DNA from: Planctomycetota bacterium
Lineage (GTDB): Bacteria > Planctomycetota > Phycisphaerae > Phycisphaerales > Phycisphaeraceae
Length of the DNA stretch: 64,000 nt
Direction of reading: 5' to 3'
Assembly: GCA_016350165.1 (NCBI GenBank)
Contig: CP066225.1
Coordinates: 1,674,001 to 1,738,000 of the forward strand
Position numbers and translations under genes: made by a program. A model generated the notes under the pieces. It saw nothing but the letters and a program-made list of their open reading frames with translations, was not told where the DNA came from and searched no databases. Position 1 is the first letter of the stretch. The number at the start of each line of letters is the position of its first letter. Shown piece after piece: positions 1-64,000 of the stretch.

Positions 1-26
1 CACTGTAACTTCATATGTATGATTCC

Positions 27-761
27 TTATTTCCATTTCCAGTGATCGCCGAGATCATTGCCGTAAGGTGTATCGCCACGATATGCGTTGACTTCATCGA
101 ACATGAGGAATTCAACGTGTACATCACTGAAGCCGTAGTTACCACCACGATCAGGGTGTACATTTGCGGGGAGAAAATCCATTGATTCATTTTCTGCAAC
201 GCCTACTTTTGTGGCAGAGCCGGGGATACCGGGACGATCATAGATTTCACCGATCATAAAAATGTGCAGCGGTATATCTTCAAATTTTGCGGTGCCTTGA
301 TCCTGATAAGTGACACCGACGGATGTGTAGTTTGGCCACGGAGATTTGTAACCCTGATCAGAAAGCCAAGCGTGATTCCATTTCATGGAGTTGACGCCAA
401 AACTACGATTGGGAATATCAGAGAGATCATCACGACGATCCACATCATCATCTGGGCACTCAAAGACAGCGCCATCACCGAGTAGATTTTGATCGATCAT
501 GAATTGTGACCAGTCGATGTTTTTGCCGACACCGACGATATTCATTGAAGGGAGATGTCCTTTGTTTTCTTCGCCGTAAACGAACATAGCGGTCATGATC
601 TGACGAATGTTTGAGCCACAGGTGATTTGTCTTGCGGTTGCGCGAGCTGCGCCGAGTGCTGGCAAGAGTATACCGATGAGCAAGGCGATAATGGAAATAA
701 CGACAAGAAGCTCGATTAAGGTAAAAGCAGATGGTTTTGGTTTGTATCTTGAGAAGATCAT
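27..761 (-). CDS. Type II secretion pseudopilin-like protein (prepilin N-terminal methylation domain)
   Basis: Secreted or surface pseudopilin-like protein of the kind abundant in planctomycetes. I place the start at the ATG at 761, which has GGGAG ten bases upstream; the reading frame stays open to a GTG at 872, but that would bury the leader. After a short basic leader (FSRYKPKPSA) comes the FTLIELLVV cleavage/methylation motif with the conserved Glu at +5, then a hydrophobic helix ending in LLPALGAARATARQ. The C-terminal GGNYGFSDVHVEFL resembles the usual GGN.aFaDGHVeF tail of this family. About 244 residues, normal length. It lies downstream of a PEP-CTERM gene and a LacI-type regulator on the same strand, a grouping often tied to polysaccharide use in this phylum (inference). 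Substrate unknown. Confidence 0.9.
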   Translation of the reverse strand: MIFSRYKPKPSAFTLIELLVVISIIALLIGILLPALGAARATARQITCGSNIRQIMTAMFVYGEENKGHLPSMNIVGVGKNIDWSQFMIDQNLLGDGAVFECPDDDVDRRDDLSDIPNRSFGVNSMKWNHAWLSDQGYKSPWPNYTSVGVTYQDQGTAKFEDIPLHIFMIGEIYDRPGIPGSATKVGVAENESMDFLPANVHPDRGGNYGFSDVHVEFLMFDEVNAYRGDTPYGNDLGDHWKWK

Positions 762-887
762 ATTGTTCACACTCCCAGACCCGATTGTAACATTGGTTTG
801 ATCATAATTGATCTTAAAAATAGGGGAAAAGCGGCTGTAGCTTGAATTATCAACCATTAAACTAGCAGCCACTGTTTAACGGTCAGG

Positions 888-1463
888 TTAATTACGTTTA
901 CGCCTGAGCAACATCAGACCGCCGAGTCCTAAGAGCGCGAGTGATGCGGGCTCTGGAATTGCTTCGGCTTTGATTTGATCGAATGTGTATGAGGCGTCGG
1001 CCGCACCAAAAGGTAAGATACGAATCTGCAGAACAAAAGATTCGGCACCGGCTGGAACAGCAACGGCGTTCACGTCGAAAGAGATCGGCGTTTCTTGATT
1101 GGTGTCAGTCAGTACAAGTGTTTGCCCAATGTATGCACCAGCGTTGTCGAAATAGATCGCGTTAACGTTGATGTAATCATTGTCCGCAGGTTCGTAAGCG
1201 GTGATTGTGACAAGGCTCTTGGCGAGATCTATTTTAGCACCGCCAAGATCGCTCCAGATGATGCCTGAATCCTGGTTTTCACCAGCGGATTTACTGAAAG
1301 CAACGTTACCTGAAGTATCAGCGGTTACTGCGGCAGCACCGAATGGGCTGTGAAAATGATCCGCGCTATCCATATCATCAATCACGGCGGCGGAAGCAAA
1401 ACTTGTTGTAAAAATTGCGGCACAGGCGATGCACCCTATCTTTCTCATATCAAAATGCGTCAT
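888..1463 (-). CDS. PEP-CTERM sorting domain protein
   Basis: Exported protein with a C-terminal sorting signal: PEP motif (IPEPASLALL), a hydrophobic stretch, then the basic tail RRKRN. In other bacteria such tails are processed by exosortase during export of surface or matrix proteins. The N-terminus (MRKIGCIACAAIFTTSFASA) is a signal peptide. The frame opens at a TTG at 1466, but the ATG at 1463 sits eight bases after a perfect AGGAGG, so 1463 is preferred. The roughly 140-residue mature part, beginning AVIDDMDSADHF, looks like a beta-rich domain, but I recognise no catalytic motif. It lies between the LacI regulator and the pseudopilin and may share their control. No exosortase gene is visible here. 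Confidence 0.88.
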   Translation of the reverse strand: MTHFDMRKIGCIACAAIFTTSFASAAVIDDMDSADHFHSPFGAAAVTADTSGNVAFSKSAGENQDSGIIWSDLGGAKIDLAKSLVTITAYEPADNDYINVNAIYFDNAGAYIGQTLVLTDTNQETPISFDVNAVAVPAGAESFVLQIRILPFGAADASYTFDQIKAEAIPEPASLALLGLGGLMLLRRKRN

Positions 1464-1523
1464 CAACCAGTCCTCCTATTCAACGATTAGTTGAGTGGAA
1501 ATGAATCATGTAAAAAGAAACGT

Positions 1524-2513
1524 TTATTGATTTAAAGTATTAACTGAGTCACGCTCAATTAACTGTGTGTCTAATTTGATATCGAGGATGTCGTTGCTAC
1601 GTTCTGCGACTTGATTGAGTATGTGTTCGACAGCGATTTTCGCCATCTCAGCCATGGGTTGTTTGACGACGGTTTGAGGTGGCGAGAGATATTGGTAAAT
1701 AGGTACGTCTTCGAGGCTGATGGTTGAAATGTCGCTGCCGATCTTTTTGCCTAGCACATTGGAAAGAATGTGCAGGACTTCGAGTGAAACATCTTCACTG
1801 AAGTTGAGGATGGCAGTGACGTCGCGTTGGCACCAGCGTGAAAGAATGTCGTAAACAGGTTGCTGCGTTGTATAGCAGATGCGTAAAGGATCAACGGTAA
1901 TACCTGCATTTGTAAGCGCATCTTTGAAAGCTTGTGTGCGTTGCTCGGAACCCCATTCGCCGGGCTCGATTTCCATGAACCCGATGTCACGGTGACCTTG
2001 TGCGATGAGATACTCCGTAGCTTTTTTGGCTTGTTCGTAGTGGTCGGCATAGACGCTGCTTATGCCTTGCTCGGTCATGGGTTTATTGATGGTGATGAGC
2101 GGAAGATTGGGGATTGAAGTGAGTTCAGAGAGACGATCATCGAAGACGATGCCGACGACTGCGTCGATGTGTGCTTCATAAGCGAGTTCAATGTTTTCGA
2201 TGTCGATGAGTTCAACAGCTAACCCACGTTTCGCTAGTTCTTGCGAGACAAGTGAGGTCATGGCGGAGACGTAACCGATTGGCATGGCGGGGCTGTACCT
2301 GCCTGTAATGACAGCAACACAACGATGTGCGACTTTGGGTACGAAGCCAAGGGAGCGACTGCTTGCGAGCACTTTTTTGCGGAGTTCGCTAGCGACGGAA
2401 GGATGACGATTCAACACACGCGAGACTGTGCCAAGTGAGACTTCTGCATGACGGGCAACGTCTGAGATGGAGACGTTGGTGGATGCTTTTTTGGATTCTG
2501 TGACCTTACTCAT
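1524..2513 (-). CDS. LacI-family transcriptional regulator
   Basis: DNA-binding regulator, 329 residues. The helix-turn-helix at about residues 15-36 (VSISDVARHAEVSLGTVSRV) is classic LacI, followed by a hinge and a periplasmic-binding-protein-like sensor domain (VAVITGRYSP..., MPIGYVSAMTSLVSQELAKRG; later TAILNFSEDVSLEVL). Such proteins usually sense a sugar and repress catabolic genes. The effector cannot be read from sequence. It is the first gene of the minus-strand group that continues into the PEP-CTERM and pseudopilin genes. Two palindromes sharing TGAAATATTTCA lie 81 and 126 bases upstream of its start and are probable autoregulatory operators. Confidence 0.93.
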   Translation of the reverse strand: MSKVTESKKASTNVSISDVARHAEVSLGTVSRVLNRHPSVASELRKKVLASSRSLGFVPKVAHRCVAVITGRYSPAMPIGYVSAMTSLVSQELAKRGLAVELIDIENIELAYEAHIDAVVGIVFDDRLSELTSIPNLPLITINKPMTEQGISSVYADHYEQAKKATEYLIAQGHRDIGFMEIEPGEWGSEQRTQAFKDALTNAGITVDPLRICYTTQQPVYDILSRWCQRDVTAILNFSEDVSLEVLHILSNVLGKKIGSDISTISLEDVPIYQYLSPPQTVVKQPMAEMAKIAVEHILNQVAERSNDILDIKLDTQLIERDSVNTLNQ

Positions 2514-2593
2514 ATTGAACTACCTGTGGTGAGGGTGTAGCTGGGTTTGCGGTTATGGGCATCTCAAGGCGGCGAAAAAAGAGAATATCACCC

Positions 2594-2609
2594 GATGAAA
2601 TATTTCATC
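2594..2609. promoter_or_regulatory. Palindromic operator 1 upstream of the LacI gene
   Basis: Perfect 16-bp palindrome GATGAAATATTTCATC. Its 12-bp core TGAAATATTTCA recurs at 2639-2650, with 43 bp between centres, about four helical turns, so both sites face the same side of the helix. Binding by the LacI-type protein encoded next door is inferred. The centre is TA rather than the CG common in LacI-family operators. Confidence 0.6.
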
Positions 2610-2638
2610 ATATTACAGTACAAACCAGTATCATGCAA

Positions 2639-2650
2639 TGAAATATTTCA
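2639..2650. promoter_or_regulatory. Palindromic operator 2 upstream of the LacI gene
   Basis: Second copy of the perfect 12-bp palindrome TGAAATATTTCA, in phase with the copy at 2594-2609. Cooperative or looped binding of a LacI-type regulator is plausible but inferred. Confidence 0.6.
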
Positions 2651-2721
2651 CCAACCGCTAATATTATTGTTACCGATTGTTATAACTAGAGTTATATAGG
2701 TTAATCTAACCGGGAACATGG

Positions 2722-2760
2722 CAAAAGAAAAACTGACCACGATCAGATCATGGTCAGTTG
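2722..2760 (-). terminator. Intrinsic terminator of the 2796-5057 gene
   Basis: Nine-base stem AACTGACCA (2731-2739) with TGGTCAGTT (2751-2759). On the minus strand it is followed by TTTCTTTT. It lies just downstream of the stop codon at 2796. Confidence 0.75.
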
Positions 2761-2795
2761 GTGATATTTCAATCTAGTCTAACGAAAACGAAGTA

Positions 2796-5057
2796 TCAAT
2801 AAGCGATGTGTTTTTGGTGCTTAGCGTGCTCTGCTTTGTCCCATGGCTTGGGATTACGTGTCGATTCGATACATTGCTGCCAAGTCATGCCGCCGGTTTG
2901 AACTTCAATTTGCTCGAGCATCTCCATGTAATCTTCACCTTTGAGGTACTCGACGTGATTGTCATTGAAAGCAATACAACCACCTTCGAAATTGGTAACG
3001 TTTGGATCGAGGAAGACCGCGATGCGGAGCGTATTGAGATCTTCTTTGAGGTTTGGCACGATAATGAAGTCGGTGTTATCGCGAGCCCACTGACGTTGCT
3101 GCTCTTCTGAAAGCCCATAAACATATTCATCAGATGGCTTATTCTTTCGAGAGGAGACGATGTATTCGGGCGTGAAGTAGCCGTCGACCAAAAGTTCGCC
3201 GATGTCGTTGGTGTATTTGCTACGATTCGCTTGAGAATAAATGACGAGTGCTTGGTGAATACCACGACATTGCGTGTTGTCTTGCATTTGTCTTGCGGTA
3301 CGTCTTGCAGCACCGAGGGCTGGGAGCATGACACCTGCACCAAGTGCACCGGCGGGGACGCCGCCAGCTAAAGCACCATTTGGACTCAATGCTGATGCGC
3401 CGGGGAATGGTGAAATGGATTTGGTGTAGAAACCATGTTCATCCGACCAACTGACGCTGCCTGCTGGTTTGAGGTAGCGAGAGATGCGCCCGAGAGGGGG
3501 GAGCATTCCGATCATGTTGTTGTCACCAGCCATGCCACTGAAACTCATCGCGAGCTGCGAGAGTTGCATGTACTGTTGATACATTGCAGGGGCAGTTTGC
3601 TGAAGATCAGAGAATGAAATGCCGGTTACGTTCGATTGATTGAGTTGCTTGCGGACCTGTTGATATTTGACGTTATCAATGATTGAGCCGTTGTCTTCTG
3701 CAATCTGATCACCAGCGACCATTACGCCAGCTGGGTTGAGTGCAAAGATCATGTGATCATTTTTCACAGCAAGTGAAGGCATCACGATCATGGCTGGAAT
3801 TGTGTAGATTGTTGTACCGTTGTCGATCTGCTTAACAATCTGCAACTTGAATGGGAGATTGTTTGGTCTATTGTTCGTTTCTTTTTCAATTTGCATATTG
3901 ATAAAAGAAACGAGCTTATCGACTGCAGCGGCGAGATTGCTGCCGTTGTCGACTTTGTTGACGACACAGATACCGAGCAAGTTGGTCATACCAACGTTTG
4001 GATCGGTGTAAGCAATCCAAGTGTCGCCGAGATTGTGGATGAAGTCTTGTTCGATGTCGATGCCGAGGATAGCGTTGCCCATACCGATTGCTTGAGTCAT
4101 TTGCATCGAAGCACGTTCATCCATCGACGCGACAATATCTTTGACAGCTTGAAAAACAACGCCGGTATCGAACTTGATCGTTTGCATGTAAGTTGCAGTG
4201 ACTGGAATAGCTTTGAGATCCTCATCACTGATTGGAGAACGATCAAGAAGTTTCAGGAAACCCTTGCGTGATGATTCGGTCATCACAGTTGTCGTTGTTT
4301 CCCAGTCTTTACCGACGATCGCGCCACGGAAGCCGACAGCTTCGAGACTGAGCAAACCGATTTCATCCATAATGGGGAGTGGATCTGGGCCATGCATTGG
4401 TGCAGCATCAAAAGCACCCATTTCACCAGCAAGGTCGAGGCCGCGTTGAAGGTCAACAAATGCTGCAATTGCTTGACGACCTGAACCGTTCTTCATGCAC
4501 TGCTGATATTGTGCACTACCTTCGATTGAATCTTGCTTGCTGTATTTAACAAGCTCGGTGACAACCTCATCGCTGAGGATGAGTGCAAAGACATCACCAT
4601 CTTCGACAACGCTGGCATCATCGCCAACCATCATGCTGACCATTTCCATGTTGCCTTTGAGTACCGCTTTATCAGCGAGACTTTTGCAGATGATTGCGAC
4701 TTCGATTGGCTCTTCGCCACCTATGCTTGGACGAACGTAGATTGCGATGTCAGATTTCGCCAAAGCCTGGACCAACTGCTTGACCATACGTGCTTTGACT
4801 GCAGCTTGTGGGTCGCCGCTTTCTTTTTCGATGAGGCTCGCCATGATCTCTGCGAGCTTTTCAAACTGGCCTTCGAGATCCATTTTCTCAGAAACAGCAG
4901 CGGTGTTTGAATTCTTGTAGACATCGCCCAGCGATTCGGTACATTCCCAGCCGATATATGCGATCGCATCTACGGGCACATAACGTTTTAGGTTTTCCGC
5001 ATGAGCAGTCGCTACACACAGAAGCACCATCAGTAATGAAGTTAGTATTTTCTTCAA
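2796..5057 (-). CDS. Secreted protein of a three-member paralogous family, fused to a pseudopilin-like C-terminus
   Basis: Protein of 753 residues starting at a TTG at 5057 with GGGAG seven bases upstream. Signal peptide MKKILTSLLMVLLCVATAHA. Residues 20-570 match the next two genes upstream: RYVPVDAIAYIGW near the start, and SVSWSDEHGFYTKSISPFP near 533-552. I know no function for this family; a loose likeness to DUF3352-type secreted proteins is possible but unproven. Unlike its paralogues it continues at residues 577-735 with GVMLPALGAARRTARQ, then TQCRGIHQALVIYSQANRSK, and ends with GGCIAFNDNHVEYL, the order seen in pseudopilins, but without the FTLIELL leader. This looks like fusion to, or capture of, a pilin-like domain. 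It has its own terminator. Confidence 0.82.
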   Translation of the reverse strand: MKKILTSLLMVLLCVATAHAENLKRYVPVDAIAYIGWECTESLGDVYKNSNTAAVSEKMDLEGQFEKLAEIMASLIEKESGDPQAAVKARMVKQLVQALAKSDIAIYVRPSIGGEEPIEVAIICKSLADKAVLKGNMEMVSMMVGDDASVVEDGDVFALILSDEVVTELVKYSKQDSIEGSAQYQQCMKNGSGRQAIAAFVDLQRGLDLAGEMGAFDAAPMHGPDPLPIMDEIGLLSLEAVGFRGAIVGKDWETTTTVMTESSRKGFLKLLDRSPISDEDLKAIPVTATYMQTIKFDTGVVFQAVKDIVASMDERASMQMTQAIGMGNAILGIDIEQDFIHNLGDTWIAYTDPNVGMTNLLGICVVNKVDNGSNLAAAVDKLVSFINMQIEKETNNRPNNLPFKLQIVKQIDNGTTIYTIPAMIVMPSLAVKNDHMIFALNPAGVMVAGDQIAEDNGSIIDNVKYQQVRKQLNQSNVTGISFSDLQQTAPAMYQQYMQLSQLAMSFSGMAGDNNMIGMLPPLGRISRYLKPAGSVSWSDEHGFYTKSISPFPGASALSPNGALAGGVPAGALGAGVMLPALGAARRTARQMQDNTQCRGIHQALVIYSQANRSKYTNDIGELLVDGYFTPEYIVSSRKNKPSDEYVYGLSEEQQRQWARDNTDFIIVPNLKEDLNTLRIAVFLDPNVTNFEGGCIAFNDNHVEYLKGEDYMEMLEQIEVQTGGMTWQQCIESTRNPKPWDKAEHAKHQKHIAY

Positions 5058-5122
5058 CGATTAGCTCCCAAAAATTGAGTTAGTTTACTTCTATATAAGA
5101 TTATTTAGATAACTATTATTTT

Positions 5123-6880
5123 TTACTGTTGCCAAATATTATCAAATTCCTGCGGCTGAGACTGCTGCATCGGCATGCCCGGCATTGATTGTGACATGCC
5201 AAACTTACTGAACATCCCAAACAGATTGCTGCTGATCTCGCTTTGTGGCGTGAGTACAAATGAGAATGGGAATGGCGAGATGGATTTGGCGTACACACCT
5301 TCACGATCTGACCAAACGACACTGCCCATCGGGTCGAGGTATCGCGCCAATGTACCGAGTGTTGGGAACATGGGGTTCATCATGCCTTCATTGGCAGAAT
5401 ACATCGCTGGGGCGGTTTGTATAAGATCTGCATAAGTGAATTGCCACATCGGTACGCTTACAAAATCATCACGCGTACGTAGAAATATCTCATTTGCAAG
5501 AATTGATTCGCCGTTGTTAGCAATACGATCCAGCGCACCTTCAACTAACTTACGCTTAGACGTTACAACAACCCATTTTTTACTCATTCCGACAAACTGA
5601 GAACTCATTGGGTTCGCAAGCTCAATGATAACGCCATCATCTGTGATCGTCTTTTTAATTTCGAACATCTGACCCACCATCGCAAACGCTTTTTCAAGTG
5701 TGTTCATGAATGCGGATTCATCAGTCACACGAACTGCAAGACAAACGCTATCCATAACCGTTTCAGCTTTATCGCCTAATGCTGGATCAAAATAAACCAC
5801 ACCACCATTTTTAAGTTGTTTCAGAATGTCATTTTTCAGATCAATGCCCATCTGATCTTTCATGCTTTCAAGATTAGCTTCGATACTGTTTTGCCCAGTA
5901 GGATCGAAACGACTTGCTAATTCAAGCATTTTATTAAAAGTGTTATCGCCATCGATTTTCACAACGCTCATGTAAGGTGAATCAATCGGTACAACAGCTA
6001 AATCCTGCGACTCAATCATTGGCTGATCAAAAAGACTCAGAATGCCTTCATGTTTTCCTTCAGTGAATAGAGCAGTGAGTGTGACCCAATCTTTACCGTG
6101 TATACCACCGATGTAACCTGCTGCGGTAACATTACCAAAGCCGTACTCAGCCATCTGCTCAAGATGTATTTGATCGATCCAACGCTGTTCAAGTGCAAAA
6201 TCCAGGCCTGCTTTTACATCAACAAAAGCTGCCATCACAGATTCGCCGCCACTCTGTTCAAGCATCTTTTTAAATTTAGGATTAGAAACAACGCCTGTTT
6301 CGCCGACCCATGAAAAGGATTCATAGCGTGAACCACCGAGAATGACGCCGAAAATTTCTTCACCCTCGATCATCTCGATCAAACTTTCAGTACCTTTTTG
6401 AGCAGCCATACCCTGCCCCATCTGCACCATCATCTGCATCTGCTGACGCAACATCATTGCGCCTTCACCACCTCTGCAAATGACACCAACCTTCACTGGA
6501 ATATCTTTGCGATCACTTTTCACAACATAAACTGAAACCTCAGCATCAGACAACGCCCCGATCATCGGCGTAATCATCTGCGTCATTCCCATCATTTGAT
6601 TCATGCCACCCATGTCCCCGCCCATATCATCACTCAGGCCACCACCCATCATCATGGCCATACCACTTGCCTGCTGAATCATCTGTCCGAGCATTTGCTC
6701 AAACTCAATTCGCTGCACCAACTTGGAAGTCGTCGATCGGCTATACGTTTTACCAAGCGATGTACCATTCCGCCATTCAACATACGCAAGCACATCCTTA
6801 GGCACATAATCACGAAGACTTGCTGCATTTAAACTCACAGCGCATATAAATACCGATACCCATGCAACCAAAATTCGCAT
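5123..6880 (-). CDS. Secreted methionine-rich protein, paralogue of the flanking genes
   Basis: Protein of 585 residues; ATG at 6880 with GGGAG eight bases upstream. The signal peptide ends at about VSLNAA, followed by SLRDYVPKDVLAYVEW. Residues 65-105 are rich in Met and Gly (GMAMMMGGGLSDDMGGDMGG). Toward the end SVVWSDREGVYAKSISPFP aligns with the two paralogues. The C-terminus is a short Met/Gln-rich tail (GMPMQQSQPQEFDNIWQQ) instead of the pilin-like module of its downstream neighbour. Function unknown; export to the periplasm or surface is inferred from the signal peptide. The 5' leader (6881-7020) can form stable stems and may be regulatory. Only 65 bases separate it from the next gene, so cotranscription is likely. 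Confidence 0.82.
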   Translation of the reverse strand: MRILVAWVSVFICAVSLNAASLRDYVPKDVLAYVEWRNGTSLGKTYSRSTTSKLVQRIEFEQMLGQMIQQASGMAMMMGGGLSDDMGGDMGGMNQMMGMTQMITPMIGALSDAEVSVYVVKSDRKDIPVKVGVICRGGEGAMMLRQQMQMMVQMGQGMAAQKGTESLIEMIEGEEIFGVILGGSRYESFSWVGETGVVSNPKFKKMLEQSGGESVMAAFVDVKAGLDFALEQRWIDQIHLEQMAEYGFGNVTAAGYIGGIHGKDWVTLTALFTEGKHEGILSLFDQPMIESQDLAVVPIDSPYMSVVKIDGDNTFNKMLELASRFDPTGQNSIEANLESMKDQMGIDLKNDILKQLKNGGVVYFDPALGDKAETVMDSVCLAVRVTDESAFMNTLEKAFAMVGQMFEIKKTITDDGVIIELANPMSSQFVGMSKKWVVVTSKRKLVEGALDRIANNGESILANEIFLRTRDDFVSVPMWQFTYADLIQTAPAMYSANEGMMNPMFPTLGTLARYLDPMGSVVWSDREGVYAKSISPFPFSFVLTPQSEISSNLFGMFSKFGMSQSMPGMPMQQSQPQEFDNIWQQ

Positions 6881-6884
6881 CTGC

Positions 6885-7020
6885 TAATCTCCCAGAACAG
6901 TAAAAAGAGTCACGACCCAAAGAAAGGATGCTACGAAACCCGGATACAGACCAGCCTTGCTGGCCCAGTTCCCACATACCTCCAATCTCACCGGTGCATG
7001 ATAACCGCTGGGCCCCACCC
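6885..7020 (-). promoter_or_regulatory. Possible structured 5' leader RNA
   Basis: Read on the minus strand toward the ATG at 6880, the leader has a 7-bp stem GGCCCAG/CTGGGCC (7014-7008 with 6968-6962). Inside it CGGT/ACCG (7007-7004 with 6995-6992) stacks on the first strand. Right after comes CCAGC-AAG-GCTGG (6963-6951), which shares two bases with the first stem and could compete with it. It is more GC-rich than its surroundings. I match it to no known riboswitch class. Confidence 0.35.
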
Positions 7021-7156
7021 TCCGCTATACCCACCTACCACCACACACATTAAATCCACACATATGCATACCTAAACAGCACAACTCGCACACCTGCAAA
7101 CGTGTGTGAACCAATTAACATCACAAAACTACTCAAAATAGCCAAAAAACCAAGAA

Positions 7157-8857
7157 TCAAAAATCCTCTGGTTCCCAATCATCACCAGCCCCAAGGAACG
7201 GCCCTTCCATGTTTTGAAAGATTTCCAAGAACATATCTTCAGCCGCTTCTTCTTTCGCACAGTCGATGCTGGGCGACAACAAAATCGCAAGTGGGAACGA
7301 TGAGATCTGCGTCGTATGCAATCCCACCTCATCCGACCAGCCCCAGGCTCCCATCGGCTTCATATATGGTGCAAGCACCTCATACTCAGGCAAAACATTC
7401 TCAAGTGCAGGCCAATATTTGATGTACCGCTCGTAAAACTCAGGACCCGTCTTCGTCAAATCGATGTACTCAAAATACGACACAGGCTTACCCTTCACCA
7501 TCGCATACACCGTCTTGAAATTCTTATCACTCGTAACTGCAACCTTCCCCTTCTCAACAAAGGCAGCTGTCTTTATCAATGACTCTTCACTCATCGACAA
7601 CATGATCTGTCCATTTTCAATCAACGTGCTGAAACCAAGCTCACTCATACCAAACCGATGAATGTTTTTCCCATCAACTTGTTTACTGTTCGAGCGACTA
7701 AAGATGTCCACGCCATTAATTGCAAGCGAACTGACTTTCTCAACAAGCACTTTCATCGCATCATCAACAACTTTATCATTTTCAATTGATGCAACCGAAC
7801 TCATGCCATTGAAATTGTCGTACCCTTTCTCAGGATCAGTGTAATTGAACACGGTTGATTTAAAGTTCAAAATCAGATCATTAATCACATCGCAACCAGC
7901 TTGCTCATTCATGATTGCAATTCCCTCATCAATCTGTTTTTGAGCAAAGAACTGCTGAAGAATCATCTGCACGTGGTCATAGCTGTGACGAACATCAAAT
8001 TTTATAGCTTTTAAATAAGCAGATCCGCTTGGCACAGCCTTATACTCATCCATCGTGATCGCTGGCTGATCAATAAAACTCAGTATGCCATTGCGTTCAT
8101 CTCGTGCGATCAATGAGAAGCATGTTTCCCAATTCTTACCAACCAAACCCATAAAACATCCAGCACCCTCAGCGTCTTCAACACCTAACGGCTCCGCAAA
8201 GCCATAATACTCCATCGGCAAAACACCCACTTCATCTAACGTCGACCAAAGCAACCGGTTATCGATGTACATCTCGTAAAGCGTAAAACCTTTCGCACGC
8301 TCCATCATGGCCATGAACCCACCATTCGCCTCAATCGACATCCCCTTCCCTAATTTCTCAAAACCTTTACCCATCTCAAAACCAATCGCAACACCATACA
8401 CATCGTCCTGCTGGATCACCTGCAAAATACCGCCGCTCATCATCTGCAACATCCGTGCACGTTGCAGCAACTGAAATTTCTTTTCATCACCCTGACAGAT
8501 AATCGCCAATTCAATCGGCATCTCCATCATCTCACCGCGTCGTAAATACATCACCCCATTGACTTGCAACAACTCACGAAGTGCCATCGTCACCGTATCA
8601 AGAATCGGCTTCTGTTCCGGCGTCATCTCACCTTTCATGACCTCCCACACCATAAAATCCATCAACTTCGCTGCATCAACCTTCTCCAAAACCTCAGCCG
8701 CATACGACTGCTCCCACAATTCACCTGCTGACTGCACTTGCTTCCAACCAACATACGTCACCGCATCACTAGGCACATAATCACGCAAACCCTCAGCACG
8801 CGCACCAACAACCAACATACAACTCAACACAAACGTAGCTATCACTCGCTTCAGCAC
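7157..8857 (-). CDS. Secreted protein, third member of the tandem paralogous family
   Basis: I choose the GTG at 8857, with AAAGGG seven bases upstream; it gives a clean signal peptide (LKRVIATFVLSCMLVVGARA) followed by EGLRDYVPSDAVTYVGW, parallel to both paralogues. An upstream GTG at 8902 would add 15 residues (581 in total). Near the end WGWSDEVGLHTTQISSFP matches the shared C-terminal motif of the family. The tail is acidic and short (PFLGAGDDWEPEDF). There is no pilin-like extension and no catalytic motif I recognise. The three genes share order, strand and secretion signal, suggesting duplication of a surface or periplasmic protein. It diverges from the plus-strand gene at 8979. Confidence 0.8.
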   Translation of the reverse strand: MLKRVIATFVLSCMLVVGARAEGLRDYVPSDAVTYVGWKQVQSAGELWEQSYAAEVLEKVDAAKLMDFMVWEVMKGEMTPEQKPILDTVTMALRELLQVNGVMYLRRGEMMEMPIELAIICQGDEKKFQLLQRARMLQMMSGGILQVIQQDDVYGVAIGFEMGKGFEKLGKGMSIEANGGFMAMMERAKGFTLYEMYIDNRLLWSTLDEVGVLPMEYYGFAEPLGVEDAEGAGCFMGLVGKNWETCFSLIARDERNGILSFIDQPAITMDEYKAVPSGSAYLKAIKFDVRHSYDHVQMILQQFFAQKQIDEGIAIMNEQAGCDVINDLILNFKSTVFNYTDPEKGYDNFNGMSSVASIENDKVVDDAMKVLVEKVSSLAINGVDIFSRSNSKQVDGKNIHRFGMSELGFSTLIENGQIMLSMSEESLIKTAAFVEKGKVAVTSDKNFKTVYAMVKGKPVSYFEYIDLTKTGPEFYERYIKYWPALENVLPEYEVLAPYMKPMGAWGWSDEVGLHTTQISSFPLAILLSPSIDCAKEEAAEDMFLEIFQNMEGPFLGAGDDWEPEDF

Positions 8858-8978
8858 ATCAATCCCTTTCTTTTTGCAGCTTTTCTGCCCTTCATAAATC
8901 ACGCCCCACCAAGCCCAACCAGTATCCTAACAACTCCGCCACCATTACACATCACCGCTTATCATATTTTTTACTGAA

Positions 8979-10337
8979 ATGCTCTCCCCTACATTCCGTC
9001 ATATTAGTAATTCCATGAATGAATCATCCGGAGCAACCATCGTGTCAAAAACCAAAATAGCTCAGCCAAATAAGCCCACCACGAAAACGCAGCCTATCAT
9101 CGAATCCTACCGCAAACTTTGGTTATACCGCTTCAAATACCATCGCAAAACAACCCTCGCCCTGCTCAGCATTCCCACATCACTCATCCTTCTCTACCTC
9201 TTCACGCACCTCAGCTTGTACATCCGAGCCGAGCACGCATTCCGCAACATGCCTGCCTACAAAACCCTCACTGAAATCAGTATGTCCTACGATCAGAACG
9301 CTGACCTCGATAACGGGCGCATACTCAGTCAGCTTCTTGCCAACCTCAACCTCGATAAAAACTACACTGAAAAACTAAGCAACTTTAACAACGAAACCAA
9401 ACACCAACTCTCTTTCACCACGCCCATGTCTCCCGATGTCTTGCAAGCAGCTCAATCTCTTCTTACAGATAACAAAACCATCATCAACTTCATTGATCAA
9501 CTTCCCCATGAAGGCTCACTTCGTTTTGACGGCAAATTCAATGACCATACCGAATCGCATCTTAAACATCTCAACGAACTTCGCAGCCTTTCAAAACTCT
9601 TACACCTGCGCATCTATATCAACATCCACAACAAACAATACGATGCAGTTCATAAGGATTTGATCAACCTCATCAAAATTGCAGACACGTTGATTTACGA
9701 ACCTCACCATGTCAGCATTCTCGTTCGTCGCTCACTGAATTCACGCTATACCGCACCATATATATTTCACTGCCTTAACCAAAACATCTTCACTTCTGAC
9801 CAGTTGCACAAACTCCAGCAAGCGCTCAGCAAGTTTCCGATCGACAAACACAAAACACTTAAAAACGCTGTCATAACAAATGCAGCCGTTCAACTGCGTT
9901 TTTTTGAAAAACCACACGAATTCAAGCAAATGCTCGATGATCATCAATATTTCGATGAATCACCCATCCCACATTACCCAGTTTGGCGATTTACCTTCCT
10001 ACACGAAAATGATCGTTACCGTACAATCCAATTCTTCAATGCGCTATTAACTGAAACAGAAAACAAAACATACCAATACAAAATCTGTGAACATCTCATT
10101 GATAATTCATCCGAATATTATCTCGTAAGCCGCCAAACGCCTTCATGGGATCATCTCCCCCCAACCATTGATGCTGACATCGCTGACCGCAACGGACTAA
10201 TTCTTTCCATTGCTGAAATGCGTTACGAAATAGATCATCAAAAACAACCTGAAAACTCAAGCGATCTCGTTCCATACGACATCAAACAATTACCAGACAA
10301 TCAAAACGATGAGCAACCAAATACCCCCAAACAATAA
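8979..10337 (+). CDS. Membrane-anchored hypothetical protein with large helical exterior domain
   Basis: Unrecognised protein of up to 452 residues. A cytoplasmic, basic N-terminal stretch of about 55 residues precedes one membrane helix (TTLALLSIPTSLILLYLFTH); the remaining 360 or so residues, rich in Leu, Asn, His and Lys, appear mainly helical. No enzymatic motif is visible. The start is uncertain: the ATG at 8979 has no clear ribosome site, and a GTG at 9042 follows CCGGAG at better spacing. The stop overlaps the next gene by 29 bases, so translation is probably coupled. The plus strand here is strongly C-rich, as it is in the opposite-strand gene before it. Confidence 0.7.
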   Translation: MLSPTFRHISNSMNESSGATIVSKTKIAQPNKPTTKTQPIIESYRKLWLYRFKYHRKTTLALLSIPTSLILLYLFTHLSLYIRAEHAFRNMPAYKTLTEISMSYDQNADLDNGRILSQLLANLNLDKNYTEKLSNFNNETKHQLSFTTPMSPDVLQAAQSLLTDNKTIINFIDQLPHEGSLRFDGKFNDHTESHLKHLNELRSLSKLLHLRIYINIHNKQYDAVHKDLINLIKIADTLIYEPHHVSILVRRSLNSRYTAPYIFHCLNQNIFTSDQLHKLQQALSKFPIDKHKTLKNAVITNAAVQLRFFEKPHEFKQMLDDHQYFDESPIPHYPVWRFTFLHENDRYRTIQFFNALLTETENKTYQYKICEHLIDNSSEYYLVSRQTPSWDHLPPTIDADIADRNGLILSIAEMRYEIDHQKQPENSSDLVPYDIKQLPDNQNDEQPNTPKQ

Positions 10338-10719
10338 CGATGAGCCAATACACACACCGCCGCTCTCCACATTCGCGCCCAACAAAGCCAAGCTGTACTA
10401 CATCGTCACCTGCATCGAATTTTTCGCACTGGCATTCGTCTACATCATTATGGTTGAGGTCGCACGCCCCTTCAGGCAACACGCTGAATACTACACCGCG
10501 ACTGTCATCACCATCGCCGCCATCCTCTTCAGCATCTACACCTTCCTCATCGCCCACAAAACCTTCCCAGAATCTGATGCAAAAACCATGCGCATCATCC
10601 ACCTCATACTCCTCGGGCTCTTCGCCTTCCCACTACTAGTACTACTCAATTTCTATTTCCACTACACCTACGCCGACTGGTTCTTCCCAAACTGGCCACC
10701 CAAAATCAATCTCAATTAA
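10309..10719 (+). CDS. Small three-helix membrane protein
   Basis: 136 residues. A Pro/Asn-rich N-terminus is followed by three probable membrane helices (YYIVTCIEFFALAFVYIIMV, TATVITIAAILFSIYTFLIA, IIHLILLGLFAFPLLVLLNF) and a Trp/Pro-rich tail (YADWFFPNWPPK). The ATG at 10309 lies inside the end of the upstream gene in another frame, a 29-base overlap that argues for coexpression. I do not recognise a family. It may be the membrane partner of the preceding anchored protein; this rests on arrangement alone. Confidence 0.62.
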   Translation: MSNQIPPNNNDEPIHTPPLSTFAPNKAKLYYIVTCIEFFALAFVYIIMVEVARPFRQHAEYYTATVITIAAILFSIYTFLIAHKTFPESDAKTMRIIHLILLGLFAFPLLVLLNFYFHYTYADWFFPNWPPKINLN

Positions 10720-11001
10720 CAAATACCACCCAAACCTTTCTCAACGGCACAAGCCCTCTAACACTTGATTAGACTACTCAGCATTTTCAGCGACTGCCTC
10801 AACATCCAACCCATCACATTAACATCCTAAACACCTACCTATATATAGATACAACTTCATCACACCCTCTCATCACCTCACCAGCTCATTTGCCAAACTT
10901 CCCACATAAAGACAAATCACTCCGCTGAAATTCAGCTAGTTCTCTACTATTAGCTTTGATACTGTTAAAATGATGTGTACGAGAAACGCGAGAACCGCAT
11001 C

Positions 11002-11934
11002 ATGAACACAAGCAACGAACCTTCATCCCAATCCAGCGCAGCTATCAGTTCGTCTGCGAATCGAGATTCATCCGGGGCATCTGACAGCAAACGCTTTCAG
11101 CTTGCGATTTTCACACTTTGGAAACGGGAGATGGTGACCTTCTTCCGAACACGTAGTCGATTGGCGACCGCGCTCGCTTTTCCAGTCATGCTGTGGCTCA
11201 TGCTCGGGTTCGGTCTCAACAACTCATTCCAGATCCAGACCGCTGCACCTCAAAGCGGCGAGACTGCTGCAACTCCTGACGTCATCAGCACTTCACTTGA
11301 CGCAGCAGCCCAAGCGCAAGCCGCTGATATCGGGTATCTCGCCTACTTCTTCCCCGGTATCATTGTCATGGTTCTGCTCTTCACCGCGATCTTCTCAACA
11401 ATCAGTGTCATTGATGACCGTAAGTCAGGTTTTCTACAAGGGGTTATGGTCGCACCTGTTTCAAGACTCGCCATCGTCCTCGGCAAAATCCTCGGCGGAG
11501 CAACCGTCGCCATCGTTCAAGCATTCATCCTCACCATCCTTATTTGGCCCACCCTCACCATCCCCAACGCCTCATTCCTCGGGCTCATCCCAGCCGCCAT
11601 CGCAATGATCATCGTCGCTATCTCATTAACTGCAATGGGGTTAGCAATTGCATGGCCAATGGATTCCACTGCCGCTTTCCACGGCATCATGAACGTCTTA
11701 CTCATGCCCATGTGGTTCCTCTGCGGCGCACTGTTCCCATTCTCAGGCGCACCCATCGGACTCAAAGCACTCATGCTCATCAACCCGCTAACCTACGGCT
11801 ACACCGTCGTTTCCGCTCACCTGATCGGAACCGAAAACCACTCCATCCCACTCTCCATCGCATGGGTAATCATGATCGGCTTCACTGCCCTGCTCGTTTG
11901 GCTGAGCGTTCGTGTCGCCTCGAAACAAGCATGA
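11002..11934 (+). CDS. ABC-2 type transporter permease
   Basis: Membrane component of an ABC exporter of the DrrB/NodJ type. A Ser-rich cytoplasmic N-terminus of about 35 residues is followed by LAIFTLWKREMVTFFRTRSR, the usual ABC-2 entry, and six likely membrane helices. The central ISVIDDRKSGFLQGVMVAPV and SRLAIVLGKILGG are family hallmarks, and a C-terminal LMLINPLTYGYTVVSAHLIG is also typical. I prefer the ATG at 11002; the frame opens with a GTG at 10975. No ATP-binding subunit lies beside it in this window, so the partner must be encoded elsewhere. It is followed by a SCO1 gene; such permeases sometimes accompany cytochrome oxidase assembly genes (inference). Confidence 0.88.
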   Translation: MNTSNEPSSQSSAAISSSANRDSSGASDSKRFQLAIFTLWKREMVTFFRTRSRLATALAFPVMLWLMLGFGLNNSFQIQTAAPQSGETAATPDVISTSLDAAAQAQAADIGYLAYFFPGIIVMVLLFTAIFSTISVIDDRKSGFLQGVMVAPVSRLAIVLGKILGGATVAIVQAFILTILIWPTLTIPNASFLGLIPAAIAMIIVAISLTAMGLAIAWPMDSTAAFHGIMNVLLMPMWFLCGALFPFSGAPIGLKALMLINPLTYGYTVVSAHLIGTENHSIPLSIAWVIMIGFTALLVWLSVRVASKQA

Positions 11935-12128
11935 GCATGACCTGCTAACTCTTTAAAAACAAATAAGTTGCGAATCGGGTTATTCACACTGGATGTTTCA
12001 CAGAGGCAGCGTTAATGTGTTTTGTAAGCTGCATGAGAAAAGTGAGTCTTTCGAGCAATCGCAGCTGCATTTTTTGTGAACTTTCAATCAAATCAAACGC
12101 ACAATCGCCTGTGAGTTTGGGGGCGTAA

Positions 12129-12923
12129 ATGACGCAACCGTTTGAAGACAACCAAGATAAAAACGAATCTGATAAAGAACAAAGCGCAAATGATTCAGCT
12201 AGTGAATCGCGCGATCAGACCCATGAATCTGCGCATCCATCCACCCCAAAAGGTGGCATCCAAGGCGTTCAAAGTCTGGTCGTCTGGATCATCGCAATCG
12301 TGGCACTGGGCGCAGCTGCGGTAATGACTGTCGATGTACTCATCGGCGGCGCACCCGGCAAACGAAATGTACTCAATGACACCAGTGTCGATGGCAAGCA
12401 GCCTCTGCTTCTGGACGCACCGAAATGGCAGCTCACCGACGCTTTCGGCAAAACTGTAAGTAATGATGACTTCAAGGGTAAGGTCATGATTTACGACTTT
12501 ATCTTCACACGTTGCGCATTGGTTTGTCCGATCATGTCGATGCAGATGGCTGACATCCAGAACACACTCAAAGGCACGACCGCTGAGGATAAGGTCGAGA
12601 TCGTGAGCATCTCGATTGATGGTGCGCATGATACGCCTGAGGTGCTCAAGAAGTATGGATACGATCCGGAGCGTGGGGTTGGTGCTGATCCCGAGATGTG
12701 GCATTTCGTAACTGGTGATCAGGCAACTGTTTGGCCTCTAGTGGACAAACAGTTTTTATTGCCAGTGGATGAGCAACCTGAGGTTGAGGGAATGCCGATT
12801 GCACACAGCGCGAAGTTTGTGCTGGTCGATAAACAGGGGCGAATCTACAACTACTACGACCTGAATGAGAAGGAAGACCGCAGTGCGATCCTGGCTGACA
12901 TCGAGCGGCTGATTAACCAATAA
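12129..12923 (+). CDS. SCO1/SenC/PrrC family copper chaperone
   Basis: Thioredoxin-fold protein that helps load copper into cytochrome c oxidase (family knowledge). The N-terminal 45 residues are charged and disordered, then one membrane anchor (VVWIIAIVALGAAAVMTVDV) directs the domain to the periplasmic side. The copper site is complete: the CxxxC pair at C129 and C133 (TRCALVCP) and the distal His at about 226 in PIAHSAKFVLVD. Length of 264 is normal. The preceding plus-strand gene is the ABC-2 permease, with a 194-base gap. The gene begins A/C-rich and ends G-rich, part of the local strand-composition switch. No cytochrome oxidase subunit genes are in the window. Confidence 0.92.
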   Translation: MTQPFEDNQDKNESDKEQSANDSASESRDQTHESAHPSTPKGGIQGVQSLVVWIIAIVALGAAAVMTVDVLIGGAPGKRNVLNDTSVDGKQPLLLDAPKWQLTDAFGKTVSNDDFKGKVMIYDFIFTRCALVCPIMSMQMADIQNTLKGTTAEDKVEIVSISIDGAHDTPEVLKKYGYDPERGVGADPEMWHFVTGDQATVWPLVDKQFLLPVDEQPEVEGMPIAHSAKFVLVDKQGRIYNYYDLNEKEDRSAILADIERLINQ

Positions 12924-13451
12924 GCTTTCCAAACGTGCGCAAGCGCGCACAAAAAAACACGATCTTGGCATCAAAATCTAATCAAGTGCTACTAAGCGCT
13001 GATTAGAGTGTGCGCGCGCACGAAAATGACGGATCTTTGTTAACTGCTGCCGGGATATTTAGTTATGTAAATGGGCATGATTTTGGATTTTTAGCGGTTT
13101 TTGCTGAAAAATGACGAATTTTCACCATTTTTGACGCAGTTTGCTTACAATTTGAAGCGAAATTGCGAGTTTTGAGCAAGTTTGGTTTGGCTCAAAAACC
13201 AAAACCTGAACAAAACGTGCGCACAAGCCTGCATGTCATTGCTACTTTTCAGAAAGATCTGGGAAGAAAATCTGATTCGATTCGTTTGGCGAGGGGGGCG
13301 ATAAAATCGCGATATGGCCGATGAAGAGCTTTGATGCAGAATAGGATTGAGGGGCGAAATGTTTGGGGATAGAGAATGGGAGAGGGAAATGGAGGAGGGA
13401 TAACGGGGGATGATGGGGGGGATGATGGGGATGAAAATGGAATGAAGTGAA
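12924..13451. other. Intergenic island A: hairpins, phased A/T runs and a G-rich tract
   Basis: Three sub-parts. First, GTGCGC/GCGCAC elements at 12935-12950, 13010-13021 (perfect 12-bp palindrome) and 13217-13224, plus a hairpin TCTAATCA/TGATTAGA at 12977-13007. Second, from 13081 to about 13198, A/T runs begin near 13081, 13088, 13098, 13107, 13117, 13128, 13140, 13149, 13161, 13170 and 13181, close to the 10-bp helical repeat. Third, 13351-13430 is an almost pure purine tract with eight G-runs. No open frame of note. Confidence 0.7.
13351..13430 (+). repeat. G-run tract with quadruplex potential
   Basis: Runs of three or more G at 13351, 13365, 13378, 13384, 13397, 13405, 13415 (seven Gs) and 13427 on the plus strand, ending about 20 bases before the TTG start of the next gene. 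In the transcript this could fold as a quadruplex over the initiation region. Confidence 0.5.
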
Positions 13452-14348
13452 TTGAGTATTGAGACAGAGAAAAAATCGAAGTTGGAGTTTACGCCACCTA
13501 CAGCTGAACAGGTGCGAGGGCTGTTTACTGAAAACAGGCCAACTCAGGATTCACTGTGGATGGTGCGGCTTCCTCTCTTCATCGGGCTCGGTGCTGTCGG
13601 GATTTTACTGCTGGTGGACAATGCTGTGATCACGATGATGTTGTGGTTGGCATTCATCAGCGTCTTCATTGCTGCGATGATGCGCGTACGCTATTTGAAA
13701 CAACTCGAAGCGCAAGGCGTGCAGGTTGATGAATGGGCGATGCAGCGGCGTTATGTTGATGCACTACGATCTGCATGGGTGCTACTTCCCAAGTCACGTA
13801 AGCGACATGGGCTATACATGCGGATGTCGAATGTGATCGCTCATTGTTTAAGTGAGTTAAAGTGCCATGAAGCATCTGCGGAAGCTTATGATTTTCTGAT
13901 CGACCATTTGCCCTTAGAAGGCGCGGGCGTAAAGCAGTTACGCGTATACCGCGCAATCTCATGGCTAATGGAAGACCGCCTTGCCGATGCGGATGATACG
14001 TTGCGTCACTTACGCGGCGTAAAAAGTGAGTTCAAAGGCACGGCTCTTGCAAGTGCTTATACATATGCAGAATTACTGCAGTGCGTGAAGACGTATCACT
14101 TCGATGAAGGTGTTGCGTTATCTGAGACATTATTAAACGACATGCGGCCATTGGGGATTGAAGCTGGCTATACATATGCGATGATGTCCACGTGTTACCA
14201 CGAAATGGTTTTAAGAACTGAAGACGAAAAAGAAAAAGCGCGTCTTGAGAAAGAAGCGAATAAGTGGTGGGAGTATGCGACGTGTTTAATTAAGGAAGAG
14301 CATTTGATGAATCGGATGCCGCCGGAGGTAATGAAACAACGATCCTAA
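13452..14348 (+). CDS. Two-helix membrane protein with helical-repeat-like cytoplasmic domain
   Basis: 298 residues, unrecognised. Two adjacent membrane helices at about 39-80 (LPLFIGLGAVGILLLVDNAV, MMLWLAFISVFIAAMMRV) are followed by about 220 residues of paired helices with TPR-like character (MSNVIAHCLSELKCHEASAE, ISWLMEDRLADADDTLRHL). The start is the TTG at 13452; the nearest upstream ATG (13442) runs into a stop, so no better start exists before the first helix. The initiation region follows a G-rich tract. It is directly followed by a gene of the same layout, so the two are probably old duplicates acting together. Function unknown. Confidence 0.7.
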   Translation: MSIETEKKSKLEFTPPTAEQVRGLFTENRPTQDSLWMVRLPLFIGLGAVGILLLVDNAVITMMLWLAFISVFIAAMMRVRYLKQLEAQGVQVDEWAMQRRYVDALRSAWVLLPKSRKRHGLYMRMSNVIAHCLSELKCHEASAEAYDFLIDHLPLEGAGVKQLRVYRAISWLMEDRLADADDTLRHLRGVKSEFKGTALASAYTYAELLQCVKTYHFDEGVALSETLLNDMRPLGIEAGYTYAMMSTCYHEMVLRTEDEKEKARLEKEANKWWEYATCLIKEEHLMNRMPPEVMKQRS

Positions 14349-14366
14349 GTGTTTCTGAAAATAGAG

Positions 14367-15272
14367 ATGAAACGAGTAAACGAAGACAATGTGAAAGAAG
14401 CAATGCGTGGAGGTGGCATCAAATTAACGTTGCCACGCTTCAACGATGAGCTTTTGCGCAAACAGATTACTTGGGATGGCTGGATACGCTGGGGCTCGTT
14501 CACCACTTTAGCTGCGATCTTCGTTTGGTTTATTGTTCTGAATCCGGTTCTTGGTGCAGGCAGTAGCGGGTTGGTGATGATTCTGCTGATTATGGGTTGG
14601 CTGGGTTTAAACTCGATTAATGCAAAAACAGGCAGAGAATTGGCTCAAGTTTCGATGGTGCTGGACCAGGACCCGAAACGTGCTGAGGGTTGGATTGCAT
14701 TGGCGCTGGCGCGGAAGCCGCTGCTGCGCTGGGTGCGATTGATGATCTATCACCGTCTTGCAATCGTACGTCACCGTGAACAGGATTTTGCGGAATCTGC
14801 TGCGATTTGTCGTGGCGTGCTTGAATATTCATTAGGCCCCGCTGAAGCATCGCGAGCACATCTGCTTTTGATATTGACTGAAGCGTCGCTTGAAATTCGT
14901 GACATGGGGACAGCCTATTCATCGCTTAGTCAGTTGTATGGCATGAAGGTGAGTCTGGTTGAAGCACTACAAAGATTGTCACTTCAAATTCGTTATGAAG
15001 TGATGACTGGGAATTATGGGGCAGCGGTTGCGAATATTGAATCGAAACTTGAATTGGTTGAATTACTACCTGCGATGCAGTGCGGCATTGTGCATAGATT
15101 GTTGGCAATCGGAGCGGAACGATATGGTGATCGTGAGCTTGCTGAACGATTGAATAAACGTGCATGGCTGCTGTGTGGTGACAAAGTAATAAGAGGGATT
15201 GGTGAGGATATCGCAAATAGTAAAGGGATGACAATGGTGGGTGGCGAGAAGGGTTTGAATCTCGGCAAGTAA
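14367..15272 (+). CDS. Two-helix membrane protein, likely paralogue of the preceding gene
   Basis: About 301 residues. The frame is open from a GTG at 14349, immediately after the upstream stop; the ATG at 14367 is used here, and the true start is uncertain because neither has a clear ribosome site. The layout repeats the previous gene: two membrane helices (GSFTTLAAIFVWFIVLNPVL, GLVMILLIMGWLGLNSINA), then alpha-helical repeats (RLAIVRHREQDFAESAAICR, LLILTEASLEIRDMGTAYSS) resembling TPR units. No enzymatic motif. The tight spacing suggests one transcript and possibly a heteromeric membrane complex (inference). Confidence 0.7.
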   Translation: MKRVNEDNVKEAMRGGGIKLTLPRFNDELLRKQITWDGWIRWGSFTTLAAIFVWFIVLNPVLGAGSSGLVMILLIMGWLGLNSINAKTGRELAQVSMVLDQDPKRAEGWIALALARKPLLRWVRLMIYHRLAIVRHREQDFAESAAICRGVLEYSLGPAEASRAHLLLILTEASLEIRDMGTAYSSLSQLYGMKVSLVEALQRLSLQIRYEVMTGNYGAAVANIESKLELVELLPAMQCGIVHRLLAIGAERYGDRELAERLNKRAWLLCGDKVIRGIGEDIANSKGMTMVGGEKGLNLGK

Positions 15273-15385
15273 GTTGTCACGAAGGGGTGGCCTGGAAATG
15301 ATAGGCATGGAGGCGGCTGCAAAATTGCGATGATTCATGGGGGAAAAGCCGGAAGTGTTAGACGAGGTTTGTTATCATCTTCAAC

Positions 15386-16516
15386 ATGACGAATTTAGGA
15401 AATCTATTCCCGCCTGTTTGGTTTGCCGGTGCACACTGGTCAATGTTACTGGTGATTGTGCTGGTCGCGATGGTGTTGGTGATCAAAGGTGCTGACTGGT
15501 TGGTTGAAGGAGCTGCGGGGATTGCGAAGAAGTTGGGGATGCCTGAGGTAATCATTGGTGCGACAATCGTGAGTCTTGGGACGACGACTCCTGAGGCAGC
15601 AGTGAGCGTGCTTGCAGCCTGGGACGGTAAGGCGGGCCTCGCACTGGGTAATGGTGTTGGTTCAATTATTGCGGATACAGGTTTGATCTTCGGCGTCGGT
15701 TGTTTGCTATGCGCTTTACCTGCAGACAAATTCGTACTCAGTCGTCAGGGCTGGGTGCAGTTTGGTGCTGGATTGATTGTCAGCTTCGCATGCCTTGGAG
15801 CATGGTTTGCTTCAGGCGACGATGCGACATTGGGACGAAGCGTAGGGATTGTCTTTGTCGTACTGTTAGCAGCCTATCTCTTGATTAGTGTGAGATGGTC
15901 CAAACAACATCCGCACGGCGAACCTCGACTGGTTGCTGAAAATGGTCATAAAGACAGTGAAGAATCAGATGTCACTGCAAAAGGATTTGAAGAACCAAAA
16001 CATCGCGAACGTGGTGTTCTGGCTTTATTGGGGCTGGGCTTTATCGGATTAGTGATCGTCGTGTTCTCAGGTGATGGCTTGGTGCAAGCAGTCAGTGAAC
16101 TTGCTGTGCAAGCTGGAATACCTCAGGTAGTGATCGCTTCAACGCTGGTCGCATTTGGAACAAGCTTGCCTGAACTGGTGGTCGGCATCACGGCGATCAG
16201 AAAGGGACACGCTGAACTGCTCGTGGGTAACGTGATTGGTGCAGACATTCTGAACGTGCTGTTTGTGATTGGCGTGAGCGCATTGGCTGCACCGCTTGAT
16301 ATCGTGGATCAGAATGCAGTATCGCCGACGATGTTCCTGTACCTGCATATCCCTGTGATGATGGGCATGCTGATTTTGATGCGTCTGTACATCGCAGGCA
16401 GCGTGAAGCGTGGATCGTTCAGAAGATGGATGGGCGTGCCATTGGTTGCAGCATACGTTGTGTTTGTCGCGCTACAGTACTGGATCGCAACGGGTGGTGG
16501 CGGCACAGGTAGCTGA
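15386..16516 (+). CDS. Calcium/sodium antiporter (CaCA family, YrbG-like)
   Basis: Inner-membrane cation antiporter of 376 residues with about ten membrane helices. Both alpha-repeats that line the ion path are clear: VSLGTTTPEAAVSVLAAWDG then ALGNGVGSIIADTGLIFGVG in the first half, and LVAFGTSLPELVVGITAIRK then VGNVIGADILNVLFVIGVSA in the second. The acidic residues in TPEA and LPEL bind the cations in known members. The middle loop (about residues 170-210) is hydrophilic and variable. Probable role: calcium extrusion driven by sodium or proton entry; the exact ion pair cannot be told. It stands alone and ends at a good terminator. Confidence 0.93.
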   Translation: MTNLGNLFPPVWFAGAHWSMLLVIVLVAMVLVIKGADWLVEGAAGIAKKLGMPEVIIGATIVSLGTTTPEAAVSVLAAWDGKAGLALGNGVGSIIADTGLIFGVGCLLCALPADKFVLSRQGWVQFGAGLIVSFACLGAWFASGDDATLGRSVGIVFVVLLAAYLLISVRWSKQHPHGEPRLVAENGHKDSEESDVTAKGFEEPKHRERGVLALLGLGFIGLVIVVFSGDGLVQAVSELAVQAGIPQVVIASTLVAFGTSLPELVVGITAIRKGHAELLVGNVIGADILNVLFVIGVSALAAPLDIVDQNAVSPTMFLYLHIPVMMGMLILMRLYIAGSVKRGSFRRWMGVPLVAAYVVFVALQYWIATGGGGTGS

Positions 16517-16570
16517 TAAACACGAATACATCTTGCATGAGTTAATCATCGCAATTTAAAAGGTAAACGA

Positions 16571-16597
16571 AAGCCGGCCTTAGCGTCGGCTTTTTTT
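16571..16597 (+). terminator. Intrinsic terminator after the antiporter gene
   Basis: Stem AAGCCG (16571-16576) with CGGCTT (16587-16592), extended inward by a wobble and a C-G pair, followed by a seven-T run. Confidence 0.85.
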
Positions 16598-16599
16598 GT

Positions 16600-17184
16600 T
16601 TGCCCTTTGGGTGATCGCAACGCGCGGATGATGGCTGTGATCGAACCCAATTGCAACGGTGGGAAATAAGTCGGCGGCGGGCCCTTCGGCCAACGTTCAT
16701 GATTCGATTCCAATGCAGAATCTGGTTGCTCCTTTACAGAGTCAGCCAAAACTGCAGACGACTGTTCTGATTTTTGTGGGTTATTTTCCATGCCTGCTAT
16801 TGTGCGAGATTGAGATTTCAGAAACAGATGCAGGTCGCAGCAAGTTCAACCGATACAGTGCGATTTTTTGCAACTGTGCTGGTAGAGGAGGTTTCGAGGT
16901 GTACCGAAAGGCTGTTTTACGCCCATTTCATGACACGCAGATCCAACTTTGGAAAGCAATCAGAACAGTGTTCCATAACAGATACAGTATGGTAAAATTG
17001 TTACCAGTACAGCTTGGATAAATCGAACTGTACCGGTTCCACATACTGCGAACTGTGTCTTGTAGACAACAGGCAGGAACATAGGATGTGAAGGTGTGAT
17101 GATTTGACAGATTTCAAGTGGATCTGAGGTGGTAATGAGGGACCAACGGGGGGATGGGGTCATGTGGATGAAAGGCAGGTAGCT
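16600..17184. other. Long upstream region of the MocR-type gene
   Basis: No convincing gene. Several copies of TACAGT or its complement occur: near 16852, 16983 and 17008, and CTGTAC at 17028-17033. They cluster before the regulator gene. A weak stem GGTAA/TTACC spans 16991-17005. Confidence 0.45.
16991..17039. promoter_or_regulatory. Putative MocR operator cluster
   Basis: CCAGTACAG at 17004-17012 and its inverse CTGTACCGG at 17028-17036 form an inverted pair about 24 bp apart; the second lies in a near-palindrome GAACTGTACCGGTTC (17025-17039). Sites built on CTGTAC or GTACAG are known for several MocR-type regulators; assignment here is by position. Confidence 0.45.
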
Positions 17185-18756
17185 ATGAGCCCGATGGCGA
17201 CATTGAAAAAGAGCAGTCCGCTGAATCGTGAAGATGGTGGCGCATTGTACGAGCAGCTTGCAGATCGAATCGAAGGATTGATCGCAGATGGGGTAATGCT
17301 GCCGGGCGATCGCGTGCCTTCCGTCAGAAAGCTCAAGCAGCAATTTGGTGTAAGCATGTCAACGGTGCTCGAAGCATGCCGATTGCTGGAAGATCGTGGC
17401 TTGGTAACAGCACGCCCTCAAAGCGGTCACTACGTGCGTGAAAATCCAGCAATGAAACTGGAAGAGCCAAGTGAAAGCCGCCCAAGTCACGAAGCCGTCA
17501 AGGTCGATCGTGTGATGTCGCTGAAACTCAAGTTATCGATCGAGGACGAGTCTATTTTGCAGTTAGGCGCTGCTGTACCGAGTACAAATGATTTTCCTCA
17601 AAAAACGATCAACCGTTTGATCGGCCAATCATTGCGTGATGAAAGTGAGTTAGCTCACAAGTACAACACGCCACGTGGTGTGGAAGCGTTTCGTAAAGCT
17701 GTTTGTAAACGCATGATGTATGCAGGTATCTCAGCAGGCCCCGATGATGTGCTGGTCACAAACGGTGCGAAGGAAAGTGTCTATCTTGCACTAAAAGCTG
17801 TCACAAAGCCCGGCGACACTGTTGCAGTTGAAAGCCCAACTTACTTCGACCTGATCGTTACACTGGAAAGTTTGCACCTGAAAATTCTGCCACTGGCGAC
17901 CAATCCAAGAGACGGTGTAAGTTTTGATTGTCTCGGCGGCGCACTGCAAAAGAAGCAGGTTCAGGCAGTCGTTCTCATCACAAACTACAGTAACCCACTC
18001 GGTGTTTGCATGAGTGACTCACGTAAAAAAGCACTCGCAGCGATGATGGAGCGACACGATGTTCCTTTGATCGAAGACGACATTTGCGGCGACCTTTGCT
18101 TCGGTGATGAACGTGCAAAGACTGTCAAAGCCTACGATAAAAGCGATCATGTGATTTACTGTTCCTCATTCAGCAAAACGATATCACCCGGCCTACGTGT
18201 CGGCTGGATGGTGCCCGGCAAATATCAATCCAAAGTCGAACAGATCAAACTCGCAATCAATCAGGCCGCCCCAACACTCGGCCAACTCGCGATCTCCAAA
18301 TACCTCAACGGCGGCGGTTACGAACGCCACTTGCGCAAACTTCGCAAACTATATCAACAGCAAACAAGCCTGATGTTGCAGTACATTTCGCAGTCTTTCC
18401 CCGAAGGCACGAAAGTCAGTAAGCCAAGTGGCGGGCACGTCCTTTGGGTCGAAATGCCTGAAGGTGTAGACTCCATGAAGCTGCACGATGAAGCGATACG
18501 TGAAGGTATTGCAATTGCACCGGGACCGATTTTCAGCCCGCGTGAGGATGACTTTCTTAACTGCATGCGCATCAACACCGGGTTACCTTGGAGCGAACGC
18601 ATTGAGCCAGCTATTCAGCGGTTAGGTGAACTGGCTGTCGAACAACTCTGGCGTAACGGCGTCAGAAAGAAAGCAGTGAAACGTAAACCCTGCAAGTGTG
18701 AACCTGTAGTGAGTCACAAGCTGGATGACAACGTTGTCATGGGGAACAGGCATTGA
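17185..18756 (+). CDS. MocR/PdxR-type regulator: GntR winged helix fused to PLP aminotransferase-like domain
   Basis: Transcription factor of about 523 residues. I choose the ATG at 17185; the frame opens with GTG at 17164. The N-terminal winged helix (LYEQLADRIEGLIADGVMLP, PGDRVPSVRKLKQQFGVS) is GntR type. It is followed by a fold-type I aminotransferase domain with TNGAKESVYLALKAV, NYSNPLGVCMSD, IEDDICGDLCFG and the PLP-binding lysine in SSFSKTISPG (about K331 from this start). Such proteins sense pyridoxal phosphate or an amino compound bound to it. The C-terminal CKCEP and nearby basic residues are an unusual extra tail. The regulated gene is not obvious; autoregulation is likely given the upstream sites. 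Terminator follows directly. Confidence 0.9.
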   Translation: MSPMATLKKSSPLNREDGGALYEQLADRIEGLIADGVMLPGDRVPSVRKLKQQFGVSMSTVLEACRLLEDRGLVTARPQSGHYVRENPAMKLEEPSESRPSHEAVKVDRVMSLKLKLSIEDESILQLGAAVPSTNDFPQKTINRLIGQSLRDESELAHKYNTPRGVEAFRKAVCKRMMYAGISAGPDDVLVTNGAKESVYLALKAVTKPGDTVAVESPTYFDLIVTLESLHLKILPLATNPRDGVSFDCLGGALQKKQVQAVVLITNYSNPLGVCMSDSRKKALAAMMERHDVPLIEDDICGDLCFGDERAKTVKAYDKSDHVIYCSSFSKTISPGLRVGWMVPGKYQSKVEQIKLAINQAAPTLGQLAISKYLNGGGYERHLRKLRKLYQQQTSLMLQYISQSFPEGTKVSKPSGGHVLWVEMPEGVDSMKLHDEAIREGIAIAPGPIFSPREDDFLNCMRINTGLPWSERIEPAIQRLGELAVEQLWRNGVRKKAVKRKPCKCEPVVSHKLDDNVVMGNRH

Positions 18757-18777
18757 TATAAAATCCAATTCATAAAA

Positions 18778-18806
18778 AAAACGCCGCTTGAATGCGGCGT
18801 TTTTGC
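18778..18806. terminator. Bidirectional terminator
   Basis: Perfect stem ACGCCGC (18781-18787) with GCGGCGT (18794-18800), an A-run before and a T-run after. It serves the MocR gene on the plus strand and the small minus-strand gene ending at 18861. Confidence 0.88.
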
Positions 18807-18860
18807 TTTAGATTTGTTTGCATGTCAATAATTGTTCAAACGAAAAATAGTATATGTTCT

Positions 18861-19115
18861 CTAATGAGGACGCCTGTGTTGCTTAAACGTGCGGTGTGAG
18901 TTGATGCGTCGTTCCTGCATTTCCTGTATATATTTATGAGGCGTATGCAGCATTTGGGGCCTGATGTTTAGCTCCTCATTTTTCTTTTCCTCATTATCAT
19001 GCGTGTCCGTATCCGTGAGGTGTTTATCAAACTCTGGGAATGAAAATTTATAGTCACGCATACGGGGATAAGTCGTGGCGGAAATAATCTCAGTGAACCA
19101 TTTTCGCCTTTTCAT
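18861..19115 (-). CDS. Small basic hypothetical protein (84 aa)
   Basis: The frame is open from 19136, but the ATG at 19115 has a strong ribosome site (AAAGGAG, seven bases away), which is the best argument that the gene is real. The product begins MKRRKWFTEIISATTYPRMR and has a charged middle (TDTHDNEEKKNEELN) and a His/Arg-rich end (HRTFKQHRRPH). No signal peptide, membrane helix or known motif. It has its own upstream region with a CAAAC/GTTTG hairpin near 19149-19164 and shares a bidirectional terminator. Function unknown. Confidence 0.6.
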   Translation of the reverse strand: MKRRKWFTEIISATTYPRMRDYKFSFPEFDKHLTDTDTHDNEEKKNEELNIRPQMLHTPHKYIQEMQERRINSHRTFKQHRRPH

Positions 19116-19267
19116 TAGGATGCTCCTTTCAAGCATTCACCCATACTACAAACACTATGTTTGCAGGTGCTTTTCGGGTGATCGGCCCAAAGTTTAGGCA
19201 TCCCAACTTCACTGTCTAGTATAGTTGTAAAATTATTTTTCAGTCACAAATGACAGGTTTTTTACGT

Positions 19268-21028
19268 TTAGTTTTTCGAAGCTTTCCATAACGCATTTGG
19301 ATATTCCGGCTCGCCAACAATATTGAAAAGAACCATCTCAATGTCACCATTGTCACGTTCAACTATCACATAATTTCCGGGCGTCGGCTCATGCTTACAA
19401 GGCATCGATTGACTATCCATATCATAGGATGGGTTCATAATTGCAATAATCTTTGGCGTTACTTTCAGGTACTCAACCAATTCTTCATCACTTGGATTTG
19501 CAAAGTAATCTGCGACAAACTTTCGAGCACCCTCAACCGTTGGCTTCACTTTACTCTTCTTAACGTGCGAATGATATGCTTTGATCGCGTAATCACAGTA
19601 AAGATTTGTAGTTCTCCGAAACTCTAAGGGATGGATAGACTCTACCGATTCAATGCGTGCTGCCGAGTAAAACATCGTCAAATATACAGCAGCCGGAATC
19701 ACCAAAAGCAACAAAACGGGCACAAACTTAAACCGTGGAACGGGCGATTTAATCACACACGCAACGATGATCATCAAGATCACCACCGACAACATTGTTA
19801 CGTATAACGCCTGTTTTTTAGCTGTTTTATTTGTATGAAACGATGGCATATATGCATTAAAGTCCGTAGCTTGAAGATAAGCATCATCCTTCATTTCACC
19901 CGGCTCAAACCTGCGTGACAACTTCGTCAACACAATCTCAGATTTCGAATCATCAGGCAAAACGCGATCAATCACATCTTTATACTGCTCATAATAAATC
20001 GGGATATACGATTCATTTGGATTGCCTGATCGCGTCCCGTACGCACGATACCCAGTAATTTCATGATAGGAAAGTTGTGCTGCACGTTTGGTTTCAAACG
20101 CTGGGATCGTCATCTGCTGATTCGCAATGACATACAAATCGATCACACACGTTTCATTTTCAACAGCCGTCAGTGCGAGCGGATACACTGGTTTTTCAGT
20201 ATTAAAAGTAAAATTCAAAGGCGTTGGCGAAACTGTACCTTCTGACTTCAACACCTCCGGGTTCAACTTGATACATGCAAATTGCCACTGGTTCTTCACA
20301 TAATTTTCAATCACAGGATTTGCTTCATCAGGAATTCGAAACCCTTGCGCATTCAAATAATCAACCAGCGCATTTGGATTCTCAGAACTGATCGTCGTGA
20401 TCTCATAAGGCCCAACACTTTGGCGCGATGTCACTTCAATCCCTATATTCTGCGGCGATCCAATGCTTGCTCTCGCTGCTCCCAACGCTGGCAAAAGAGA
20501 CAGAACGACAAACCCAATTAAAATCAATGAGATCGTAACATACTGAATTCTACGAAGCACCTTACCGTATTCAGTACCATCAAAACGCACACGCACAACG
20601 ATCAGCGAAAAGATGAGCCCGAAACAGGCGAGCGCAATCAAACCCAAATATTCATCACTACTCGGATAAACATAAGGTCTGGTTCTCACACGAAGCGTTC
20701 TAAAAATACTTGGATCAACCTGTGTCACTTCAGGCTTACTCGGCAGAGGCACAACCCAAGCAAACTCATTTGGATCTTGAGTTGCCTCATCCAAATTACC
20801 AACCAGCTGCACACCCTTCGCGACTTCAGGCGTGAAGTGCGTTTGAATAATCAATGATTGCGTATTGGTTTTATCGTTATAAATGATCACTGCTTGCTGA
20901 TCAGGCACCGGCAGTTTCGCATAGTTCGGCCGCGCAAAAACCTTCCCATCAGCATGCACTTCGACAACAACACTCAGCCCAATCACACCCACCAAAACGA
21001 TCAGCAACAAATTCAATAGATATCGCAT
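19268..21028 (-). CDS. DUF2330 protein with inserted membrane helices
   Basis: 586 residues; ATG at 21028 with GGAG eight bases upstream. The signal peptide ends near VVEVHA, then DGKVFARPNYAKLPVPDQQA, the usual entry of DUF2330, and FAWVVPLPSKPEVTQVD. Normally the domain continues unbroken; here, after RTLRVRTRPYVYP (about residue 121), two membrane helices intervene (LGLIALACFGLIFSLIVV and VTISLILIGFVVLSLLPALG), and the DUF2330 sequence resumes with SRQSVGPYEITTI. The second helix ends in LLPALGAARA, as in pseudopilins. Another membrane helix pair follows near 395-440. The role of DUF2330 is unknown; it is exported in other bacteria. It is the first gene after ruvB on the same strand. Confidence 0.83.
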   Translation of the reverse strand: MRYLLNLLLIVLVGVIGLSVVVEVHADGKVFARPNYAKLPVPDQQAVIIYNDKTNTQSLIIQTHFTPEVAKGVQLVGNLDEATQDPNEFAWVVPLPSKPEVTQVDPSIFRTLRVRTRPYVYPSSDEYLGLIALACFGLIFSLIVVRVRFDGTEYGKVLRRIQYVTISLILIGFVVLSLLPALGAARASIGSPQNIGIEVTSRQSVGPYEITTISSENPNALVDYLNAQGFRIPDEANPVIENYVKNQWQFACIKLNPEVLKSEGTVSPTPLNFTFNTEKPVYPLALTAVENETCVIDLYVIANQQMTIPAFETKRAAQLSYHEITGYRAYGTRSGNPNESYIPIYYEQYKDVIDRVLPDDSKSEIVLTKLSRRFEPGEMKDDAYLQATDFNAYMPSFHTNKTAKKQALYVTMLSVVILMIIVACVIKSPVPRFKFVPVLLLLVIPAAVYLTMFYSAARIESVESIHPLEFRRTTNLYCDYAIKAYHSHVKKSKVKPTVEGARKFVADYFANPSDEELVEYLKVTPKIIAIMNPSYDMDSQSMPCKHEPTPGNYVIVERDNGDIEMVLFNIVGEPEYPNALWKASKN

Positions 21029-21094
21029 AGCAGCAACTCCGGAAGTTAACGGGTCTGCTTCAATGATAATTGATCGTCTGCAATTTAAATAGTT

Positions 21095-22177
21095 TTAGTC
21101 AAACAGATCAGCAGGCGTTTGGTTTGAAGCCAAGCGAATACCCAAATGCTGCGCTGCCGTATTCGTCAGCTGACGACCCTTACGTGTTCTCGCTAAAAAA
21201 CCGATCTGCAGTAAGTAAGGCTCAACCACTTCTTCCAATGTTCCTGCATCTTCACCAATTGTCGCAGCAATCGCTTCCAGCCCAACAGGTCCACCTTCAT
21301 AAACATCCGCAATCACCTGCATGTACTTGCGGTCCAGTTCATCGATCCCAAGATTGTCCACGCCCTCAAGACTAAGTGCTGCATCAACAACTTCTCGTGT
21401 CAGCTTCCCACCAGCTTTCACCTGTGTAAAGTCGCGCACACGTCTGAGCAGCCGATTTGTAATACGAGGCGTACCACGTGATCTTGATGCAATCGCACGC
21501 AATGCCTGAACAATCTCGTCTTCAACACCCTTCAAATCGCCCGGCTTATCCAAGTCTGTCTCAGACGGAATCAAACCCATCAAACGACCTGACCGCACAA
21601 GAATCGCGAGCAAATCTTCCTCAGAGTAAAACTCAAGGTTATGCGTAATCCCAAAACGTGAACGCATCGGACCAGAGATCATCCCAGCCCTCGTCGTCGC
21701 GCCGATCAGCGTAAACGGCTTCAGCGGCAGCGTAATCGTCTTCGCATGCATCCCCTGATCAATCTGCACATCAATCTTAAAATCTTCCATCGCTGAATAC
21801 AGATATTCTTCGAGCGAAATTTGCAGACGATGAATCTCATCAACAAAAAGCACATCGTGTGGCTGCAGCTTCGTCAAAATCCCAACTAAATCGCCAGGCT
21901 TCGTTAAAGCAGGACCAGCCGTCACTGTGACATGCGTATTCATTTCATTCGCAATGATGTGCGCGAGCGTCGTTTTACCAAGACCCGGAGGCCCGTGCAG
22001 CAATACGTGCTCCATCGGCTCCTCACGCTGCTTCACCGCTTCAAGCGTGATCGAAAGCTTCTCCACAAGCTTCGGCTGCCCCACATAATCATGGAGCGAT
22101 TCGGGACGCAGCGACAGGTTGAATGTTTCCTCCTGCGGCGTCGTTGTGGATGCTGAGATCAATCGTTCTTTGGCCAT
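21095..22177 (-). CDS. ruvB: Holliday junction branch migration helicase RuvB
   Basis: AAA+ motor that, with RuvA, drives branch migration at Holliday junctions during recombination and repair. 360 residues, slightly longer than the common 335-345. Walker A GPPGLGKTT at 62-70, Walker B VLFVDEIHRL, sensor 1 region LIGATTRAGMISGPMRSRFG with the arginine finger region, and the C-terminal winged helix (RITNRLLRRVRDFTQVKAGG, LGIDELDRKYMQVIADVYEG). An N-terminal tail of about 20 residues precedes LRPESLHDYVGQ. The start ATG at 22177 has a modest GAG upstream. ruvA and ruvC are not adjacent. Confidence 0.97.
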   Translation of the reverse strand: MAKERLISASTTTPQEETFNLSLRPESLHDYVGQPKLVEKLSITLEAVKQREEPMEHVLLHGPPGLGKTTLAHIIANEMNTHVTVTAGPALTKPGDLVGILTKLQPHDVLFVDEIHRLQISLEEYLYSAMEDFKIDVQIDQGMHAKTITLPLKPFTLIGATTRAGMISGPMRSRFGITHNLEFYSEEDLLAILVRSGRLMGLIPSETDLDKPGDLKGVEDEIVQALRAIASRSRGTPRITNRLLRRVRDFTQVKAGGKLTREVVDAALSLEGVDNLGIDELDRKYMQVIADVYEGGPVGLEAIAATIGEDAGTLEEVVEPYLLQIGFLARTRKGRQLTNTAAQHLGIRLASNQTPADLFD

Positions 22178-22323
22178 GGGTACTCAATCGGTGAGAAGAC
22201 GTCGAAAAACCAGTTCGTCAGGCTGCATTTTAGCAAAACGTTAGGGGTATGGGGAGCCTGATATTCGGATTGGTTCTGTAGTAGCCATGCCCACCTCAGA
22301 AACAGCTTCCCCTGCCCTGTGCG

Positions 22324-22358
22324 CATAAAAAAACAACACCGGTGCGAAACCGATGTTG
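22324..22358 (-). terminator. Intrinsic terminator of the 22456-22740 gene
   Basis: CAACACCGGT (22334-22343) pairs with ACCGATGTTG (22349-22358) with one mismatch; on the minus strand it is followed by a T-run (A-run at 22327-22333). Confidence 0.75.
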
Positions 22359-22455
22359 CGGTATAGCATGATTAATAAGTTGGGATGACAACTCTCATCC
22401 AAGTCAGGAAAACTGCGTCGAACCCTTACGAGTGCGACAACACCTGTGGGATGAT

Positions 22456-22740
22456 TTAGTTAATACTCAACGGCAAGATCGACCAGTCCGCATCATCGTT
22501 GTATCGGAAACGTGCGACTTTCTCACGCCCATGATACACCGTCATCTTACGGTAATGATCAAAATCATCCGCATCGTAGTGAAGGTACTCAGCAAGCTGA
22601 GCTGCTGCGTGGCTGTAGTCAGACTTGATCGCACCGCGGGGCATTTCAATGCCTGTAGATGCAAGACGTCTAGGCGGCTCATCGTTGAGCTCATAAAGCC
22701 AATCGTGGTCCCGTTCGTCCCAATAAATCTTTAGCTGCAT
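22456..22740 (-). CDS. Small acidic hypothetical protein
   Basis: 94 residues from the ATG at 22740, which follows GGGGG at five bases; another in-frame ATG at 22752 would add four residues but lacks a ribosome site. Begins MQLKIYWDERDHDWLYELND and contains AAAQLAEYLHYDADDFDHYR, so it looks like a compact soluble alpha/beta protein with many Asp, His and Tyr. There is no membrane segment and no known motif. It is a single-gene unit with its own terminator, between ruvB and the GspE gene. Function unknown. Confidence 0.65.
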   Translation of the reverse strand: MQLKIYWDERDHDWLYELNDEPPRRLASTGIEMPRGAIKSDYSHAAAQLAEYLHYDADDFDHYRKMTVYHGREKVARFRYNDDADWSILPLSIN

Positions 22741-23192
22741 AGCAACCCCCATTGTGGTATGAAACTTGTCAATTAACTAACTCCTCAAGTTCAATGCTAA
22801 TAGCGCAAACAAGGCCGTGCAAATGTTTTTTCGGCAAAAAAGGAAATAGAAGTTAGTAAAATCCTGTGATACACCCTAACTTTATTTAAACTCGGTTTTT
22901 ACTGCATTTACAGGGCAAAAATGATTCAATTTTGTGCTTAGCCATTCATTTGTTTTGTAATTTTTATGAATCACACTAATTAGTTAAGTTAGCCAATCCA
23001 GGCTGCGGTGGAGAGATGGTGGATAATACGTTTATTCCTGATTGCGTGCTATGCGATAACCGCGATTTAAGGGGATTTTTGCATGAAAATCGGGTAATCA
23101 ATTAAGGGTCCATTATTAGTTATATGGCAATAACAAAGGCCGGACCTTCATCCGACCTTTTCAATATCTTTGTTAATGTTAATTTGGCGTAA
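22741..23192. other. Intergenic region between the 94-aa gene and gspE
   Basis: A/T-rich, no convincing gene. It contains the gspE terminator near 23138-23163 and otherwise only short repeats of TTAGTTAA type. The promoter of the 94-aa gene should lie within 22741-22900. Confidence 0.4.
23138..23163 (-). terminator. Terminator of the FHA-GspE gene
   Basis: On the minus strand AAGGTCGGA pairs with TCCGGCCTT across a six-base loop and is followed by TGTTATT. It lies 30 bases after the stop codon. Confidence 0.65.
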
Positions 23193-25019
23193 TTAATCAA
23201 ACCCAACAACGCGTGCCACTTCTTCCCATGACGTTTCGCCCTTCATAATCAGATCGATACCCGCATTGCGAAGCGATTGGAACATCGTCATTTCAAGTGC
23301 TTTGTGAATCGATGTCATATTCGGGTTATTGAGAATCACGTCTCGCAATTCATCGGTCGCTTGTAACAACTCATAAACACCGCGGCGACCTGAATACCCA
23401 GTACCAAAACACTGCGGACAACCAATCGGCACATGCAGTGGCGGCACACCTTCAACAGTGCGGCCGATCTTCAGGATTTGGTTCGATGTTGCTTTGCGTG
23501 GTTCCTTACAGTGTGGACACAGTGAACGAACCAAACGTTGTGCTAATACAAGATTCAAGGTCGATGCGACCAGGTATGGTTCAACACCGAGATCAAGCAG
23601 GCGGAAGACTGTACCGACGGTGTCTTTGGAGTGAGTGGTTGAGAGAACGAGATGGCCGGTGGTCGCGGCTTGCATTGCGGTGGTTGCAGTTTCAGCGTCA
23701 CGAATTTCGCCAACAACGATCACGTCCGGGTCCTGACGCAGACATGAACGCAGCAGATTGTTGAAGGTTTGTTCACGGTCATCATCGACACGGATCTGCG
23801 TGATGCCGGGCAGCTCATATTCGATCGGATCTTCAATCGTGATGACGTTGCGAACTTGCGCGTTAATCTGGCGGAGGATCGCATACAAGGTAGTCGTCTT
23901 ACCAGAGCCGGTCGGACCGCACATAAGGACCATGCCCGTATTCTGACGCGACACATCTTTAATACCGTTGAACATCCAACCGGGAAGCTGCAGGTCGCGA
24001 AGACGCTGAGGTGAGTTCACAGGGTCGAGTACACGCAGCACGAGTTTTTGGCCGTGCATGGATGGGGTGAATGAGACACGGTAGTCGATACGGCGGCCGG
24101 GCACTTTGGTTGAGAAGTGACCTTCCTGCACGATTGCTTTTTTGGAGATGTCGATATCGCCGAGAACTTTGATGAGTGAGAAGATGCGTCGCATGACGTC
24201 CATGGTGATGCCGCATACTTCAACCATCGCACCGTCGATACGCAGACGGATGAGTGAATCTTCACGTTTTGGCTCGATGTGGATGTCGGATGCGCCGGAG
24301 CGGATACAGCCGTAGATGAGCATTCGGAGAATGTGAAGGACTTCAGCGGTGGCTTGGTCGCCTTCATCGGCATCGTGCACAATCTGAGCACGTGCATTGA
24401 CGAGTGCGATGTTGGCGGCGCTGAATGGGACATGGCGGCCGATGGACGCAAGTGCATCGACAGAGCCGATGGCATAGGTCGGGGTTGCATCTGGCTCATC
24501 GTCATCGTCGATTTCTTCGGTGTATGGATCGGTGGCAAGCTCATCGTCGGTATATGCAGGCGCATTGGAGAGGTTGAGCTTGATCCCGCCTGCAGAACGG
24601 GCCTCGGCTGAGGATGGAACCTCGGCAGCGTTGACGGTTGAAGCGGCTTGCTGCGCTTCTTGATTGTGTGCAAGACGGTCGGCAGCACTCATTGGATCTG
24701 GGAATGCTTCGACTTGAGACGGGATTGCTTCGAGGAATCGGAACTGTGTGTTACCGACTTGGAAGTACATGCCGTGGTTGAGATCGACTTTGATGATCTC
24801 GAAGCCTTGGATGAGAGTGCCGTTGGAGGAGTTATGATCGGAGAGCACGTACCCGCCGGGCGTGAGGGTGATGGAAGCGTGATGACGCGAGGCGAGATTG
24901 TCGTGGCCGAGCGCGATGGCGTTGTCGACACTGCGGCCAATGGTGACGATTTGACCAAACGTCGTTGGGAGTGAAATACGTTTGATCCCTTGCGGTAATG
25001 CAACTTCAAGATGTGGCAT
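23193..25019 (-). CDS. GspE/PilB-type secretion or pilus ATPase with N-terminal FHA domain
   Basis: Cytoplasmic ATPase that powers pseudopilus or pilus assembly. Start at the ATG at 25019 (GAGG, five bases away); the frame runs open to 25097. Residues 1-97 form an FHA domain, a phosphothreonine reader: IGRSVDNAIALGHDNLASRH, then SDHNSSNGTLIQG. A low-complexity acidic linker (about 110-180) follows. The ATPase has Walker A GPTGSGKTTT (about 368-376), EDPIEYELPGITQIRVDDD, Walker B DVIVVGEIRDAET, the His box STTHSKDT, and a CPHC...CPQC zinc site. The FHA head replaces the usual GspE N-terminal domain and suggests control by Ser/Thr kinases (inference). Other secretion genes are not adjacent. Confidence 0.92.
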   Translation of the reverse strand: MPHLEVALPQGIKRISLPTTFGQIVTIGRSVDNAIALGHDNLASRHHASITLTPGGYVLSDHNSSNGTLIQGFEIIKVDLNHGMYFQVGNTQFRFLEAIPSQVEAFPDPMSAADRLAHNQEAQQAASTVNAAEVPSSAEARSAGGIKLNLSNAPAYTDDELATDPYTEEIDDDDEPDATPTYAIGSVDALASIGRHVPFSAANIALVNARAQIVHDADEGDQATAEVLHILRMLIYGCIRSGASDIHIEPKREDSLIRLRIDGAMVEVCGITMDVMRRIFSLIKVLGDIDISKKAIVQEGHFSTKVPGRRIDYRVSFTPSMHGQKLVLRVLDPVNSPQRLRDLQLPGWMFNGIKDVSRQNTGMVLMCGPTGSGKTTTLYAILRQINAQVRNVITIEDPIEYELPGITQIRVDDDREQTFNNLLRSCLRQDPDVIVVGEIRDAETATTAMQAATTGHLVLSTTHSKDTVGTVFRLLDLGVEPYLVASTLNLVLAQRLVRSLCPHCKEPRKATSNQILKIGRTVEGVPPLHVPIGCPQCFGTGYSGRRGVYELLQATDELRDVILNNPNMTSIHKALEMTMFQSLRNAGIDLIMKGETSWEEVARVVGFD

Positions 25020-25226
25020 GACGTCCTCTTCGTTATTGAGACCCGGATAAATAAAGATGCACGAGATAATGCGTGCTAGACATGTAGTATGACGCACAAA
25101 CAGGCGAGATGTTGCAGCATGTCCTCGATATGTATTTTTTCACGTTCAGCTGAACGATGCAAGAGGGAATGCCAAAACGGAGAATGAGGGTTGATTGAGA
25201 TGCATTTGTGGGTTTGATTGTGGAAA

Positions 25227-25562
25227 CGTGCGTGGGCGCGCACGAGATGAGTGGAAGTTGGTTTTGAACAGGCACATCAATGTGGAGGAATTTGAATGTT
25301 TTGGAAATATGAATTTGATGAAAATGGCTAAAAATGAAGAGGAATGAGGTGAAATGGTTTGGAATTGGGCAGAAATGGGAAATTGTTTTGGGTTTGTGCG
25401 CACGAAAGTGCATGTTGCGCGCACAAAAGCGGTGTTTAGCATTGAAGAATTGTAAGAAATGGGCTGAAAACAGTTAGAAACGGCGCGGAATGGGTTAAGA
25501 ATGGTTAGAAATGGCTTAAAAATGGCAGGTAAATTTTGAGTGATTGCGTATTTGTGCGCGCG
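25227..25562. repeat. Phased A-run island with GTGCGC hairpins (island B)
   Basis: The 9-bp perfect inverted repeat TTTGTGCGC (25393-25401) with GCGCACAAA (25419-25427), and CGTGCG/CGCACG at 25227-25244. Between and after them A-runs recur at about 10-bp steps. Shares GCGCGCACAAAAGCG with the island at 43.5-43.7 kb. Confidence 0.7.
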
Positions 25563-25728
25563 GTTTGTTTGCGAAGCCCTCAACGGGGCCGGGCGGGCCT
25601 TTGTGTGATGAGCGAAGGATTGAGGGTAAGGATGGGGTGGCGGTGTGTGGGGGTGGTGAGGGTTTGTGGTGTGAGGCGGGTAGTTGTTTCACTTGAGCGT
25701 GTCGATGGCTGAAGGCGTGGGAAGACCG

Positions 25729-25745
25729 GCGACCTGTCAGGTCGC
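25729..25745. repeat. REP-like hairpin copy 1
   Basis: GCGACCTG-T-CAGGTCGC, an 8-bp perfect stem, followed by GGCTATTTGAGTTG. A second hairpin at 25824-25844 is followed by GGCTAATGGTGAGTTG, so the two look like diverged copies of one unit. Confidence 0.5.
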
Positions 25746-25823
25746 GGCTATTTGAGTTGCAGGTATTGTGCTGGTTGGTGATGGGAGTGTCGTTGTATGA
25801 AAAGATGTGCGGGGTGAGGCTTC

Positions 25824-25844
25824 CGCAGCCCGTAGGTCTGCGGC
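25824..25844. repeat. REP-like hairpin copy 2
   Basis: Stem CCGCAG (25824-25829) with CTGCGG (25839-25844) and possible inner CC/GG pairs, followed by CTAATGGTGAGTTG, matching the flank of copy 1. Confidence 0.5.
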
Positions 25845-25922
25845 TAATGGTGAGTTGTTACACTCAAACGTATCGTTTGAATTAATGAGTCATCATTTAT
25901 GGGTTGGTTGGATGGGCGCATG

Positions 25923-25952
25923 AAAAAAGCTCGCTTGGGGGAGCGAGCTTTT
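25923..25952 (-). terminator. Intrinsic terminator of lysA
   Basis: Perfect 9-bp stem AAGCTCGCT (25927-25935) with AGCGAGCTT (25942-25950). On the minus strand it ends in a T-run. Confidence 0.88.
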
Positions 25953-25971
25953 GGAGTGGTCTAATTATTGA

Positions 25972-27273
25972 TTAGAGCTGGACTGGCTCTGTTTCGCGTT
26001 CATGAGCGACGACGTCATCGTAGGTTTCACGTTTGCGGATGATGGTGGCGTCGGCGCCATCGACGAGGACTTCGACGGGGCGAGGCATGGCGTTGTAGTT
26101 TGAAGCCATGACCATGCCGTAGGCGCCGGCGGTGAAGATTGCGAGACGATCGCCACGCTTAACGGGTGGGAGCATACGCTCTTTGGCGACGGTGTCGGAT
26201 GACTCGCAGATTGGGCCTACGACGTCGTACTTTTCGAGACCTTCAAGAGGCATGTTCTCGGCACGAGCTGTGACTTCGAACTTTGCGTCAACAGCGGTTG
26301 GCCAAACGAAGTGGAATGCTTCATACATGGCTGGGCGGAGAAGGTGGTGCATGCCTGTGTTGAGGATTGCGAACTTCTTGTTGCCGCCTTTTTTGATGTA
26401 CTGAACGTCAGCGACGAGGATGCCTGAGTTGCCGGAGATTGTGCGACCTGGTTCGATGATGATCTTGAGGTCTTTGTCCTTGATGAGTGGGACGATTGCG
26501 TCGGCGTATGTTTTATATGAAGGTGACTTGCCGGACTCGTAGTCAGCTGCGTAACCGCCGCCGATGTCGAGTGTGTTGACTTCAAAGCCTTCGGCGCGGA
26601 GTTCGTCGATGAGGACGAGTGCTTTTTCAATGGCCATCACATATGGATCAGGTGAGTAGATCGGTGAACCAATGTGAAGGTGGATTGCATCAAGACGGCA
26701 GTGTTGGTTTTTGCCGTAGGAACGGAAAAACTGTTTTGCGCGTTCAATGTCAACGCCGAACTTGGTTTCTTTCTTGCCGGTGTTTGTTTTGACGTGCGTT
26801 TTTGGATCGTAAATATCTGGGTTTACACGAAGAGCACCATGAGCTTGCTTGCCAAGGGTTTCAGCGATGCGTGCGATGTTTTCGAATTCTTCTTCTGATT
26901 CGATGTTGAACCAGCCGATGCCTTCGTTGATGCCGAGGGTGATCTCTGCGTCGGTTTTGCCTACGCCTGCGTAGACGATCTTGGACATGTCGGCGCCGGC
27001 TTGTTTAGCACGGAAGATTTCGCCGCCTGAGACGGTGTCCATGCCGCAACCGAGTGAGTTGAGGAGTTTGATGATGTGGAGGTTGCCACAGGATTTGATT
27101 GAGTAGCAAATGATTGGGTCAACTTCGGCGAAAGCGTCACGTAATGCAGTGTAGTGATTACTGAATGTTTCAGCGGAGTAGATGTAGGCAGGCGAGCCGA
27201 CTTGATCGACGAGTTTGTCGACGTTAACGGATTCGCAGAAGAGTGAGCCGTTTTTGTAGTTGAATGAGTCCAT
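25972..27273 (-). CDS. lysA: Diaminopimelate decarboxylase
   Basis: Last step of lysine synthesis: decarboxylates meso-diaminopimelate to lysine with PLP. 433 residues, fold-type III. PLP lysine in CYSIKSCGN near residue 58 (usual form YA.KAN), then GCGMDTVSGGE, HLHIGSPIYSPDPY, LDIGGGYAADY and PGRTISGNSG for phosphate binding; the second half has GPICESSDTVAKERMLPPV, with the Cys and Glu that complete the neighbouring active site in the dimer, and FTAGAYGMVMASNYN. The ATG at 27273 has AGAAGGA eight bases upstream. Single-gene unit with its own terminator. The PLP-lysine segment is slightly unusual but all key residues are present. Confidence 0.95.
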   Translation of the reverse strand: MDSFNYKNGSLFCESVNVDKLVDQVGSPAYIYSAETFSNHYTALRDAFAEVDPIICYSIKSCGNLHIIKLLNSLGCGMDTVSGGEIFRAKQAGADMSKIVYAGVGKTDAEITLGINEGIGWFNIESEEEFENIARIAETLGKQAHGALRVNPDIYDPKTHVKTNTGKKETKFGVDIERAKQFFRSYGKNQHCRLDAIHLHIGSPIYSPDPYVMAIEKALVLIDELRAEGFEVNTLDIGGGYAADYESGKSPSYKTYADAIVPLIKDKDLKIIIEPGRTISGNSGILVADVQYIKKGGNKKFAILNTGMHHLLRPAMYEAFHFVWPTAVDAKFEVTARAENMPLEGLEKYDVVGPICESSDTVAKERMLPPVKRGDRLAIFTAGAYGMVMASNYNAMPRPVEVLVDGADATIIRKRETYDDVVAHERETEPVQL

Positions 27274-27765
27274 ATATGTATCCTTCTGTCGTCCACACCA
27301 ACAGAGATAGAAATAACTAGGTTGAGCTTGTTGTATCAGGTGCCATCCCCTGCACGCAGGCAGTACACGTGATCAAGCAGAAGTATGATACCAGAGGGAG
27401 CGGTTGTTGCGAGTTGGCGGAGGAAATGGGGCGATATCAAAAGGCAAAACGATCGTTTATATATGCTTAATCTGAAACGGTTTACCCGTAAAAAATGGGT
27501 AATGGTTTGTATTTTTTGATTGCCAAAAGATATCGTACAGTTGTAGGATGATAAGTTTGGGATGTAAGTCACATTCCAGGGCGAGACGATCAGTCGGTGT
27601 GGCAAGACTTAATGCTGATGTAAGCTCGAAAAGGCTTGGCGGGGATACCCAGCTTTGTATATCCGTGAGGCGGTGATGTATTGAAGATGCAGTATGCGTG
27701 TACTTGTATTGCATCTGTGATGAGAACAATGCAAGCTGAGTTTGGTTCAATCAGGGAGAGGTGAT
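27274..27765. other. Divergent intergenic region between lysA and the PAS kinase
   Basis: About 490 bases holding both promoters. No convincing gene and no lysine-riboswitch-like fold that I can recognise. Short open frames on the minus strand have no ribosome sites or recognisable motifs. Confidence 0.4.
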
Positions 27766-28905
27766 ATGTCAAGATACGGCAATCGGGATGAGGCCGATTT
27801 GAACATCACGACAACGATGGCTCTCGAAGATTTTCTGGCCAACAAATCGAAGTATTTTGAGATGCTCATTGAGAACATCGATGATGTGTTTTGGATATTC
27901 GATGTGAAGGAACAGAAGTCGGTGTATTTGTCGCCGGCGTTTACGAAGATCACTGGTCATGATCGGATGGAAATCATTGCGAACTTTGGTCGGTTGCGCG
28001 ACATGGTGTTTCATGAAGACCTTCATATCTTTGATGCTTTATATGCGGAAGTAATGGCAGGACAGTCATGTGATATTTATTACCGCATCCTTGGTGCTGA
28101 GGGGAATCTGGTTTGGTTCAGGTGTCGATCGAATCCGATCTTTAATGAGGAAGGTGAGCATACACATGCAGTGGGGATTTGCCGCGATGTGACGCAGCGG
28201 ATTGCGGTTGAAAATGCGTTGCGCGATTCGAAGAATCACTATCAGCAGCTCGCACAGTCTAATCGACAGTTAGTCATGGAAGTGAATCATCGTGTGAGGA
28301 ATAACTTAGCTGGTTTGTTGAGTCTGATTAAGTTGACGAAATCGCGGTGCGGGACGGTTGACAAGTTTGCGGGGTCGATGAAACGACGGATTGAGTTGAT
28401 GAGTGTGGTGCATGATGCGTTGGCGCAGCAGGATTGGCGTGCACTGGATTTTCGAGATTTGGTGCACACGATGTTGTTTTCGATTGATTCGCCTCCGAAT
28501 GTGAAGGTGAAGCTGGATGGTCCTTCGGTGATGTTAATGCCGAGACAGGTGATGCCGTTGGTATTCACGTTGATGGAGATTTATAACGTTCATGGGAGTA
28601 CGCTGCCGCTTAAGTCGCTGCGCGGGACGATTACATTGAAGTGGGAGTTGCAGGTGAGGGATGGCCGAAAGTGGTTGAAGCTGTTGTGGCGACAGGATCT
28701 GAGCGAGCTGCCTGAGTTACCGATGACTGAGGCGCGGCAAGCGAGTAATGAACTGGCTGAAGAATTGGTGACGGGGTTCATTGAGTATGAATTGGGCGGT
28801 GAGTGCAGCTTGACGACTGAGAACAATGTGACGACGCATATGATCGCGTTTCCGATTGATTCGATTGATGCTGCTCCGCAGGTGAGTCAAGGCGAGGGGA
28901 TTTAA
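27766..28905 (+). CDS. PAS-domain sensor histidine kinase, HisKA_2-like, with degenerate ATP-binding part
   Basis: Soluble sensor kinase of 379 residues; ATG at 27766 after GGGAGAGG. A PAS domain at about 30-150 (IENIDDVFWIFDVKEQKSVY, AVGICRDVTQRIAVENALR) is followed by a HisKA_2 type dimerisation segment with phosphoacceptor His at about 175 (EVNHRVRNNLAGLLSLI). The ATPase part is divergent: the N-box is shortened to LMEIYNVHGS, and the glycine boxes are hard to find (LKLLWRQD, then ELAEELVTGFIEYELGGE). It may be a low-activity or non-catalytic phosphotransfer protein. No response regulator adjacent; the next gene is a cysteine desulfurase 77 bases on. Confidence 0.8.
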   Translation: MSRYGNRDEADLNITTTMALEDFLANKSKYFEMLIENIDDVFWIFDVKEQKSVYLSPAFTKITGHDRMEIIANFGRLRDMVFHEDLHIFDALYAEVMAGQSCDIYYRILGAEGNLVWFRCRSNPIFNEEGEHTHAVGICRDVTQRIAVENALRDSKNHYQQLAQSNRQLVMEVNHRVRNNLAGLLSLIKLTKSRCGTVDKFAGSMKRRIELMSVVHDALAQQDWRALDFRDLVHTMLFSIDSPPNVKVKLDGPSVMLMPRQVMPLVFTLMEIYNVHGSTLPLKSLRGTITLKWELQVRDGRKWLKLLWRQDLSELPELPMTEARQASNELAEELVTGFIEYELGGECSLTTENNVTTHMIAFPIDSIDAAPQVSQGEGI

Positions 28906-28982
28906 GCGGAGGGGGCGAAGCGTAATGGGACTGAAAATGTTCGGATTATGGCATTTTGAGTGCTGTGGCTACAATTACATGT

Positions 28983-30215
28983 ATGGAATGGATTTACCTC
29001 GATAACAATGCGACGACAATGCCCGCGCCTGAAGTGACTGAAGCGATGGGTGAAATGAACCAAACGACGTGGGCGAACCCCTCGTCAGTACACCGTTTTG
29101 GTCAGATGGTAAAACAACGAATTGAGTTAGCGCGGACACAGTTAGCGAGATTGATTGGTGCGAGGCCACATGAGATCACGTTCACGTCTGGTGGGACGGA
29201 AGCAAATAACTTGGCGATACAGGGGCTACTTGGGCCTCAGTTTGAGAAGGCTTCGACGCTGATTACGACGGTGGTTGAGCATTCGGCTGTGCATGGGCCT
29301 GCGGATTATGCTGAGAAGTTGGGGCACCGGGTGGTAAAGCTGGGTGTGGATGTGGATGGGCTGATTGATGCGGATGATTTGAAGGCTGCGATCGGTGTCG
29401 CGGTGAGTGGGAATGAGGCGCCGCTGACGGTTTTGGTGTCGGTGCAGTGGGCGAATAATGAGACGGGGTCGATACAGGACATGAAAGCAATCACGGAAGC
29501 AGTTCAAGCTGCACGTGATGAGGCTGATGAGCGGGGTGTGAAAACGAAGATTATTTTGCATGCGGATGCGACGCAGGCAGTGGGAAAGTTGAATGTGGAT
29601 TTGAAAGAGTTGCCGCTGGACATGATGACGTTGGCGGCTCATAAATTTCATGGGCCAAAGGGCGTGGGGGCGCTTTGGGTGAGAACGGGGATTCGGTTGC
29701 AAGCTCAACAAAAGGGCGGACCTCAGGAGCGTGAACGAAGAGCGGGGACGGAGAATTCGGTTGGGATTATGGGGATTGGCGTTGCTGCGGAGTTGGCGCG
29801 GAGCTTTGTGGAAAGTTCAGAAGAGGTCGAGAAAATTCGGGGGATGAGAGACTGGTTCGAGCAGCGTTTGGTTGAAGAACTGGTGACAGATGATGTGAAG
29901 CCTGAGGTAGTGATCAACTGCAAGAATGCTGAGCGATTATGGAATACAACGAATATTGCTTTTCGTGGGATTGAAGCGGAGGCGATCTTGGTGGGACTGT
30001 CAGAAAAAGGTGTATGCGCGTCGGCTGGATCGGCATGCTCGAGTGGGTCGCTGGAGCCAAGTCCGGTATTAATGGCGATGGGTATCCCAGAACCACTGGC
30101 TCATGGGTCGGTTCGCTTTTCACTCTCACGGTACACGACTGAAACGGAACTTAAGAAGGCTGTCGGGATTGTGGTGGATGTGGTGAGCAGACTCCAGAAG
30201 ACTATGCCCATATGA
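28983..30215 (+). CDS. Cysteine desulfurase (NifS/IscS family)
   Basis: PLP enzyme that takes sulfur from cysteine for Fe-S clusters or tRNA thiolation. I start at the ATG at 28983, just before EWIYLDNNATTMPAPEV; the frame opens at 28956. Motifs: TSGGTEANNLAIQG, HADATQAVGKL, the PLP lysine in AAHKFHGPKGVG (about K221), RAGTENSVGIMG, and the catalytic-cysteine loop CASAGSACSSGSLEPS (about C352). About 410 residues, normal. No iscU, sufB or similar lies beside it, so its acceptor cannot be named. The plus strand is strongly G-rich here. Confidence 0.93.
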   Translation: MEWIYLDNNATTMPAPEVTEAMGEMNQTTWANPSSVHRFGQMVKQRIELARTQLARLIGARPHEITFTSGGTEANNLAIQGLLGPQFEKASTLITTVVEHSAVHGPADYAEKLGHRVVKLGVDVDGLIDADDLKAAIGVAVSGNEAPLTVLVSVQWANNETGSIQDMKAITEAVQAARDEADERGVKTKIILHADATQAVGKLNVDLKELPLDMMTLAAHKFHGPKGVGALWVRTGIRLQAQQKGGPQERERRAGTENSVGIMGIGVAAELARSFVESSEEVEKIRGMRDWFEQRLVEELVTDDVKPEVVINCKNAERLWNTTNIAFRGIEAEAILVGLSEKGVCASAGSACSSGSLEPSPVLMAMGIPEPLAHGSVRFSLSRYTTETELKKAVGIVVDVVSRLQKTMPI

Positions 30216-30465
30216 TCAGGCAATAACCTCAATCACACACAACACCACAGACTCTTATATAGATAGACACATAAGCTCATTGCTCTTTTTACAATTCGGC
30301 AGATTATGATTGCATCAACTTGGTTATACGGACGATGAATCTTTCAGGCTCATGTGAGTATTCCGTGTTTCACGTTTTACAACGTGACGGACGAGCAGCA
30401 ATAAAGTACCCTAGAAGGTAATTGGCATTTAATGGGATAGATCCAGGGCCTCGGGAATCAGATCA

Positions 30466-32721
30466 ATGCAGTTAATGACGTGGACAATGGCAAGGCTGGG
30501 CAGCCGATTCGGTTTTTTGTTTGAGCCGTATAAGAAGCGCGTACTCCATAGTGCAATGGGGCGGCTTCTCGACCAGCCACTGGACCTGATGGTGGGTCTG
30601 GTAGAGCCGGATGGGACCAAACGTGTCCTGCCCTTCACGATCGATGGCAAAGAACTTTGCAACTGCGAACAATTCGAACGCGTCAATTCCATCACCTATC
30701 GAGGCTATTCTGAAGATTACCGCCTCCGCTTCGAATTCAACATCCATTCGATCTTCTATCCCCAAGACGAAAAACTCTGCCTGCTTCCTGCTTTCTATCT
30801 CGAAATGCGTGTCAATCCAATCAAGAATTGGCGTTGGCGTGAAGAGCGTAAAGAAATTCCGGACAAAGTTAAACTCTTCATTCGCATTAAGCGGCCGAAC
30901 ACTGATCTCTCAGTCAAAGTCGGCGACGGCGGCAAAAACGCACAAATCAATCTTGCATATCAAAACGAGCTTAAACCTGAACAAGGCCCAGCTTCACGTC
31001 AACCAGCAGAACTTCCGCCAGTCAATGTCGAGGAGCGAATCCTTTCATTGAATCCGGGCTGCTCTGTCATGAACGAAGAGCTTGCAGGTGAAGATGGTGC
31101 AGGACTTGAATACGAAATTCCGATTTCAGAAACAGGTTCAGGTATTAAGTGGCGACTGATTTGGGCTGCTTACACGCGTGACCCGATTCTGAAGATTAAA
31201 GATAAAAATGAACTGCGTGATGCGACCTTCCGTTATTGCAGCCATTGGTTAGACGTTAATGAAGTCATGGCCGACGCTGTTGCAAACCGTGACGATTGGC
31301 TTGCTCACTCACGTCGTTTCGAAAAGTTGATGGACCAGGCGCCGCTACGTGGTGCGCGTCGTCACCTGATCAACCAATCGTTCCACTCATTCCTTGGCAA
31401 CACGTTCTGGTGTGATATTCGTGACCAGAAGGGGCCGATGAAGCAGTGGTTCTCGGTATGGGAAGGAACGTGTACTTATCACTCGACGATTGACGTTGAG
31501 TACAACACAACGCTTTGGTACCTAACACTCTGGCCACGCTTGCTTGCGATGCAGATCGACCAGTGGGCTAACTTCCGAATAGAGCATGAGCCATCGGGCG
31601 GTGCTTACATGTCGCACGATATCGGTGTTGGCACGCACATCACCGGCCAAGCATACCCGCATGACATGCCTGTTGAAGAAGCATCCAATTACCTGCTAAT
31701 CCTGCAGACATATATGCACTGGACGGCTGATCGTTCGGTTGCACATCGTCACAAGCCACTCATTGAAAAGTTGGCTGCATACCTCAAATGGGCTGACCGT
31801 GATGGTTCAGGTTTCACTTCCGAAGGCAATGCGAACACTATCGACGATGCGAACCATGCAACACAGTATGCCAATAAACAGACATACCTCGCAGTAAAAC
31901 GTGTCGCAGCACTCCGTGCAGCTTCAACGCTTCTTCAGCATGCGAGCAACGAAGACCTAGCTAAAGAATGCGAAGAGATTGCAGAAGATGCGATCAAGAA
32001 GATTGAGCGTTCAGCTTGGATGGGTGATCATTATGCGGTTTGTCTTGAGAAAAACAGTTTCGGCATGATCGACGATGCTACTGGCGAGATGATCTCCTTC
32101 GATCAGGACTCCGGCTGGGATGCTTACTCGATCTACTCCGCGAACGGCACCTTCCTGCCTCACATCATTGGGCAGCCTGATATTCTTGACCTCAAACGTG
32201 TGAAGACCGACATTACCGCTGCCATTCGTGAGAACAACTCACAATATGGCAACGGACATACTTCTGATGAACCGGATAATGTCTGGGTCAGCCAAAACAT
32301 GTGGCGTGACCATCTTGCGGTCTACTTGCGCATGCCTTCCGGCCACGCTCAGTGCTACTGGGACATGCAACTCATGAGTAACGTGCGTTACCAGTCCTTC
32401 GGCTACATCGACACGTACGTCAACAATCAACTTGCCTTCTATCCTCGTGGCGCGGTCGCAATGGGTTACCTGCTTTCAGGTCCACGGCTCATCATCGACC
32501 GCCTCGCACCGGGCGGCGCTTACATCACTGTCGAACCTTCACGCAATGTCCCACAACGCTGGCCGCTCTTGCCACTCGCTGACTGGAAAGCTAACAAAAT
32601 CCCGGTCTGCGTCGTCGATGGCAACGGCAACGTCAATATCGAAGGTGAAATCGACCCGATCATCGTCCACGGCAACAAAGTTTCTGAAGATGATCCTAAA
32701 GGCAAAAACCTCATCGGATAA
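30466..32721 (+). CDS. Clan GH-O-like glycoside hydrolase (related to GH52/GH116)
   Basis: 751 residues, apparently cytoplasmic (no signal peptide). The first 260 residues look like a beta-sandwich, the rest an (alpha/alpha)6 barrel. From memory of GH52 xylosidases and GH116 glucosidases, WEGTCTYHSTIDVEYNTTLW carries the nucleophile Glu (E333), GGAYMSHDIGVGTHITGQAY matches the GG.SFTHDMGV segment of GH52, and NTIDDANHATQYANKQTYLA has the Asp (about D460) at the acid/base position of the TYD motif. Overall likeness is low, so substrate is uncertain; a beta-linked pyranoside is plausible. It may belong to a new family. The gene begins G-rich and turns C-rich within 200 bases. Confidence 0.6.
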   Translation: MQLMTWTMARLGSRFGFLFEPYKKRVLHSAMGRLLDQPLDLMVGLVEPDGTKRVLPFTIDGKELCNCEQFERVNSITYRGYSEDYRLRFEFNIHSIFYPQDEKLCLLPAFYLEMRVNPIKNWRWREERKEIPDKVKLFIRIKRPNTDLSVKVGDGGKNAQINLAYQNELKPEQGPASRQPAELPPVNVEERILSLNPGCSVMNEELAGEDGAGLEYEIPISETGSGIKWRLIWAAYTRDPILKIKDKNELRDATFRYCSHWLDVNEVMADAVANRDDWLAHSRRFEKLMDQAPLRGARRHLINQSFHSFLGNTFWCDIRDQKGPMKQWFSVWEGTCTYHSTIDVEYNTTLWYLTLWPRLLAMQIDQWANFRIEHEPSGGAYMSHDIGVGTHITGQAYPHDMPVEEASNYLLILQTYMHWTADRSVAHRHKPLIEKLAAYLKWADRDGSGFTSEGNANTIDDANHATQYANKQTYLAVKRVAALRAASTLLQHASNEDLAKECEEIAEDAIKKIERSAWMGDHYAVCLEKNSFGMIDDATGEMISFDQDSGWDAYSIYSANGTFLPHIIGQPDILDLKRVKTDITAAIRENNSQYGNGHTSDEPDNVWVSQNMWRDHLAVYLRMPSGHAQCYWDMQLMSNVRYQSFGYIDTYVNNQLAFYPRGAVAMGYLLSGPRLIIDRLAPGGAYITVEPSRNVPQRWPLLPLADWKANKIPVCVVDGNGNVNIEGEIDPIIVHGNKVSEDDPKGKNLIG

Positions 32722-32909
32722 GACGCAACCTATCACAATCGGCAAATCACTGTCCGCAAGATTTCTGAAGCCACAATACTTATATGTTCACCCCGCATGT
32801 GATTAAATATGACATGTATCTATTTGCACACCTTCATTTTGCTTACATCACACGATCTATTAGTATGGTGAGCCGCCTTAAATTCACCCATACGAAGTGT
32901 TAATAGTTC

Positions 32910-34388
32910 ATGGTTTTCAGCTCATATTCATTCATTCTGCTGTTTCTTCCGATCGTATTGGTCGGATTTGCTGTAACAACCAAACTACCTTCCCGCCGCT
33001 TGCCTTTTGTTTGGCTCATTCTTTGCTCCCTACTCTACTGCGGCTACTGGCGAATTGATGATCTTGTCCCACTTGCAGCTTCTGTCACATTCAACTTCGC
33101 GCTTGGCAGATTGCTGACAAAAAATCACCTGCAAAATAAACATACAAAGTTACTACTCGTCTTAGGCGTCGCAGCAAACCTCGCCATGCTTGGTTACTTC
33201 AAGTACACAGGCATGCTGACTGAAACGACCAACACGCTCTTTGGACTCACTTGGACGATCCCCAAAATCATCCTGCCGATCGCGATCTCTTTCTATACCT
33301 TTCAACAGATTGCGTATCTCTTCGATGCCAGTCGTGGCCTCACACGTGAGCACCACTTCATCGACTACTGCCTCTTTGTTACATTCTTCCCGCAGCTCAT
33401 CGCAGGCCCGATCGTACATCACAAAGACATTCTGCCTCAGTTTCACAACCGCAAACTCGCGATCACAGCTCCTAACCTTTCCATCGGGCTGAGCTTTTTC
33501 ATTTTTGGCTTATCCAAAAAAGTGCTCATTGCTGATGAACTATCCCTGCTCACCACCAAAGCTTTCACCAGTGACACAACCGGCATATCACTTGCAACCG
33601 CTTGGCTTGGCGCGATCGCATACACGCTTCAAATCTACTTTGATTTTTCAGGCTACTCCGACATGGCACTCGGGCTCGCGCGATTCTTCGGCATCAAGCT
33701 GCCACTCAACTTCAACTCACCGTACCGAGCAACGAACATCATCGACTTTTGGCGTCGCTGGCACATCACGCTTTCCTCCTTCCTGCGTGACTACCTCTAC
33801 ATCCCGCTCGGCGGCAATCGACACGGTAAAGCAAGGCGTTACACCAACCTCTTCATCACCATGTTACTCGGTGGCCTCTGGCATGGTGCGTCATGGGTCT
33901 TCATGCTTTGGGGTGGTTTACATGGCATTTATCTCGTCATCAATCATGCTTTCAGAAAAATCACAAAGCACGATCCAACCATCGAACCCAAACTGCCTTA
34001 CCTGATCTTCGCACGATCACTGACCTTTATTGCTGTGGTCGTCGCATGGGTTTTCTTCAGAGCCGACAACTTCGCACAAGCAACCGATTTCATTCACGCC
34101 ATGTTCGCCCTCGGCAACACTTCACTCACAAGCCATCCATATAAAAACGCACAGATCATTCTGATCATCGCTGCACTCATTTGCGTCTTCGTATTACCGA
34201 ACGTTCAAACCATGATGCGTCATCATCGGCCGCACTTTGGTCGTAAACTACAATGGGATGGCAACCCAGCATTAAATAGATGGAAATGGCGTCCAGACAC
34301 GTTCTGGACAATCGTGCAAGCACTCCTTCTGGTTGCTTGTTTATTACAGATTTCAAGAGGCGGCGAATTTATCTACTACCGTTTCTAA
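32910..34388 (+). CDS. MBOAT-family O-acyltransferase (AlgI-like)
   Basis: Polytopic membrane acyltransferase of 492 residues that passes acetyl groups to an extracytoplasmic partner for polysaccharide acetylation. Hallmarks: MVFSSYSFILLFLPIVLVGF at the start, FYTFQQIAYLFDASRG, FFPQLIAGPIVHH, YFDFSGYSDMALGLARFFG, NIIDFWRRWHITLSSFLRDY with YIPLGGNR, and the catalytic His in GGLWHGASWVFMLWGGLHG (H325). About eleven membrane helices. Followed 45 bases later by an SGNH-like exported protein, the usual partner arrangement. The polysaccharide itself is unknown; no other synthesis genes are adjacent. Confidence 0.93.
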   Translation: MVFSSYSFILLFLPIVLVGFAVTTKLPSRRLPFVWLILCSLLYCGYWRIDDLVPLAASVTFNFALGRLLTKNHLQNKHTKLLLVLGVAANLAMLGYFKYTGMLTETTNTLFGLTWTIPKIILPIAISFYTFQQIAYLFDASRGLTREHHFIDYCLFVTFFPQLIAGPIVHHKDILPQFHNRKLAITAPNLSIGLSFFIFGLSKKVLIADELSLLTTKAFTSDTTGISLATAWLGAIAYTLQIYFDFSGYSDMALGLARFFGIKLPLNFNSPYRATNIIDFWRRWHITLSSFLRDYLYIPLGGNRHGKARRYTNLFITMLLGGLWHGASWVFMLWGGLHGIYLVINHAFRKITKHDPTIEPKLPYLIFARSLTFIAVVVAWVFFRADNFAQATDFIHAMFALGNTSLTSHPYKNAQIILIIAALICVFVLPNVQTMMRHHRPHFGRKLQWDGNPALNRWKWRPDTFWTIVQALLLVACLLQISRGGEFIYYRF

Positions 34389-34433
34389 TCACACTTAAAT
34401 ACAAACAATAACACAAACGATTCATCGTTGAAT

Positions 34434-35573
34434 ATGAACAGACTTTCAAAAAAACATCTTCTCACCTTCAGCATCATCGCATCAATACTCATTGCCTGCG
34501 TTGTGAGCTATAACATGCTCCTCGATCCATACAACGCATACCCATCTGTTCATTTATCGATGTTTAATAAAGCACGCGCTGCCGGTGCATATCAGCGAGG
34601 CCGCGCCGAATCTATTCAAGCAAATCAATGGTCAACACTCTTAATGGGTTCATCCATTATGGAAGTTGGTTTTGACGCTGCTAACTCAAATATCTCAGAT
34701 CGAAACGCACACAACATCGCTCTCAACGGCACAACGCTTCCTGAAATAACAGCAGCATTCGAATATATGCTCGAAAACAAGCATCCTATAAAGCGCATCA
34801 TGCTCACGTTCGACAACCATTGGTTGTGGTATGCAAAACCGATCACAAACTCATACAAAGAGTCGCCGCTTAATCCTGATTACTCATTGGTTGATTACCA
34901 CGCATCCAATCTGCTTGGTTTTGGTACGATCGAAAACACCAATAAAATCCTGATCAATTACTTCAACGACACACCCCCTGCATACACGTCGTTTGGCCAA
35001 CGAGTCAAACCAATCCTTAAGCCCAGCACATCACAACACAAAGTTTTTGCAAAACATTCTGCGCTCGCATCAGACGATAAACAGCACGCGGATTGGTCAC
35101 AGCAAATAAACCTGAAACGGCTTGAAGAATTCATTACGACCAGCCAAAACAACAACATCAAACTCACGATCGCCCTCCCTCCCATGCATGCAATAAGCAT
35201 CCAACGCATGGATGACTACAGCTTAAAACATTGGGAGCAAGGCAAACGCAAACTCGTGCAACTAGTCGAACGTCTCAACCAACAATCACTAGACTCGCCA
35301 ACAATTGATCTCTGGGATTTTGCAACCATCAACACCTACTCAACAGAATCCATCCCATCACCAAAAGACACTTCTCGCATGAAGTATTTCTGGGACAAGA
35401 TCCATATCACCTCAACCACAGGCGATATCATTCTCAACCTTATATTTAATCAGGCTACCCCATCTACCAATACCCCATATATTGGCAGCCAAATTACCTC
35501 CAGTAACATCGACTCACACCTCAACACAATACGCGATGCTCGCTCAGAATTACCACCACTACTAGACAAGTAA
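34434..35573 (+). CDS. Membrane-anchored SGNH-like partner of the MBOAT acyltransferase
   Basis: About 379 residues; ATG at 34434 (the frame opens at a TTG at 34428). One N-terminal anchor (LLTFSIIASILIACVVSYNM), then an extracytoplasmic domain. LLMGSSIMEVGFDAANSNI provides the nucleophile-type Ser of an SGNH fold (GSS in place of GDS), NIALNGTTLPEI is the block-II-like Gly/Asn region, and TIALPPMHAI and FWDKIHITSTTGDIILN resemble the terminal blocks with the D..H pair. By analogy with AlgJ/AlgX it would take acetyl from the MBOAT protein and place it on a sugar. The pairing with the upstream gene supports this. Confidence 0.75.
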   Translation: MNRLSKKHLLTFSIIASILIACVVSYNMLLDPYNAYPSVHLSMFNKARAAGAYQRGRAESIQANQWSTLLMGSSIMEVGFDAANSNISDRNAHNIALNGTTLPEITAAFEYMLENKHPIKRIMLTFDNHWLWYAKPITNSYKESPLNPDYSLVDYHASNLLGFGTIENTNKILINYFNDTPPAYTSFGQRVKPILKPSTSQHKVFAKHSALASDDKQHADWSQQINLKRLEEFITTSQNNNIKLTIALPPMHAISIQRMDDYSLKHWEQGKRKLVQLVERLNQQSLDSPTIDLWDFATINTYSTESIPSPKDTSRMKYFWDKIHITSTTGDIILNLIFNQATPSTNTPYIGSQITSSNIDSHLNTIRDARSELPPLLDK

Positions 35574-35587
35574 CAATCAAACATAAA

Positions 35588-35626
35588 ACTAAAAAAGCGA
35601 CCGCATCAAGCAGTCGCTTTTCTTTT
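35588..35626. terminator. Bidirectional terminator
   Basis: Stem AAAGCGAC (35594-35601) with GTCGCTTT (35613-35620), flanked by A- and T-runs; it serves both the SGNH gene (plus) and pyrE (minus). Confidence 0.88.
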
Positions 35627-35651
35627 TGTCTCATTTCATTCGAATCAATAA

Positions 35652-36200
35652 TTATTCATTGATACCAAGATCAGATTTTGTGAATAGTGCATCGAAACCA
35701 TACCCAGCTCCTTCAACATTTTCACGTGCCCCTTCCTGGCGATCGATCGTCGCGATGATCTTCACGACCTTCACGCCGAACTCACCCTCAAGCAATTTCG
35801 CAGCTTCAAGCACCTGACCACCTGTCGTCGCTACGTCTTCGAGAATCACAATATTCTCACCCGCTTCGATCTTGCCTTCCAACTGCTTCGCCGTGCCGTA
35901 ATCTTTCTTCTGATTGCGAATCAAAACCGTTGGCTTACCTGAAAAAATCGCCGTCGCTGACACTATCGGGATCCCACCCAACTCCGCGCCAGCCAAACGA
36001 TCGACCGTGATCCCCTCTGCCGCTTCAATCGCTTTCACCTTCTCAGCAAAAGCTTTACCCAACGCCTCCAGCACATCACCCTGCGTCTCGAAGAGATACT
36101 TATCGAGATAGTACTTGGACTTACGACCACTACGGAGCGTGAAATCGCCATGCAGCAATGCCACTTCCGCAATCCGATTTGCTAATTCTTCGTGATTCAT
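35652..36200 (-). CDS. pyrE: Orotate phosphoribosyltransferase
   Basis: Pyrimidine synthesis enzyme joining orotate to PRPP to give OMP. 182 residues from the ATG at 36200 (a TTG at 36206 also opens the frame). Typical order: LLHGDFTLRSGRKSKYYLDK at the N-terminus, then LAGAELGGIPIVSATAIFSG, IRNQKKDYGTAKQLEG with the flexible-loop lysines, and the PRPP signature VILEDVATTGGQVLEAAKLL. Length is at the short end of the family. Single gene; the upstream plus-strand gene diverges from it. Ends at a shared terminator. Confidence 0.95.
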   Translation of the reverse strand: MNHEELANRIAEVALLHGDFTLRSGRKSKYYLDKYLFETQGDVLEALGKAFAEKVKAIEAAEGITVDRLAGAELGGIPIVSATAIFSGKPTVLIRNQKKDYGTAKQLEGKIEAGENIVILEDVATTGGQVLEAAKLLEGEFGVKVVKIIATIDRQEGARENVEGAGYGFDALFTKSDLGINE

Positions 36201-36302
36201 GCCCAAAGTATACAGTCCTCCCCCCCATCCGTCTCACCACCCCCTGCCCTCACCAAAAAACACTAACCCAATCAGACTCAAAACTCTACAATATGCTCAA
36301 CT

Positions 36303-36686
36303 ATGAATCTCAAAACCAAAATCACCGGGGCACTCATCTCAATTTCCACATTCATTCTCATGTTCGCCATCATCCTCGTCGGCGGCGTCCTTGCTGGCAT
36401 CTACATCGAAAACACCAATACTCAGCCGCCTTACAGCGACATCATTGCCGCCCTCCCCTTCATCGTATCCCTCGGCATCGGTCTACTCGTCTTACGCTAC
36501 CGCCACTCACTCCGCCCAAAGCATGCCCTGGCATGGAAATGCTCCAAATGCTCGCACACACTCGTCGGCCTGTTCGAACCACGCTGCCCTGAATGTGGCA
36601 CCTACCTCACACAAACACAAATCCAAAATGCGCCACCCGGCCTCTTCAACTTCGATTCAAACCAACCACCCTCCATCACACCCTAA
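36303..36686 (+). CDS. Two-helix membrane protein with zinc ribbon
   Basis: 127 residues: two membrane helices (ALISISTFILMFAIILVGGV and IIAALPFIVSLGIGLLVLRY), then a zinc ribbon CSKCSHTLVGLFEPRCPECG and a Pro/Asn-rich tail. This ribbon with GLFEPRCPECG is a style I associate with planctomycete membrane proteins. No ribosome site is obvious before the ATG at 36303. Function unknown. It diverges from pyrE and precedes an SDR gene. It belongs loosely with the other zinc-ribbon proteins at 37.6-39.6 and 44.7-46.5 kb, but lacks their WK.W.I.YLE motif. Confidence 0.72.
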   Translation: MNLKTKITGALISISTFILMFAIILVGGVLAGIYIENTNTQPPYSDIIAALPFIVSLGIGLLVLRYRHSLRPKHALAWKCSKCSHTLVGLFEPRCPECGTYLTQTQIQNAPPGLFNFDSNQPPSITP

Positions 36687-36788
36687 CCTATCATTCGCTT
36701 CACACTCAACTAACACATTTCCGCATTTTTACACATAAGTACACCCCCCAGTTGCGAAATTCCCCCATTCAAACCCATACTGGTAATC

Positions 36789-37607
36789 ATGACAAGAGAT
36801 CTTAACGACAAAGTCATCGTCATCACCGGCGCCTCTTCAGGCATCGGTGCTGCTACCGCACTCGCATGTGCTGACCTCGGCATGAACGTTGTTGTCTCTG
36901 CACGACGAGCCGACAAACTCGAAATCGTCGCTGAAAAAATTAAATCCAAAGGCCAACAAGCTCTCGCAATCCCATGCGATGTTGCTCACGATGAACCTGT
37001 CAAAGAACTCTTCGCTAAAACCAACGAACACTTCGGCCGCCTCGACGTCGTCTTCGCAAACGCAGGTTACGGCATCTTCGCCTCAGTCATGGACACAACA
37101 CCCGAAGAACACCGACACATTTTCGAAGTCAATTACTTCGGCACCGTCCGCACCATCCACGAATCATTCCCATACCTCGAAAACACACCCAACTCACTCC
37201 GTCAATATCTCATCACCTCATCCGTCGTCTCAGAAGTCGGCATCCCTATGTTCGGCCCATACGCAGCAACCAAAGCCGCTCAAGACGGCCTCGCCTCAGC
37301 CTTCCGCGCCGAAATGGCAATCAAAGATATCTACGTCACTTCCATCCACCCCGCTGGCACTTCATCCGAATTCTTCGATGTCGTTGATGATATTTCAGCC
37401 GAAAAACCAGCCGCTCAAAACACACCCAAACACATCATGCAGACCCCACAGCAGGTCGCAACTAAAATCACCCGTGCCATTCAAAAACCGTGTGCCGAAG
37501 TTTGGCCCATGCGCTCCGTTCACTGGGGCGTCTCATTCGCAACCCTCTTCCCACGCCTCCGCGCCCACGTCCTAAAAGGCCACGCTAAAAAACTAGTCGC
37601 AAAATAA
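36789..37607 (+). CDS. Short-chain dehydrogenase/reductase
   Basis: NAD(P)-dependent oxidoreductase of 272 residues with a classical SDR layout: cofactor loop TGASSGIG (13-20), SARRADKL after strand 2 (suggesting NADPH), CDVAHDE, NAGYG near 92-95, catalytic Ser in ITSSVVSEVG, and YAATK with Tyr158 and Lys162. The C-terminal part (PAGTSSEFFDVVDDISAEKP, then MQTPQQVATKITRAIQKP) resembles the large group of SDRs of unknown substrate. Convergent with the next minus-strand gene, only seven bases apart, with a CTAATC/GATTAG inverted repeat at the junction. Confidence 0.9.
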   Translation: MTRDLNDKVIVITGASSGIGAATALACADLGMNVVVSARRADKLEIVAEKIKSKGQQALAIPCDVAHDEPVKELFAKTNEHFGRLDVVFANAGYGIFASVMDTTPEEHRHIFEVNYFGTVRTIHESFPYLENTPNSLRQYLITSSVVSEVGIPMFGPYAATKAAQDGLASAFRAEMAIKDIYVTSIHPAGTSSEFFDVVDDISAEKPAAQNTPKHIMQTPQQVATKITRAIQKPCAEVWPMRSVHWGVSFATLFPRLRAHVLKGHAKKLVAK

Positions 37608-37614
37608 TCTCTAA

Positions 37615-38283
37615 TCAACGATTAGTTTGTTGATTGGAATACAACTCGTCAAACATCTCGTCCTTCAAAGGCAGTTTCCAGCCACATTCCGAACAACAAT
37701 CACTTTGGCTGCGTGAAACATCATAACCGCAGCGACCACATAGTCCTGTATTCTCACGATGTGATTGCAGACACTCTTTTTCCGTCACGTCCCTAGCCCA
37801 CAATTGATAAGCTTGTATAAAATGCATCATTGGAAGGAGTACAAGAAAAAGCGAAAACCATGAGTGAGTTCCATATCCTTTAAAAATGGGCAACACGATC
37901 ATCACACTCAAAATAAACACCCCAACCCATAAACGATCAACCGCTTGCTTACGTTTTATTCCCCTCGCTCCACTCGGCCCATATACATGTTCATCCTTTG
38001 CTCTATACCAAAGCAAACACCAATACCCTGCATATGCCACACTCATCACCAACATCAACTGCCAAATCTCAATCGCAGCAAACCAAAACACCAACGTTGC
38101 AACAGCAAGCAAAGCAACAAACACCCCACACATGAAAACTTCACGACCTTTTCTTTTCAACAACAAGCGATCCAACCACGCACGACGCTTCGCCCTCTCC
38201 TCATCAAAATAAGCACGCATATCTCGTCTCTCTGACTCATCACGACCTTCACTCTCACCTAAACTCAAAGCGACTAACTCCAC
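37615..38283 (-). CDS. Membrane protein with C-terminal zinc ribbon
   Basis: 222 residues from a GTG at 38283 that overlaps the upstream gene by 10 bases; an internal ATG at 38220 follows GAGAGACGAG and may be the true start. Basic N-terminus, four membrane helices (including EVFMCGVFVALLAVATLVFW, LMLVMSVAYAGYWCLLWY, LWVGVFILSVMIVLPIF), then the ribbon CGRCGYDVSRSQSDCCSECGW near the end. It shares the CGYD...ECGW ribbon with the neighbours but has no segment after it. Last gene of a four-gene minus-strand operon. Function unknown. Confidence 0.75.
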   Translation of the reverse strand: MELVALSLGESEGRDESERRDMRAYFDEERAKRRAWLDRLLLKRKGREVFMCGVFVALLAVATLVFWFAAIEIWQLMLVMSVAYAGYWCLLWYRAKDEHVYGPSGARGIKRKQAVDRLWVGVFILSVMIVLPIFKGYGTHSWFSLFLVLLPMMHFIQAYQLWARDVTEKECLQSHRENTGLCGRCGYDVSRSQSDCCSECGWKLPLKDEMFDELYSNQQTNR

Positions 38284-39077
38284 AAATACTGCACAACACG
38301 CACAAGATTAATATTCGTGTGAAGCCAAAACCATGACACAGTAAGTACCACGATCAAACTAACCAGCGCATAGACATCAAATTGCCGAGTCAACATGATC
38401 ACAACTGCCGTCATTACCACCGCATTTAAAACCAATCCCAGCAAACTGAGCATGACCAGATTTCTTTTAGGCTGTTCCAAGTAGATTATTCGCCAATTTT
38501 TCCACCACCACCAAACCCAACGTGTCTCCACCAGAAGATTACCCGGCGGATAATACCATCCACATTCAGGACACTGATTCTCACTCACATGTAAAGCATC
38601 ATACCCACACTTACCGCAATGCAACGGATCTTCACGATACGCCCACAAATACTGCTTCTCACGAGGCCCTCTCAAATACAATGCAAAACCAACCAGTAAA
38701 TAGCATCCACCAAAACCACCTGCCAAATAAACCATAACATTCATCGCCCCAGTCATATACCACGCCCCAAAGCCGCACGTCATGATCGCCAGACCCAACT
38801 TCACATTCTGCATCACACTGCGATCATGCGCCTCCGCAACCACATACCGCCCACGATGCGCATTATCTTTTGCAAACGCTATGCCCCAGACAAACACGAG
38901 CAATCCTACAACACTCACACCCAAACCAATCCGCATCCCGATCCCACCTCGCAGCACCATCGCACCACTCATCAGCAGCAATATCCCCCCAACAAATGCG
39001 TACAGATTCGTCACCCGCCGCATTGCAATACGACGGATCAATGACCTTTTCTTTTTCAGAGTTTGGCCGACCATCAT
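38274..39077 (-). CDS. Zinc-ribbon membrane protein with WK.W.I.YLE motif
   Basis: 267 residues, ATG at 39077 (a second ATG follows) after GAGGGTGA. Helix pairs flank a cytoplasmic ribbon: first LYAFVGGILLLMSGAMVLRG and VSVVGLLVFVWGIAFA, then two more, the ribbon CGKCGYDALHVSENQCPECGW, the motif WVWWWWKNWRIIYLE, and two more helices. The same order occurs in the proteins at 44689-45429 and 45801-46541, so these three form a paralogous family. I know no function; a metal-binding loop between membrane parts could scaffold or sense. The stop overlaps the next gene. Confidence 0.78.
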   Translation of the reverse strand: MMVGQTLKKKRSLIRRIAMRRVTNLYAFVGGILLLMSGAMVLRGGIGMRIGLGVSVVGLLVFVWGIAFAKDNAHRGRYVVAEAHDRSVMQNVKLGLAIMTCGFGAWYMTGAMNVMVYLAGGFGGCYLLVGFALYLRGPREKQYLWAYREDPLHCGKCGYDALHVSENQCPECGWYYPPGNLLVETRWVWWWWKNWRIIYLEQPKRNLVMLSLLGLVLNAVVMTAVVIMLTRQFDVYALVSLIVVLTVSWFWLHTNINLVRVVQYLWS

Positions 39078-39127
39078 TCACCCTCGGAACATCTAGCTCT
39101 CAATTAGATTCTTTTCACTTCCGGGGA

Positions 39128-39637
39128 TCAATCACAACATCCCAGCAACAGCATCCCACATTGCGGACAATAGAAAGCTTGATTCTTCTCCTCACCACCA
39201 ACATTACACACAGGACATATCACCACAGGCTCATCATCCACATGCTTTATCTTCTCTACATCACCGCCGCCTCCACCATCCTCACAATCAACAAACGCAT
39301 ACCCGCTTTGGCAGTGCACCTCATCCTCAAGCGGCCCCTCAACCTCATTCTCCTGCGCCATCTCCCACAACACCTTCGGGTCAACCAAAGGTTCAACATG
39401 TGCAGGCTCGTCATACTGCCGAGGCAACAACTCCGGATGCTCATCCGTCGAACAATGCGTTAAAGGATCATCTTCTTTCACTTCACCAGACTCCTTCACA
39501 GGCTCATCAAAATCACTCTGCATCACCTCGCCGCCCTGGCTGCCATCACCGCCCATCTGCCCAATATCACCAACACCATCATCAGGCTCGTCATCAAAAC
39601 TTTCTGGTTTCGCTTTTGCTATCATCACGACATCCAC
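39128..39637 (-). CDS. Acidic protein with C-terminal zinc ribbon
   Basis: 169 residues, soluble. The first 120 are very acidic and low in hydrophobics (PESFDDEPDDGVGDIGQMGG, VKESGEVKEDDPLTHCSTDE), probably disordered, with a Gly run (CEDGGGGGDVEKI). The end is a zinc ribbon CPVCNVGGEEKNQAFYCPQCG followed by LLLGCC. Starts at GTG 39637 or at the ATG at 39625; neither has a strong ribosome site. It sits between two membrane proteins in the same operon, 23 and 50 bases from its neighbours. Function unknown. Confidence 0.68.
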   Translation of the reverse strand: MDVVMIAKAKPESFDDEPDDGVGDIGQMGGDGSQGGEVMQSDFDEPVKESGEVKEDDPLTHCSTDEHPELLPRQYDEPAHVEPLVDPKVLWEMAQENEVEGPLEDEVHCQSGYAFVDCEDGGGGGDVEKIKHVDDEPVVICPVCNVGGEEKNQAFYCPQCGMLLLGCCD

Positions 39638-39660
39638 TTCTTCTAATCATCCATTAGACA

Positions 39661-40329
39661 TCATGCTTTCTTCTTACCCAACGGAACAAAGCCAACAGCA
39701 AGCGCGATCAACACAAGCGCTATCGTAAACACCACCGGCACAGTCATCACCAACTCAGGCCTCGCAACCACAATCGCAATCCAACATGCCAACAGTGCAA
39801 AACGTATCGTCTTCAACTTACCCAACGCAGCAGGCAGTTCCACTCCCTCTTTCACACGCTTTGGAAATACCTGCGTCTCAATCACCGAAATCAACACAAC
39901 ACCAATGACCAGCGCATTCAATAAACCAATTAACTGCAACTGATGCGCAAGCGCCGCCTGCCTCGCCTTAACACTCAACTGCCCCTTCGCCGTCTCGATC
40001 GCCTGTGGCAACATCTTCGACATCGCCCCTTCAACATCCTCAACACCCCTCGCCTTCAACTGCTCTTCAAGCTGAGGCCGAATCTCCGCTTCCACCGCCG
40101 CCTGTTTCTTATCAAACACAAACAACTCACGAACCTGAGCCAGATTCCCAATAAACAAACTTCGATACACATTCGGCGCAAACTTATTCAACACGCCCGG
40201 CCCCAACACCAAACCAATCAATAACCCCGCGATCAGCAGATACAAATCCCGATGATCCGCAAACGGCAACATCGACATCATCTCCCCCGACTTCGAACCA
40301 CCCTGAGTAGCTTCATTTCGATCGCTCAT
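39661..40329 (-). CDS. Membrane protein with central coiled region
   Basis: 222 residues; ATG at 40329 after GAGG (five bases). One N-terminal helix (LYLLIAGLLIGLVLGPGVL), a charged helical stretch of about 80 residues (QAAVEAEIRPQLEEQLKARG, MLPQAIETAKGQLSVKARQA), then three membrane helices (LIGLLNALVIGVVLISVIET, IRFALLACWIAIVV, TVPVVFTIALVLIALAVGFV) and a basic end. No family recognised. First gene of the four-gene minus-strand operon that continues with the zinc-ribbon proteins, which hints at a common membrane complex (inference). Confidence 0.72.
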   Translation of the reverse strand: MSDRNEATQGGSKSGEMMSMLPFADHRDLYLLIAGLLIGLVLGPGVLNKFAPNVYRSLFIGNLAQVRELFVFDKKQAAVEAEIRPQLEEQLKARGVEDVEGAMSKMLPQAIETAKGQLSVKARQAALAHQLQLIGLLNALVIGVVLISVIETQVFPKRVKEGVELPAALGKLKTIRFALLACWIAIVVARPELVMTVPVVFTIALVLIALAVGFVPLGKKKA

Positions 40330-40519
40330 GTCCACCTCGACTATTCATCGATTAGCCCGGAAATCTCATTCTCTTTATCCGCTCATTCACACTTCACAAC
40401 AACCTGAGCAAATCTACATAAACATATACGTATTAATAACCTGTACATCATAACCACCACACCGCCAGCTATGGAAGTATTTTATTCACTCCTCCACTGA
40501 TCTCGCTTAGCATTCACAC

Positions 40520-40549
40520 AAAAAAAAAGCCCGACCAACATGGCCGGGC
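40520..40549 (-). terminator. Intrinsic terminator of the 40616-41029 gene
   Basis: GCCCG (40529-40533) pairs with CGGGC (40545-40549), with an inner CCA/TGG pair; eight Ts follow on the minus strand. Confidence 0.83.
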
Positions 40550-40615
40550 CATCTATATACATGCAAAAAACAAATCGTACTCAACCTCCTGCCCCATCAA
40601 TACCATTGAATTCTC

Positions 40616-41029
40616 TTAGCCAAAGAACTCCAACGGATTCAATCGATCCGACCAGTTTCCCGTCGAGATCGCTTTTTGGCGAACCTTCTCAAGCAGTTCA
40701 ACCAACTCGCTCGACAGCTGATCGATCCGACTCGTATTCTGCTCATCAAATCGCCCATGAATATCGCCCGTCTGGAACGCAACAAAATCATGATCCATCA
40801 ATACACGCTTCACTGCCTGCTTATGTTGCGACATCGGTGCGTGATGCGATTGCTGCACCAAATGCAGCAACTCGTTCATCGAATTCAACAGTGTACACCT
40901 CGTCCCATCCAGCCGCGCATTATTTTCGCCCAGCAAATCCGCGACCATCGTCTTTGATGACCGCCATTCCTGCTCAAACAAGCGATTCAGCCGTTCCATT
41001 TCACGTGATATTTCGTGAGTGCCATACAT
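40616..41029 (-). CDS. Hypothetical helical protein (137 aa)
   Basis: ATG at 41029 with AAAGGGG seven bases upstream (the frame opens with TTG at 41032). The protein is soluble and mostly helical: MYGTHEISREMERLNRLFEQ, a middle with LLNSMNELLHLVQQSHHAPM, and a late coiled stretch (RIDQLSSELVELLEKVRQKA). It ends DRLNPLEFFG. No known motif, no signal peptide. A single gene with its own terminator, so it is probably expressed alone. Function unknown. Confidence 0.68.
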   Translation of the reverse strand: MYGTHEISREMERLNRLFEQEWRSSKTMVADLLGENNARLDGTRCTLLNSMNELLHLVQQSHHAPMSQHKQAVKRVLMDHDFVAFQTGDIHGRFDEQNTSRIDQLSSELVELLEKVRQKAISTGNWSDRLNPLEFFG

Positions 41030-41613
41030 CAAAAAACCCCTTTCATTTCACACCGCCCGCTAACGCTTCGCTAATCTCTGACTCGTCGTCTCAGCCACAT
41101 TCCCTTGCGCCGCGTTTTCCTGACTTATAGCGGGTAACTTGGTGATACCTTAGTAATACTAGGTGGACTATACGCCTTATCTATACGTACTAGTACCTAT
41201 CTGCTCTGAATTAAAAATCCAAACAAACCGGGCAAGGTAACGCGCTAAAAAAGCACTTCACAACACAAGCATGTACGACAACTTCTGTACCCGGAATTAC
41301 GCTCAAAACTCATTAACACATGCGCGTTTTACAAATCCAACCACGCACTTCCCCTCAATAATTCACCCCTGATTCACCGCTTTTTTCCACTCACAAATAT
41401 CAACCCGCGAATCAATTGCCACTTCCGAAATCTCAAAAAAACACTTGAAAATGAACTGAAATATGCATTATCGCTAATCACGGAATTAACATGACTCTCT
41501 TCTCCTATTATCAGTTTTAACCGACCTCTTGCAACAAAAAAACCCGCCAAAAGACGGGTTCCATGTAAATTCATCTATTACTGACAAACAGCAAACGCTT
41601 TATCAGCCGCTTA
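41030..41613. other. Intergenic region between the 137-aa gene and the sigma-factor operon
   Basis: No believable gene. It holds a terminator at 41534-41562 and, around 41140-41200, a cluster of short inverted repeats (ACCTTAGT with ACTAGGT; TACGTACTAGTACC) that probably mark the promoter of the 137-aa gene. Confidence 0.4.
41534..41562 (-). terminator. Terminator of the sigma-factor operon
   Basis: AACCCG (41541-41546) pairs with CGGGTT (41555-41560); on the minus strand a seven-T run follows. Confidence 0.83.
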
Positions 41614-42702
41614 TCAAGGCACCAGAAATACATCTTCCTCTGATGCAGGTGTTTCTGTTCCAGTGTACTTCTCAACACCAAACGCACCCCAGATATTATC
41701 CAATTTATCATCGTCACCCTGCGCCACAAACGGCGTCTCAATCCACTCAACATTACCATCTAATCGCAAGATAGTCTGACCTCGTTCATTATGCAGCTTC
41801 GATGATGCAGCCACACCAACATTCGGATCAAATCGTAGCGAATTCGTTCGTGCATCAAACACAAACATCGGATTCTTATCTGCAAGAATCACCATACGCG
41901 GACGTGCTTCAATACGTGCTGGACGCATCCCATACATATTCTGATACGAATACGAAACCTGTGCAGGCGATTTCCAATCAAAATCACCAGCAACCAGTTC
42001 ACCCTCAACAGGTGCATTTTCATTACCCGCACAATTCATATCATGCGGCTTCACATATCCATTTCTCGCCAACAAGTACAAATGCGCTGAATTCGAAGTA
42101 ACCTTCTCATCTTCACGCGCCGACTTGCCAACGTTCCACCACATCGCGCCAGGCTGCGTCGCTAGCGAAGGAAGTGCATTACCATTGTCCTCAGCATATC
42201 GACCAATCGCGCTGCCCATGCCCGACAACGCCGCACTGCATGCAACACGATTCGCTGTCTGACGATTATTTTGAACCGCAGGCATCAACAAACAGAATCC
42301 AAGAATGAATACCGCTGCAGCACTCACGATCTGTTTCCACGACACGCCCAATGAACGGCGCGGCTGCGAAAGCATATCGATCTGAGCAGTAAAACGTTCA
42401 CGCTGCTCGGATTGCTTGATGAAAGACATCGTCTTTGCAGTCAGATCTTCCGGAACTTCTTCATCCGGATACTGACCAAAGACATTCAGAAGATCTTCGA
42501 TCTTCTCTGCTCGCTCTGATGAACCTGCTGGCATCGGCCCGCTCGTGATGCTGAACCCCACTTCAGCACTACTCGCATTGCCGGCTGCCCGGTTCGCCAA
42601 CAGCGAATCCAAAACATCCGCATCAGCTTCCGAGAGATGATAAATCTTTACATCATCTGGATTTGGCATCGAATTTTTAGGTGTCTCTGGCATATTGCTC
42701 AC
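41614..42702 (-). CDS. Membrane protein in anti-sigma position with pilin-like outer domain
   Basis: 362 residues, overlapping the sigma gene by four bases (GTGA); a later ATG at 42693 is possible. The cytoplasmic part (1-120) is acidic (EKIEDLLNVFGQYPDEEVPE), lacks the zinc motif of common anti-sigma factors, and is followed by one membrane helix (QIVSAAAVFILGFCLLMPA). The outside part starts LMPAVQNNRQTANRVACSAA and GSAIGRYAEDNGNALPS, and near its end has SKLHNERGQTILRLDGNVEW, which is the order found in pseudopilins (helix end PAV..NR.TA, then H...GQ..L.LDG.VEW). So it appears to join an anti-sigma-like cytoplasmic part to a pilin-like periplasmic domain. Role inferred from operon only. 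Confidence 0.72.
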   Translation of the reverse strand: MSNMPETPKNSMPNPDDVKIYHLSEADADVLDSLLANRAAGNASSAEVGFSITSGPMPAGSSERAEKIEDLLNVFGQYPDEEVPEDLTAKTMSFIKQSEQRERFTAQIDMLSQPRRSLGVSWKQIVSAAAVFILGFCLLMPAVQNNRQTANRVACSAALSGMGSAIGRYAEDNGNALPSLATQPGAMWWNVGKSAREDEKVTSNSAHLYLLARNGYVKPHDMNCAGNENAPVEGELVAGDFDWKSPAQVSYSYQNMYGMRPARIEARPRMVILADKNPMFVFDARTNSLRFDPNVGVAASSKLHNERGQTILRLDGNVEWIETPFVAQGDDDKLDNIWGAFGVEKYTGTETPASEEDVFLVP

Positions 42703-43391
42703 GACTCACGACCCCCTGATCCGGTTCGGTCATAACGCGCTTTCCATAGCTGTGAAAACGTCCCAACAGCTGCATGCAGTCTGGACTTAACTGTGCCAAG
42801 CGGGATCGAAAGGATTTCGGCGATTTCCTTGTACGCGAACTGATTAAAGTACGCCAGCGTCAAGACTTCCCGCAAATGATCCGGCATCGACTGCACTACA
42901 TTACGCACTAACTCCCTCTGCTCTGAGTCCAGTGCGTTCTGATCAGGAATCGGCACATCCGCTTCCAAAAGATCCACAAACGAGCGGCTATCATCGCCAC
43001 TGCTATCGATCATGGTTGAAAGAGACGCGGCCTGTCTCCTGTTATTCTTACGTAAGTAGTCCCGTGCTTTGTTCGCTGCAATTGTAAAAAGCCACGGTTT
43101 AAATCGTTTATTTATATCGAATGTATCGGCTGAGAGGTGTATTTGGAGGAATGCTTCCTGGAAGATGTCCTCGGCGGCGGCGCGGTTGCCACAGAAACGG
43201 ATGAGGAAGTGGAAGAGTTCCTGACGATAGCGCTCGATAAGTTCTTCGAAGCAATGAGTTTGCCCGGAGCGGTAGTTTGCGACCAATTGCTCGTCTGTCA
43301 TCTTCTCGGCCAAGCGTGGTTCCTCTGTGAGCACCGTCATGGAGTGATTGTACGGGATGTTACCGGAAAAATGGGGTCGGTTGCGAGTCAT
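42699..43391 (-). CDS. ECF-type RNA polymerase sigma factor
   Basis: Sigma-70 family protein with only regions 2 and 4. Region 2: FEELIERYRQELFHFLIRFC, AAEDIFQEAFLQIHLSADTF and FKPWLFTIAANKARDYLRKN. Region 4: MPDHLREVLTLAYFNQFAYK, EIAEILSIPLGTVKSRLHAA. It would direct polymerase to a set of genes on release by a partner, probably the membrane protein encoded next. The start is either ATG 43391 (230 aa) or ATG 43340; no clear ribosome site at either. Plus-strand base bias changes inside this gene, from C-rich at the end to G-rich near the start. Confidence 0.92.
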   Translation of the reverse strand: MTRNRPHFSGNIPYNHSMTVLTEEPRLAEKMTDEQLVANYRSGQTHCFEELIERYRQELFHFLIRFCGNRAAAEDIFQEAFLQIHLSADTFDINKRFKPWLFTIAANKARDYLRKNNRRQAASLSTMIDSSGDDSRSFVDLLEADVPIPDQNALDSEQRELVRNVVQSMPDHLREVLTLAYFNQFAYKEIAEILSIPLGTVKSRLHAAVGTFSQLWKARYDRTGSGGRES

Positions 43392-43750
43392 ATTCTCAGA
43401 TGTGGAATGTCATTTTCATGACATCGGCGAACCCGAGTCAGTATGACTACAAGTGTCACACCCATATATCGTGAGCGCATACTTACAATCACCCAATATA
43501 CAACCTATTTATCATAAATGATTTACGATATTTTTAACAGTTTCGCTGATTTACCAGTTTTGGGCCATAAATGGCCAGAACTGGTCCGAAACAGCGTGTT
43601 TTGGTCTCAAAAATGTTAGAAACGGGCAATTAATATCAATTCGTGCGCGCTTTGATGTATGCGGGCTGAGCAAAGCGCGCGCACAAAAGCGCGTTTGGGG
43701 TCTGAAGCGGTCATTTGAGTGACGAAAATGACAAATCACATTTGGGCAGA
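43392..43750. other. Intergenic island C: phased A/T runs and GC hairpins
   Basis: A/T runs start at 43508, 43516, 43522, 43531, 43541, 43550, 43558, 43569, 43579, 43589, 43599, 43609, 43620 and 43629, very near a 10-bp step. Within them a long hairpin CCAGTT...AACTGG (43554-43584) with inner GGCCAT/ATGGCC. Then GCGCGCTTTG (43645-43654) pairs perfectly with CAAAGCGCGC (43671-43680), flanked by GT and AC. No gene. Confidence 0.7.
43508..43684. repeat. Phased A/T-run island with GC-rich hairpins (island C)
   Basis: Shares GCGCGCACAAAAGCG with the 25.2-25.6 kb island, and, just downstream at 43722-43732, ACGAAAATGAC with the 12.9-13.2 kb island. Confidence 0.7.
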
Positions 43751-44572
43751 TTACGCAATACCTTCGAGATTGCCGTAGGTCATTGCGAAGGTTTTGAAGA
43801 GCTGATCGAAGGGTTCGGGGTCGACGGCGTTGCACTGAATGGTGTCACGGCGAACGTGCGTGAAGTTTTTATACCAATTGGTGATAAAGTCATCGAGGAT
43901 TTTGATGGTTGGGATTTTGTCTTTTTCATGACCGGCTTGTTTGATTTCGAGTAAATCGTTGATGGTGCTGAGAACTTCAGTTGGCCAAGGATTGTCGATG
44001 TTTTGTACGCCTTGCATCATGGTGTTGAAGTCGAGTGATGGGAGGGTTTGGTGTTGGAGGAAGAGGTCAACGGAAGCCATGGGTATGAGGGCGTAGAAGT
44101 ATTTCTTTGGCGCGACGGTTGGTTTGAGGAGATAAGTGGTGAGCGTGGTGTTGAGGACGCCTACGTGATGCTCGCAGTAGGCGCGGTGATTGAGGTTGCC
44201 TTCGAGGGCTTTGATCGCCAGGTCAGTAAAGTCTTTATTTTCGGTGTACTTGATAGTTGAGGTGAGCCAAGTGATGTAGTTGGCGTTGGACTTGGATGCG
44301 AGACGCATTGCTTTTTTGAGATCCCAGCCAACGATGTCGTATTCTTCGTTGAGTTCGGCTTCGATGACATCGCGCATCTCACGGATGGAGATGTAGTCCT
44401 CGGTTGGACGGACGTAGATGAAGCGTACGTCGTAGTCACTATCTTCTGAATAGATACCCCAAACACGTGAGCCAGACTCGATCGCGAGGAGGATTTTTAC
44501 GTTGTGATTTTGCTCAACGCTTTTGAGACGATCTATGATCTGCTGCTTTTTGGTTTGAGATACTGCGGTCAT
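43751..44572 (-). CDS. RlaP/YcgL-type nucleotidyltransferase
   Basis: Member of the DNA polymerase beta nucleotidyltransferase superfamily, 273 residues. ATG at 44572 with GGAG seven bases upstream. The active site is clear: LAIESGSRVWGIYSEDSDYD followed by VRFIYVRPTEDYISI, with the GS motif and the paired Asp of SDYD that bind metal. Then IVGWDLKKAMRLASKSNANY, and a helical remainder. Members named RlaP have been linked to RNA repair with RNA ligases, but no ligase is present here, so the substrate is open. Minus strand; island C follows the stop codon. Confidence 0.83.
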   Translation of the reverse strand: MTAVSQTKKQQIIDRLKSVEQNHNVKILLAIESGSRVWGIYSEDSDYDVRFIYVRPTEDYISIREMRDVIEAELNEEYDIVGWDLKKAMRLASKSNANYITWLTSTIKYTENKDFTDLAIKALEGNLNHRAYCEHHVGVLNTTLTTYLLKPTVAPKKYFYALIPMASVDLFLQHQTLPSLDFNTMMQGVQNIDNPWPTEVLSTINDLLEIKQAGHEKDKIPTIKILDDFITNWYKNFTHVRRDTIQCNAVDPEPFDQLFKTFAMTYGNLEGIA

Positions 44573-44688
44573 GGTACTGCTCCAAATAATCCTATTGTGT
44601 GAGTGGATATGATCGTATGATGGAGATGTTCTTGCAAACACTGTGAATCATGCTGGGTTGATGATGTTGTTTATTAGGGTGAATTGAG

Positions 44689-45429
44689 ATGACGACGGGC
44701 AGTATTACTACTTTTGTTGTACTTGTGATTGTTATTTTTGTTGCGATTGGTGTCATGATCTGGTGGGCTTTACGTTCTAACGCAAAGCAGAAACAGGGAA
44801 AGGTTTGTGCACAAAAAGCACAGAGCCAAATGGCAATGATGTTTCTGATTTTGGGTATTGCGAATGCAGGGTTGGCGTTTGGGGAGATGGTGAATATTCG
44901 AGGGGAAATAGAACAACAGCTTCCGATTGAAATGATTGTTTGGACGCTTGGCGCGATGGTCTTTTTTGGCAAGGGGATTATGATGCTGAGCAAGCCTGTG
45001 CGCGAGACGGATTGCGTGCATGCGTATGAGTATGATTCGACGCGGTGTGGACGATGCGGATATGACGTTGAGCACATTGAATCGAAGGCTTGCCCTGAAT
45101 GTGGTTGGGAGATGAAGCGATCAGATGAGGTGCGAATAGAATCGGATATGGTTTGGCGATTTTGGAAAGGTTGGCGTATTGATTATCTGGAGCCTAGTAC
45201 GGTGAAAGATTTTTGGTTGGGTACGTTTTTACTGTTTTTGTTTTTTATCATTTTGATAGTTTTGATTTTTGCGCAATATCTTTTATACAAAGATAAGGGG
45301 ATGGATTATGCGTATTACATACCTCTTTTTGCAATACCGCTGATTGTTATGACGACGGTTTCTTTTCAAGTATTGCAGGCAGTTCGCGTGTGGCAATATG
45401 GTAAACGTGTTGCGCAAGGGATGGTCTAA
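44689..45429 (+). CDS. Zinc-ribbon membrane protein, WK.W.I.YLE family
   Basis: 246 residues; ATG at 44689 after AGGGTGA. Three helices in the first half (TTFVVLVIVIFVAIGVMIWW, AMMFLILGIANAGLAFGEM, IVWTLGAMVFFGKGIMML), then HAYEYDSTRCGRCGYDVEHI, ESKACPECGWE, the motif MVWRFWKGWRIDYLE, and two more helices (FLLFLFFIILIVLIFAQYLL, YIPLFAIPLIVMTTVSFQVL). The same architecture is found at 38274-39077 and 45801-46541. Function unknown; the ribbon is expected on the cytoplasmic side. Confidence 0.78.
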   Translation: MTTGSITTFVVLVIVIFVAIGVMIWWALRSNAKQKQGKVCAQKAQSQMAMMFLILGIANAGLAFGEMVNIRGEIEQQLPIEMIVWTLGAMVFFGKGIMMLSKPVRETDCVHAYEYDSTRCGRCGYDVEHIESKACPECGWEMKRSDEVRIESDMVWRFWKGWRIDYLEPSTVKDFWLGTFLLFLFFIILIVLIFAQYLLYKDKGMDYAYYIPLFAIPLIVMTTVSFQVLQAVRVWQYGKRVAQGMV

Positions 45430-45507
45430 CTGGTTAATAGACAAATTTGAGCAAATCAAAACTTTTATGATTTAGGATGGGTCTTAAATAATGAAAGGAG
45501 ATTTGTC

Positions 45508-45687
45508 ATGAAAAATTTTTCACTGGGAATTCTGATCGGTCTGATTGTTGCGATGAGATTTGGTGCTGCGAGGGATGCATATCGTGGTGCACGGCTGGAG
45601 GTTGTGGGAATCGAAGGGAAACGTGTCTATTTTATTGACCACAAATTGGAAGAGATACGTGTGGCGGAGCCGGGTGGCGCGGGGTAG
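45508..45687 (+). CDS. Small single-helix membrane protein (59 aa)
   Basis: Short gene with a strong ribosome site: AAAGGAG seven bases before the ATG at 45508. Sequence begins MKNFSLGILIGLIVAMRFGA, one membrane helix, then AARDAYRGARLEVVGIEGKR and VYFIDHKLEEIRVAEPGGAG, a charged soluble tail. It lies between the two zinc-ribbon family genes on the same strand, 78 bases after one and 113 before the other, so it may belong to the same functional unit. No relatives known to me. Confidence 0.7.
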   Translation: MKNFSLGILIGLIVAMRFGAARDAYRGARLEVVGIEGKRVYFIDHKLEEIRVAEPGGAG

Positions 45688-45800
45688 TAACCGGGTTTAT
45701 TCGAAGTAAATGCGCTTTAAAAGCCTGTCTGTGATGTTAAATACTGAACAAGATGATATATTAAATATCACTTGCTTCTGCTATTTCGAGGGTATGACCG

Positions 45801-46541
45801 ATGAGTATTATGTTTTTGCTGTTAATCTTTTTTCTCGTCACGATGGTTAGCGCCGGGTGGTATAGCAATCGGTATCAGAATAAGAAACAGCTGGGTGAGA
45901 TTCGTATTGAGAAACAGAAGTCGAATGCGGTTTGGTATAACCTGGTGATGGCGGTGTGGTTTGGTGTGATGGTGGTGATGAATATTTCAGCAAAGCCGGA
46001 TGAACCGATATCGTTTTTTGCTTATATGTGGTTATTTGGCGCATTGATGTTTTTAATCAGTGCTTATCAAGCGTATACGAAGCAGGCGAAGCCGATTGAT
46101 TATGTACGCGTGTATAAGAATGATCCGACAAGGTGCGGGCAATGTGGTTATGACGTTGTACATATTGAGTCGGAGCGATGTCCGGAGTGTGGGTGGGAGT
46201 TGCCGAACCTTGATGAGGTCAGATTGCAGTCGCCTGACGTTTGGAAGTGGTGGAAGAAGGGGAATTGGGAGATTGAATATCTGGAGGAGGATAACCGGAA
46301 GAAAAGTAAGAAGGGCCTAATAATTTCGGGGATACTCATTTTGATTTGTATCGGTGTGGCGGTGTGGCTGCGAACACAAAAGGATGTCGGTTGGTCTGGA
46401 TTGGTTGTACCGTTGTGGATGGCGTTCTTCTTTGTGTTGATGATGGGGATTACAGGGATCAATGCATGGCGGATGAGGCAATATTACAGGCGTACGAGAG
46501 ACGAGGTTAGTGAAGCACAAAAATGCGCAGAAAAAAACTAA
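45801..46541 (+). CDS. Zinc-ribbon membrane protein, WK.W.I.YLE family
   Basis: 246 residues, the same length as the copy at 44689. ATG at 45801 after GAGGGTATG. One N-terminal helix (MFLLLIFFLVTMVSAGWYSN), two more (YNLVMAVWFGVMVVMNIS, FFAYMWLFGALMFLISAY), then VYKNDPTRCGQCGYDVVHIE, SERCPECGWEL, VWKWWKKGNWEIEYLEE, and a final helix pair (GLIISGILILICIGVAVWL, VPLWMAFFFVLMMGITGI). Direct relative of the 44689 gene. The stop overlaps the following gene by 19 bases, suggesting coupled translation. Confidence 0.78.
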   Translation: MSIMFLLLIFFLVTMVSAGWYSNRYQNKKQLGEIRIEKQKSNAVWYNLVMAVWFGVMVVMNISAKPDEPISFFAYMWLFGALMFLISAYQAYTKQAKPIDYVRVYKNDPTRCGQCGYDVVHIESERCPECGWELPNLDEVRLQSPDVWKWWKKGNWEIEYLEEDNRKKSKKGLIISGILILICIGVAVWLRTQKDVGWSGLVVPLWMAFFFVLMMGITGINAWRMRQYYRRTRDEVSEAQKCAEKN

Positions 46542-46990
46542 CGATCATCTTGAGTATTATTGGCTTGATACTCACATCGCCCATTTGGTCATGCATTTTC
46601 CTAGGGATCATTTTTAGGGTATTCAATGTATTTCCGAGCGGGTATGTTGATGAATACCGTGCTATAAAGGTGGGCGATCCGATCGAAGTTGTTGAAGCTT
46701 ATATCCAAGGTGACAATATGTTTATTCAAGGCAGGCTGGATCGGGTGGATGGGAAGGCCATGTGGTCGGAGCAAGGTGGGCATGTACGTGAGATTAAGTC
46801 AGAAGAGTTAGTTAACAATAAATTTTTGAGTTACTTTGGCTATACGTATCCTGATGATCGATCTGCTTGGGAAATGGTGATTGTTGCGGATTTAAATCAA
46901 AATCATTTTGTGGATTTTAGTGGTGAATTTGTTGTGATCCTGATTGATAAACAAGAGAAGATTGAAGTGATTTATTTGGGTGGATCATAA
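46523..46990 (+). CDS. Membrane-anchored hypothetical protein
   Basis: 155 residues. An N-terminal anchor (LTIILSIIGLILTSPIWSCI, FLGIIFRVFNVF) is followed by an exterior domain beginning PSGYVDEYRAIKVGDPIEVV and EAYIQGDNMFIQGRLDRVDG, then DRSAWEMVIVADLNQNHFVD. The VGDPIEVVEAYI segment recalls the small beta-alpha unit of BamE/SmpA-type lipoproteins, but the match is loose. The ATG at 46523 lies inside the end of the upstream gene. Probably cotranscribed with the zinc-ribbon gene; ends at a strong terminator. Confidence 0.68.
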   Translation: MRRKKLTIILSIIGLILTSPIWSCIFLGIIFRVFNVFPSGYVDEYRAIKVGDPIEVVEAYIQGDNMFIQGRLDRVDGKAMWSEQGGHVREIKSEELVNNKFLSYFGYTYPDDRSAWEMVIVADLNQNHFVDFSGEFVVILIDKQEKIEVIYLGGS

Positions 46991-47035
46991 TTTTGGATGT
47001 TTTGAGTAAGCGGTATTGATGTTAATTTAAAGACA

Positions 47036-47087
47036 ATAAAAAACGGCGTCACGTTCTTTTGAGAAGAAGTGACGCCGTTGTTGTTTC
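47036..47087. terminator. Bidirectional terminator
   Basis: Perfect 11-bp stem AACGGCGTCAC (47042-47052) with GTGACGCCGTT (47069-47079). A-rich before and T-rich after, so it can serve genes on both strands. Confidence 0.9.
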
Positions 47088-47109
47088 CTAACTTGTGGTT
47101 AGTTGGCTT

Positions 47110-48930
47110 TTATTTACGTGGGCGATGAGCGTGTAGACGGGGGACTTCTTCGCGGGTAAGCGTGCGAAAGAGTGACCATGCTGCGGCAAGGAGGATGATT
47201 GAGAATGGAAGAGCAGCGATGATTGATGCGGCTTGGAGCGCATCGAGTCCGCCTGCAGCGAGGAGTAGTGCTGCGACTAAGCCTTCTGATATCGCCCAGA
47301 AAAGTCGCGTACCGACGGGTGGGTCGGGGTTGCCGCCTGATGCGATGATGTCGATGACCATCGATGCAGAGTCTGAGGAAGTGACGAAGAATAGAACGAT
47401 ACAGAGGGTTGCGATGCCAGCGGTTGTAACGATGAGTATTTTGGAGGTAAAGAGGCCATCAAGCATGGCGAAGAGAACGGTCGGCAAGGTATCGATTTTT
47501 TTCGTGTTATCACTGTTGATGATTGGAGCGTTGAGATATTCTGCGGCGGTGAGTTGTTGAGTTTCGGTTTGGAATGTGCCGTCATCGTTCATGAGAAGTT
47601 TGCCTTTAGCGTCTTTGATTCCTACGTTGAATTCTGGGAGGTACTCGGCTGGTAGTGTTTCACGTAGCTCAGGATTTTGAGTTTTCTGCTCGTATTCTAA
47701 GTGGTTTTGGTGTTGACGAAGTGTGGTTGAACCGAAGGCGGTCATCCAGATGATACCGACGGCTGTGGGGACGAGGAGTGTGCCGAGGATAAACTCGCGG
47801 ATGGTGCGTCCTTTGGAGATACGTGCGATGAACATGCCAACGAATGGCGACCATGAGATCCACCATGCCCAATAGAAGACGGTCCATGCGGTGGCCCAGT
47901 TGCGACCTTCTTCGGAGAAAGCGCCGGTGCGGAATGATGAAACGGGGAGGAGTTGGAGGTAGGCGCCGGTGTTGTCGAGTGTTGATGAGATGAAGGCGAT
48001 GATGCCTGACCCGACGATGACGATGAGCATGAGGATTGCGGCGAGTGCGATGTTGAGCTCAGAGAGACGACGGATGCCTGTGCCCAGTCCAGTGACGACG
48101 GAGATGGTCGCGACGGCGGTGATTGCTGCGATAATGATGAACTGAATGTTGAGTGTGATGTCTGTGCCAAAGAGGAATGAGAGGCCAGCGTTGACTTGTT
48201 GCGCGCCAATGCCGAGGGAGGTAGCGACGCCTGTGAGCGTGGCGATGATTGCTAGAACGTCGATGGCGTCGCCGGTCAGTCCCCAAACGCGATCGCCTAG
48301 GATTGGGTGAAGGATTGAGCGGAATGAGAGGGGCATGTCACGACGGAAGCCGAAGTATGCAAGGGCGAGGCCAACGACAGCGTAGAGTGCCCATGGATGA
48401 AGGCCCCAGTGGAAGATGGTGACGGCCATGGCGATGCGTTCGTTGTCGAAGCCTTCGGCGAAGCCGGGAGGTGTGCTGTTGTAATGGTAGATTGGTTCGG
48501 CAACTGACCAGAATAGGAGGCCGATGCCCATACCTGCTGAGAAGAGCATGGCGAACCATGAGAGTGTTGAGAATTCTGGGGGTTCGCCGTTTTTGGAGAG
48601 TCGGATGCGACCGAAACGTGAGAAGGCGAGCCAAAATGAGAAGAGGACGAAGCCGGTGAGTGTGAGGACGTAGAGCCAACCGACGTGTTCGCCGATCCAA
48701 TTGCGGATTGAGACGAAGAAAGTTTTAAGCTCTTCGTTGGGAACAAGGAGCGTGAGAGCAACGAGTGCGAGAACGATGAGGGCACCGACAGGGAAGACGA
48801 CGGGGTGCATTTCAAAGTGCGGGCCGAAGTTAACGGAGGGCAGTTCGGGTACTTCGACGTCTTGTGGATGCTGACTTGCGATATTGGTTTGTTGGGACGG
48901 GCGAGTAGACGACTGTTCGTCAGTGTACAT
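47110..48930 (-). CDS. BCCT-family betaine/choline/carnitine transporter
   Basis: Sodium- or proton-driven uptake of quaternary ammonium compounds, typically for osmoprotection. I start at the ATG at 48930; the frame runs open to 49029. About twelve helices, with the family signature WAWWISWSPFVGMFIARISK followed by GRTIREFILGTLLVP, and earlier WFAMLFSAGMGIGLLFWSVA. After helix 9 there is a hydrophilic segment of about 80 residues (47485-47724; QHQNHLEYEQKTQNPELRET through LMNDDGTFQTETQQLTAAEY), much longer than in typical members. The C-terminus is short and basic. Substrate not determined. Confidence 0.92.
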   Translation of the reverse strand: MYTDEQSSTRPSQQTNIASQHPQDVEVPELPSVNFGPHFEMHPVVFPVGALIVLALVALTLLVPNEELKTFFVSIRNWIGEHVGWLYVLTLTGFVLFSFWLAFSRFGRIRLSKNGEPPEFSTLSWFAMLFSAGMGIGLLFWSVAEPIYHYNSTPPGFAEGFDNERIAMAVTIFHWGLHPWALYAVVGLALAYFGFRRDMPLSFRSILHPILGDRVWGLTGDAIDVLAIIATLTGVATSLGIGAQQVNAGLSFLFGTDITLNIQFIIIAAITAVATISVVTGLGTGIRRLSELNIALAAILMLIVIVGSGIIAFISSTLDNTGAYLQLLPVSSFRTGAFSEEGRNWATAWTVFYWAWWISWSPFVGMFIARISKGRTIREFILGTLLVPTAVGIIWMTAFGSTTLRQHQNHLEYEQKTQNPELRETLPAEYLPEFNVGIKDAKGKLLMNDDGTFQTETQQLTAAEYLNAPIINSDNTKKIDTLPTVLFAMLDGLFTSKILIVTTAGIATLCIVLFFVTSSDSASMVIDIIASGGNPDPPVGTRLFWAISEGLVAALLLAAGGLDALQAASIIAALPFSIILLAAAWSLFRTLTREEVPRLHAHRPRK

Positions 48931-49280
48931 ATTGAACCTAAGTTGGCTGGTCTGCTGATTGCCTTGATCTGTAGGATAAAGTGTCCCGGAGCTAGTCGAT
49001 CCTAACGAGGCAAAATAACTTGAAAACACTTAACAGTGCTTAATTTTGGGATGGTGATCAGACCGAGCATGCTTACTTTGCAACGGGAAATTGAAGCAAA
49101 GTTTAAAAGACCATACAACTACTTCGCTGTATTAGAAAATCATATAACAAGCGATCGAAGCTATTTTACTGAAAATAATAGCATATTACCAATCGGCGTA
49201 ATTGATATGCCTTACGTATATGATATGACATGCCGTGTAAATTGACTATTTTTACAGCGGTATTCGATTCATCTAATCGA
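48931..49280. other. Intergenic region upstream of the BCCT gene
   Basis: Holds the BCCT promoter and the end of the decarboxylase pair. A short plus-strand frame at 49036-49245 starts with TTG and has no support. A weak TGTAAA/TTTACA hairpin lies near 49235-49256. Confidence 0.35.
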
Positions 49281-50138
49281 TTAATAGCCTTTGAAGATTG
49301 GCGATCGTTTTTCGAAGAATGCACTGAGGCCTTCGATGTAGTCGTTTGATCGGTAGGCGCGACGGCGAATTGCGGCGAGATGTTCGGCTTGATCCGTTGT
49401 AATGGCAGTTGCATCACGAAGCATATTCATCTCGGTTTTTACAGCGTTTACACAAAGCGGGGCGACGGTTTTAAGTTGTTCAGCAAACTCGCGTGTTTTT
49501 GAATGAAGGTTCTTAGACAGAACGATGCGATTGACGAAGCCGAATTGTTGAGCGGTTTGCGCGTTGATGGGTTTGGCGAGGAGGAAGATTTCTTTGAGCA
49601 TATGATCTGGGAATGCGTGGATGAAATTAGCGACGCCGACGAGGTTGTGTGGAATGCCTAGTTTTACAGGTGTTATGGCGAAAGTGACGTCATTGGTAGC
49701 AATGATGAAATCACAGCACGCAGCGAGATCGCAGCCTGCACCCCAGACGGAGCCTTGTATAGCGCAGATGACAGGGAGGTGCGAATTGCGGATCTGCCGA
49801 GTGAGTTGACGATAGGATTCTTCCCAGATGAGCGGATCGGATTTTTGATCGGTTGGGAAGTCGTGTATGTCGTGGCCAGCGGACCAGACGAAGCGACTGT
49901 GATGTTTATGCTGATCATCATCGGGGATATCGATGGGTGAAGCTTGAATGACGACAACACGGCAATCGGATTGTTCGCATTCAATGAAGGCTTGAAGCAT
50001 TGCGGAGCTAAACTGTTCGCTGAAACGATTGCGATGTTTGTAATCGTTCATGGTTATGTAGCCGACTTGATCTTCGATTGAAAGTTCGACAACACCCATG
50101 CTTGTTGTGGGTGATTTTTCTTTTGATGGCTGAATCAT
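49281..50138 (-). CDS. Enoyl-CoA hydratase superfamily, methylmalonyl-CoA decarboxylase-like (second of a tandem pair)
   Basis: 285 residues, crotonase fold. The ATG at 50138 follows the stop of the upstream paralogue with no gap (TAAATG). Compared with E. coli ScpB/YgfG: RFVWSAGHDIHDFPTDQKSD matches the SAGHDIHELP loop, VICAIQGSVWGAGCDLAACC the oxyanion hole, and FAITPVKLGIPHNLVGVANF the TPVNLGVPYNLVG segment; the end (GLSAFFEKRSPIFKGY) also matches. Expected reaction: methylmalonyl-CoA to propionyl-CoA. N-terminal 15 residues are extra. It differs from its twin at several active-site-adjacent positions, so the substrates may have diverged. Confidence 0.83.
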   Translation of the reverse strand: MIQPSKEKSPTTSMGVVELSIEDQVGYITMNDYKHRNRFSEQFSSAMLQAFIECEQSDCRVVVIQASPIDIPDDDQHKHHSRFVWSAGHDIHDFPTDQKSDPLIWEESYRQLTRQIRNSHLPVICAIQGSVWGAGCDLAACCDFIIATNDVTFAITPVKLGIPHNLVGVANFIHAFPDHMLKEIFLLAKPINAQTAQQFGFVNRIVLSKNLHSKTREFAEQLKTVAPLCVNAVKTEMNMLRDATAITTDQAEHLAAIRRRAYRSNDYIEGLSAFFEKRSPIFKGY

Positions 50139-50951
50139 TTAATAGCCCTTGAAATTTGGTTCACGTTTTTCATGGAAAGCATTGATGCCTTCTTGGAAAT
50201 CTACGGAGCGGAAGGCTTCACGACGGAGCATTTGAATATGTTCGAAGTCGTCGGCGGAGATGTTCATTGCATCGGAGAGTTTTGCGAGCTCGGCTTTGAG
50301 TACACGAATGCAGAGCGGAGCCATGGATGCGACACGTGCGGCAAGATGTTTTGTTTCACGTTCAAGTTGATCGGGCTCGACGAGTTTGTTGACGAGCCCA
50401 AAATTGTGAGCTTTTTCAACAGGGAGTGGCTGAGCTGTCATGAACATTTCTTTGACGATATGTGTGGGGAGGCAGCCGAGGAAGTGAGAGACGCCGACGG
50501 TGTTGTATGGGAGCCCGAGTTTGGCTGGTGTGATAGCGAAGGTTACGTTTGTTGTTGCGACGATCATATCGCAGCTGACTGCGAGGTCGCACGCCCCACC
50601 CCAGACGGTGCCATCGATTTGAGCAATGACGGGCGTGAGTGAATGACGGACTTTACGAAGTAATGTGACGTATGGAACGTTCCAAGTGACAGGATCTTGT
50701 TTATCGGTCGGTATTTCTTTGACATTGTGGCCAGCGGACCAGACGCCGGGCTTTTTATTGCCTGTGTTTGCACGAAGGATGATGACACGTACGTGCTGAT
50801 GTTCACAGGCGTCGAAGGCGTGGAGCAATTGTTGAATGAGTTCGGTTGAAAGGCAGTTGCGTTTTGTGGGGTCGTTGAGCGAGAGGGTTGCGATGTGGTG
50901 TTCAATTTTCATTTCGATGAGTGACATTGGGAAGTCTCTCTTATTGGGCAT
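50139..50951 (-). CDS. Enoyl-CoA hydratase superfamily, methylmalonyl-CoA decarboxylase-like (first of a tandem pair)
   Basis: 270 residues from the ATG at 50951; an ATG at 50927 following GAGAG is an alternative. Close to ScpB/YgfG throughout: VWSAGHNVKEIPTDKQDPVT, IDGTVWGGACDLAVSCDMIV, FAITPAKLGLPYNTVGVSHF, IVKEMFMTAQPLPVEKAHNF, and the ending EGINAFHEKREPNFKGY. Note SAGHN rather than SAGHD at the loop. The second gene begins directly at its stop codon. Tandem duplication of this decarboxylase is unusual in my experience. No mutase or CoA-transferase genes are adjacent. Confidence 0.85.
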   Translation of the reverse strand: MPNKRDFPMSLIEMKIEHHIATLSLNDPTKRNCLSTELIQQLLHAFDACEHQHVRVIILRANTGNKKPGVWSAGHNVKEIPTDKQDPVTWNVPYVTLLRKVRHSLTPVIAQIDGTVWGGACDLAVSCDMIVATTNVTFAITPAKLGLPYNTVGVSHFLGCLPTHIVKEMFMTAQPLPVEKAHNFGLVNKLVEPDQLERETKHLAARVASMAPLCIRVLKAELAKLSDAMNISADDFEHIQMLRREAFRSVDFQEGINAFHEKREPNFKGY

Positions 50952-51125
50952 ATTGAATCAGTTAACGGACCGAGGAGGTCGTGTGATTCTAGGCGCGTGT
51001 ATGGTTGGTTTCGGTTGAATTAGTTGAGGTATTGATGGGGGGATGTATGCGGTTATAGCCGATGTTTGATGTTGAGGTGGAAGTTGGATTGTAACACGCC
51101 TATGGTTGGGATTTAGGTGCGATAA

Positions 51126-52040
51126 ATGGCCAAAAATAAGGAAAAATTAGAGGATTTTGTTTTTCGATTATCGATACTGGGGGCTTTGTTTTATGCACTG
51201 GTGGGGATTGGCTGGGGCGTGGCGATTGGGTCGAACATTATTTTGTTTGATGGGCTGTATTCGATTTTGGGCGTGACGCTGACGAGCTTAGCTTTATATG
51301 TGAATACACTGGCGAGGAAGCCGGAGGATAAACGGTTTCCATTTGGACGACAGCAACTGATTCCGTTTGCGTTATCAATGAGATCTGGTGTGCTACTGTT
51401 TTTGTGTTTGTACGCAGGGATTAGTGCGCTGCTGAATATGCTTTCGGGAGGCCATGAGGTGAATGCGAAGTCAGCAACGTTGTATGCGACACTATCAACT
51501 TCGGGGTGTTTGATTGTTTGGTTGCTACTGCGAGGGGTTCAGCGGAAGAGTGGCAGTGAGATGGTGAAGGTGGAGAGCCATCAATGGTTGCTGGATACGA
51601 TGCTGAGTGCGGCTGTATTGATTGGATTCTTGATTGATCTAGCGATACAACCAACGCGATGGGCATGGTTGAGTTTATATATTGACTCGGGAATGGTTTT
51701 GCTAGCTTGTATGGTGTTTGCGCCGATGCCGTTGGTGCAGATGTTGAAGGGGGTTGGCGAGTTATTGATGATTGGGTTGAGCCATGAGATGAGGGAGCGT
51801 GTGGATGAGACTGTGAGGGATGTGTTGAAAGCGTATGACGTGAAGACGTATGTACTAAGGGCGACGAAGGGTGGGGACATGGTGACGGTGGAGTTGGATA
51901 TTGTTTTACCGCGAGAGTATGAGATTGGGACGGTTGAGAAGCTAGATGAGGTGAGGGAGAAGATTGAGCAATCGCTTGGTTTTTTGACGGGGACATTGTG
52001 GTTATCAGTGACGTTTACTGGTGATGAGAAGTGGGTATAG
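51126..52040 (+). CDS. Cation diffusion facilitator-like transporter
   Basis: 304 residues, six membrane helices, then a short cytoplasmic domain. It resembles the COG3965 branch of CDF proteins: GSNIILFDGLYSILGVTLTS (helix 2 with a reduced metal motif), then ARKPEDKRFPFGRQQLIPFA, matching the usual ...DKRHPFGY.. loop, and VKVESHQWLLDTMLSAAVLI with the H-x3-D pair of helix 5. The C-terminal domain (VELDIVLPREYEIGTVEKLD) corresponds to the CDF cytoplasmic dimerisation part. Probably exports a divalent metal; which one is unknown. Short spacing to a convergent terminator. Confidence 0.83.
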   Translation: MAKNKEKLEDFVFRLSILGALFYALVGIGWGVAIGSNIILFDGLYSILGVTLTSLALYVNTLARKPEDKRFPFGRQQLIPFALSMRSGVLLFLCLYAGISALLNMLSGGHEVNAKSATLYATLSTSGCLIVWLLLRGVQRKSGSEMVKVESHQWLLDTMLSAAVLIGFLIDLAIQPTRWAWLSLYIDSGMVLLACMVFAPMPLVQMLKGVGELLMIGLSHEMRERVDETVRDVLKAYDVKTYVLRATKGGDMVTVELDIVLPREYEIGTVEKLDEVREKIEQSLGFLTGTLWLSVTFTGDEKWV

Positions 52041-52074
52041 AAAAAGGCCACACTCGCGAGGAGTGCGGCCTTGT
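52040..52074. terminator. Bidirectional terminator
   Basis: AAGGCC-CACTC (52044-52055) pairs with GAGTG-GGCCTT (52061-52072) with one mismatch; A-run on the left gives a T-run for the minus-strand gene. Confidence 0.83.
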
Positions 52075-52097
52075 AGGTTTTAGGATGTTGTTTTGTA

Positions 52098-53567
52098 TTA
52101 GCCAGTGACGATACGGCCTTGACGTTTGAGTTGTTTCTGACGAATCATGAGGGCATACATACAGCAGCCACCGAGAATGCCAAAACCAGCCATGATGATA
52201 TACCAGAAGAGATAGCCGTATTCAGCTTTGGTCGCGTCGAGGACACGGCCTGTGATGAATAGTGAGATGGCAGCACCGTAGTATTGGAATGAGTCAATAA
52301 CGCCGGCAGCGAAGCCAGCCATTTTCTTACCACCAATATCCATTGGAGCTGCAGCACCAACGAGTGAGTGAGTAGAGTTCACGGTGAGGGCGATCAGGAC
52401 AAGGATTGAACAACCTACAGCGATGCCGAAAGTTGAAGGGCTAACCCAACCTAAGTAGAGAATAAATGCTGAGAACCCAATAACGCATGCTTCACCGAAG
52501 TACAAGCAAATTGCGACTGGAGCTCGTTTACCTTTGAAAAATTTATCTGAGATGAAGCCCGAACCAAGTGAGCCAAGGAAGGCAACGACAGGCATGGCCA
52601 TGAGCGTAGCTGCAGCCATTGCTGGCGGGGCGTTTTTCATATCAAACTTGAGTTCATCCACAAAGTAAAGAATTGAGATGTTGTCGAGTGAGTGACGAAC
52701 ACCCCCGGTGCAAGCGTATGCAAGAGCATAGAACCAGACGAGCGGGTGAGTGAGGATTGTTTTAAGTGAGTGCAAGATCGGGACTGTCGTACCTTGCGTG
52801 TTATCGACTTCATCTTCGATTTCACCGGGGTATCCAGCATCATCTGGCGTGGGTTTCACTACAATAAGCATAAAGGTTGCAGCAACGGCGGTGAATAATG
52901 GCGGATAGATAAAGAGATTGCGCCACTCCCCTTTGGCCGCAAGTACGACGCCGAAAATGACAAGTCCGTATGTGAGAAGATACGGCCCTACGTAACTGAT
53001 GGCGATTTGCCCAAGCTGAATCATACCACCAAAAATACCTGAGAACGTACCACGTTCAGTTCGGTGGAACCATGCGGCATTAATTTTCACCATGCCGGGC
53101 GCACCAAATGATTGCAGATAGCCGTTCATGAGAGAGAGCGTGGCGAACGTTGTAAAAACACTGATCCACGGCATATATTTCATAGAAAAGAAGAATGAAA
53201 AGTTAATCGCAATTGTGAAGTTAACGATTATGGTACCGATCGCGCCAATAAGCATACAGCGTTTACCGCCAAGACGGTCGGAGAAAAGGCCGTTGATGAG
53301 TTGACCTGTACCGTAAGCGAGCGCCCATACACCAATAAGGTCTGCGAGTTGCGTATCAGTGAAACCAAACTCGTCACGCATACCTGGTGTTGCAAAACGG
53401 AAGTTATAGCGACACATGTAATAGGTTGCGTACATGAGTCCTAACGCAAACCAGTTGAGTCCACGACGTTTACGGAAACCTGGAGAGTGATTAATGATGA
53501 ATTTTCCATCAGAATTCTGACCCGACGAGGAGTCCGGGCTTTGAGTAAGCGTTTGATTATCTGACAT
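52098..53567 (-). CDS. Major facilitator transporter, organophosphate:phosphate antiporter (OPA) type
   Basis: 489 residues, twelve helices. The N-terminal half has the OPA pattern: NWFALGLMYATYYMCRYNFR followed by FATPGMRDEFGFTDTQLADL, and GQLINGLFSDRLGGKR between helices 2 and 3, as in GlpT/UhpT. This group exchanges sugar phosphates or glycerol-3-phosphate for phosphate. An N-terminal Gln/Ser-rich extension of about 25 residues is extra. ATG at 53567 after AAGGTCGG. The substrate cannot be decided; no catabolic genes adjoin. Ends at the shared terminator with the cation transporter. Confidence 0.85.
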   Translation of the reverse strand: MSDNQTLTQSPDSSSGQNSDGKFIINHSPGFRKRRGLNWFALGLMYATYYMCRYNFRFATPGMRDEFGFTDTQLADLIGVWALAYGTGQLINGLFSDRLGGKRCMLIGAIGTIIVNFTIAINFSFFFSMKYMPWISVFTTFATLSLMNGYLQSFGAPGMVKINAAWFHRTERGTFSGIFGGMIQLGQIAISYVGPYLLTYGLVIFGVVLAAKGEWRNLFIYPPLFTAVAATFMLIVVKPTPDDAGYPGEIEDEVDNTQGTTVPILHSLKTILTHPLVWFYALAYACTGGVRHSLDNISILYFVDELKFDMKNAPPAMAAATLMAMPVVAFLGSLGSGFISDKFFKGKRAPVAICLYFGEACVIGFSAFILYLGWVSPSTFGIAVGCSILVLIALTVNSTHSLVGAAAPMDIGGKKMAGFAAGVIDSFQYYGAAISLFITGRVLDATKAEYGYLFWYIIMAGFGILGGCCMYALMIRQKQLKRQGRIVTG

Positions 53568-54167
53568 TTATCCGACCTTCTGGGCAAGGGATGAGGGGGT
53601 GTAAACCACTACTTGGCCGCAAATAACGGGCCATAGAGGATAAACGAAAGTGAAGATGAAACCAAGTTAAAAATGCGTGTTAGCGGGTATGAAAATGGTG
53701 TTAAAGAGTCGGGAAATTGACAAAAAGGACTAAGGTATATTCTCTTCAGATTGGGCAAAATCGACATATGCAAATGCGCGAATTGGGGATGAGCATATGT
53801 AGTGGTTGAGAGAAGTTGAAGGTGTGATTTGAGATAATGTAGAAGTCGTGCGGGCAAGATATAAGATTGTTTTTGAATGCGGAAAAAATGAGATGTGGAT
53901 GGATCGGTGGAAAAGAAGATATCGAGCACTTCTAAAATCGTAAATTTTACGATAAATAGCATTTTCGAGCTTAAATATTACGAAATACGATACTTAGAGC
54001 ATGTATTTAGGTGGAAAATATCGTTTACAAGGGAATATTTTAAGCCGAATATCAAAAAAAATGCAAAATGCGACAAAATTGGGTTTAAATTTCGAAACAC
54101 AACGATACGATATCCGAATCGTTATATAACTAATGATACGTTTTTCGTATAAATAAGGCGAATAGTT
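53568..54167. other. Long AT-rich divergent region between the OPA transporter and ald
   Basis: 600 bases, very A/T-rich near ald. No supported gene; a minus-strand frame at 53609-53962 lacks ribosome site and composition of a gene. From 53930 it is rich in ACGAT/ATCGT elements, described separately. Confidence 0.45.
53930..54150. promoter_or_regulatory. ACGAT/ATCGT operator array upstream of ald
   Basis: Elements ACGAT or ACGA and their complements recur at about 53950, 53980-53992, 54029, 54102-54111 and 54118-54122. The clearest are ACGAT-N6-ATCGT (54107-54122) and ATACG-TTTTT-CGTAT (54136-54150), a 15-bp inverted repeat with a T5 centre ending 17 bases before the ATG. The layout suits an Lrp/AsnC-type regulator, and one is encoded just downstream of ald (inference). 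Confidence 0.55.
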
Positions 54168-55283
54168 ATGAAAATAGGAACAGTAACCGAGATTAAGACA
54201 CATGAGTACCGCGTTGGTCTTACTCCTGCGTGCGTGAAGGCTTATGTTGGCCGTGGGCACGAAGTGATGGTCCAAAAGGGCGCAGGCGAAGGTGCTGGTT
54301 TCTCTGACGAGCAATATATTGAAGCGGGGGCCAAGATTGTTGCGGATCGTGAGACTGTCTTTGCTGAAGCAGAGATGATTGTGAAGGTCAAGGAGCCACA
54401 GGCAGACGAATGCAAGCTCTTCCGTGAAGGCCAGCTTCTATATACATACCTGCACCTTGCAGCAGACGAGCCGCTGACGATGTCATTGCTTGAGAAGAAG
54501 GTTCAGGGCGTTGCATATGAGACGATTGAGACGGCCAACGGTGGGTTGCCATGTCTTCGTCCGATGAGTGCGATTGCTGGTCGTTTGTCGATTCAGGAAG
54601 GTGCGAAGTACCTTGAGAAGACATATGGCGGCCGTGGTGTATTGCTCGGTGGCGTCCCAGGTATTGAGCGTGGCAAGGTTGCGGTCATCGGCGGCGGCGA
54701 AGTTGGTTTGAACGCTGCGAAGATGGCTGTCGGTCTTGGTGCAGAAGTAACCATTTTGGATATTTCAGCGGACCGCTTGGCTTACTTGGATGATATTTTC
54801 GGCGGTCGCGTGACAACGCTGTACAGCAATGACGGAAATATTGAAAAGGTTGTAAAAGAAAGCGATTTGATCGTCGGGGCAGTTTTGTTGCCAGGGAAGA
54901 AAGCACCGCACCTGATCAAGCGCGAACATCTGAAGATGATGAAGAAGGGCGCAGTGATTGCTGACGTTGCGGTCGACCAAGGCGGTTGTATCGAAACAAC
55001 AAAAGCAACAACACACAGCGATCCAATCTTCATCATTGATGATGTGGTTCATTACTGCGTGGCGAACATGCCAGGCGCAGTTGCAAGAAGCTCCACATTA
55101 GCACTGACGAGCACAACGCTTCCTTACGGATTGCTTTTGGCAGACAAGGGTCTTGCTGAAGCATGTAAGGCACGCAAGGAATTGCTCCCAGGTGTAAACG
55201 TTCTGGATGGCAAGTGCACTTACGAAGGTGTTGCTGAAGCATTTGGTTTAGAATACACACCAGTGGAAGAAGTTTTGTACTAA
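54168..55283 (+). CDS. ald: Alanine dehydrogenase
   Basis: NAD-dependent, interconverting L-alanine and pyruvate plus ammonia. 371 residues, normal. [20 protein letters not shown] at the start carries the conserved Arg and substrate region; MVKVKEP-like [13 protein letters not shown] includes the catalytic Lys; [20 protein letters not shown] is the NAD-binding loop, and [20 protein letters not shown] the catalytic Asp region. AAGGCG precedes the ATG at 54168. The next gene is an Lrp/AsnC-type regulator, and the upstream region has an array of inverted repeats: a usual pairing for ald control. Confidence 0.97.
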
Positions 55284-55364
55284 ATCGCGGAAGCGAGAAG
55301 TGCCAGCAGTCAGATTGCTGCTGAGTGGGTCACTTTATTGGGTTGATGTAATTGGAGCCTTGCT

Positions 55365-55799
55365 ATGGTCCCTGACGAAACGGACTGGAAGATCACCGAG
55401 ATCCTCAGAAAGAGTTATGAATCGAATAACCACATTGCGCGACAATTGGGTGTGTCGGAAGGCATGGTCCGAAAGCGTGTGCAACGTCTGAAGGAAGCAG
55501 GGATTCTTAAAGTACGTGCTTTGATTAACCCTGATGCTTTGGATAATCAGCAAATTGCGGTGATTGGCGTTAATGTTAAAGAATCGCGATTGCTGGATCA
55601 GAAGGCGAGTGACATTTCGGATTTGGAAAGCGTGCTTTCCGTATCGGTTGTGTCAGGTCGTTATGATCTTCTGGTTGAGTTGCTGATTGATTCGAATAAA
55701 GGCTTGGTTCAGTTTTTGACTGAGACGTTGCCACAGGTCGATGGAATTTCTGCGACCGAAAGCTTTTTGTTGTTGAAAAGCTACAAAAAGTATGTGTAA
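55365..55799 (+). CDS. Lrp/AsnC-family transcriptional regulator
   Basis: 144 residues. Winged helix-turn-helix MVPDETDWKITEILRKSYES, NNHIARQLGVSEGMVRKRVQ with RLKEAGILKVRALINPDALD, then an RAM ligand-binding domain (SVSVVSGRYDLLVELLIDSN, LPQVDGISATESFLLLKSYK). ATG at 55365 with GGAG eight bases before. This kind of protein binds amino acids and often controls ald, with which it is probably cotranscribed (81-base gap). The ACGAT array before ald is its likely target. Confidence 0.93.
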   Translation: MVPDETDWKITEILRKSYESNNHIARQLGVSEGMVRKRVQRLKEAGILKVRALINPDALDNQQIAVIGVNVKESRLLDQKASDISDLESVLSVSVVSGRYDLLVELLIDSNKGLVQFLTETLPQVDGISATESFLLLKSYKKYV

Positions 55800-55850
55800 T
55801 ATGGCGATGCAGTCGTATGATAGACTGACAAGCTTTCATAAAGATTATTA

Positions 55851-55880
55851 TCAAGCAGTCGATGAAAATTGGCTGCTTGA
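55851..55880 (+). terminator. Terminator-like hairpin after the regulator gene
   Basis: TCAAGCAG (55851-55858) pairs with CTGCTTGA (55873-55880), extended by two inner pairs. It lacks a T-run, so factor-independent termination is uncertain. The rest of 55800-56144 shows no gene. Confidence 0.45.
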
Positions 55881-56144
55881 ATTCACATAAGTTTCAAAGT
55901 ATTTCGTTTTTTTGGTTTGGTTGTTTGACTCCTCTTTACTAAAAGATTCATGTGCGCTGGAGATCGCGATGTGTGTTTAAACGCACTAAACATGGATTTT
56001 AAAGTTAAGAGAAAAATACTATTCAGTTTTATGCGTGACGAGGCAGCTGCAAGGCTTGCTTTGTTTGATGTACAGCCCTAAAGATTTCGAGCTGAAGTTA
56101 CGCAATTCTATCGCTGAGTTTACTCGTGAACACGGAGAGAAAAC

Positions 56145-56948
56145 ATGAAAGACGCACATGAACTATTAGCTAAGCTGTGGGCTGATTACAGCAATCTGAT
56201 TCCACAGACAAAAGAGATTCACGCTTTATTAGAAGCACGTGGCGATAAGGTTGAAAATGACCACATTGCGTTGCGTACTTATAACGACAAGCGAGTTGGT
56301 GTTGAAGCACTGGCGAAGTATTTTGAGAAATTTGGATATAAGGCATGCGGTGAGTATGAATTTAAGGCTAAAAAACTTAGGGCTAAACACTTTGAGCATG
56401 AAGATCCGAAGTTGCCATTGGTTTTTATTAGTGAATTGAAAACTGAAGAATTTAGTGACGATTTGCAAGCGACGATCAAAGGGTTAGTCGATCAGATTGA
56501 TGCGGCAACTTATGAACGTGATGATTTCCCATGTGTTGGGCAGCCTTGGAAAGTTTCACATGAAACTTATCAGAAGCTGGCGGATGAATCGGAATATGCT
56601 GGCTGGCTGTCAGCTTTTGGGTATCGCGCGAATCACTTTACGGTGTATATCAATGCGTTGACAACGATTGGCAGCCTTGAAGAAATGAATCAGTTCCTCA
56701 AAGACAATGGTTATCCACTAAATACGAGTGGTGGTGAGATCAAAGGTAATCCTGAAATGCTGCTTGAGCAGAGTTCAACGTTGGCTGATCAGGTAGAAGT
56801 TGAATTTATAGACGGTAAGTTTGTAATACCTTCATGTTATTATGAATTTGCCCGAAGGTATCCGAAGGCTGACGGTGAGATATTCACTGGTTTTGTCGCA
56901 CAATCTGCTGATAAGATTTTCGAAAGTACGGATAGACAAAAAGCATAA
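56145..56948 (+). CDS. DUF1338 / 2-oxoadipate dioxygenase-decarboxylase-like protein
   Basis: 267 residues; ATG at 56145 after GGAGAG. The family is a metal-dependent VOC-fold enzyme group, and HglS, a relative, converts 2-oxoadipate to 2-hydroxyglutarate in lysine breakdown. Visible ligands: NDHIALRTYNDKRVGVEALA with the first His, YRANHFTVYINALT with the second His, and CYYEFARRYP with the Glu. The Arg near the first His (LRTY) helps bind the keto acid. It lies among ald, its regulator and arginine-pathway genes, in line with a part in amino-acid breakdown; the true substrate is not known. Confidence 0.85.
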   Translation: MKDAHELLAKLWADYSNLIPQTKEIHALLEARGDKVENDHIALRTYNDKRVGVEALAKYFEKFGYKACGEYEFKAKKLRAKHFEHEDPKLPLVFISELKTEEFSDDLQATIKGLVDQIDAATYERDDFPCVGQPWKVSHETYQKLADESEYAGWLSAFGYRANHFTVYINALTTIGSLEEMNQFLKDNGYPLNTSGGEIKGNPEMLLEQSSTLADQVEVEFIDGKFVIPSCYYEFARRYPKADGEIFTGFVAQSADKIFESTDRQKA

Positions 56949-56971
56949 TTTATTAACATTTGTGGAAAGTT

Positions 56972-57017
56972 TTATAGAGCACTCGCGGACATTCATGTCC
57001 ATGAGTGCTTTATTAAT
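56972..57017 (+). terminator. Terminator of the DUF1338 gene
   Basis: Long stem: AGCACTC (56979-56985) with GAGTGCT (57004-57010) and inner GGACAT/ATGTCC, followed by TTATTAATTT. Confidence 0.75.
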
Positions 57018-57221
57018 TTATGTTCACAGTCGTGAGACTTCTAACGAACTACATAACAGCTCATACGAAACTCGTATTATTAGGACTGGCTATATAATGC
57101 AAACATGTGAAATATTGCTAAATAAATGCGATAAGTGAATAAATAATGGCACGATACCATCGCAAAAAGACATGGCGCAACATGTACGATTATCGTCTTA
57201 AATTTTGTTAATTTTAGGTAT
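57018..57221. other. Convergent intergenic stretch between the DUF1338 and astD genes
   Basis: AT-rich, between two terminators. No gene. Confidence 0.4.
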
Positions 57222-57256
57222 AAAAAAAGAGAAGCTCGCAAAGAAAGCGAGCTTCT
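57222..57256 (-). terminator. Intrinsic terminator of astD
   Basis: Perfect 9-bp stem GAAGCTCGC (57231-57239) with GCGAGCTTC (57247-57255); T-rich run follows on the minus strand. Confidence 0.9.
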
Positions 57257-57299
57257 GGGATGGGGGTGGTGTGGGACAAGTATTATACAATATTTCAGA

Positions 57300-58760
57300 T
57301 CAATAGCCAGTCCCGGGCATTGTTTTCTCTGGGAAAACAAGGGATTTTGCTTCGAGTGAAGCAACGGGAAATGCGCAATAATCTGATGAATAAAAACCGG
57401 CTGGTCGGTAGTTACCAGAACAACCACAGCCACCGAATGGGAGGCGGCCTGAGGCACCGGTTGTTTGGCGGTTCCAGTTCACAATGCCTGCACGAATACG
57501 GCGATAGAACTGGTTGTATAACTCTTGATTATCCGAAAGCAATCCTGCGGAAAGGCCGAAAGAAGTTGCGTTTGCTGTTTTTATAGCGGCGTCAAAATCT
57601 GGGACGCGGACGAGTTGCACGATTGGGCCGAAAAACTCGTTATCTTCAACTGAATCGAGGTTGGTTATATCGATGAGTCCTGGAGTAAGAAGTGGTTTAA
57701 TCGTATCGTGTTGAGTCATTTTGAGGAGTGGATTAGCGCCAGCGTCAATGAGATTTTGTTGAGCAGCCATGAGATGGTTGGCTGATGCGGTATCGATGAC
57801 TGTACCATAAAAAGGTGCGGGGTCAGCGTTCCATGCACCGACCGACAGCTTGGATAGCTGGGTAGTGAGTTGCTCGACGAAGGTGTCGCCTTGCGGTGTT
57901 TGCGGGACGATGAGGCGACGTGCACATGTGCAGCGTTGACCAGCAGTGATATAACCTGAGAGGATTGCGAGGTAAACGGCAGCTTTAACGTCGAGTGTTT
58001 CGTGGACGACGAGCGGGTTATTGCCACCCATTTCAAGCGCGATGATCTTTTGAGGATGATCAGCGAGCATTTTGTTGATGGCACGGCCAACGTTGTAGGA
58101 ACCTGTAAAGAAAACACCTGTAACTAAAGGATGAAGTGCGAGTGCTTTACCGGTATCGGCAGCACCATGAATGAGATTGATGACACCTTTTGGGAGGCCT
58201 GCATCATGCCAACACTTGACCATTTCCTGGCCGACGAGAGGTGTTTTTTCTGAAGGCTTGAAGACGATTGTATTGCCTGCGAGTAGCGCGGGAACGATGT
58301 GTCCGTTGGGAAGATGGCCGGGGAAGTTGAAGGGGCCAAAAACGGCACAGACGCCGTGCGGCTTGTAACGTGTGACGCCAGTCGCGTCACCAACTGGAAG
58401 CGTTTGTTCGGCACAACGTTCGTTATTTGCATCGTATGAAAGCTGAACTTTGCCGATCATAGCGCCGACTTCTTGTGCGGCTTCCCAAAGTGGTTTGCCA
58501 GTTTCCTGAGCAATGAGCTGTGCGAGGAGATCACGATTGGCTTCAAGCTTTTCGCGATAACGAAGGATACAGTCAAGACGATCGTCGAATGAGAGGTCGG
58601 CCCACTTTTCGAATGCGTCATATGCTGCGTTTACAGCGATATCTACTTCTGACTCTGTGGCGAAATTACCAGACCAGATTGATGTGTTTTCATATGGTGC
58701 GATAGATTGGAAGGGCTCGCCCTGCCCTTGCATCCATTGGTTAGCAATGTAGTGACTCAT
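57300..58760 (-). CDS. astD: Succinylglutamate semialdehyde dehydrogenase
   Basis: NAD-dependent aldehyde dehydrogenase of the arginine succinyltransferase (AST) pathway, oxidising succinylglutamate semialdehyde to succinylglutamate. 486 residues. Features: VCAVFGPFNFPGHLPNGHIV, the loop FFTGSYNVGRAINKMLADHP, the Glu base at E243 (ALEMGGNNPLVV), and the catalytic Cys at C277 in ITAGQRCTCARRL, a match to AstD in particular. The ending includes NRQTTGASGRLPFGG. astA is the preceding gene on the same strand, 88 bases away, supporting the identity. astB, astC and astE are not in the window. Confidence 0.93.
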   Translation of the reverse strand: MSHYIANQWMQGQGEPFQSIAPYENTSIWSGNFATESEVDIAVNAAYDAFEKWADLSFDDRLDCILRYREKLEANRDLLAQLIAQETGKPLWEAAQEVGAMIGKVQLSYDANNERCAEQTLPVGDATGVTRYKPHGVCAVFGPFNFPGHLPNGHIVPALLAGNTIVFKPSEKTPLVGQEMVKCWHDAGLPKGVINLIHGAADTGKALALHPLVTGVFFTGSYNVGRAINKMLADHPQKIIALEMGGNNPLVVHETLDVKAAVYLAILSGYITAGQRCTCARRLIVPQTPQGDTFVEQLTTQLSKLSVGAWNADPAPFYGTVIDTASANHLMAAQQNLIDAGANPLLKMTQHDTIKPLLTPGLIDITNLDSVEDNEFFGPIVQLVRVPDFDAAIKTANATSFGLSAGLLSDNQELYNQFYRRIRAGIVNWNRQTTGASGRLPFGGCGCSGNYRPAGFYSSDYCAFPVASLEAKSLVFPEKTMPGTGY

Positions 58761-58847
58761 GTACTGCCCGATTCATTAATTGTGAGGGGAATTAAATAAA
58801 TATCAAAAGCACAATTTGTGGTGTTGTATGCTTTTAGGATGAATAGA

Positions 58848-59915
58848 TCAAGAGGTTGTTTGCGATATTGTCTGATGTGAAGGTTTTAAATTTGCGGGGC
58901 GTATTGGTGCGACGCGTACAGAGTCGCCGAGCTTGAGCTCAAGAGCGTCTGCAGTTTCGGGATCAACAGTGATGTACTCTTGCGAATTGAAGTCAACGAA
59001 TGCTTTGCTTGCACGGAAGGATGGGTCTGAGGTAGCGATGATATGTTCGCTAGTGCTGTTGATAGTTGGTGCAATGCGATCGACGATGACCGATGAGGAT
59101 TCACGTAGTGTACGGATCTTATTGCGTGGGCATGTATAGATTGGGCCGCCTTCGAAGATGTCGATTAGGCCTGAGAAGACGAAGCCTTCTTGTTCGAGAA
59201 GACGACGCGCAGGGACGGTGTTTCGGTGGACTTCGCCGATGACATCTTGGGCTGCTTGTGGAAGTGCTGCGATGTAGACGGGGTGCTTGGGCATGAGATC
59301 ACCTACGAATGATTTATCGAAGACGGACTGCTTGGAAGCAGCAAGGAAATCGATGTCGAAGAAATGCTGACTAATAGCATCATAGAAAGGTGAGTGCCCG
59401 TCTTTGTCGATGACACCTCGAAGTGCAGCGATGATTTCTGGATCGAAGTGCGTTGGATGTTCGGACATAAATAGGAAACGGGAAAGTGAGAGGAGACGCC
59501 CGTTGCCTGAATTTCGGTAATCTTCATCTAAGAAGAGTGAGCAGATTTCACATGGGCCGTTATGTTCGGCATATGGATGAAGGGTGCGAATCTCCTTTTG
59601 TACGTTGATGAGATCGGAGCGTTGAACACCTGTTTTAATGCGAAAGGCGTAGAACGGTTCGAAGCCGCCTACTTTGGGGACGATACCGGAGGTGCCGACG
59701 ATGCGACCGGTGGAGAGATCTTCCATAACGAACATGAAGGCTTCGCCGGGCGTTGGCTTGTAGTCAATACGCTCGAATGCACGTATAGAATCGTTGACAC
59801 GTTTTTCAAGGTATTCGGGATCGTTTGTAAGAGAAGTCATGCCGAACTCGGCTTTGGAGACGAGTTGAACAAATTCCTGGTAGTCCGAGATTTCGATTGG
59901 ACGAATGATAACCAT
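58848..59915 (-). CDS. astA: Arginine N-succinyltransferase
   Basis: First enzyme of the AST pathway: transfers succinyl from succinyl-CoA to the alpha-amino group of arginine. About 355 residues. Start either ATG 59915 (MVIIRPIEISDYQEFVQLVS) or ATG 59927; the shorter is used. Conserved stretches: EDLSTGRIVGTSGIVPKVGG, CEICSLFLDEDYRNSGNGRL, SLSRFLFMSEHPTHFDPEII, ALRGVIDKDGHSPFYDAISQ, HFFDIDF and RRLLEQEGFVFSGLIDIFEG, all typical of this acyltransferase family. Upstream of astD on the same strand, forming a small catabolic operon. Confidence 0.93.
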   Translation of the reverse strand: MVIIRPIEISDYQEFVQLVSKAEFGMTSLTNDPEYLEKRVNDSIRAFERIDYKPTPGEAFMFVMEDLSTGRIVGTSGIVPKVGGFEPFYAFRIKTGVQRSDLINVQKEIRTLHPYAEHNGPCEICSLFLDEDYRNSGNGRLLSLSRFLFMSEHPTHFDPEIIAALRGVIDKDGHSPFYDAISQHFFDIDFLAASKQSVFDKSFVGDLMPKHPVYIAALPQAAQDVIGEVHRNTVPARRLLEQEGFVFSGLIDIFEGGPIYTCPRNKIRTLRESSSVIVDRIAPTINSTSEHIIATSDPSFRASKAFVDFNSQEYITVDPETADALELKLGDSVRVAPIRPANLKPSHQTISQTTS

Positions 59916-59927
59916 AGTCAGAATCAT

Positions 59928-60601
59928 CCTGAAGTAGCGTTAGTTAATCATAGTTGTGGTGTGCGTAGTTCTCGCGTTTTTTAGTGTGTACTTGACGTTC
60001 TACAGCGGTTTAGAGCGTTTAAACGCGTCAGGGTTGTGCCCTAGATGATGAGAAACTACAGGCGTACATGCTTGGAGCATGTGCAGGTGGTGAAGCTGAG
60101 ATTTGCTTGTACGTGTAGAGCAGATCAAAACGAAAGGACTTAACGCTCCACGATCACTTGTTTTTAGCACACCATGTTCAGGCTCATTATACAAGAATGA
60201 TTCTATATTGCGGCAATGAATCTTGTGAAAGTAATAGAATATCTGCATAAATAATGGAAGATAAAGAGGCCATAACATCTTGATATGTCGTAAGTTGCAT
60301 CTTCAATAAAGTGGTTTTCACGTAAGATTATTGTGCTTTGTTTACAATTCGAGGACAGCTGTGTGAAATAGAATGGCAACGAGTACGTCATACATATAGA
60401 GCGGGGAAGCGCAGGAGGTTTTTGCTGCTTAGTTAGTGGTGTGGAGCAGCAAAGAGATAGAAAGAAATTGGGGTTTTGCAAGCGATAGAGGTTGGATTAT
60501 CGGCAACCGATGATATGTTGAGGTGAAGTAAGCCGATAAAAGGTTGTAGGCTGGGTGATGGTTGCGGATGAGATTTAACACCCTAACAATTTGGGAGTCT
60601 T
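59928..60601. other. Divergent intergenic region between astA and the Tad-like genes
   Basis: About 670 bases. No gene: frames on the minus strand at 60000-60481 have no ribosome sites or recognisable motifs. The region should carry the promoters of astA and the TadE-like gene. No tRNA-like fold seen. Confidence 0.4.
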
Positions 60602-61531
60602 ATGCCCGGGCAAGAAATGATAGATCGGGTTGAGTACCAATGGTGGGATCCGTTGCTTAATAGCAGTGGTGGGTGGTGGTATGCGGTCGGCGTGCTCACG
60701 GTTCTGCTGCTGATTATGGTGATGCTTCGAGGGATGTATCGGCTGCATCGTTTTACTGTTGAAGCAAAAAGCAGATCGGTAAGTGGTGAAAATGGGTCTG
60801 CAACAGTTGAATTTCTGATGGTCTTCCCGATCTTACTGTTTCTGGTTTTACTGTTACTACAGTTAATGTTCTTGTTGACTGGCAATATTTATGTTCATTA
60901 CGCAGCCTATGCGGCAGCACGCAGTGCGATCGTTTATATACCTGCGGATCTTGGTGATGGTACGATCCCGAATTCAATTGTGACAGTGAAGGGGTTTGAG
61001 AAATACGATGCGATTCATGATGCAGCGTACCTAGCGATGATACCTGTGAGTGGACAACGTGATTCATTACCTGCTGATGTTGATATTGACGTGGATGAGT
61101 ATGTTCAGGCATTGAATGAGCATTATGTGTTAATGGGGCATTCAGCACCGCCTTGGGTAGAAACGTTGATTCCGGGTCGTGTAATGTATGCAGCAGCTCA
61201 TACTCGAGTTGAAGTTTTGAAAATGGTTGCACCAGTTGGGGTTGATGACTTTTATGATGGCTTAGAAATTGTGAAGGGCACGCATACATACGGACCACAT
61301 GATCCGGTAGGCGTGCTTGTAAAACATGATTTCAATTTGGGCGTGCCTTATGTGAGAGCCCTGTTTGCGGATGGTCGCTTAGAGGATGCCTCGGGTGATG
61401 GTGCTTATGCATCAATTGTTGGTCATGCATTGCTTGTAAATGAAGGTATACGTACGGAATTACCGCCGATGCCTTCATTGAAACGTGAACTAACGAATAA
61501 CTATTTGTGGTCGTATATCGCGAGGAATTAG
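60602..61531 (+). CDS. TadE-like pilus assembly protein
   Basis: 309 residues; ATG at 60602 with GGGAG four bases upstream. An extra N-terminal membrane helix (WWYAVGVLTVLLLIMVMLRG) precedes the TadE core: SGENGSATVEFLMVFPILLF followed by LVLLLLQLMFLLTGNIYVHY and AAYAAARSAIVYIP, which is the TadE helix with the conserved Glu. The exterior domain of about 200 residues is long for the family. Roles in Flp pilus assembly or as a pseudopilin-like element are inferred. It overlaps nothing, but is followed within 12 bases by a TadG-like gene. Confidence 0.78.
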   Translation: MPGQEMIDRVEYQWWDPLLNSSGGWWYAVGVLTVLLLIMVMLRGMYRLHRFTVEAKSRSVSGENGSATVEFLMVFPILLFLVLLLLQLMFLLTGNIYVHYAAYAAARSAIVYIPADLGDGTIPNSIVTVKGFEKYDAIHDAAYLAMIPVSGQRDSLPADVDIDVDEYVQALNEHYVLMGHSAPPWVETLIPGRVMYAAAHTRVEVLKMVAPVGVDDFYDGLEIVKGTHTYGPHDPVGVLVKHDFNLGVPYVRALFADGRLEDASGDGAYASIVGHALLVNEGIRTELPPMPSLKRELTNNYLWSYIARN

Positions 61532-61542
61532 GGGCAAATCAA

Positions 61543-63630
61543 TTGAACAAAATCTCACCATCGTTTAGCCGATATGTGAGTCATCGCTATCATGGCGCGA
61601 TTTTTATTTTAACTTTATTGTCATTGTTATTGATCGCTGCTGTTGTTTTTTATGTACTAAACGTTGGTAAACATATTCAAGGACGAGTGGTAACGCAAAA
61701 TGCTGCGGATGCTGCGGTCATGGCTGGGGCATCTGAAGTTGCAAGAACATTTAACACGATTGCAATGAACAACACACAAATTGTTCGCAATCTAGCTGCT
61801 ATCAATTTAATACATTCGATTCCACAAGCTGTTGATTACACAATCACATCTGACCTTGAAAAAAAAGATGGTGACCTAACAGCAGTTTTTAATGCGCTAT
61901 GGTATCAGCATCACTCAGAAGGGCCATTCATTCCATGGTATCGCACGATGCTGAAACGTACGCTATATGGATATCGTGGCAGCTTAACAAATGTATATCC
62001 ACAGATCCAAGAATTAGAACGTTTGTATATTGGGAAACGTGGCAAAATTAATCAACTGACTAAGTATAGAGATCATGGCAGAGGTGATTTATGGAAATCC
62101 ATTTATACAATGCATCGCCAAAATACAGCGTTAGTGAAATCTTTAAATGAGCGGATGCAGCTTGCGACATGGGAATGCGCAAAGACGAATATTCGTGAAA
62201 GTCGAGAATCAGGTGGGATTTTGCTACCTGTGAAAATTCGAACTCCGATTATGATCGGGCACTTTGATGATTTTGAACGTCCTCTAAAAAGGGGAATGCT
62301 GCCGGGACCTGACTATACTGAATTTATCAGAAACGATGACTTACGAACGGGCTTTGGACATGTAGATCATCCCATAGAAAATCGCGGGCCTTGGGATACA
62401 CTTTTTGGTTGGCGTGAACTTGAGGGTGAGGAGTTTGATGATAATGAGATTATTACAGCGTCACCTGGGAAACCACCACGAAGACGTAAATATATTACGA
62501 GCGAACATATTAAAACAGCGTACCGTACATACGGACCTCAAGAATGGATGATTAATAAGTTATTTGGCAGCAATGACATCAATTCCCCCGGAGCATATAC
62601 ACTTTTTGACGAACGTATCAAAGATTTTTCATCGTATAAACTCGATTATTTATTTCCGGGCGATCGTGCTCCGCAGATCCGTAGAATGTATAAGCCTAAC
62701 TGGGAGATAGATCTAGTTGTTGATAATACGCGAATGCATGACATCAATACTTACAGTATTGAACAGTACCATCAAGAAATGAAGATTACGCCTCCACCAT
62801 GGGCCGAGGGAGCTTCACTGTATTTGATATGTGAAATTAAAAGTCGTACCGCATTCAACTACGGCATACCGGGAACAAGAGGTAAAACGTGGAACTATAT
62901 CAAACGATACGAACTCCCCTATCCATACTTAGCATCCACTAGAGATCGTAAAACAGGTTATGCGTTAATTCAGCCTGAAACGCCTATTTCTTATAAGAAA
63001 ATAAACCCACACGTTGAAGAATACATAAGCTCATACAAAACTGATCCCAACAATTTTGAACATGGCGGGGACTCTGAAATCAATTTGCCGCCAAGAATCG
63101 TTGGACGGTTTCCTGATGGCTCATTCCAATACAAGTCACAAAAGGTTTACTGGCTGGTTTATCGTGTATTTTTGGCTACTGATTTTCATGATCTTAGACA
63201 AGGCACCTTACCAATACCTAATCCCCATGAAGGCTTTGATCGCAATTTATCATCATCTCCCGCACCGTATGATTTCATTCAAGGTTCGATGCCGGCCGGA
63301 AATGAGCAAACAGAAGATCGGATGAAATTTTTGAGCGTTGTCTATCAGGATGACCGGGCGGAAATTTGGCCTGATCGATTTGATCGTAATCGTCATTACC
63401 CTAATCAAGTTAGTGTGGCTCAAGCAAAAATATACAACAATCACTCATGGGATTTGTGGACACAAATGTGGCACGCGCAATTAGAGCCTGTGCAGTCATA
63501 TGACACGTGGGCTGATGAATACAATGAAGGTGATGTGCTAGATATTGTTCATGAAGATCCGGAAGTCATTTTTGAACTTGGCAAATACTTAGAGAGTGTC
63601 AAGAAGATGTCTGATTACGGGAAGCATTAA
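61543..63630 (+). CDS. TadG-like Flp pilus assembly protein (copy 1)
   Basis: About 695 residues. I prefer the TTG at 61543 with AGGGGC seven bases before it; the frame also opens at a GTG at 61507. The hydrophobic segment (IFILTLLSLLLIAAVVFYVL) is followed by NVGKHIQGRVVTQNAADAAV, MAGASEVARTFNTIAMNNTQ, the usual TadG entry with the QNAADAA motif. The remaining large exterior domain has no motif known to me (e.g. REESGGILLPVKIRTP-like stretch near 230, ESRESGGILLPVKIRTPIMI). An identical layout starts again at 63631, indicating tandem duplication. Confidence 0.78.
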   Translation: MNKISPSFSRYVSHRYHGAIFILTLLSLLLIAAVVFYVLNVGKHIQGRVVTQNAADAAVMAGASEVARTFNTIAMNNTQIVRNLAAINLIHSIPQAVDYTITSDLEKKDGDLTAVFNALWYQHHSEGPFIPWYRTMLKRTLYGYRGSLTNVYPQIQELERLYIGKRGKINQLTKYRDHGRGDLWKSIYTMHRQNTALVKSLNERMQLATWECAKTNIRESRESGGILLPVKIRTPIMIGHFDDFERPLKRGMLPGPDYTEFIRNDDLRTGFGHVDHPIENRGPWDTLFGWRELEGEEFDDNEIITASPGKPPRRRKYITSEHIKTAYRTYGPQEWMINKLFGSNDINSPGAYTLFDERIKDFSSYKLDYLFPGDRAPQIRRMYKPNWEIDLVVDNTRMHDINTYSIEQYHQEMKITPPPWAEGASLYLICEIKSRTAFNYGIPGTRGKTWNYIKRYELPYPYLASTRDRKTGYALIQPETPISYKKINPHVEEYISSYKTDPNNFEHGGDSEINLPPRIVGRFPDGSFQYKSQKVYWLVYRVFLATDFHDLRQGTLPIPNPHEGFDRNLSSSPAPYDFIQGSMPAGNEQTEDRMKFLSVVYQDDRAEIWPDRFDRNRHYPNQVSVAQAKIYNNHSWDLWTQMWHAQLEPVQSYDTWADEYNEGDVLDIVHEDPEVIFELGKYLESVKKMSDYGKH

Positions 63631-64000
63631 ATGAGCACAAATGGTGCATTTAAAAATAAGAACATCAGTGCATTACTACATCGTTCTTGTGGAGTGATTT
63701 TCGTTCTTACACTTCTATCTTTATTACTTATTGCTGCAGTTGTGTTTTATGTTTTAAATGTTGGCAAACACGTACAAGAGCGCGTGGTTACACAAAATGC
63801 GGCTGATACTGCAGTAATTGCAGGCACAACCGAAATAACACGTACTTTTAATACAATTGCAATGAACAATGTGCAATGTGTTCGCAATCTCGCATTAATT
63901 AACATACTCGATTCAGTACCACAAGCATTAGACTATACGATCACTTCCTTTCATGAAAGAAAAGATGGCGACCTAACAGCATTACATCATGTACTTGAAT
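63631..64000 (+). CDS. TadG-like protein (copy 2), cut by the window edge
   Basis: The ATG at 63631 follows directly after the stop of copy 1. The frame is open to the end of the window (123 codons). After MSTNGAFKNKNISALLHRSC it reads GVIFVLTLLSLLLIAAVVFY and VLNVGKHVQERVVTQNAADT, then AVIAGTTEITRTFNTIAMNN and ALDYTITSFHERKDGDLTAL, paralleling copy 1 almost residue by residue. The proteins probably assemble together or exchange roles. The remainder lies outside the window. Confidence 0.8.
   Translation, partial: MSTNGAFKNKNISALLHRSCGVIFVLTLLSLLLIAAVVFYVLNVGKHVQERVVTQNAADTAVIAGTTEITRTFNTIAMNNVQCVRNLALINILDSVPQALDYTITSFHERKDGDLTALHHVLE

Follow-up and report, generated by a model that had tools for sequence, protein, structure and literature searches.

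Three intergenic islands within the window, as the whole stretch of 64,000 nucleotides analysed here is called, carry runs of A or T that recur about once per helical turn together with GTGCGC-containing words. They raise the question of whether they belong to one family of elements and what role such a family might have in the chromosome. The original prediction, made from the letters alone, described an undescribed family of curved, protein-binding or RNA-producing elements, perhaps serving nucleoid organisation, and named inverted GTGCGC repeats as a common feature.

The islands and their box

Each island was compared with 1000 dinucleotide-preserving shuffles by the spectral power of A/T runs of at least 3 between 9.5 and 11.2 bp, and the phasing exceeded chance in all three. 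The observed power was reached by 0/1000 shuffles for island A (13081-13210; peak at 10.3 bp), 2/1000 for island B (25300-25535; 10.4 bp) and 4/1000 for island C (43508-43632; 10.0 bp). When 160-bp windows of the 64 kb are ranked by A/T-run power, island A comes first, with islands C and B among those that follow; the sole other region of comparable power, at 53.86-54.12 kb, lacks the box described below. The words said to be shared exactly are so shared: GCGCGCACAAAAGCG at 25417 and 43677 (islands B and C) and ACGAAAATGAC at 13020 and 43722 (A and C). Confinement of GTGCGC to the islands holds for the 8-mer GYGCGCAC, found there at 10/10 of its places in the window on both strands, and fails for the 6-mer (7/13 GTGCGC and 8/15 GCGCAC lie outside). 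The box, GYGCGCACAAA, consists of this 8-bp near-palindrome, which is strict, and a conserved AAA tail (Table 1). Hairpins were rejected as the unifying feature: boxes are mostly direct repeats, the commonest close arrangement among the boxes examined being that of 42 same-strand pairs at 149-150 bp. Few opposite-strand pairs lie within 600 bp, their distances vary widely, and 21 full copies show no consensus stem. The impression of inverted repeats arises largely because the box itself is nearly palindromic.

Table 1. Features of the three islands, in window positions; profile positions refer to the element profile
Feature	Position	Strand	Evidence
Island A box GCGCGCACAAA	12943..12953	+	
Island A double box GTGCGCGCGCAC, palindromic; overlaps the word ACGAAAATGAC at 13020	13010..13021	.	
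Island A phased A/T-run array, the window's strongest, 10.3 bp	13081..13205	.	0/1000 shuffles
Island A, like module 2 end and box 3 (profile 503-538); box at 13217-13224	13191..13226	+	E 0.001, weak
Island B outer box GCGCGCAC	25236..25243	+	
Island B left phased array, module-1-like (profile 228-325 at 25404-25321)	25300..25392	-	E 1.1e-4; shuffles
Island B box GTGCGCACAAA (distance to the box at 25561, 158 bp)	25393..25403	-	
Island B box GCGCGCACAAAAGCG, exact match in island C	25417..25431	+	
Island B right phased array, module 1	25432..25550	-	2/1000 shuffles (whole island); profile match
Island B box GCGCGCACAAA, box 1 of the partial full-length element	25551..25561	-	
Island B partial full-length element, upstream part and module 1 (profile 42-340)	25441..25718	-	E 1.8e-30
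Extra partial copy of the element 5' end (profile 50-87)	25840..25881	-	E 9.2e-4, weak
Island C phased array (profile 266-358 at 43626-43541)	43508..43632	-	4/1000 shuffles; E 6.6e-5
Island C box GCGCGCAC, oriented towards the array	43643..43650	-	
Island C box GCGCGCACAAAAGCG	43677..43691	+	

A pattern scan found 241 copies of the box in the window's genome and 145 in a second species (reversed control 3 and 5, respectively); the two genomes are taken as Poriferisphaera heterotrophicis ZRK32 and P. corsica KS4. In the window's genome, 183/187 examined boxes lie outside called genes, and box searches make the three islands members of a genome-wide family of about 130 clusters. Box pairs 141-167 bp apart occur at 62 places in the window's genome, 23 in the second species and 1 in the other 49 family genomes, with 1 for the reversed control across all family genomes. 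The box is absent from 254/397 Phycisphaerae genomes and most of the remainder carry 1-3; among those searched the full box-array module was found in two species only. A search for tandem boxes in a collection of 84,980 species, which may omit the window's own and near genomes, gave 7 scattered single matches in unrelated bacteria. Near the clusters lie 7/14 consensus DnaA boxes of the DNA examined (1.5 expected by area), and 4 of these 7 fall in one small subfamily.

A module of fixed length and helical phase

The module consists of a box followed by about 14 helical turns of in-phase A/T runs. The clearest copies have three boxes, of which the second and third end modules of 149 and 150 bp; among the 187 boxes examined, same-strand distances of 149 bp occur in 25 pairs and 150 bp in 17, and in the second species the spacing is 148 bp in 7/12 modules and 147 bp in 3/12. 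Clusters often hold several boxes, and copies are modular or mosaic, with single or multiple boxes. The A/T-run array begins at the box and is phase-locked to it, with a mean period of 10.76-10.92 bp across four box sets: 10.92 bp (bootstrap 10.82-11.00) for 53 paired boxes and 10.86 bp (10.74-10.96) for 134 other boxes of the window's genome, 10.78 bp (10.66-10.92) for 14 boxes and 10.76 bp (10.64-10.90) for 67 boxes of the second species. The box-anchored oscillation power is 1.8 to 6.4 times the maximum of 500 rotated nulls. Phasing is unbroken between boxes and a clear gap is not visible. Taken singly, 75/187 arrays downstream of the box pass p 0.05 (background 11/239; upstream side 67/187), which means that most copies are weak or decayed. 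At solo boxes the upstream value of 0.025 (null mean 0.011) is near, yet below, the largest null of 0.031, and upstream phasing there is graded as weak rather than absent.

The 21 full copies have a median pairwise identity of 0.665 (maximum 0.805), and the module length is constant at 149-150 bp despite this divergence. In module 1, TTT stands opposite AAA at a frequency of 0.137 in register versus 0.017-0.034 at 4-6 bp offset; in module 2 such in-place exchange is not seen (0.031 in register) and the letters are conserved (0.795 vs 0.500). Module 1 letters are partly retained within the window's genome (0.593 vs 0.500), and a single-base test for an excess of A/T mismatches in it was weakly positive (0.27 vs 0.24). 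Between species the A/T phase persists, with an agreement in A/T versus G/C of 0.598 (chance 0.517), and whether A or T is used is close to random (probability of the same letter, given both A/T, 0.540; chance 0.501). These data suggest that helical phase is under selection and that the letters themselves are little conserved.

Positions along the chromosome and in the second species

The sites lie mostly 14-84 kb apart, with a mean of about 40 kb. Automatic merging gave at least 127 clusters whose gaps have a coefficient of variation (CV) of 0.662 against 0.988 for random placement, with 0/10000 random sets as even, and 2 gaps shorter than 10 kb against 27.1 expected; a hand-compiled list of at least 133 clusters gave 2 against 29.6. 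In the segment 0-1.898 Mb, where both strands were covered, 52 clusters have a CV of 0.685 (27/10000 random sets as even) and 1 gap below 10 kb against 12.3 expected. When each complete single-pattern list is used by itself, the CV does not reach significance (0.860, 1324/10000; 0.942, 3961/10000); both lists have zero gaps below 10 kb, with 8.4 and 9.4 expected (0/10000). The second species is also even (CV 0.547, 0/10000; 2 short gaps against 11.2). Random sites were placed over the whole chromosome rather than confined to intergenic gaps, a restriction expected to have little effect, since the 12 longest intergenic gaps of the window, each at least 371 bp, come about once per 5 kb. The genome-wide clusters show no clear replichore bias of boxes, with the origin put near 2.45 Mb from the skew of the genes examined.

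Such a distribution could also be that of clustered sites for a putative sequence-specific segregation or division protein, of nucleoid-occlusion or anchoring type, in which the arrays would merely aid looping. The strict near-palindromic box with its AAA tail, the frequent presence of several boxes per cluster and the regular distribution would all be expected of such sites, which by themselves leave the 100-bp phase-locked array unexplained; we regard this explanation as unlikely.

The second species is distant, with an ANIb of 72.89% (PMC10945688). At 24/47 of its loci (22/45 without two duplicates), a homologous neighbour gene lies within 1.5 kb of a box of the window's genome, as judged by one-way, not reciprocal, best blastp hits at identity of at least 45% and at least 60 bits. 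With exact boxes, the 150-bp spacing is present in both species at 5/22 matched loci, and shuffled partners give 5.3; the spacing is a trait of the family, without site-by-site conservation. This last point is what might be expected of old non-autonomous mobile elements with boxes as their ends, which spread anciently and are now decaying, and whose even spacing would come from target immunity. Copies are indeed dispersed and mosaic, and three other genomes (G015, G012 and G057) have dispersed repeats of their own that contain the same box, those of G015 being closely alike. Against this, the full copies are old, none being near-identical as recent, MITE-like movement would leave them (n=21), roughly half of the loci examined in the second species adjoin the same genes despite the distance between the species, and module length was held while letters diverged. 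A mobile origin thus appears improbable, to about the same degree as segregation or division sites.

Rho-type transcription terminators, which lie downstream of genes and have C residues at regular intervals on a C-rich, G-poor strand, would account for the composition of the full element's box-bearing strand, which is C-rich and G-poor and coincides with the C-rich strand of the gap in 75/99 classified clusters. However, the elements ignore gene direction, which speaks against this candidate: a majority direction could be assigned to 47 tandem-gap clusters, of which 27 point with the genes and 20 against them, 18 clusters occupy divergent gaps, and A and T runs of module 1 swap in place. Terminators are accordingly rated as very improbable. 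A structured non-coding RNA family, the RNA-producing role of the original prediction, is the least probable reading of all: the elements are repeated and intergenic, with conserved module order and fairly conserved module 2 letters, but the consensus that RNAalifold gives for the 21 full copies, all from one species, is almost unpaired (550 columns, -10.4 kcal/mol), Rfam gave zero matches in the window and 20 element loci, and element direction is independent of gene direction.

What the module might wrap

Given the even spacing, the indifference to gene direction and the positions shared with the second species, the nucleoid role suggested at the outset is the best fit. It is about an even call that the elements are a vertically inherited family of intergenic, putative DNA-architecture sites, each module of which would wrap one protein complex. 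The box would mark one end of the wrapped stretch. Because the mean period of about 10.8 bp is above the roughly 10.5 bp of relaxed DNA, a right-handed, positive wrap would be favoured, and sites mostly 14-84 kb apart might serve to anchor domains or to let supercoils enter. In its most specific form, which is put forward tentatively, the proposal is of nucleosome-like putative wrap sites of fixed length (147-150 bp from box to box, about 14 turns, positive-wrap period), which are separated in nearly all cases by more than 10 kb, keep their inherited positions between species and would set supercoiled domains in this planctomycete lineage. A histone-type nucleosome site was rejected, as histone fold PF00808 had zero matches (control positive in 3/14 genomes).

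The E. coli gyrase motif spans 130 bp with 10.75-bp periodic flanks (PMC6379681), its 36-bp core being flanked on either side by a 47-bp periodic arm, and a single gyrase wrap takes 120-140 bp (PMC12324340), close to one module. The likeness to this motif and to the phage Mu SGS lies in A/T and G/C phased over about 130 bp at 10.75 bp, compared with 10.76-10.92 bp here, so that motif length and period would make gyrase the most likely wrapper. The modules differ in that a strict box opens and often closes them, that they are arranged in tandem at 149-150 bp, and that an unphased 36-bp core is not clearly visible in their continuous phasing. The gyrase period lies inside 3/4 bootstrap intervals and outside that of the paired boxes of the window's genome (10.82-11.00), and the three islands, peaking at 10.0-10.4 bp, count against a gyrase-like period. 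Moreover, bacterial genomes in general are said to show a characteristic period near 11 bp (PMC4132750), so that gyrase is not picked out by the period alone. One 888-aa frame holds six matches to the GyrA C-terminal repeat. Gyrase specifically is the likeliest candidate, doubtful though the identification is, and a putative box-binding nucleoid protein is the main alternative.

BIME-2/REP elements resemble the family in being intergenic, in having more than 100 copies and in their proposed role in chromosome organisation, with gyrase binding for BIME-2 (PMC2817692). They differ by their alternating REP hairpins: no consensus stem like the imperfect palindromic, often GTAG-led REP stem was found in the modules of the 21 full copies, and the diverged units of the family are defined by box, length and phase and are strongly even in chromosomal spacing. 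Clusters of A-tracts of about 100 bp were proposed to shape nucleoid loops in E. coli (Tolstorukov et al. 2005, via PMC4761138). Here too, A/T runs in helical phase exceed chance over about 100 bp, but these arrays have a fixed box as their starting point and belong to a discrete family whose members recur regularly along the genome. No earlier description of a box-array family was found in the open-access papers searched, consistent with the claim that the family is undescribed.

Significance

The sequence-level definition of the borders of bacterial supercoiled domains is, in our judgement, poor. Here, about 130 countable sites have a clear grammar of box, module length, phase and genomic spacing, and with their counterparts in a second cultured species they allow direct tests of domain structure, of evolution and of occupancy by gyrase or nucleoid proteins. 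Sites selected for phase with few conserved letters would escape standard motif searches. If the proposed role is true, they would represent a new kind of bacterial chromosome landmark.

Phased islands and the box family

The three intergenic islands A (13081-13210), B (25300-25535) and C (43508-43632) had been noted to carry A/T runs in phase with the helix, and this is borne out: dinucleotide shuffles reach the observed phasing in 0, 2 and 4 of 1000 trials, respectively, and the islands' own periods peak at 10.0-10.4 bp in this test. The accompanying impression that GTGCGC is confined to the islands fails for the 6-mer, which also occurs elsewhere in the window, and stands for the 8-mer GYGCGCAC, all 10 places of which lie within islands. 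This core belongs to a box, GYGCGCACAAA, present in 241 copies in the genome of the window (G000; 5,234,020 bases, a single contig, the window being C1:1674001-1738000), with three copies of the reversed control. GCGCGCACAAAAGCG, with at most one mismatch, has 93 genome copies (control 0). Within 107 retrieved stretches (545 kb, chosen around boxes and covering 187 of the 241), there are four copies of ACGAAAATGAC, none more than 300 bp from a box, and no copy of its reversed control.

Same-strand distances between the 187 retrieved boxes peak at 149 (25) and 150 bp (17), the length of a module, i.e., a box with its phased A/T-run array. Alignment of 21 full copies, defined by a box 296-314 bp after another box, gives the order 5' motif, a region of alternative hairpin-like segments, a CCATACCAAA-type stretch, box 1, module 1 (149), box 2, module 2 (150) and box 3; pairwise identity has a median of 0.665 and a maximum of 0.805. 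In a profile search, island B is a clear partial member of this family (E 1.8e-30, minus strand), and islands C (E 6.6e-5) and A (E 0.001, end of module 2) match weakly.

At profile positions ~95-175, different full copies hold in the same place either CCGCCGATCCACGATCGGC or CCTCAATGGCC..GGCCTCATTGAGG, two different hairpin-like segments, as if interchangeable. The 5' motif (CAACGATACGCTTTAGTGAAACAAC type) also builds its own tandem arrays (see table), with steps of ~73 bp in the second species of the genus (G001). Around full elements at L084:700-2900, one strand is strongly C-rich and G-poor in long intergenic stretches. Loci L007, L014, L028 and L043 form a subfamily in which TTATNCACA, a DnaA box of consensus sequence, stands a few bases ahead of a GTGCGC or GCGCGC box. 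The intergenic window segment 53861-54170, upstream of the gene at 54168, is strongly A/T-periodic and rich in TACGAT-like words, with no box.

Coordinates of 5'-motif copies and of second-species subfamily sites (L, retrieved loci)
Feature	Position	Remark
5'-motif tandem array	L084:1156-1830	106-bp unit, 6.4 copies
5'-motif tandem array site	L124 ~2001-2449	minus strand
5'-motif copy	window 25840-25881	minus strand
Second-species subfamily site	G001:146615	L149
Second-species subfamily site	G001:1786089	L195
Second-species subfamily site	G001:1813552	L134
Second-species subfamily site	G001:3030792	L145
Second-species subfamily site	G001:3578792	L200
Second-species subfamily site	G001:3668207	L201

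Helical phase of the arrays

In both species, for paired boxes as well as the rest, box-averaged A/T content rises and falls periodically on the downstream side (mean period 10.76-10.92 bp), and each of the four sets exceeds its rotated nulls. The oscillation starts at the box and stays roughly in phase over more than 100 bp; it is weak on the upstream side of solo boxes (0.025 versus a null maximum of 0.031). Taken singly, 75 of 187 downstream arrays pass p 0.05, compared with 11 of 239 background segments; 67 of 187 pass on the upstream side, in part because some boxes have an adjoining module there.

At the peaks of module 1, A runs and T runs swap (peak 62, 12 A and 9 T of 27; peak 93, 11 A and 10 T), and TTT facing AAA is about five times commoner in register than 4-6 bp off. 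The register test found no such swapping in module 2, where the letters are conserved. Between species, agreement is above chance for A/T versus G/C (0.598, chance 0.517), near chance for the choice of A or T (0.540, chance 0.501) and somewhat above chance for G or C (0.683, chance 0.619).

Placement along the chromosome

Boxes lie outside genes called by a purpose-built, simple codon-usage caller in 183 of 187 cases. Cluster gaps are tandem (51), convergent (30), divergent (18) or unclassified (5), and no gene-direction preference was found among the classified gaps of the retrieved DNA; nor do clusters have a clear replichore bias.

Cluster spacing is much more regular than random placement would give. 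Among the matches listed, automatic merging gives 127 clusters (mean spacing 41 kb, CV 0.662 versus 0.988 at random; none of 10000 random sets is as even), with two gaps below 10 kb where 27.1 are expected; merging by hand gives 133 (mean 39 kb; two such gaps, 29.6 expected). The evenness holds on 0-1.898 Mb, the section where boxes are listed in full. Tested separately, the single-pattern lists each give a non-significant CV, and both lack gaps below 10 kb. The first 2.84 Mb of the second species hold 60 clusters (CV 0.547; 0 of 10000 random sets as even; two gaps below 10 kb versus 11.2 expected).

A proposed site for wrapping

On the best-fitting reading, a single protein complex would wrap the DNA of a site, and the box would mark the end of the site. 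The mean period is longer than the relaxed helical repeat of about 10.5 bp, as a positive wrap would lead one to expect. Gyrase may be the wrapper: the accessible text on the E. coli gyrase motif gives a period of 10.75 bp over 130 bp (PMC6379681), in agreement with three of the four box-anchored sets, and that on the gyrase wrap gives up to 120-140 bp (PMC12324340). One frame in the genome has six GyrA C-terminal repeat matches; PF00808 has no match there. However, the paired set of G000 lies slightly above 10.75 bp and islands A-C peak lower, at 10.0-10.4 bp. The proposal stays tentative because the unphased core of the gyrase motif is not visible in the modules and because a period of ~11 bp is described, in the accessible part of PMC4132750, as characteristic of bacterial genomes. 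In kind, the family stands closest to BIME-2 repeats, strong gyrase sites and A-tract clusters; no earlier description of it was found in the accessible portions of the open-access literature.

Evolution and distribution

A homologous neighbour gene lies within 1.5 kb of a G000 box for 24 of 47 second-species loci (22 of 45 minus two double fetches), against a rough area-based expectation of ~7%; site positions are thus common to both species. The counterpart of island C (L200) lies next to a homologue that shares 90% identity with the protein at 42699-43391. Unlike positions, box number and spacing per site are not shared: at 5 of 22 matched loci both species have exact boxes directly repeated at 146-154 bp, no excess over shuffled partners. 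A second-species subfamily conserves an interior, TTCGCACT..GCGGAAAATTCAGTTAGCGCGCGGTTATCAC, between boxes ~149-150 bp apart.

Across 397 Phycisphaerae genomes, the 15-base box form occurs 174 times in G000 and 63 in G001, then 13 and 9 times in the next genomes, and in 254 not at all. G091, another Phycisphaerae genome, has 13 boxes. Dispersed repeats with the same GCGCGCACAAA box and their own spacings were seen at L160-L187 (G057), L158-L186 (G015) and L159-L168 (G012). These three Phycisphaerae genomes, from outside the 397-genome sample, have 14, 15 and 4 boxes, respectively, and since these boxes sit in other dispersed repeats, the box either is older than the 150-bp module or has a wider use.
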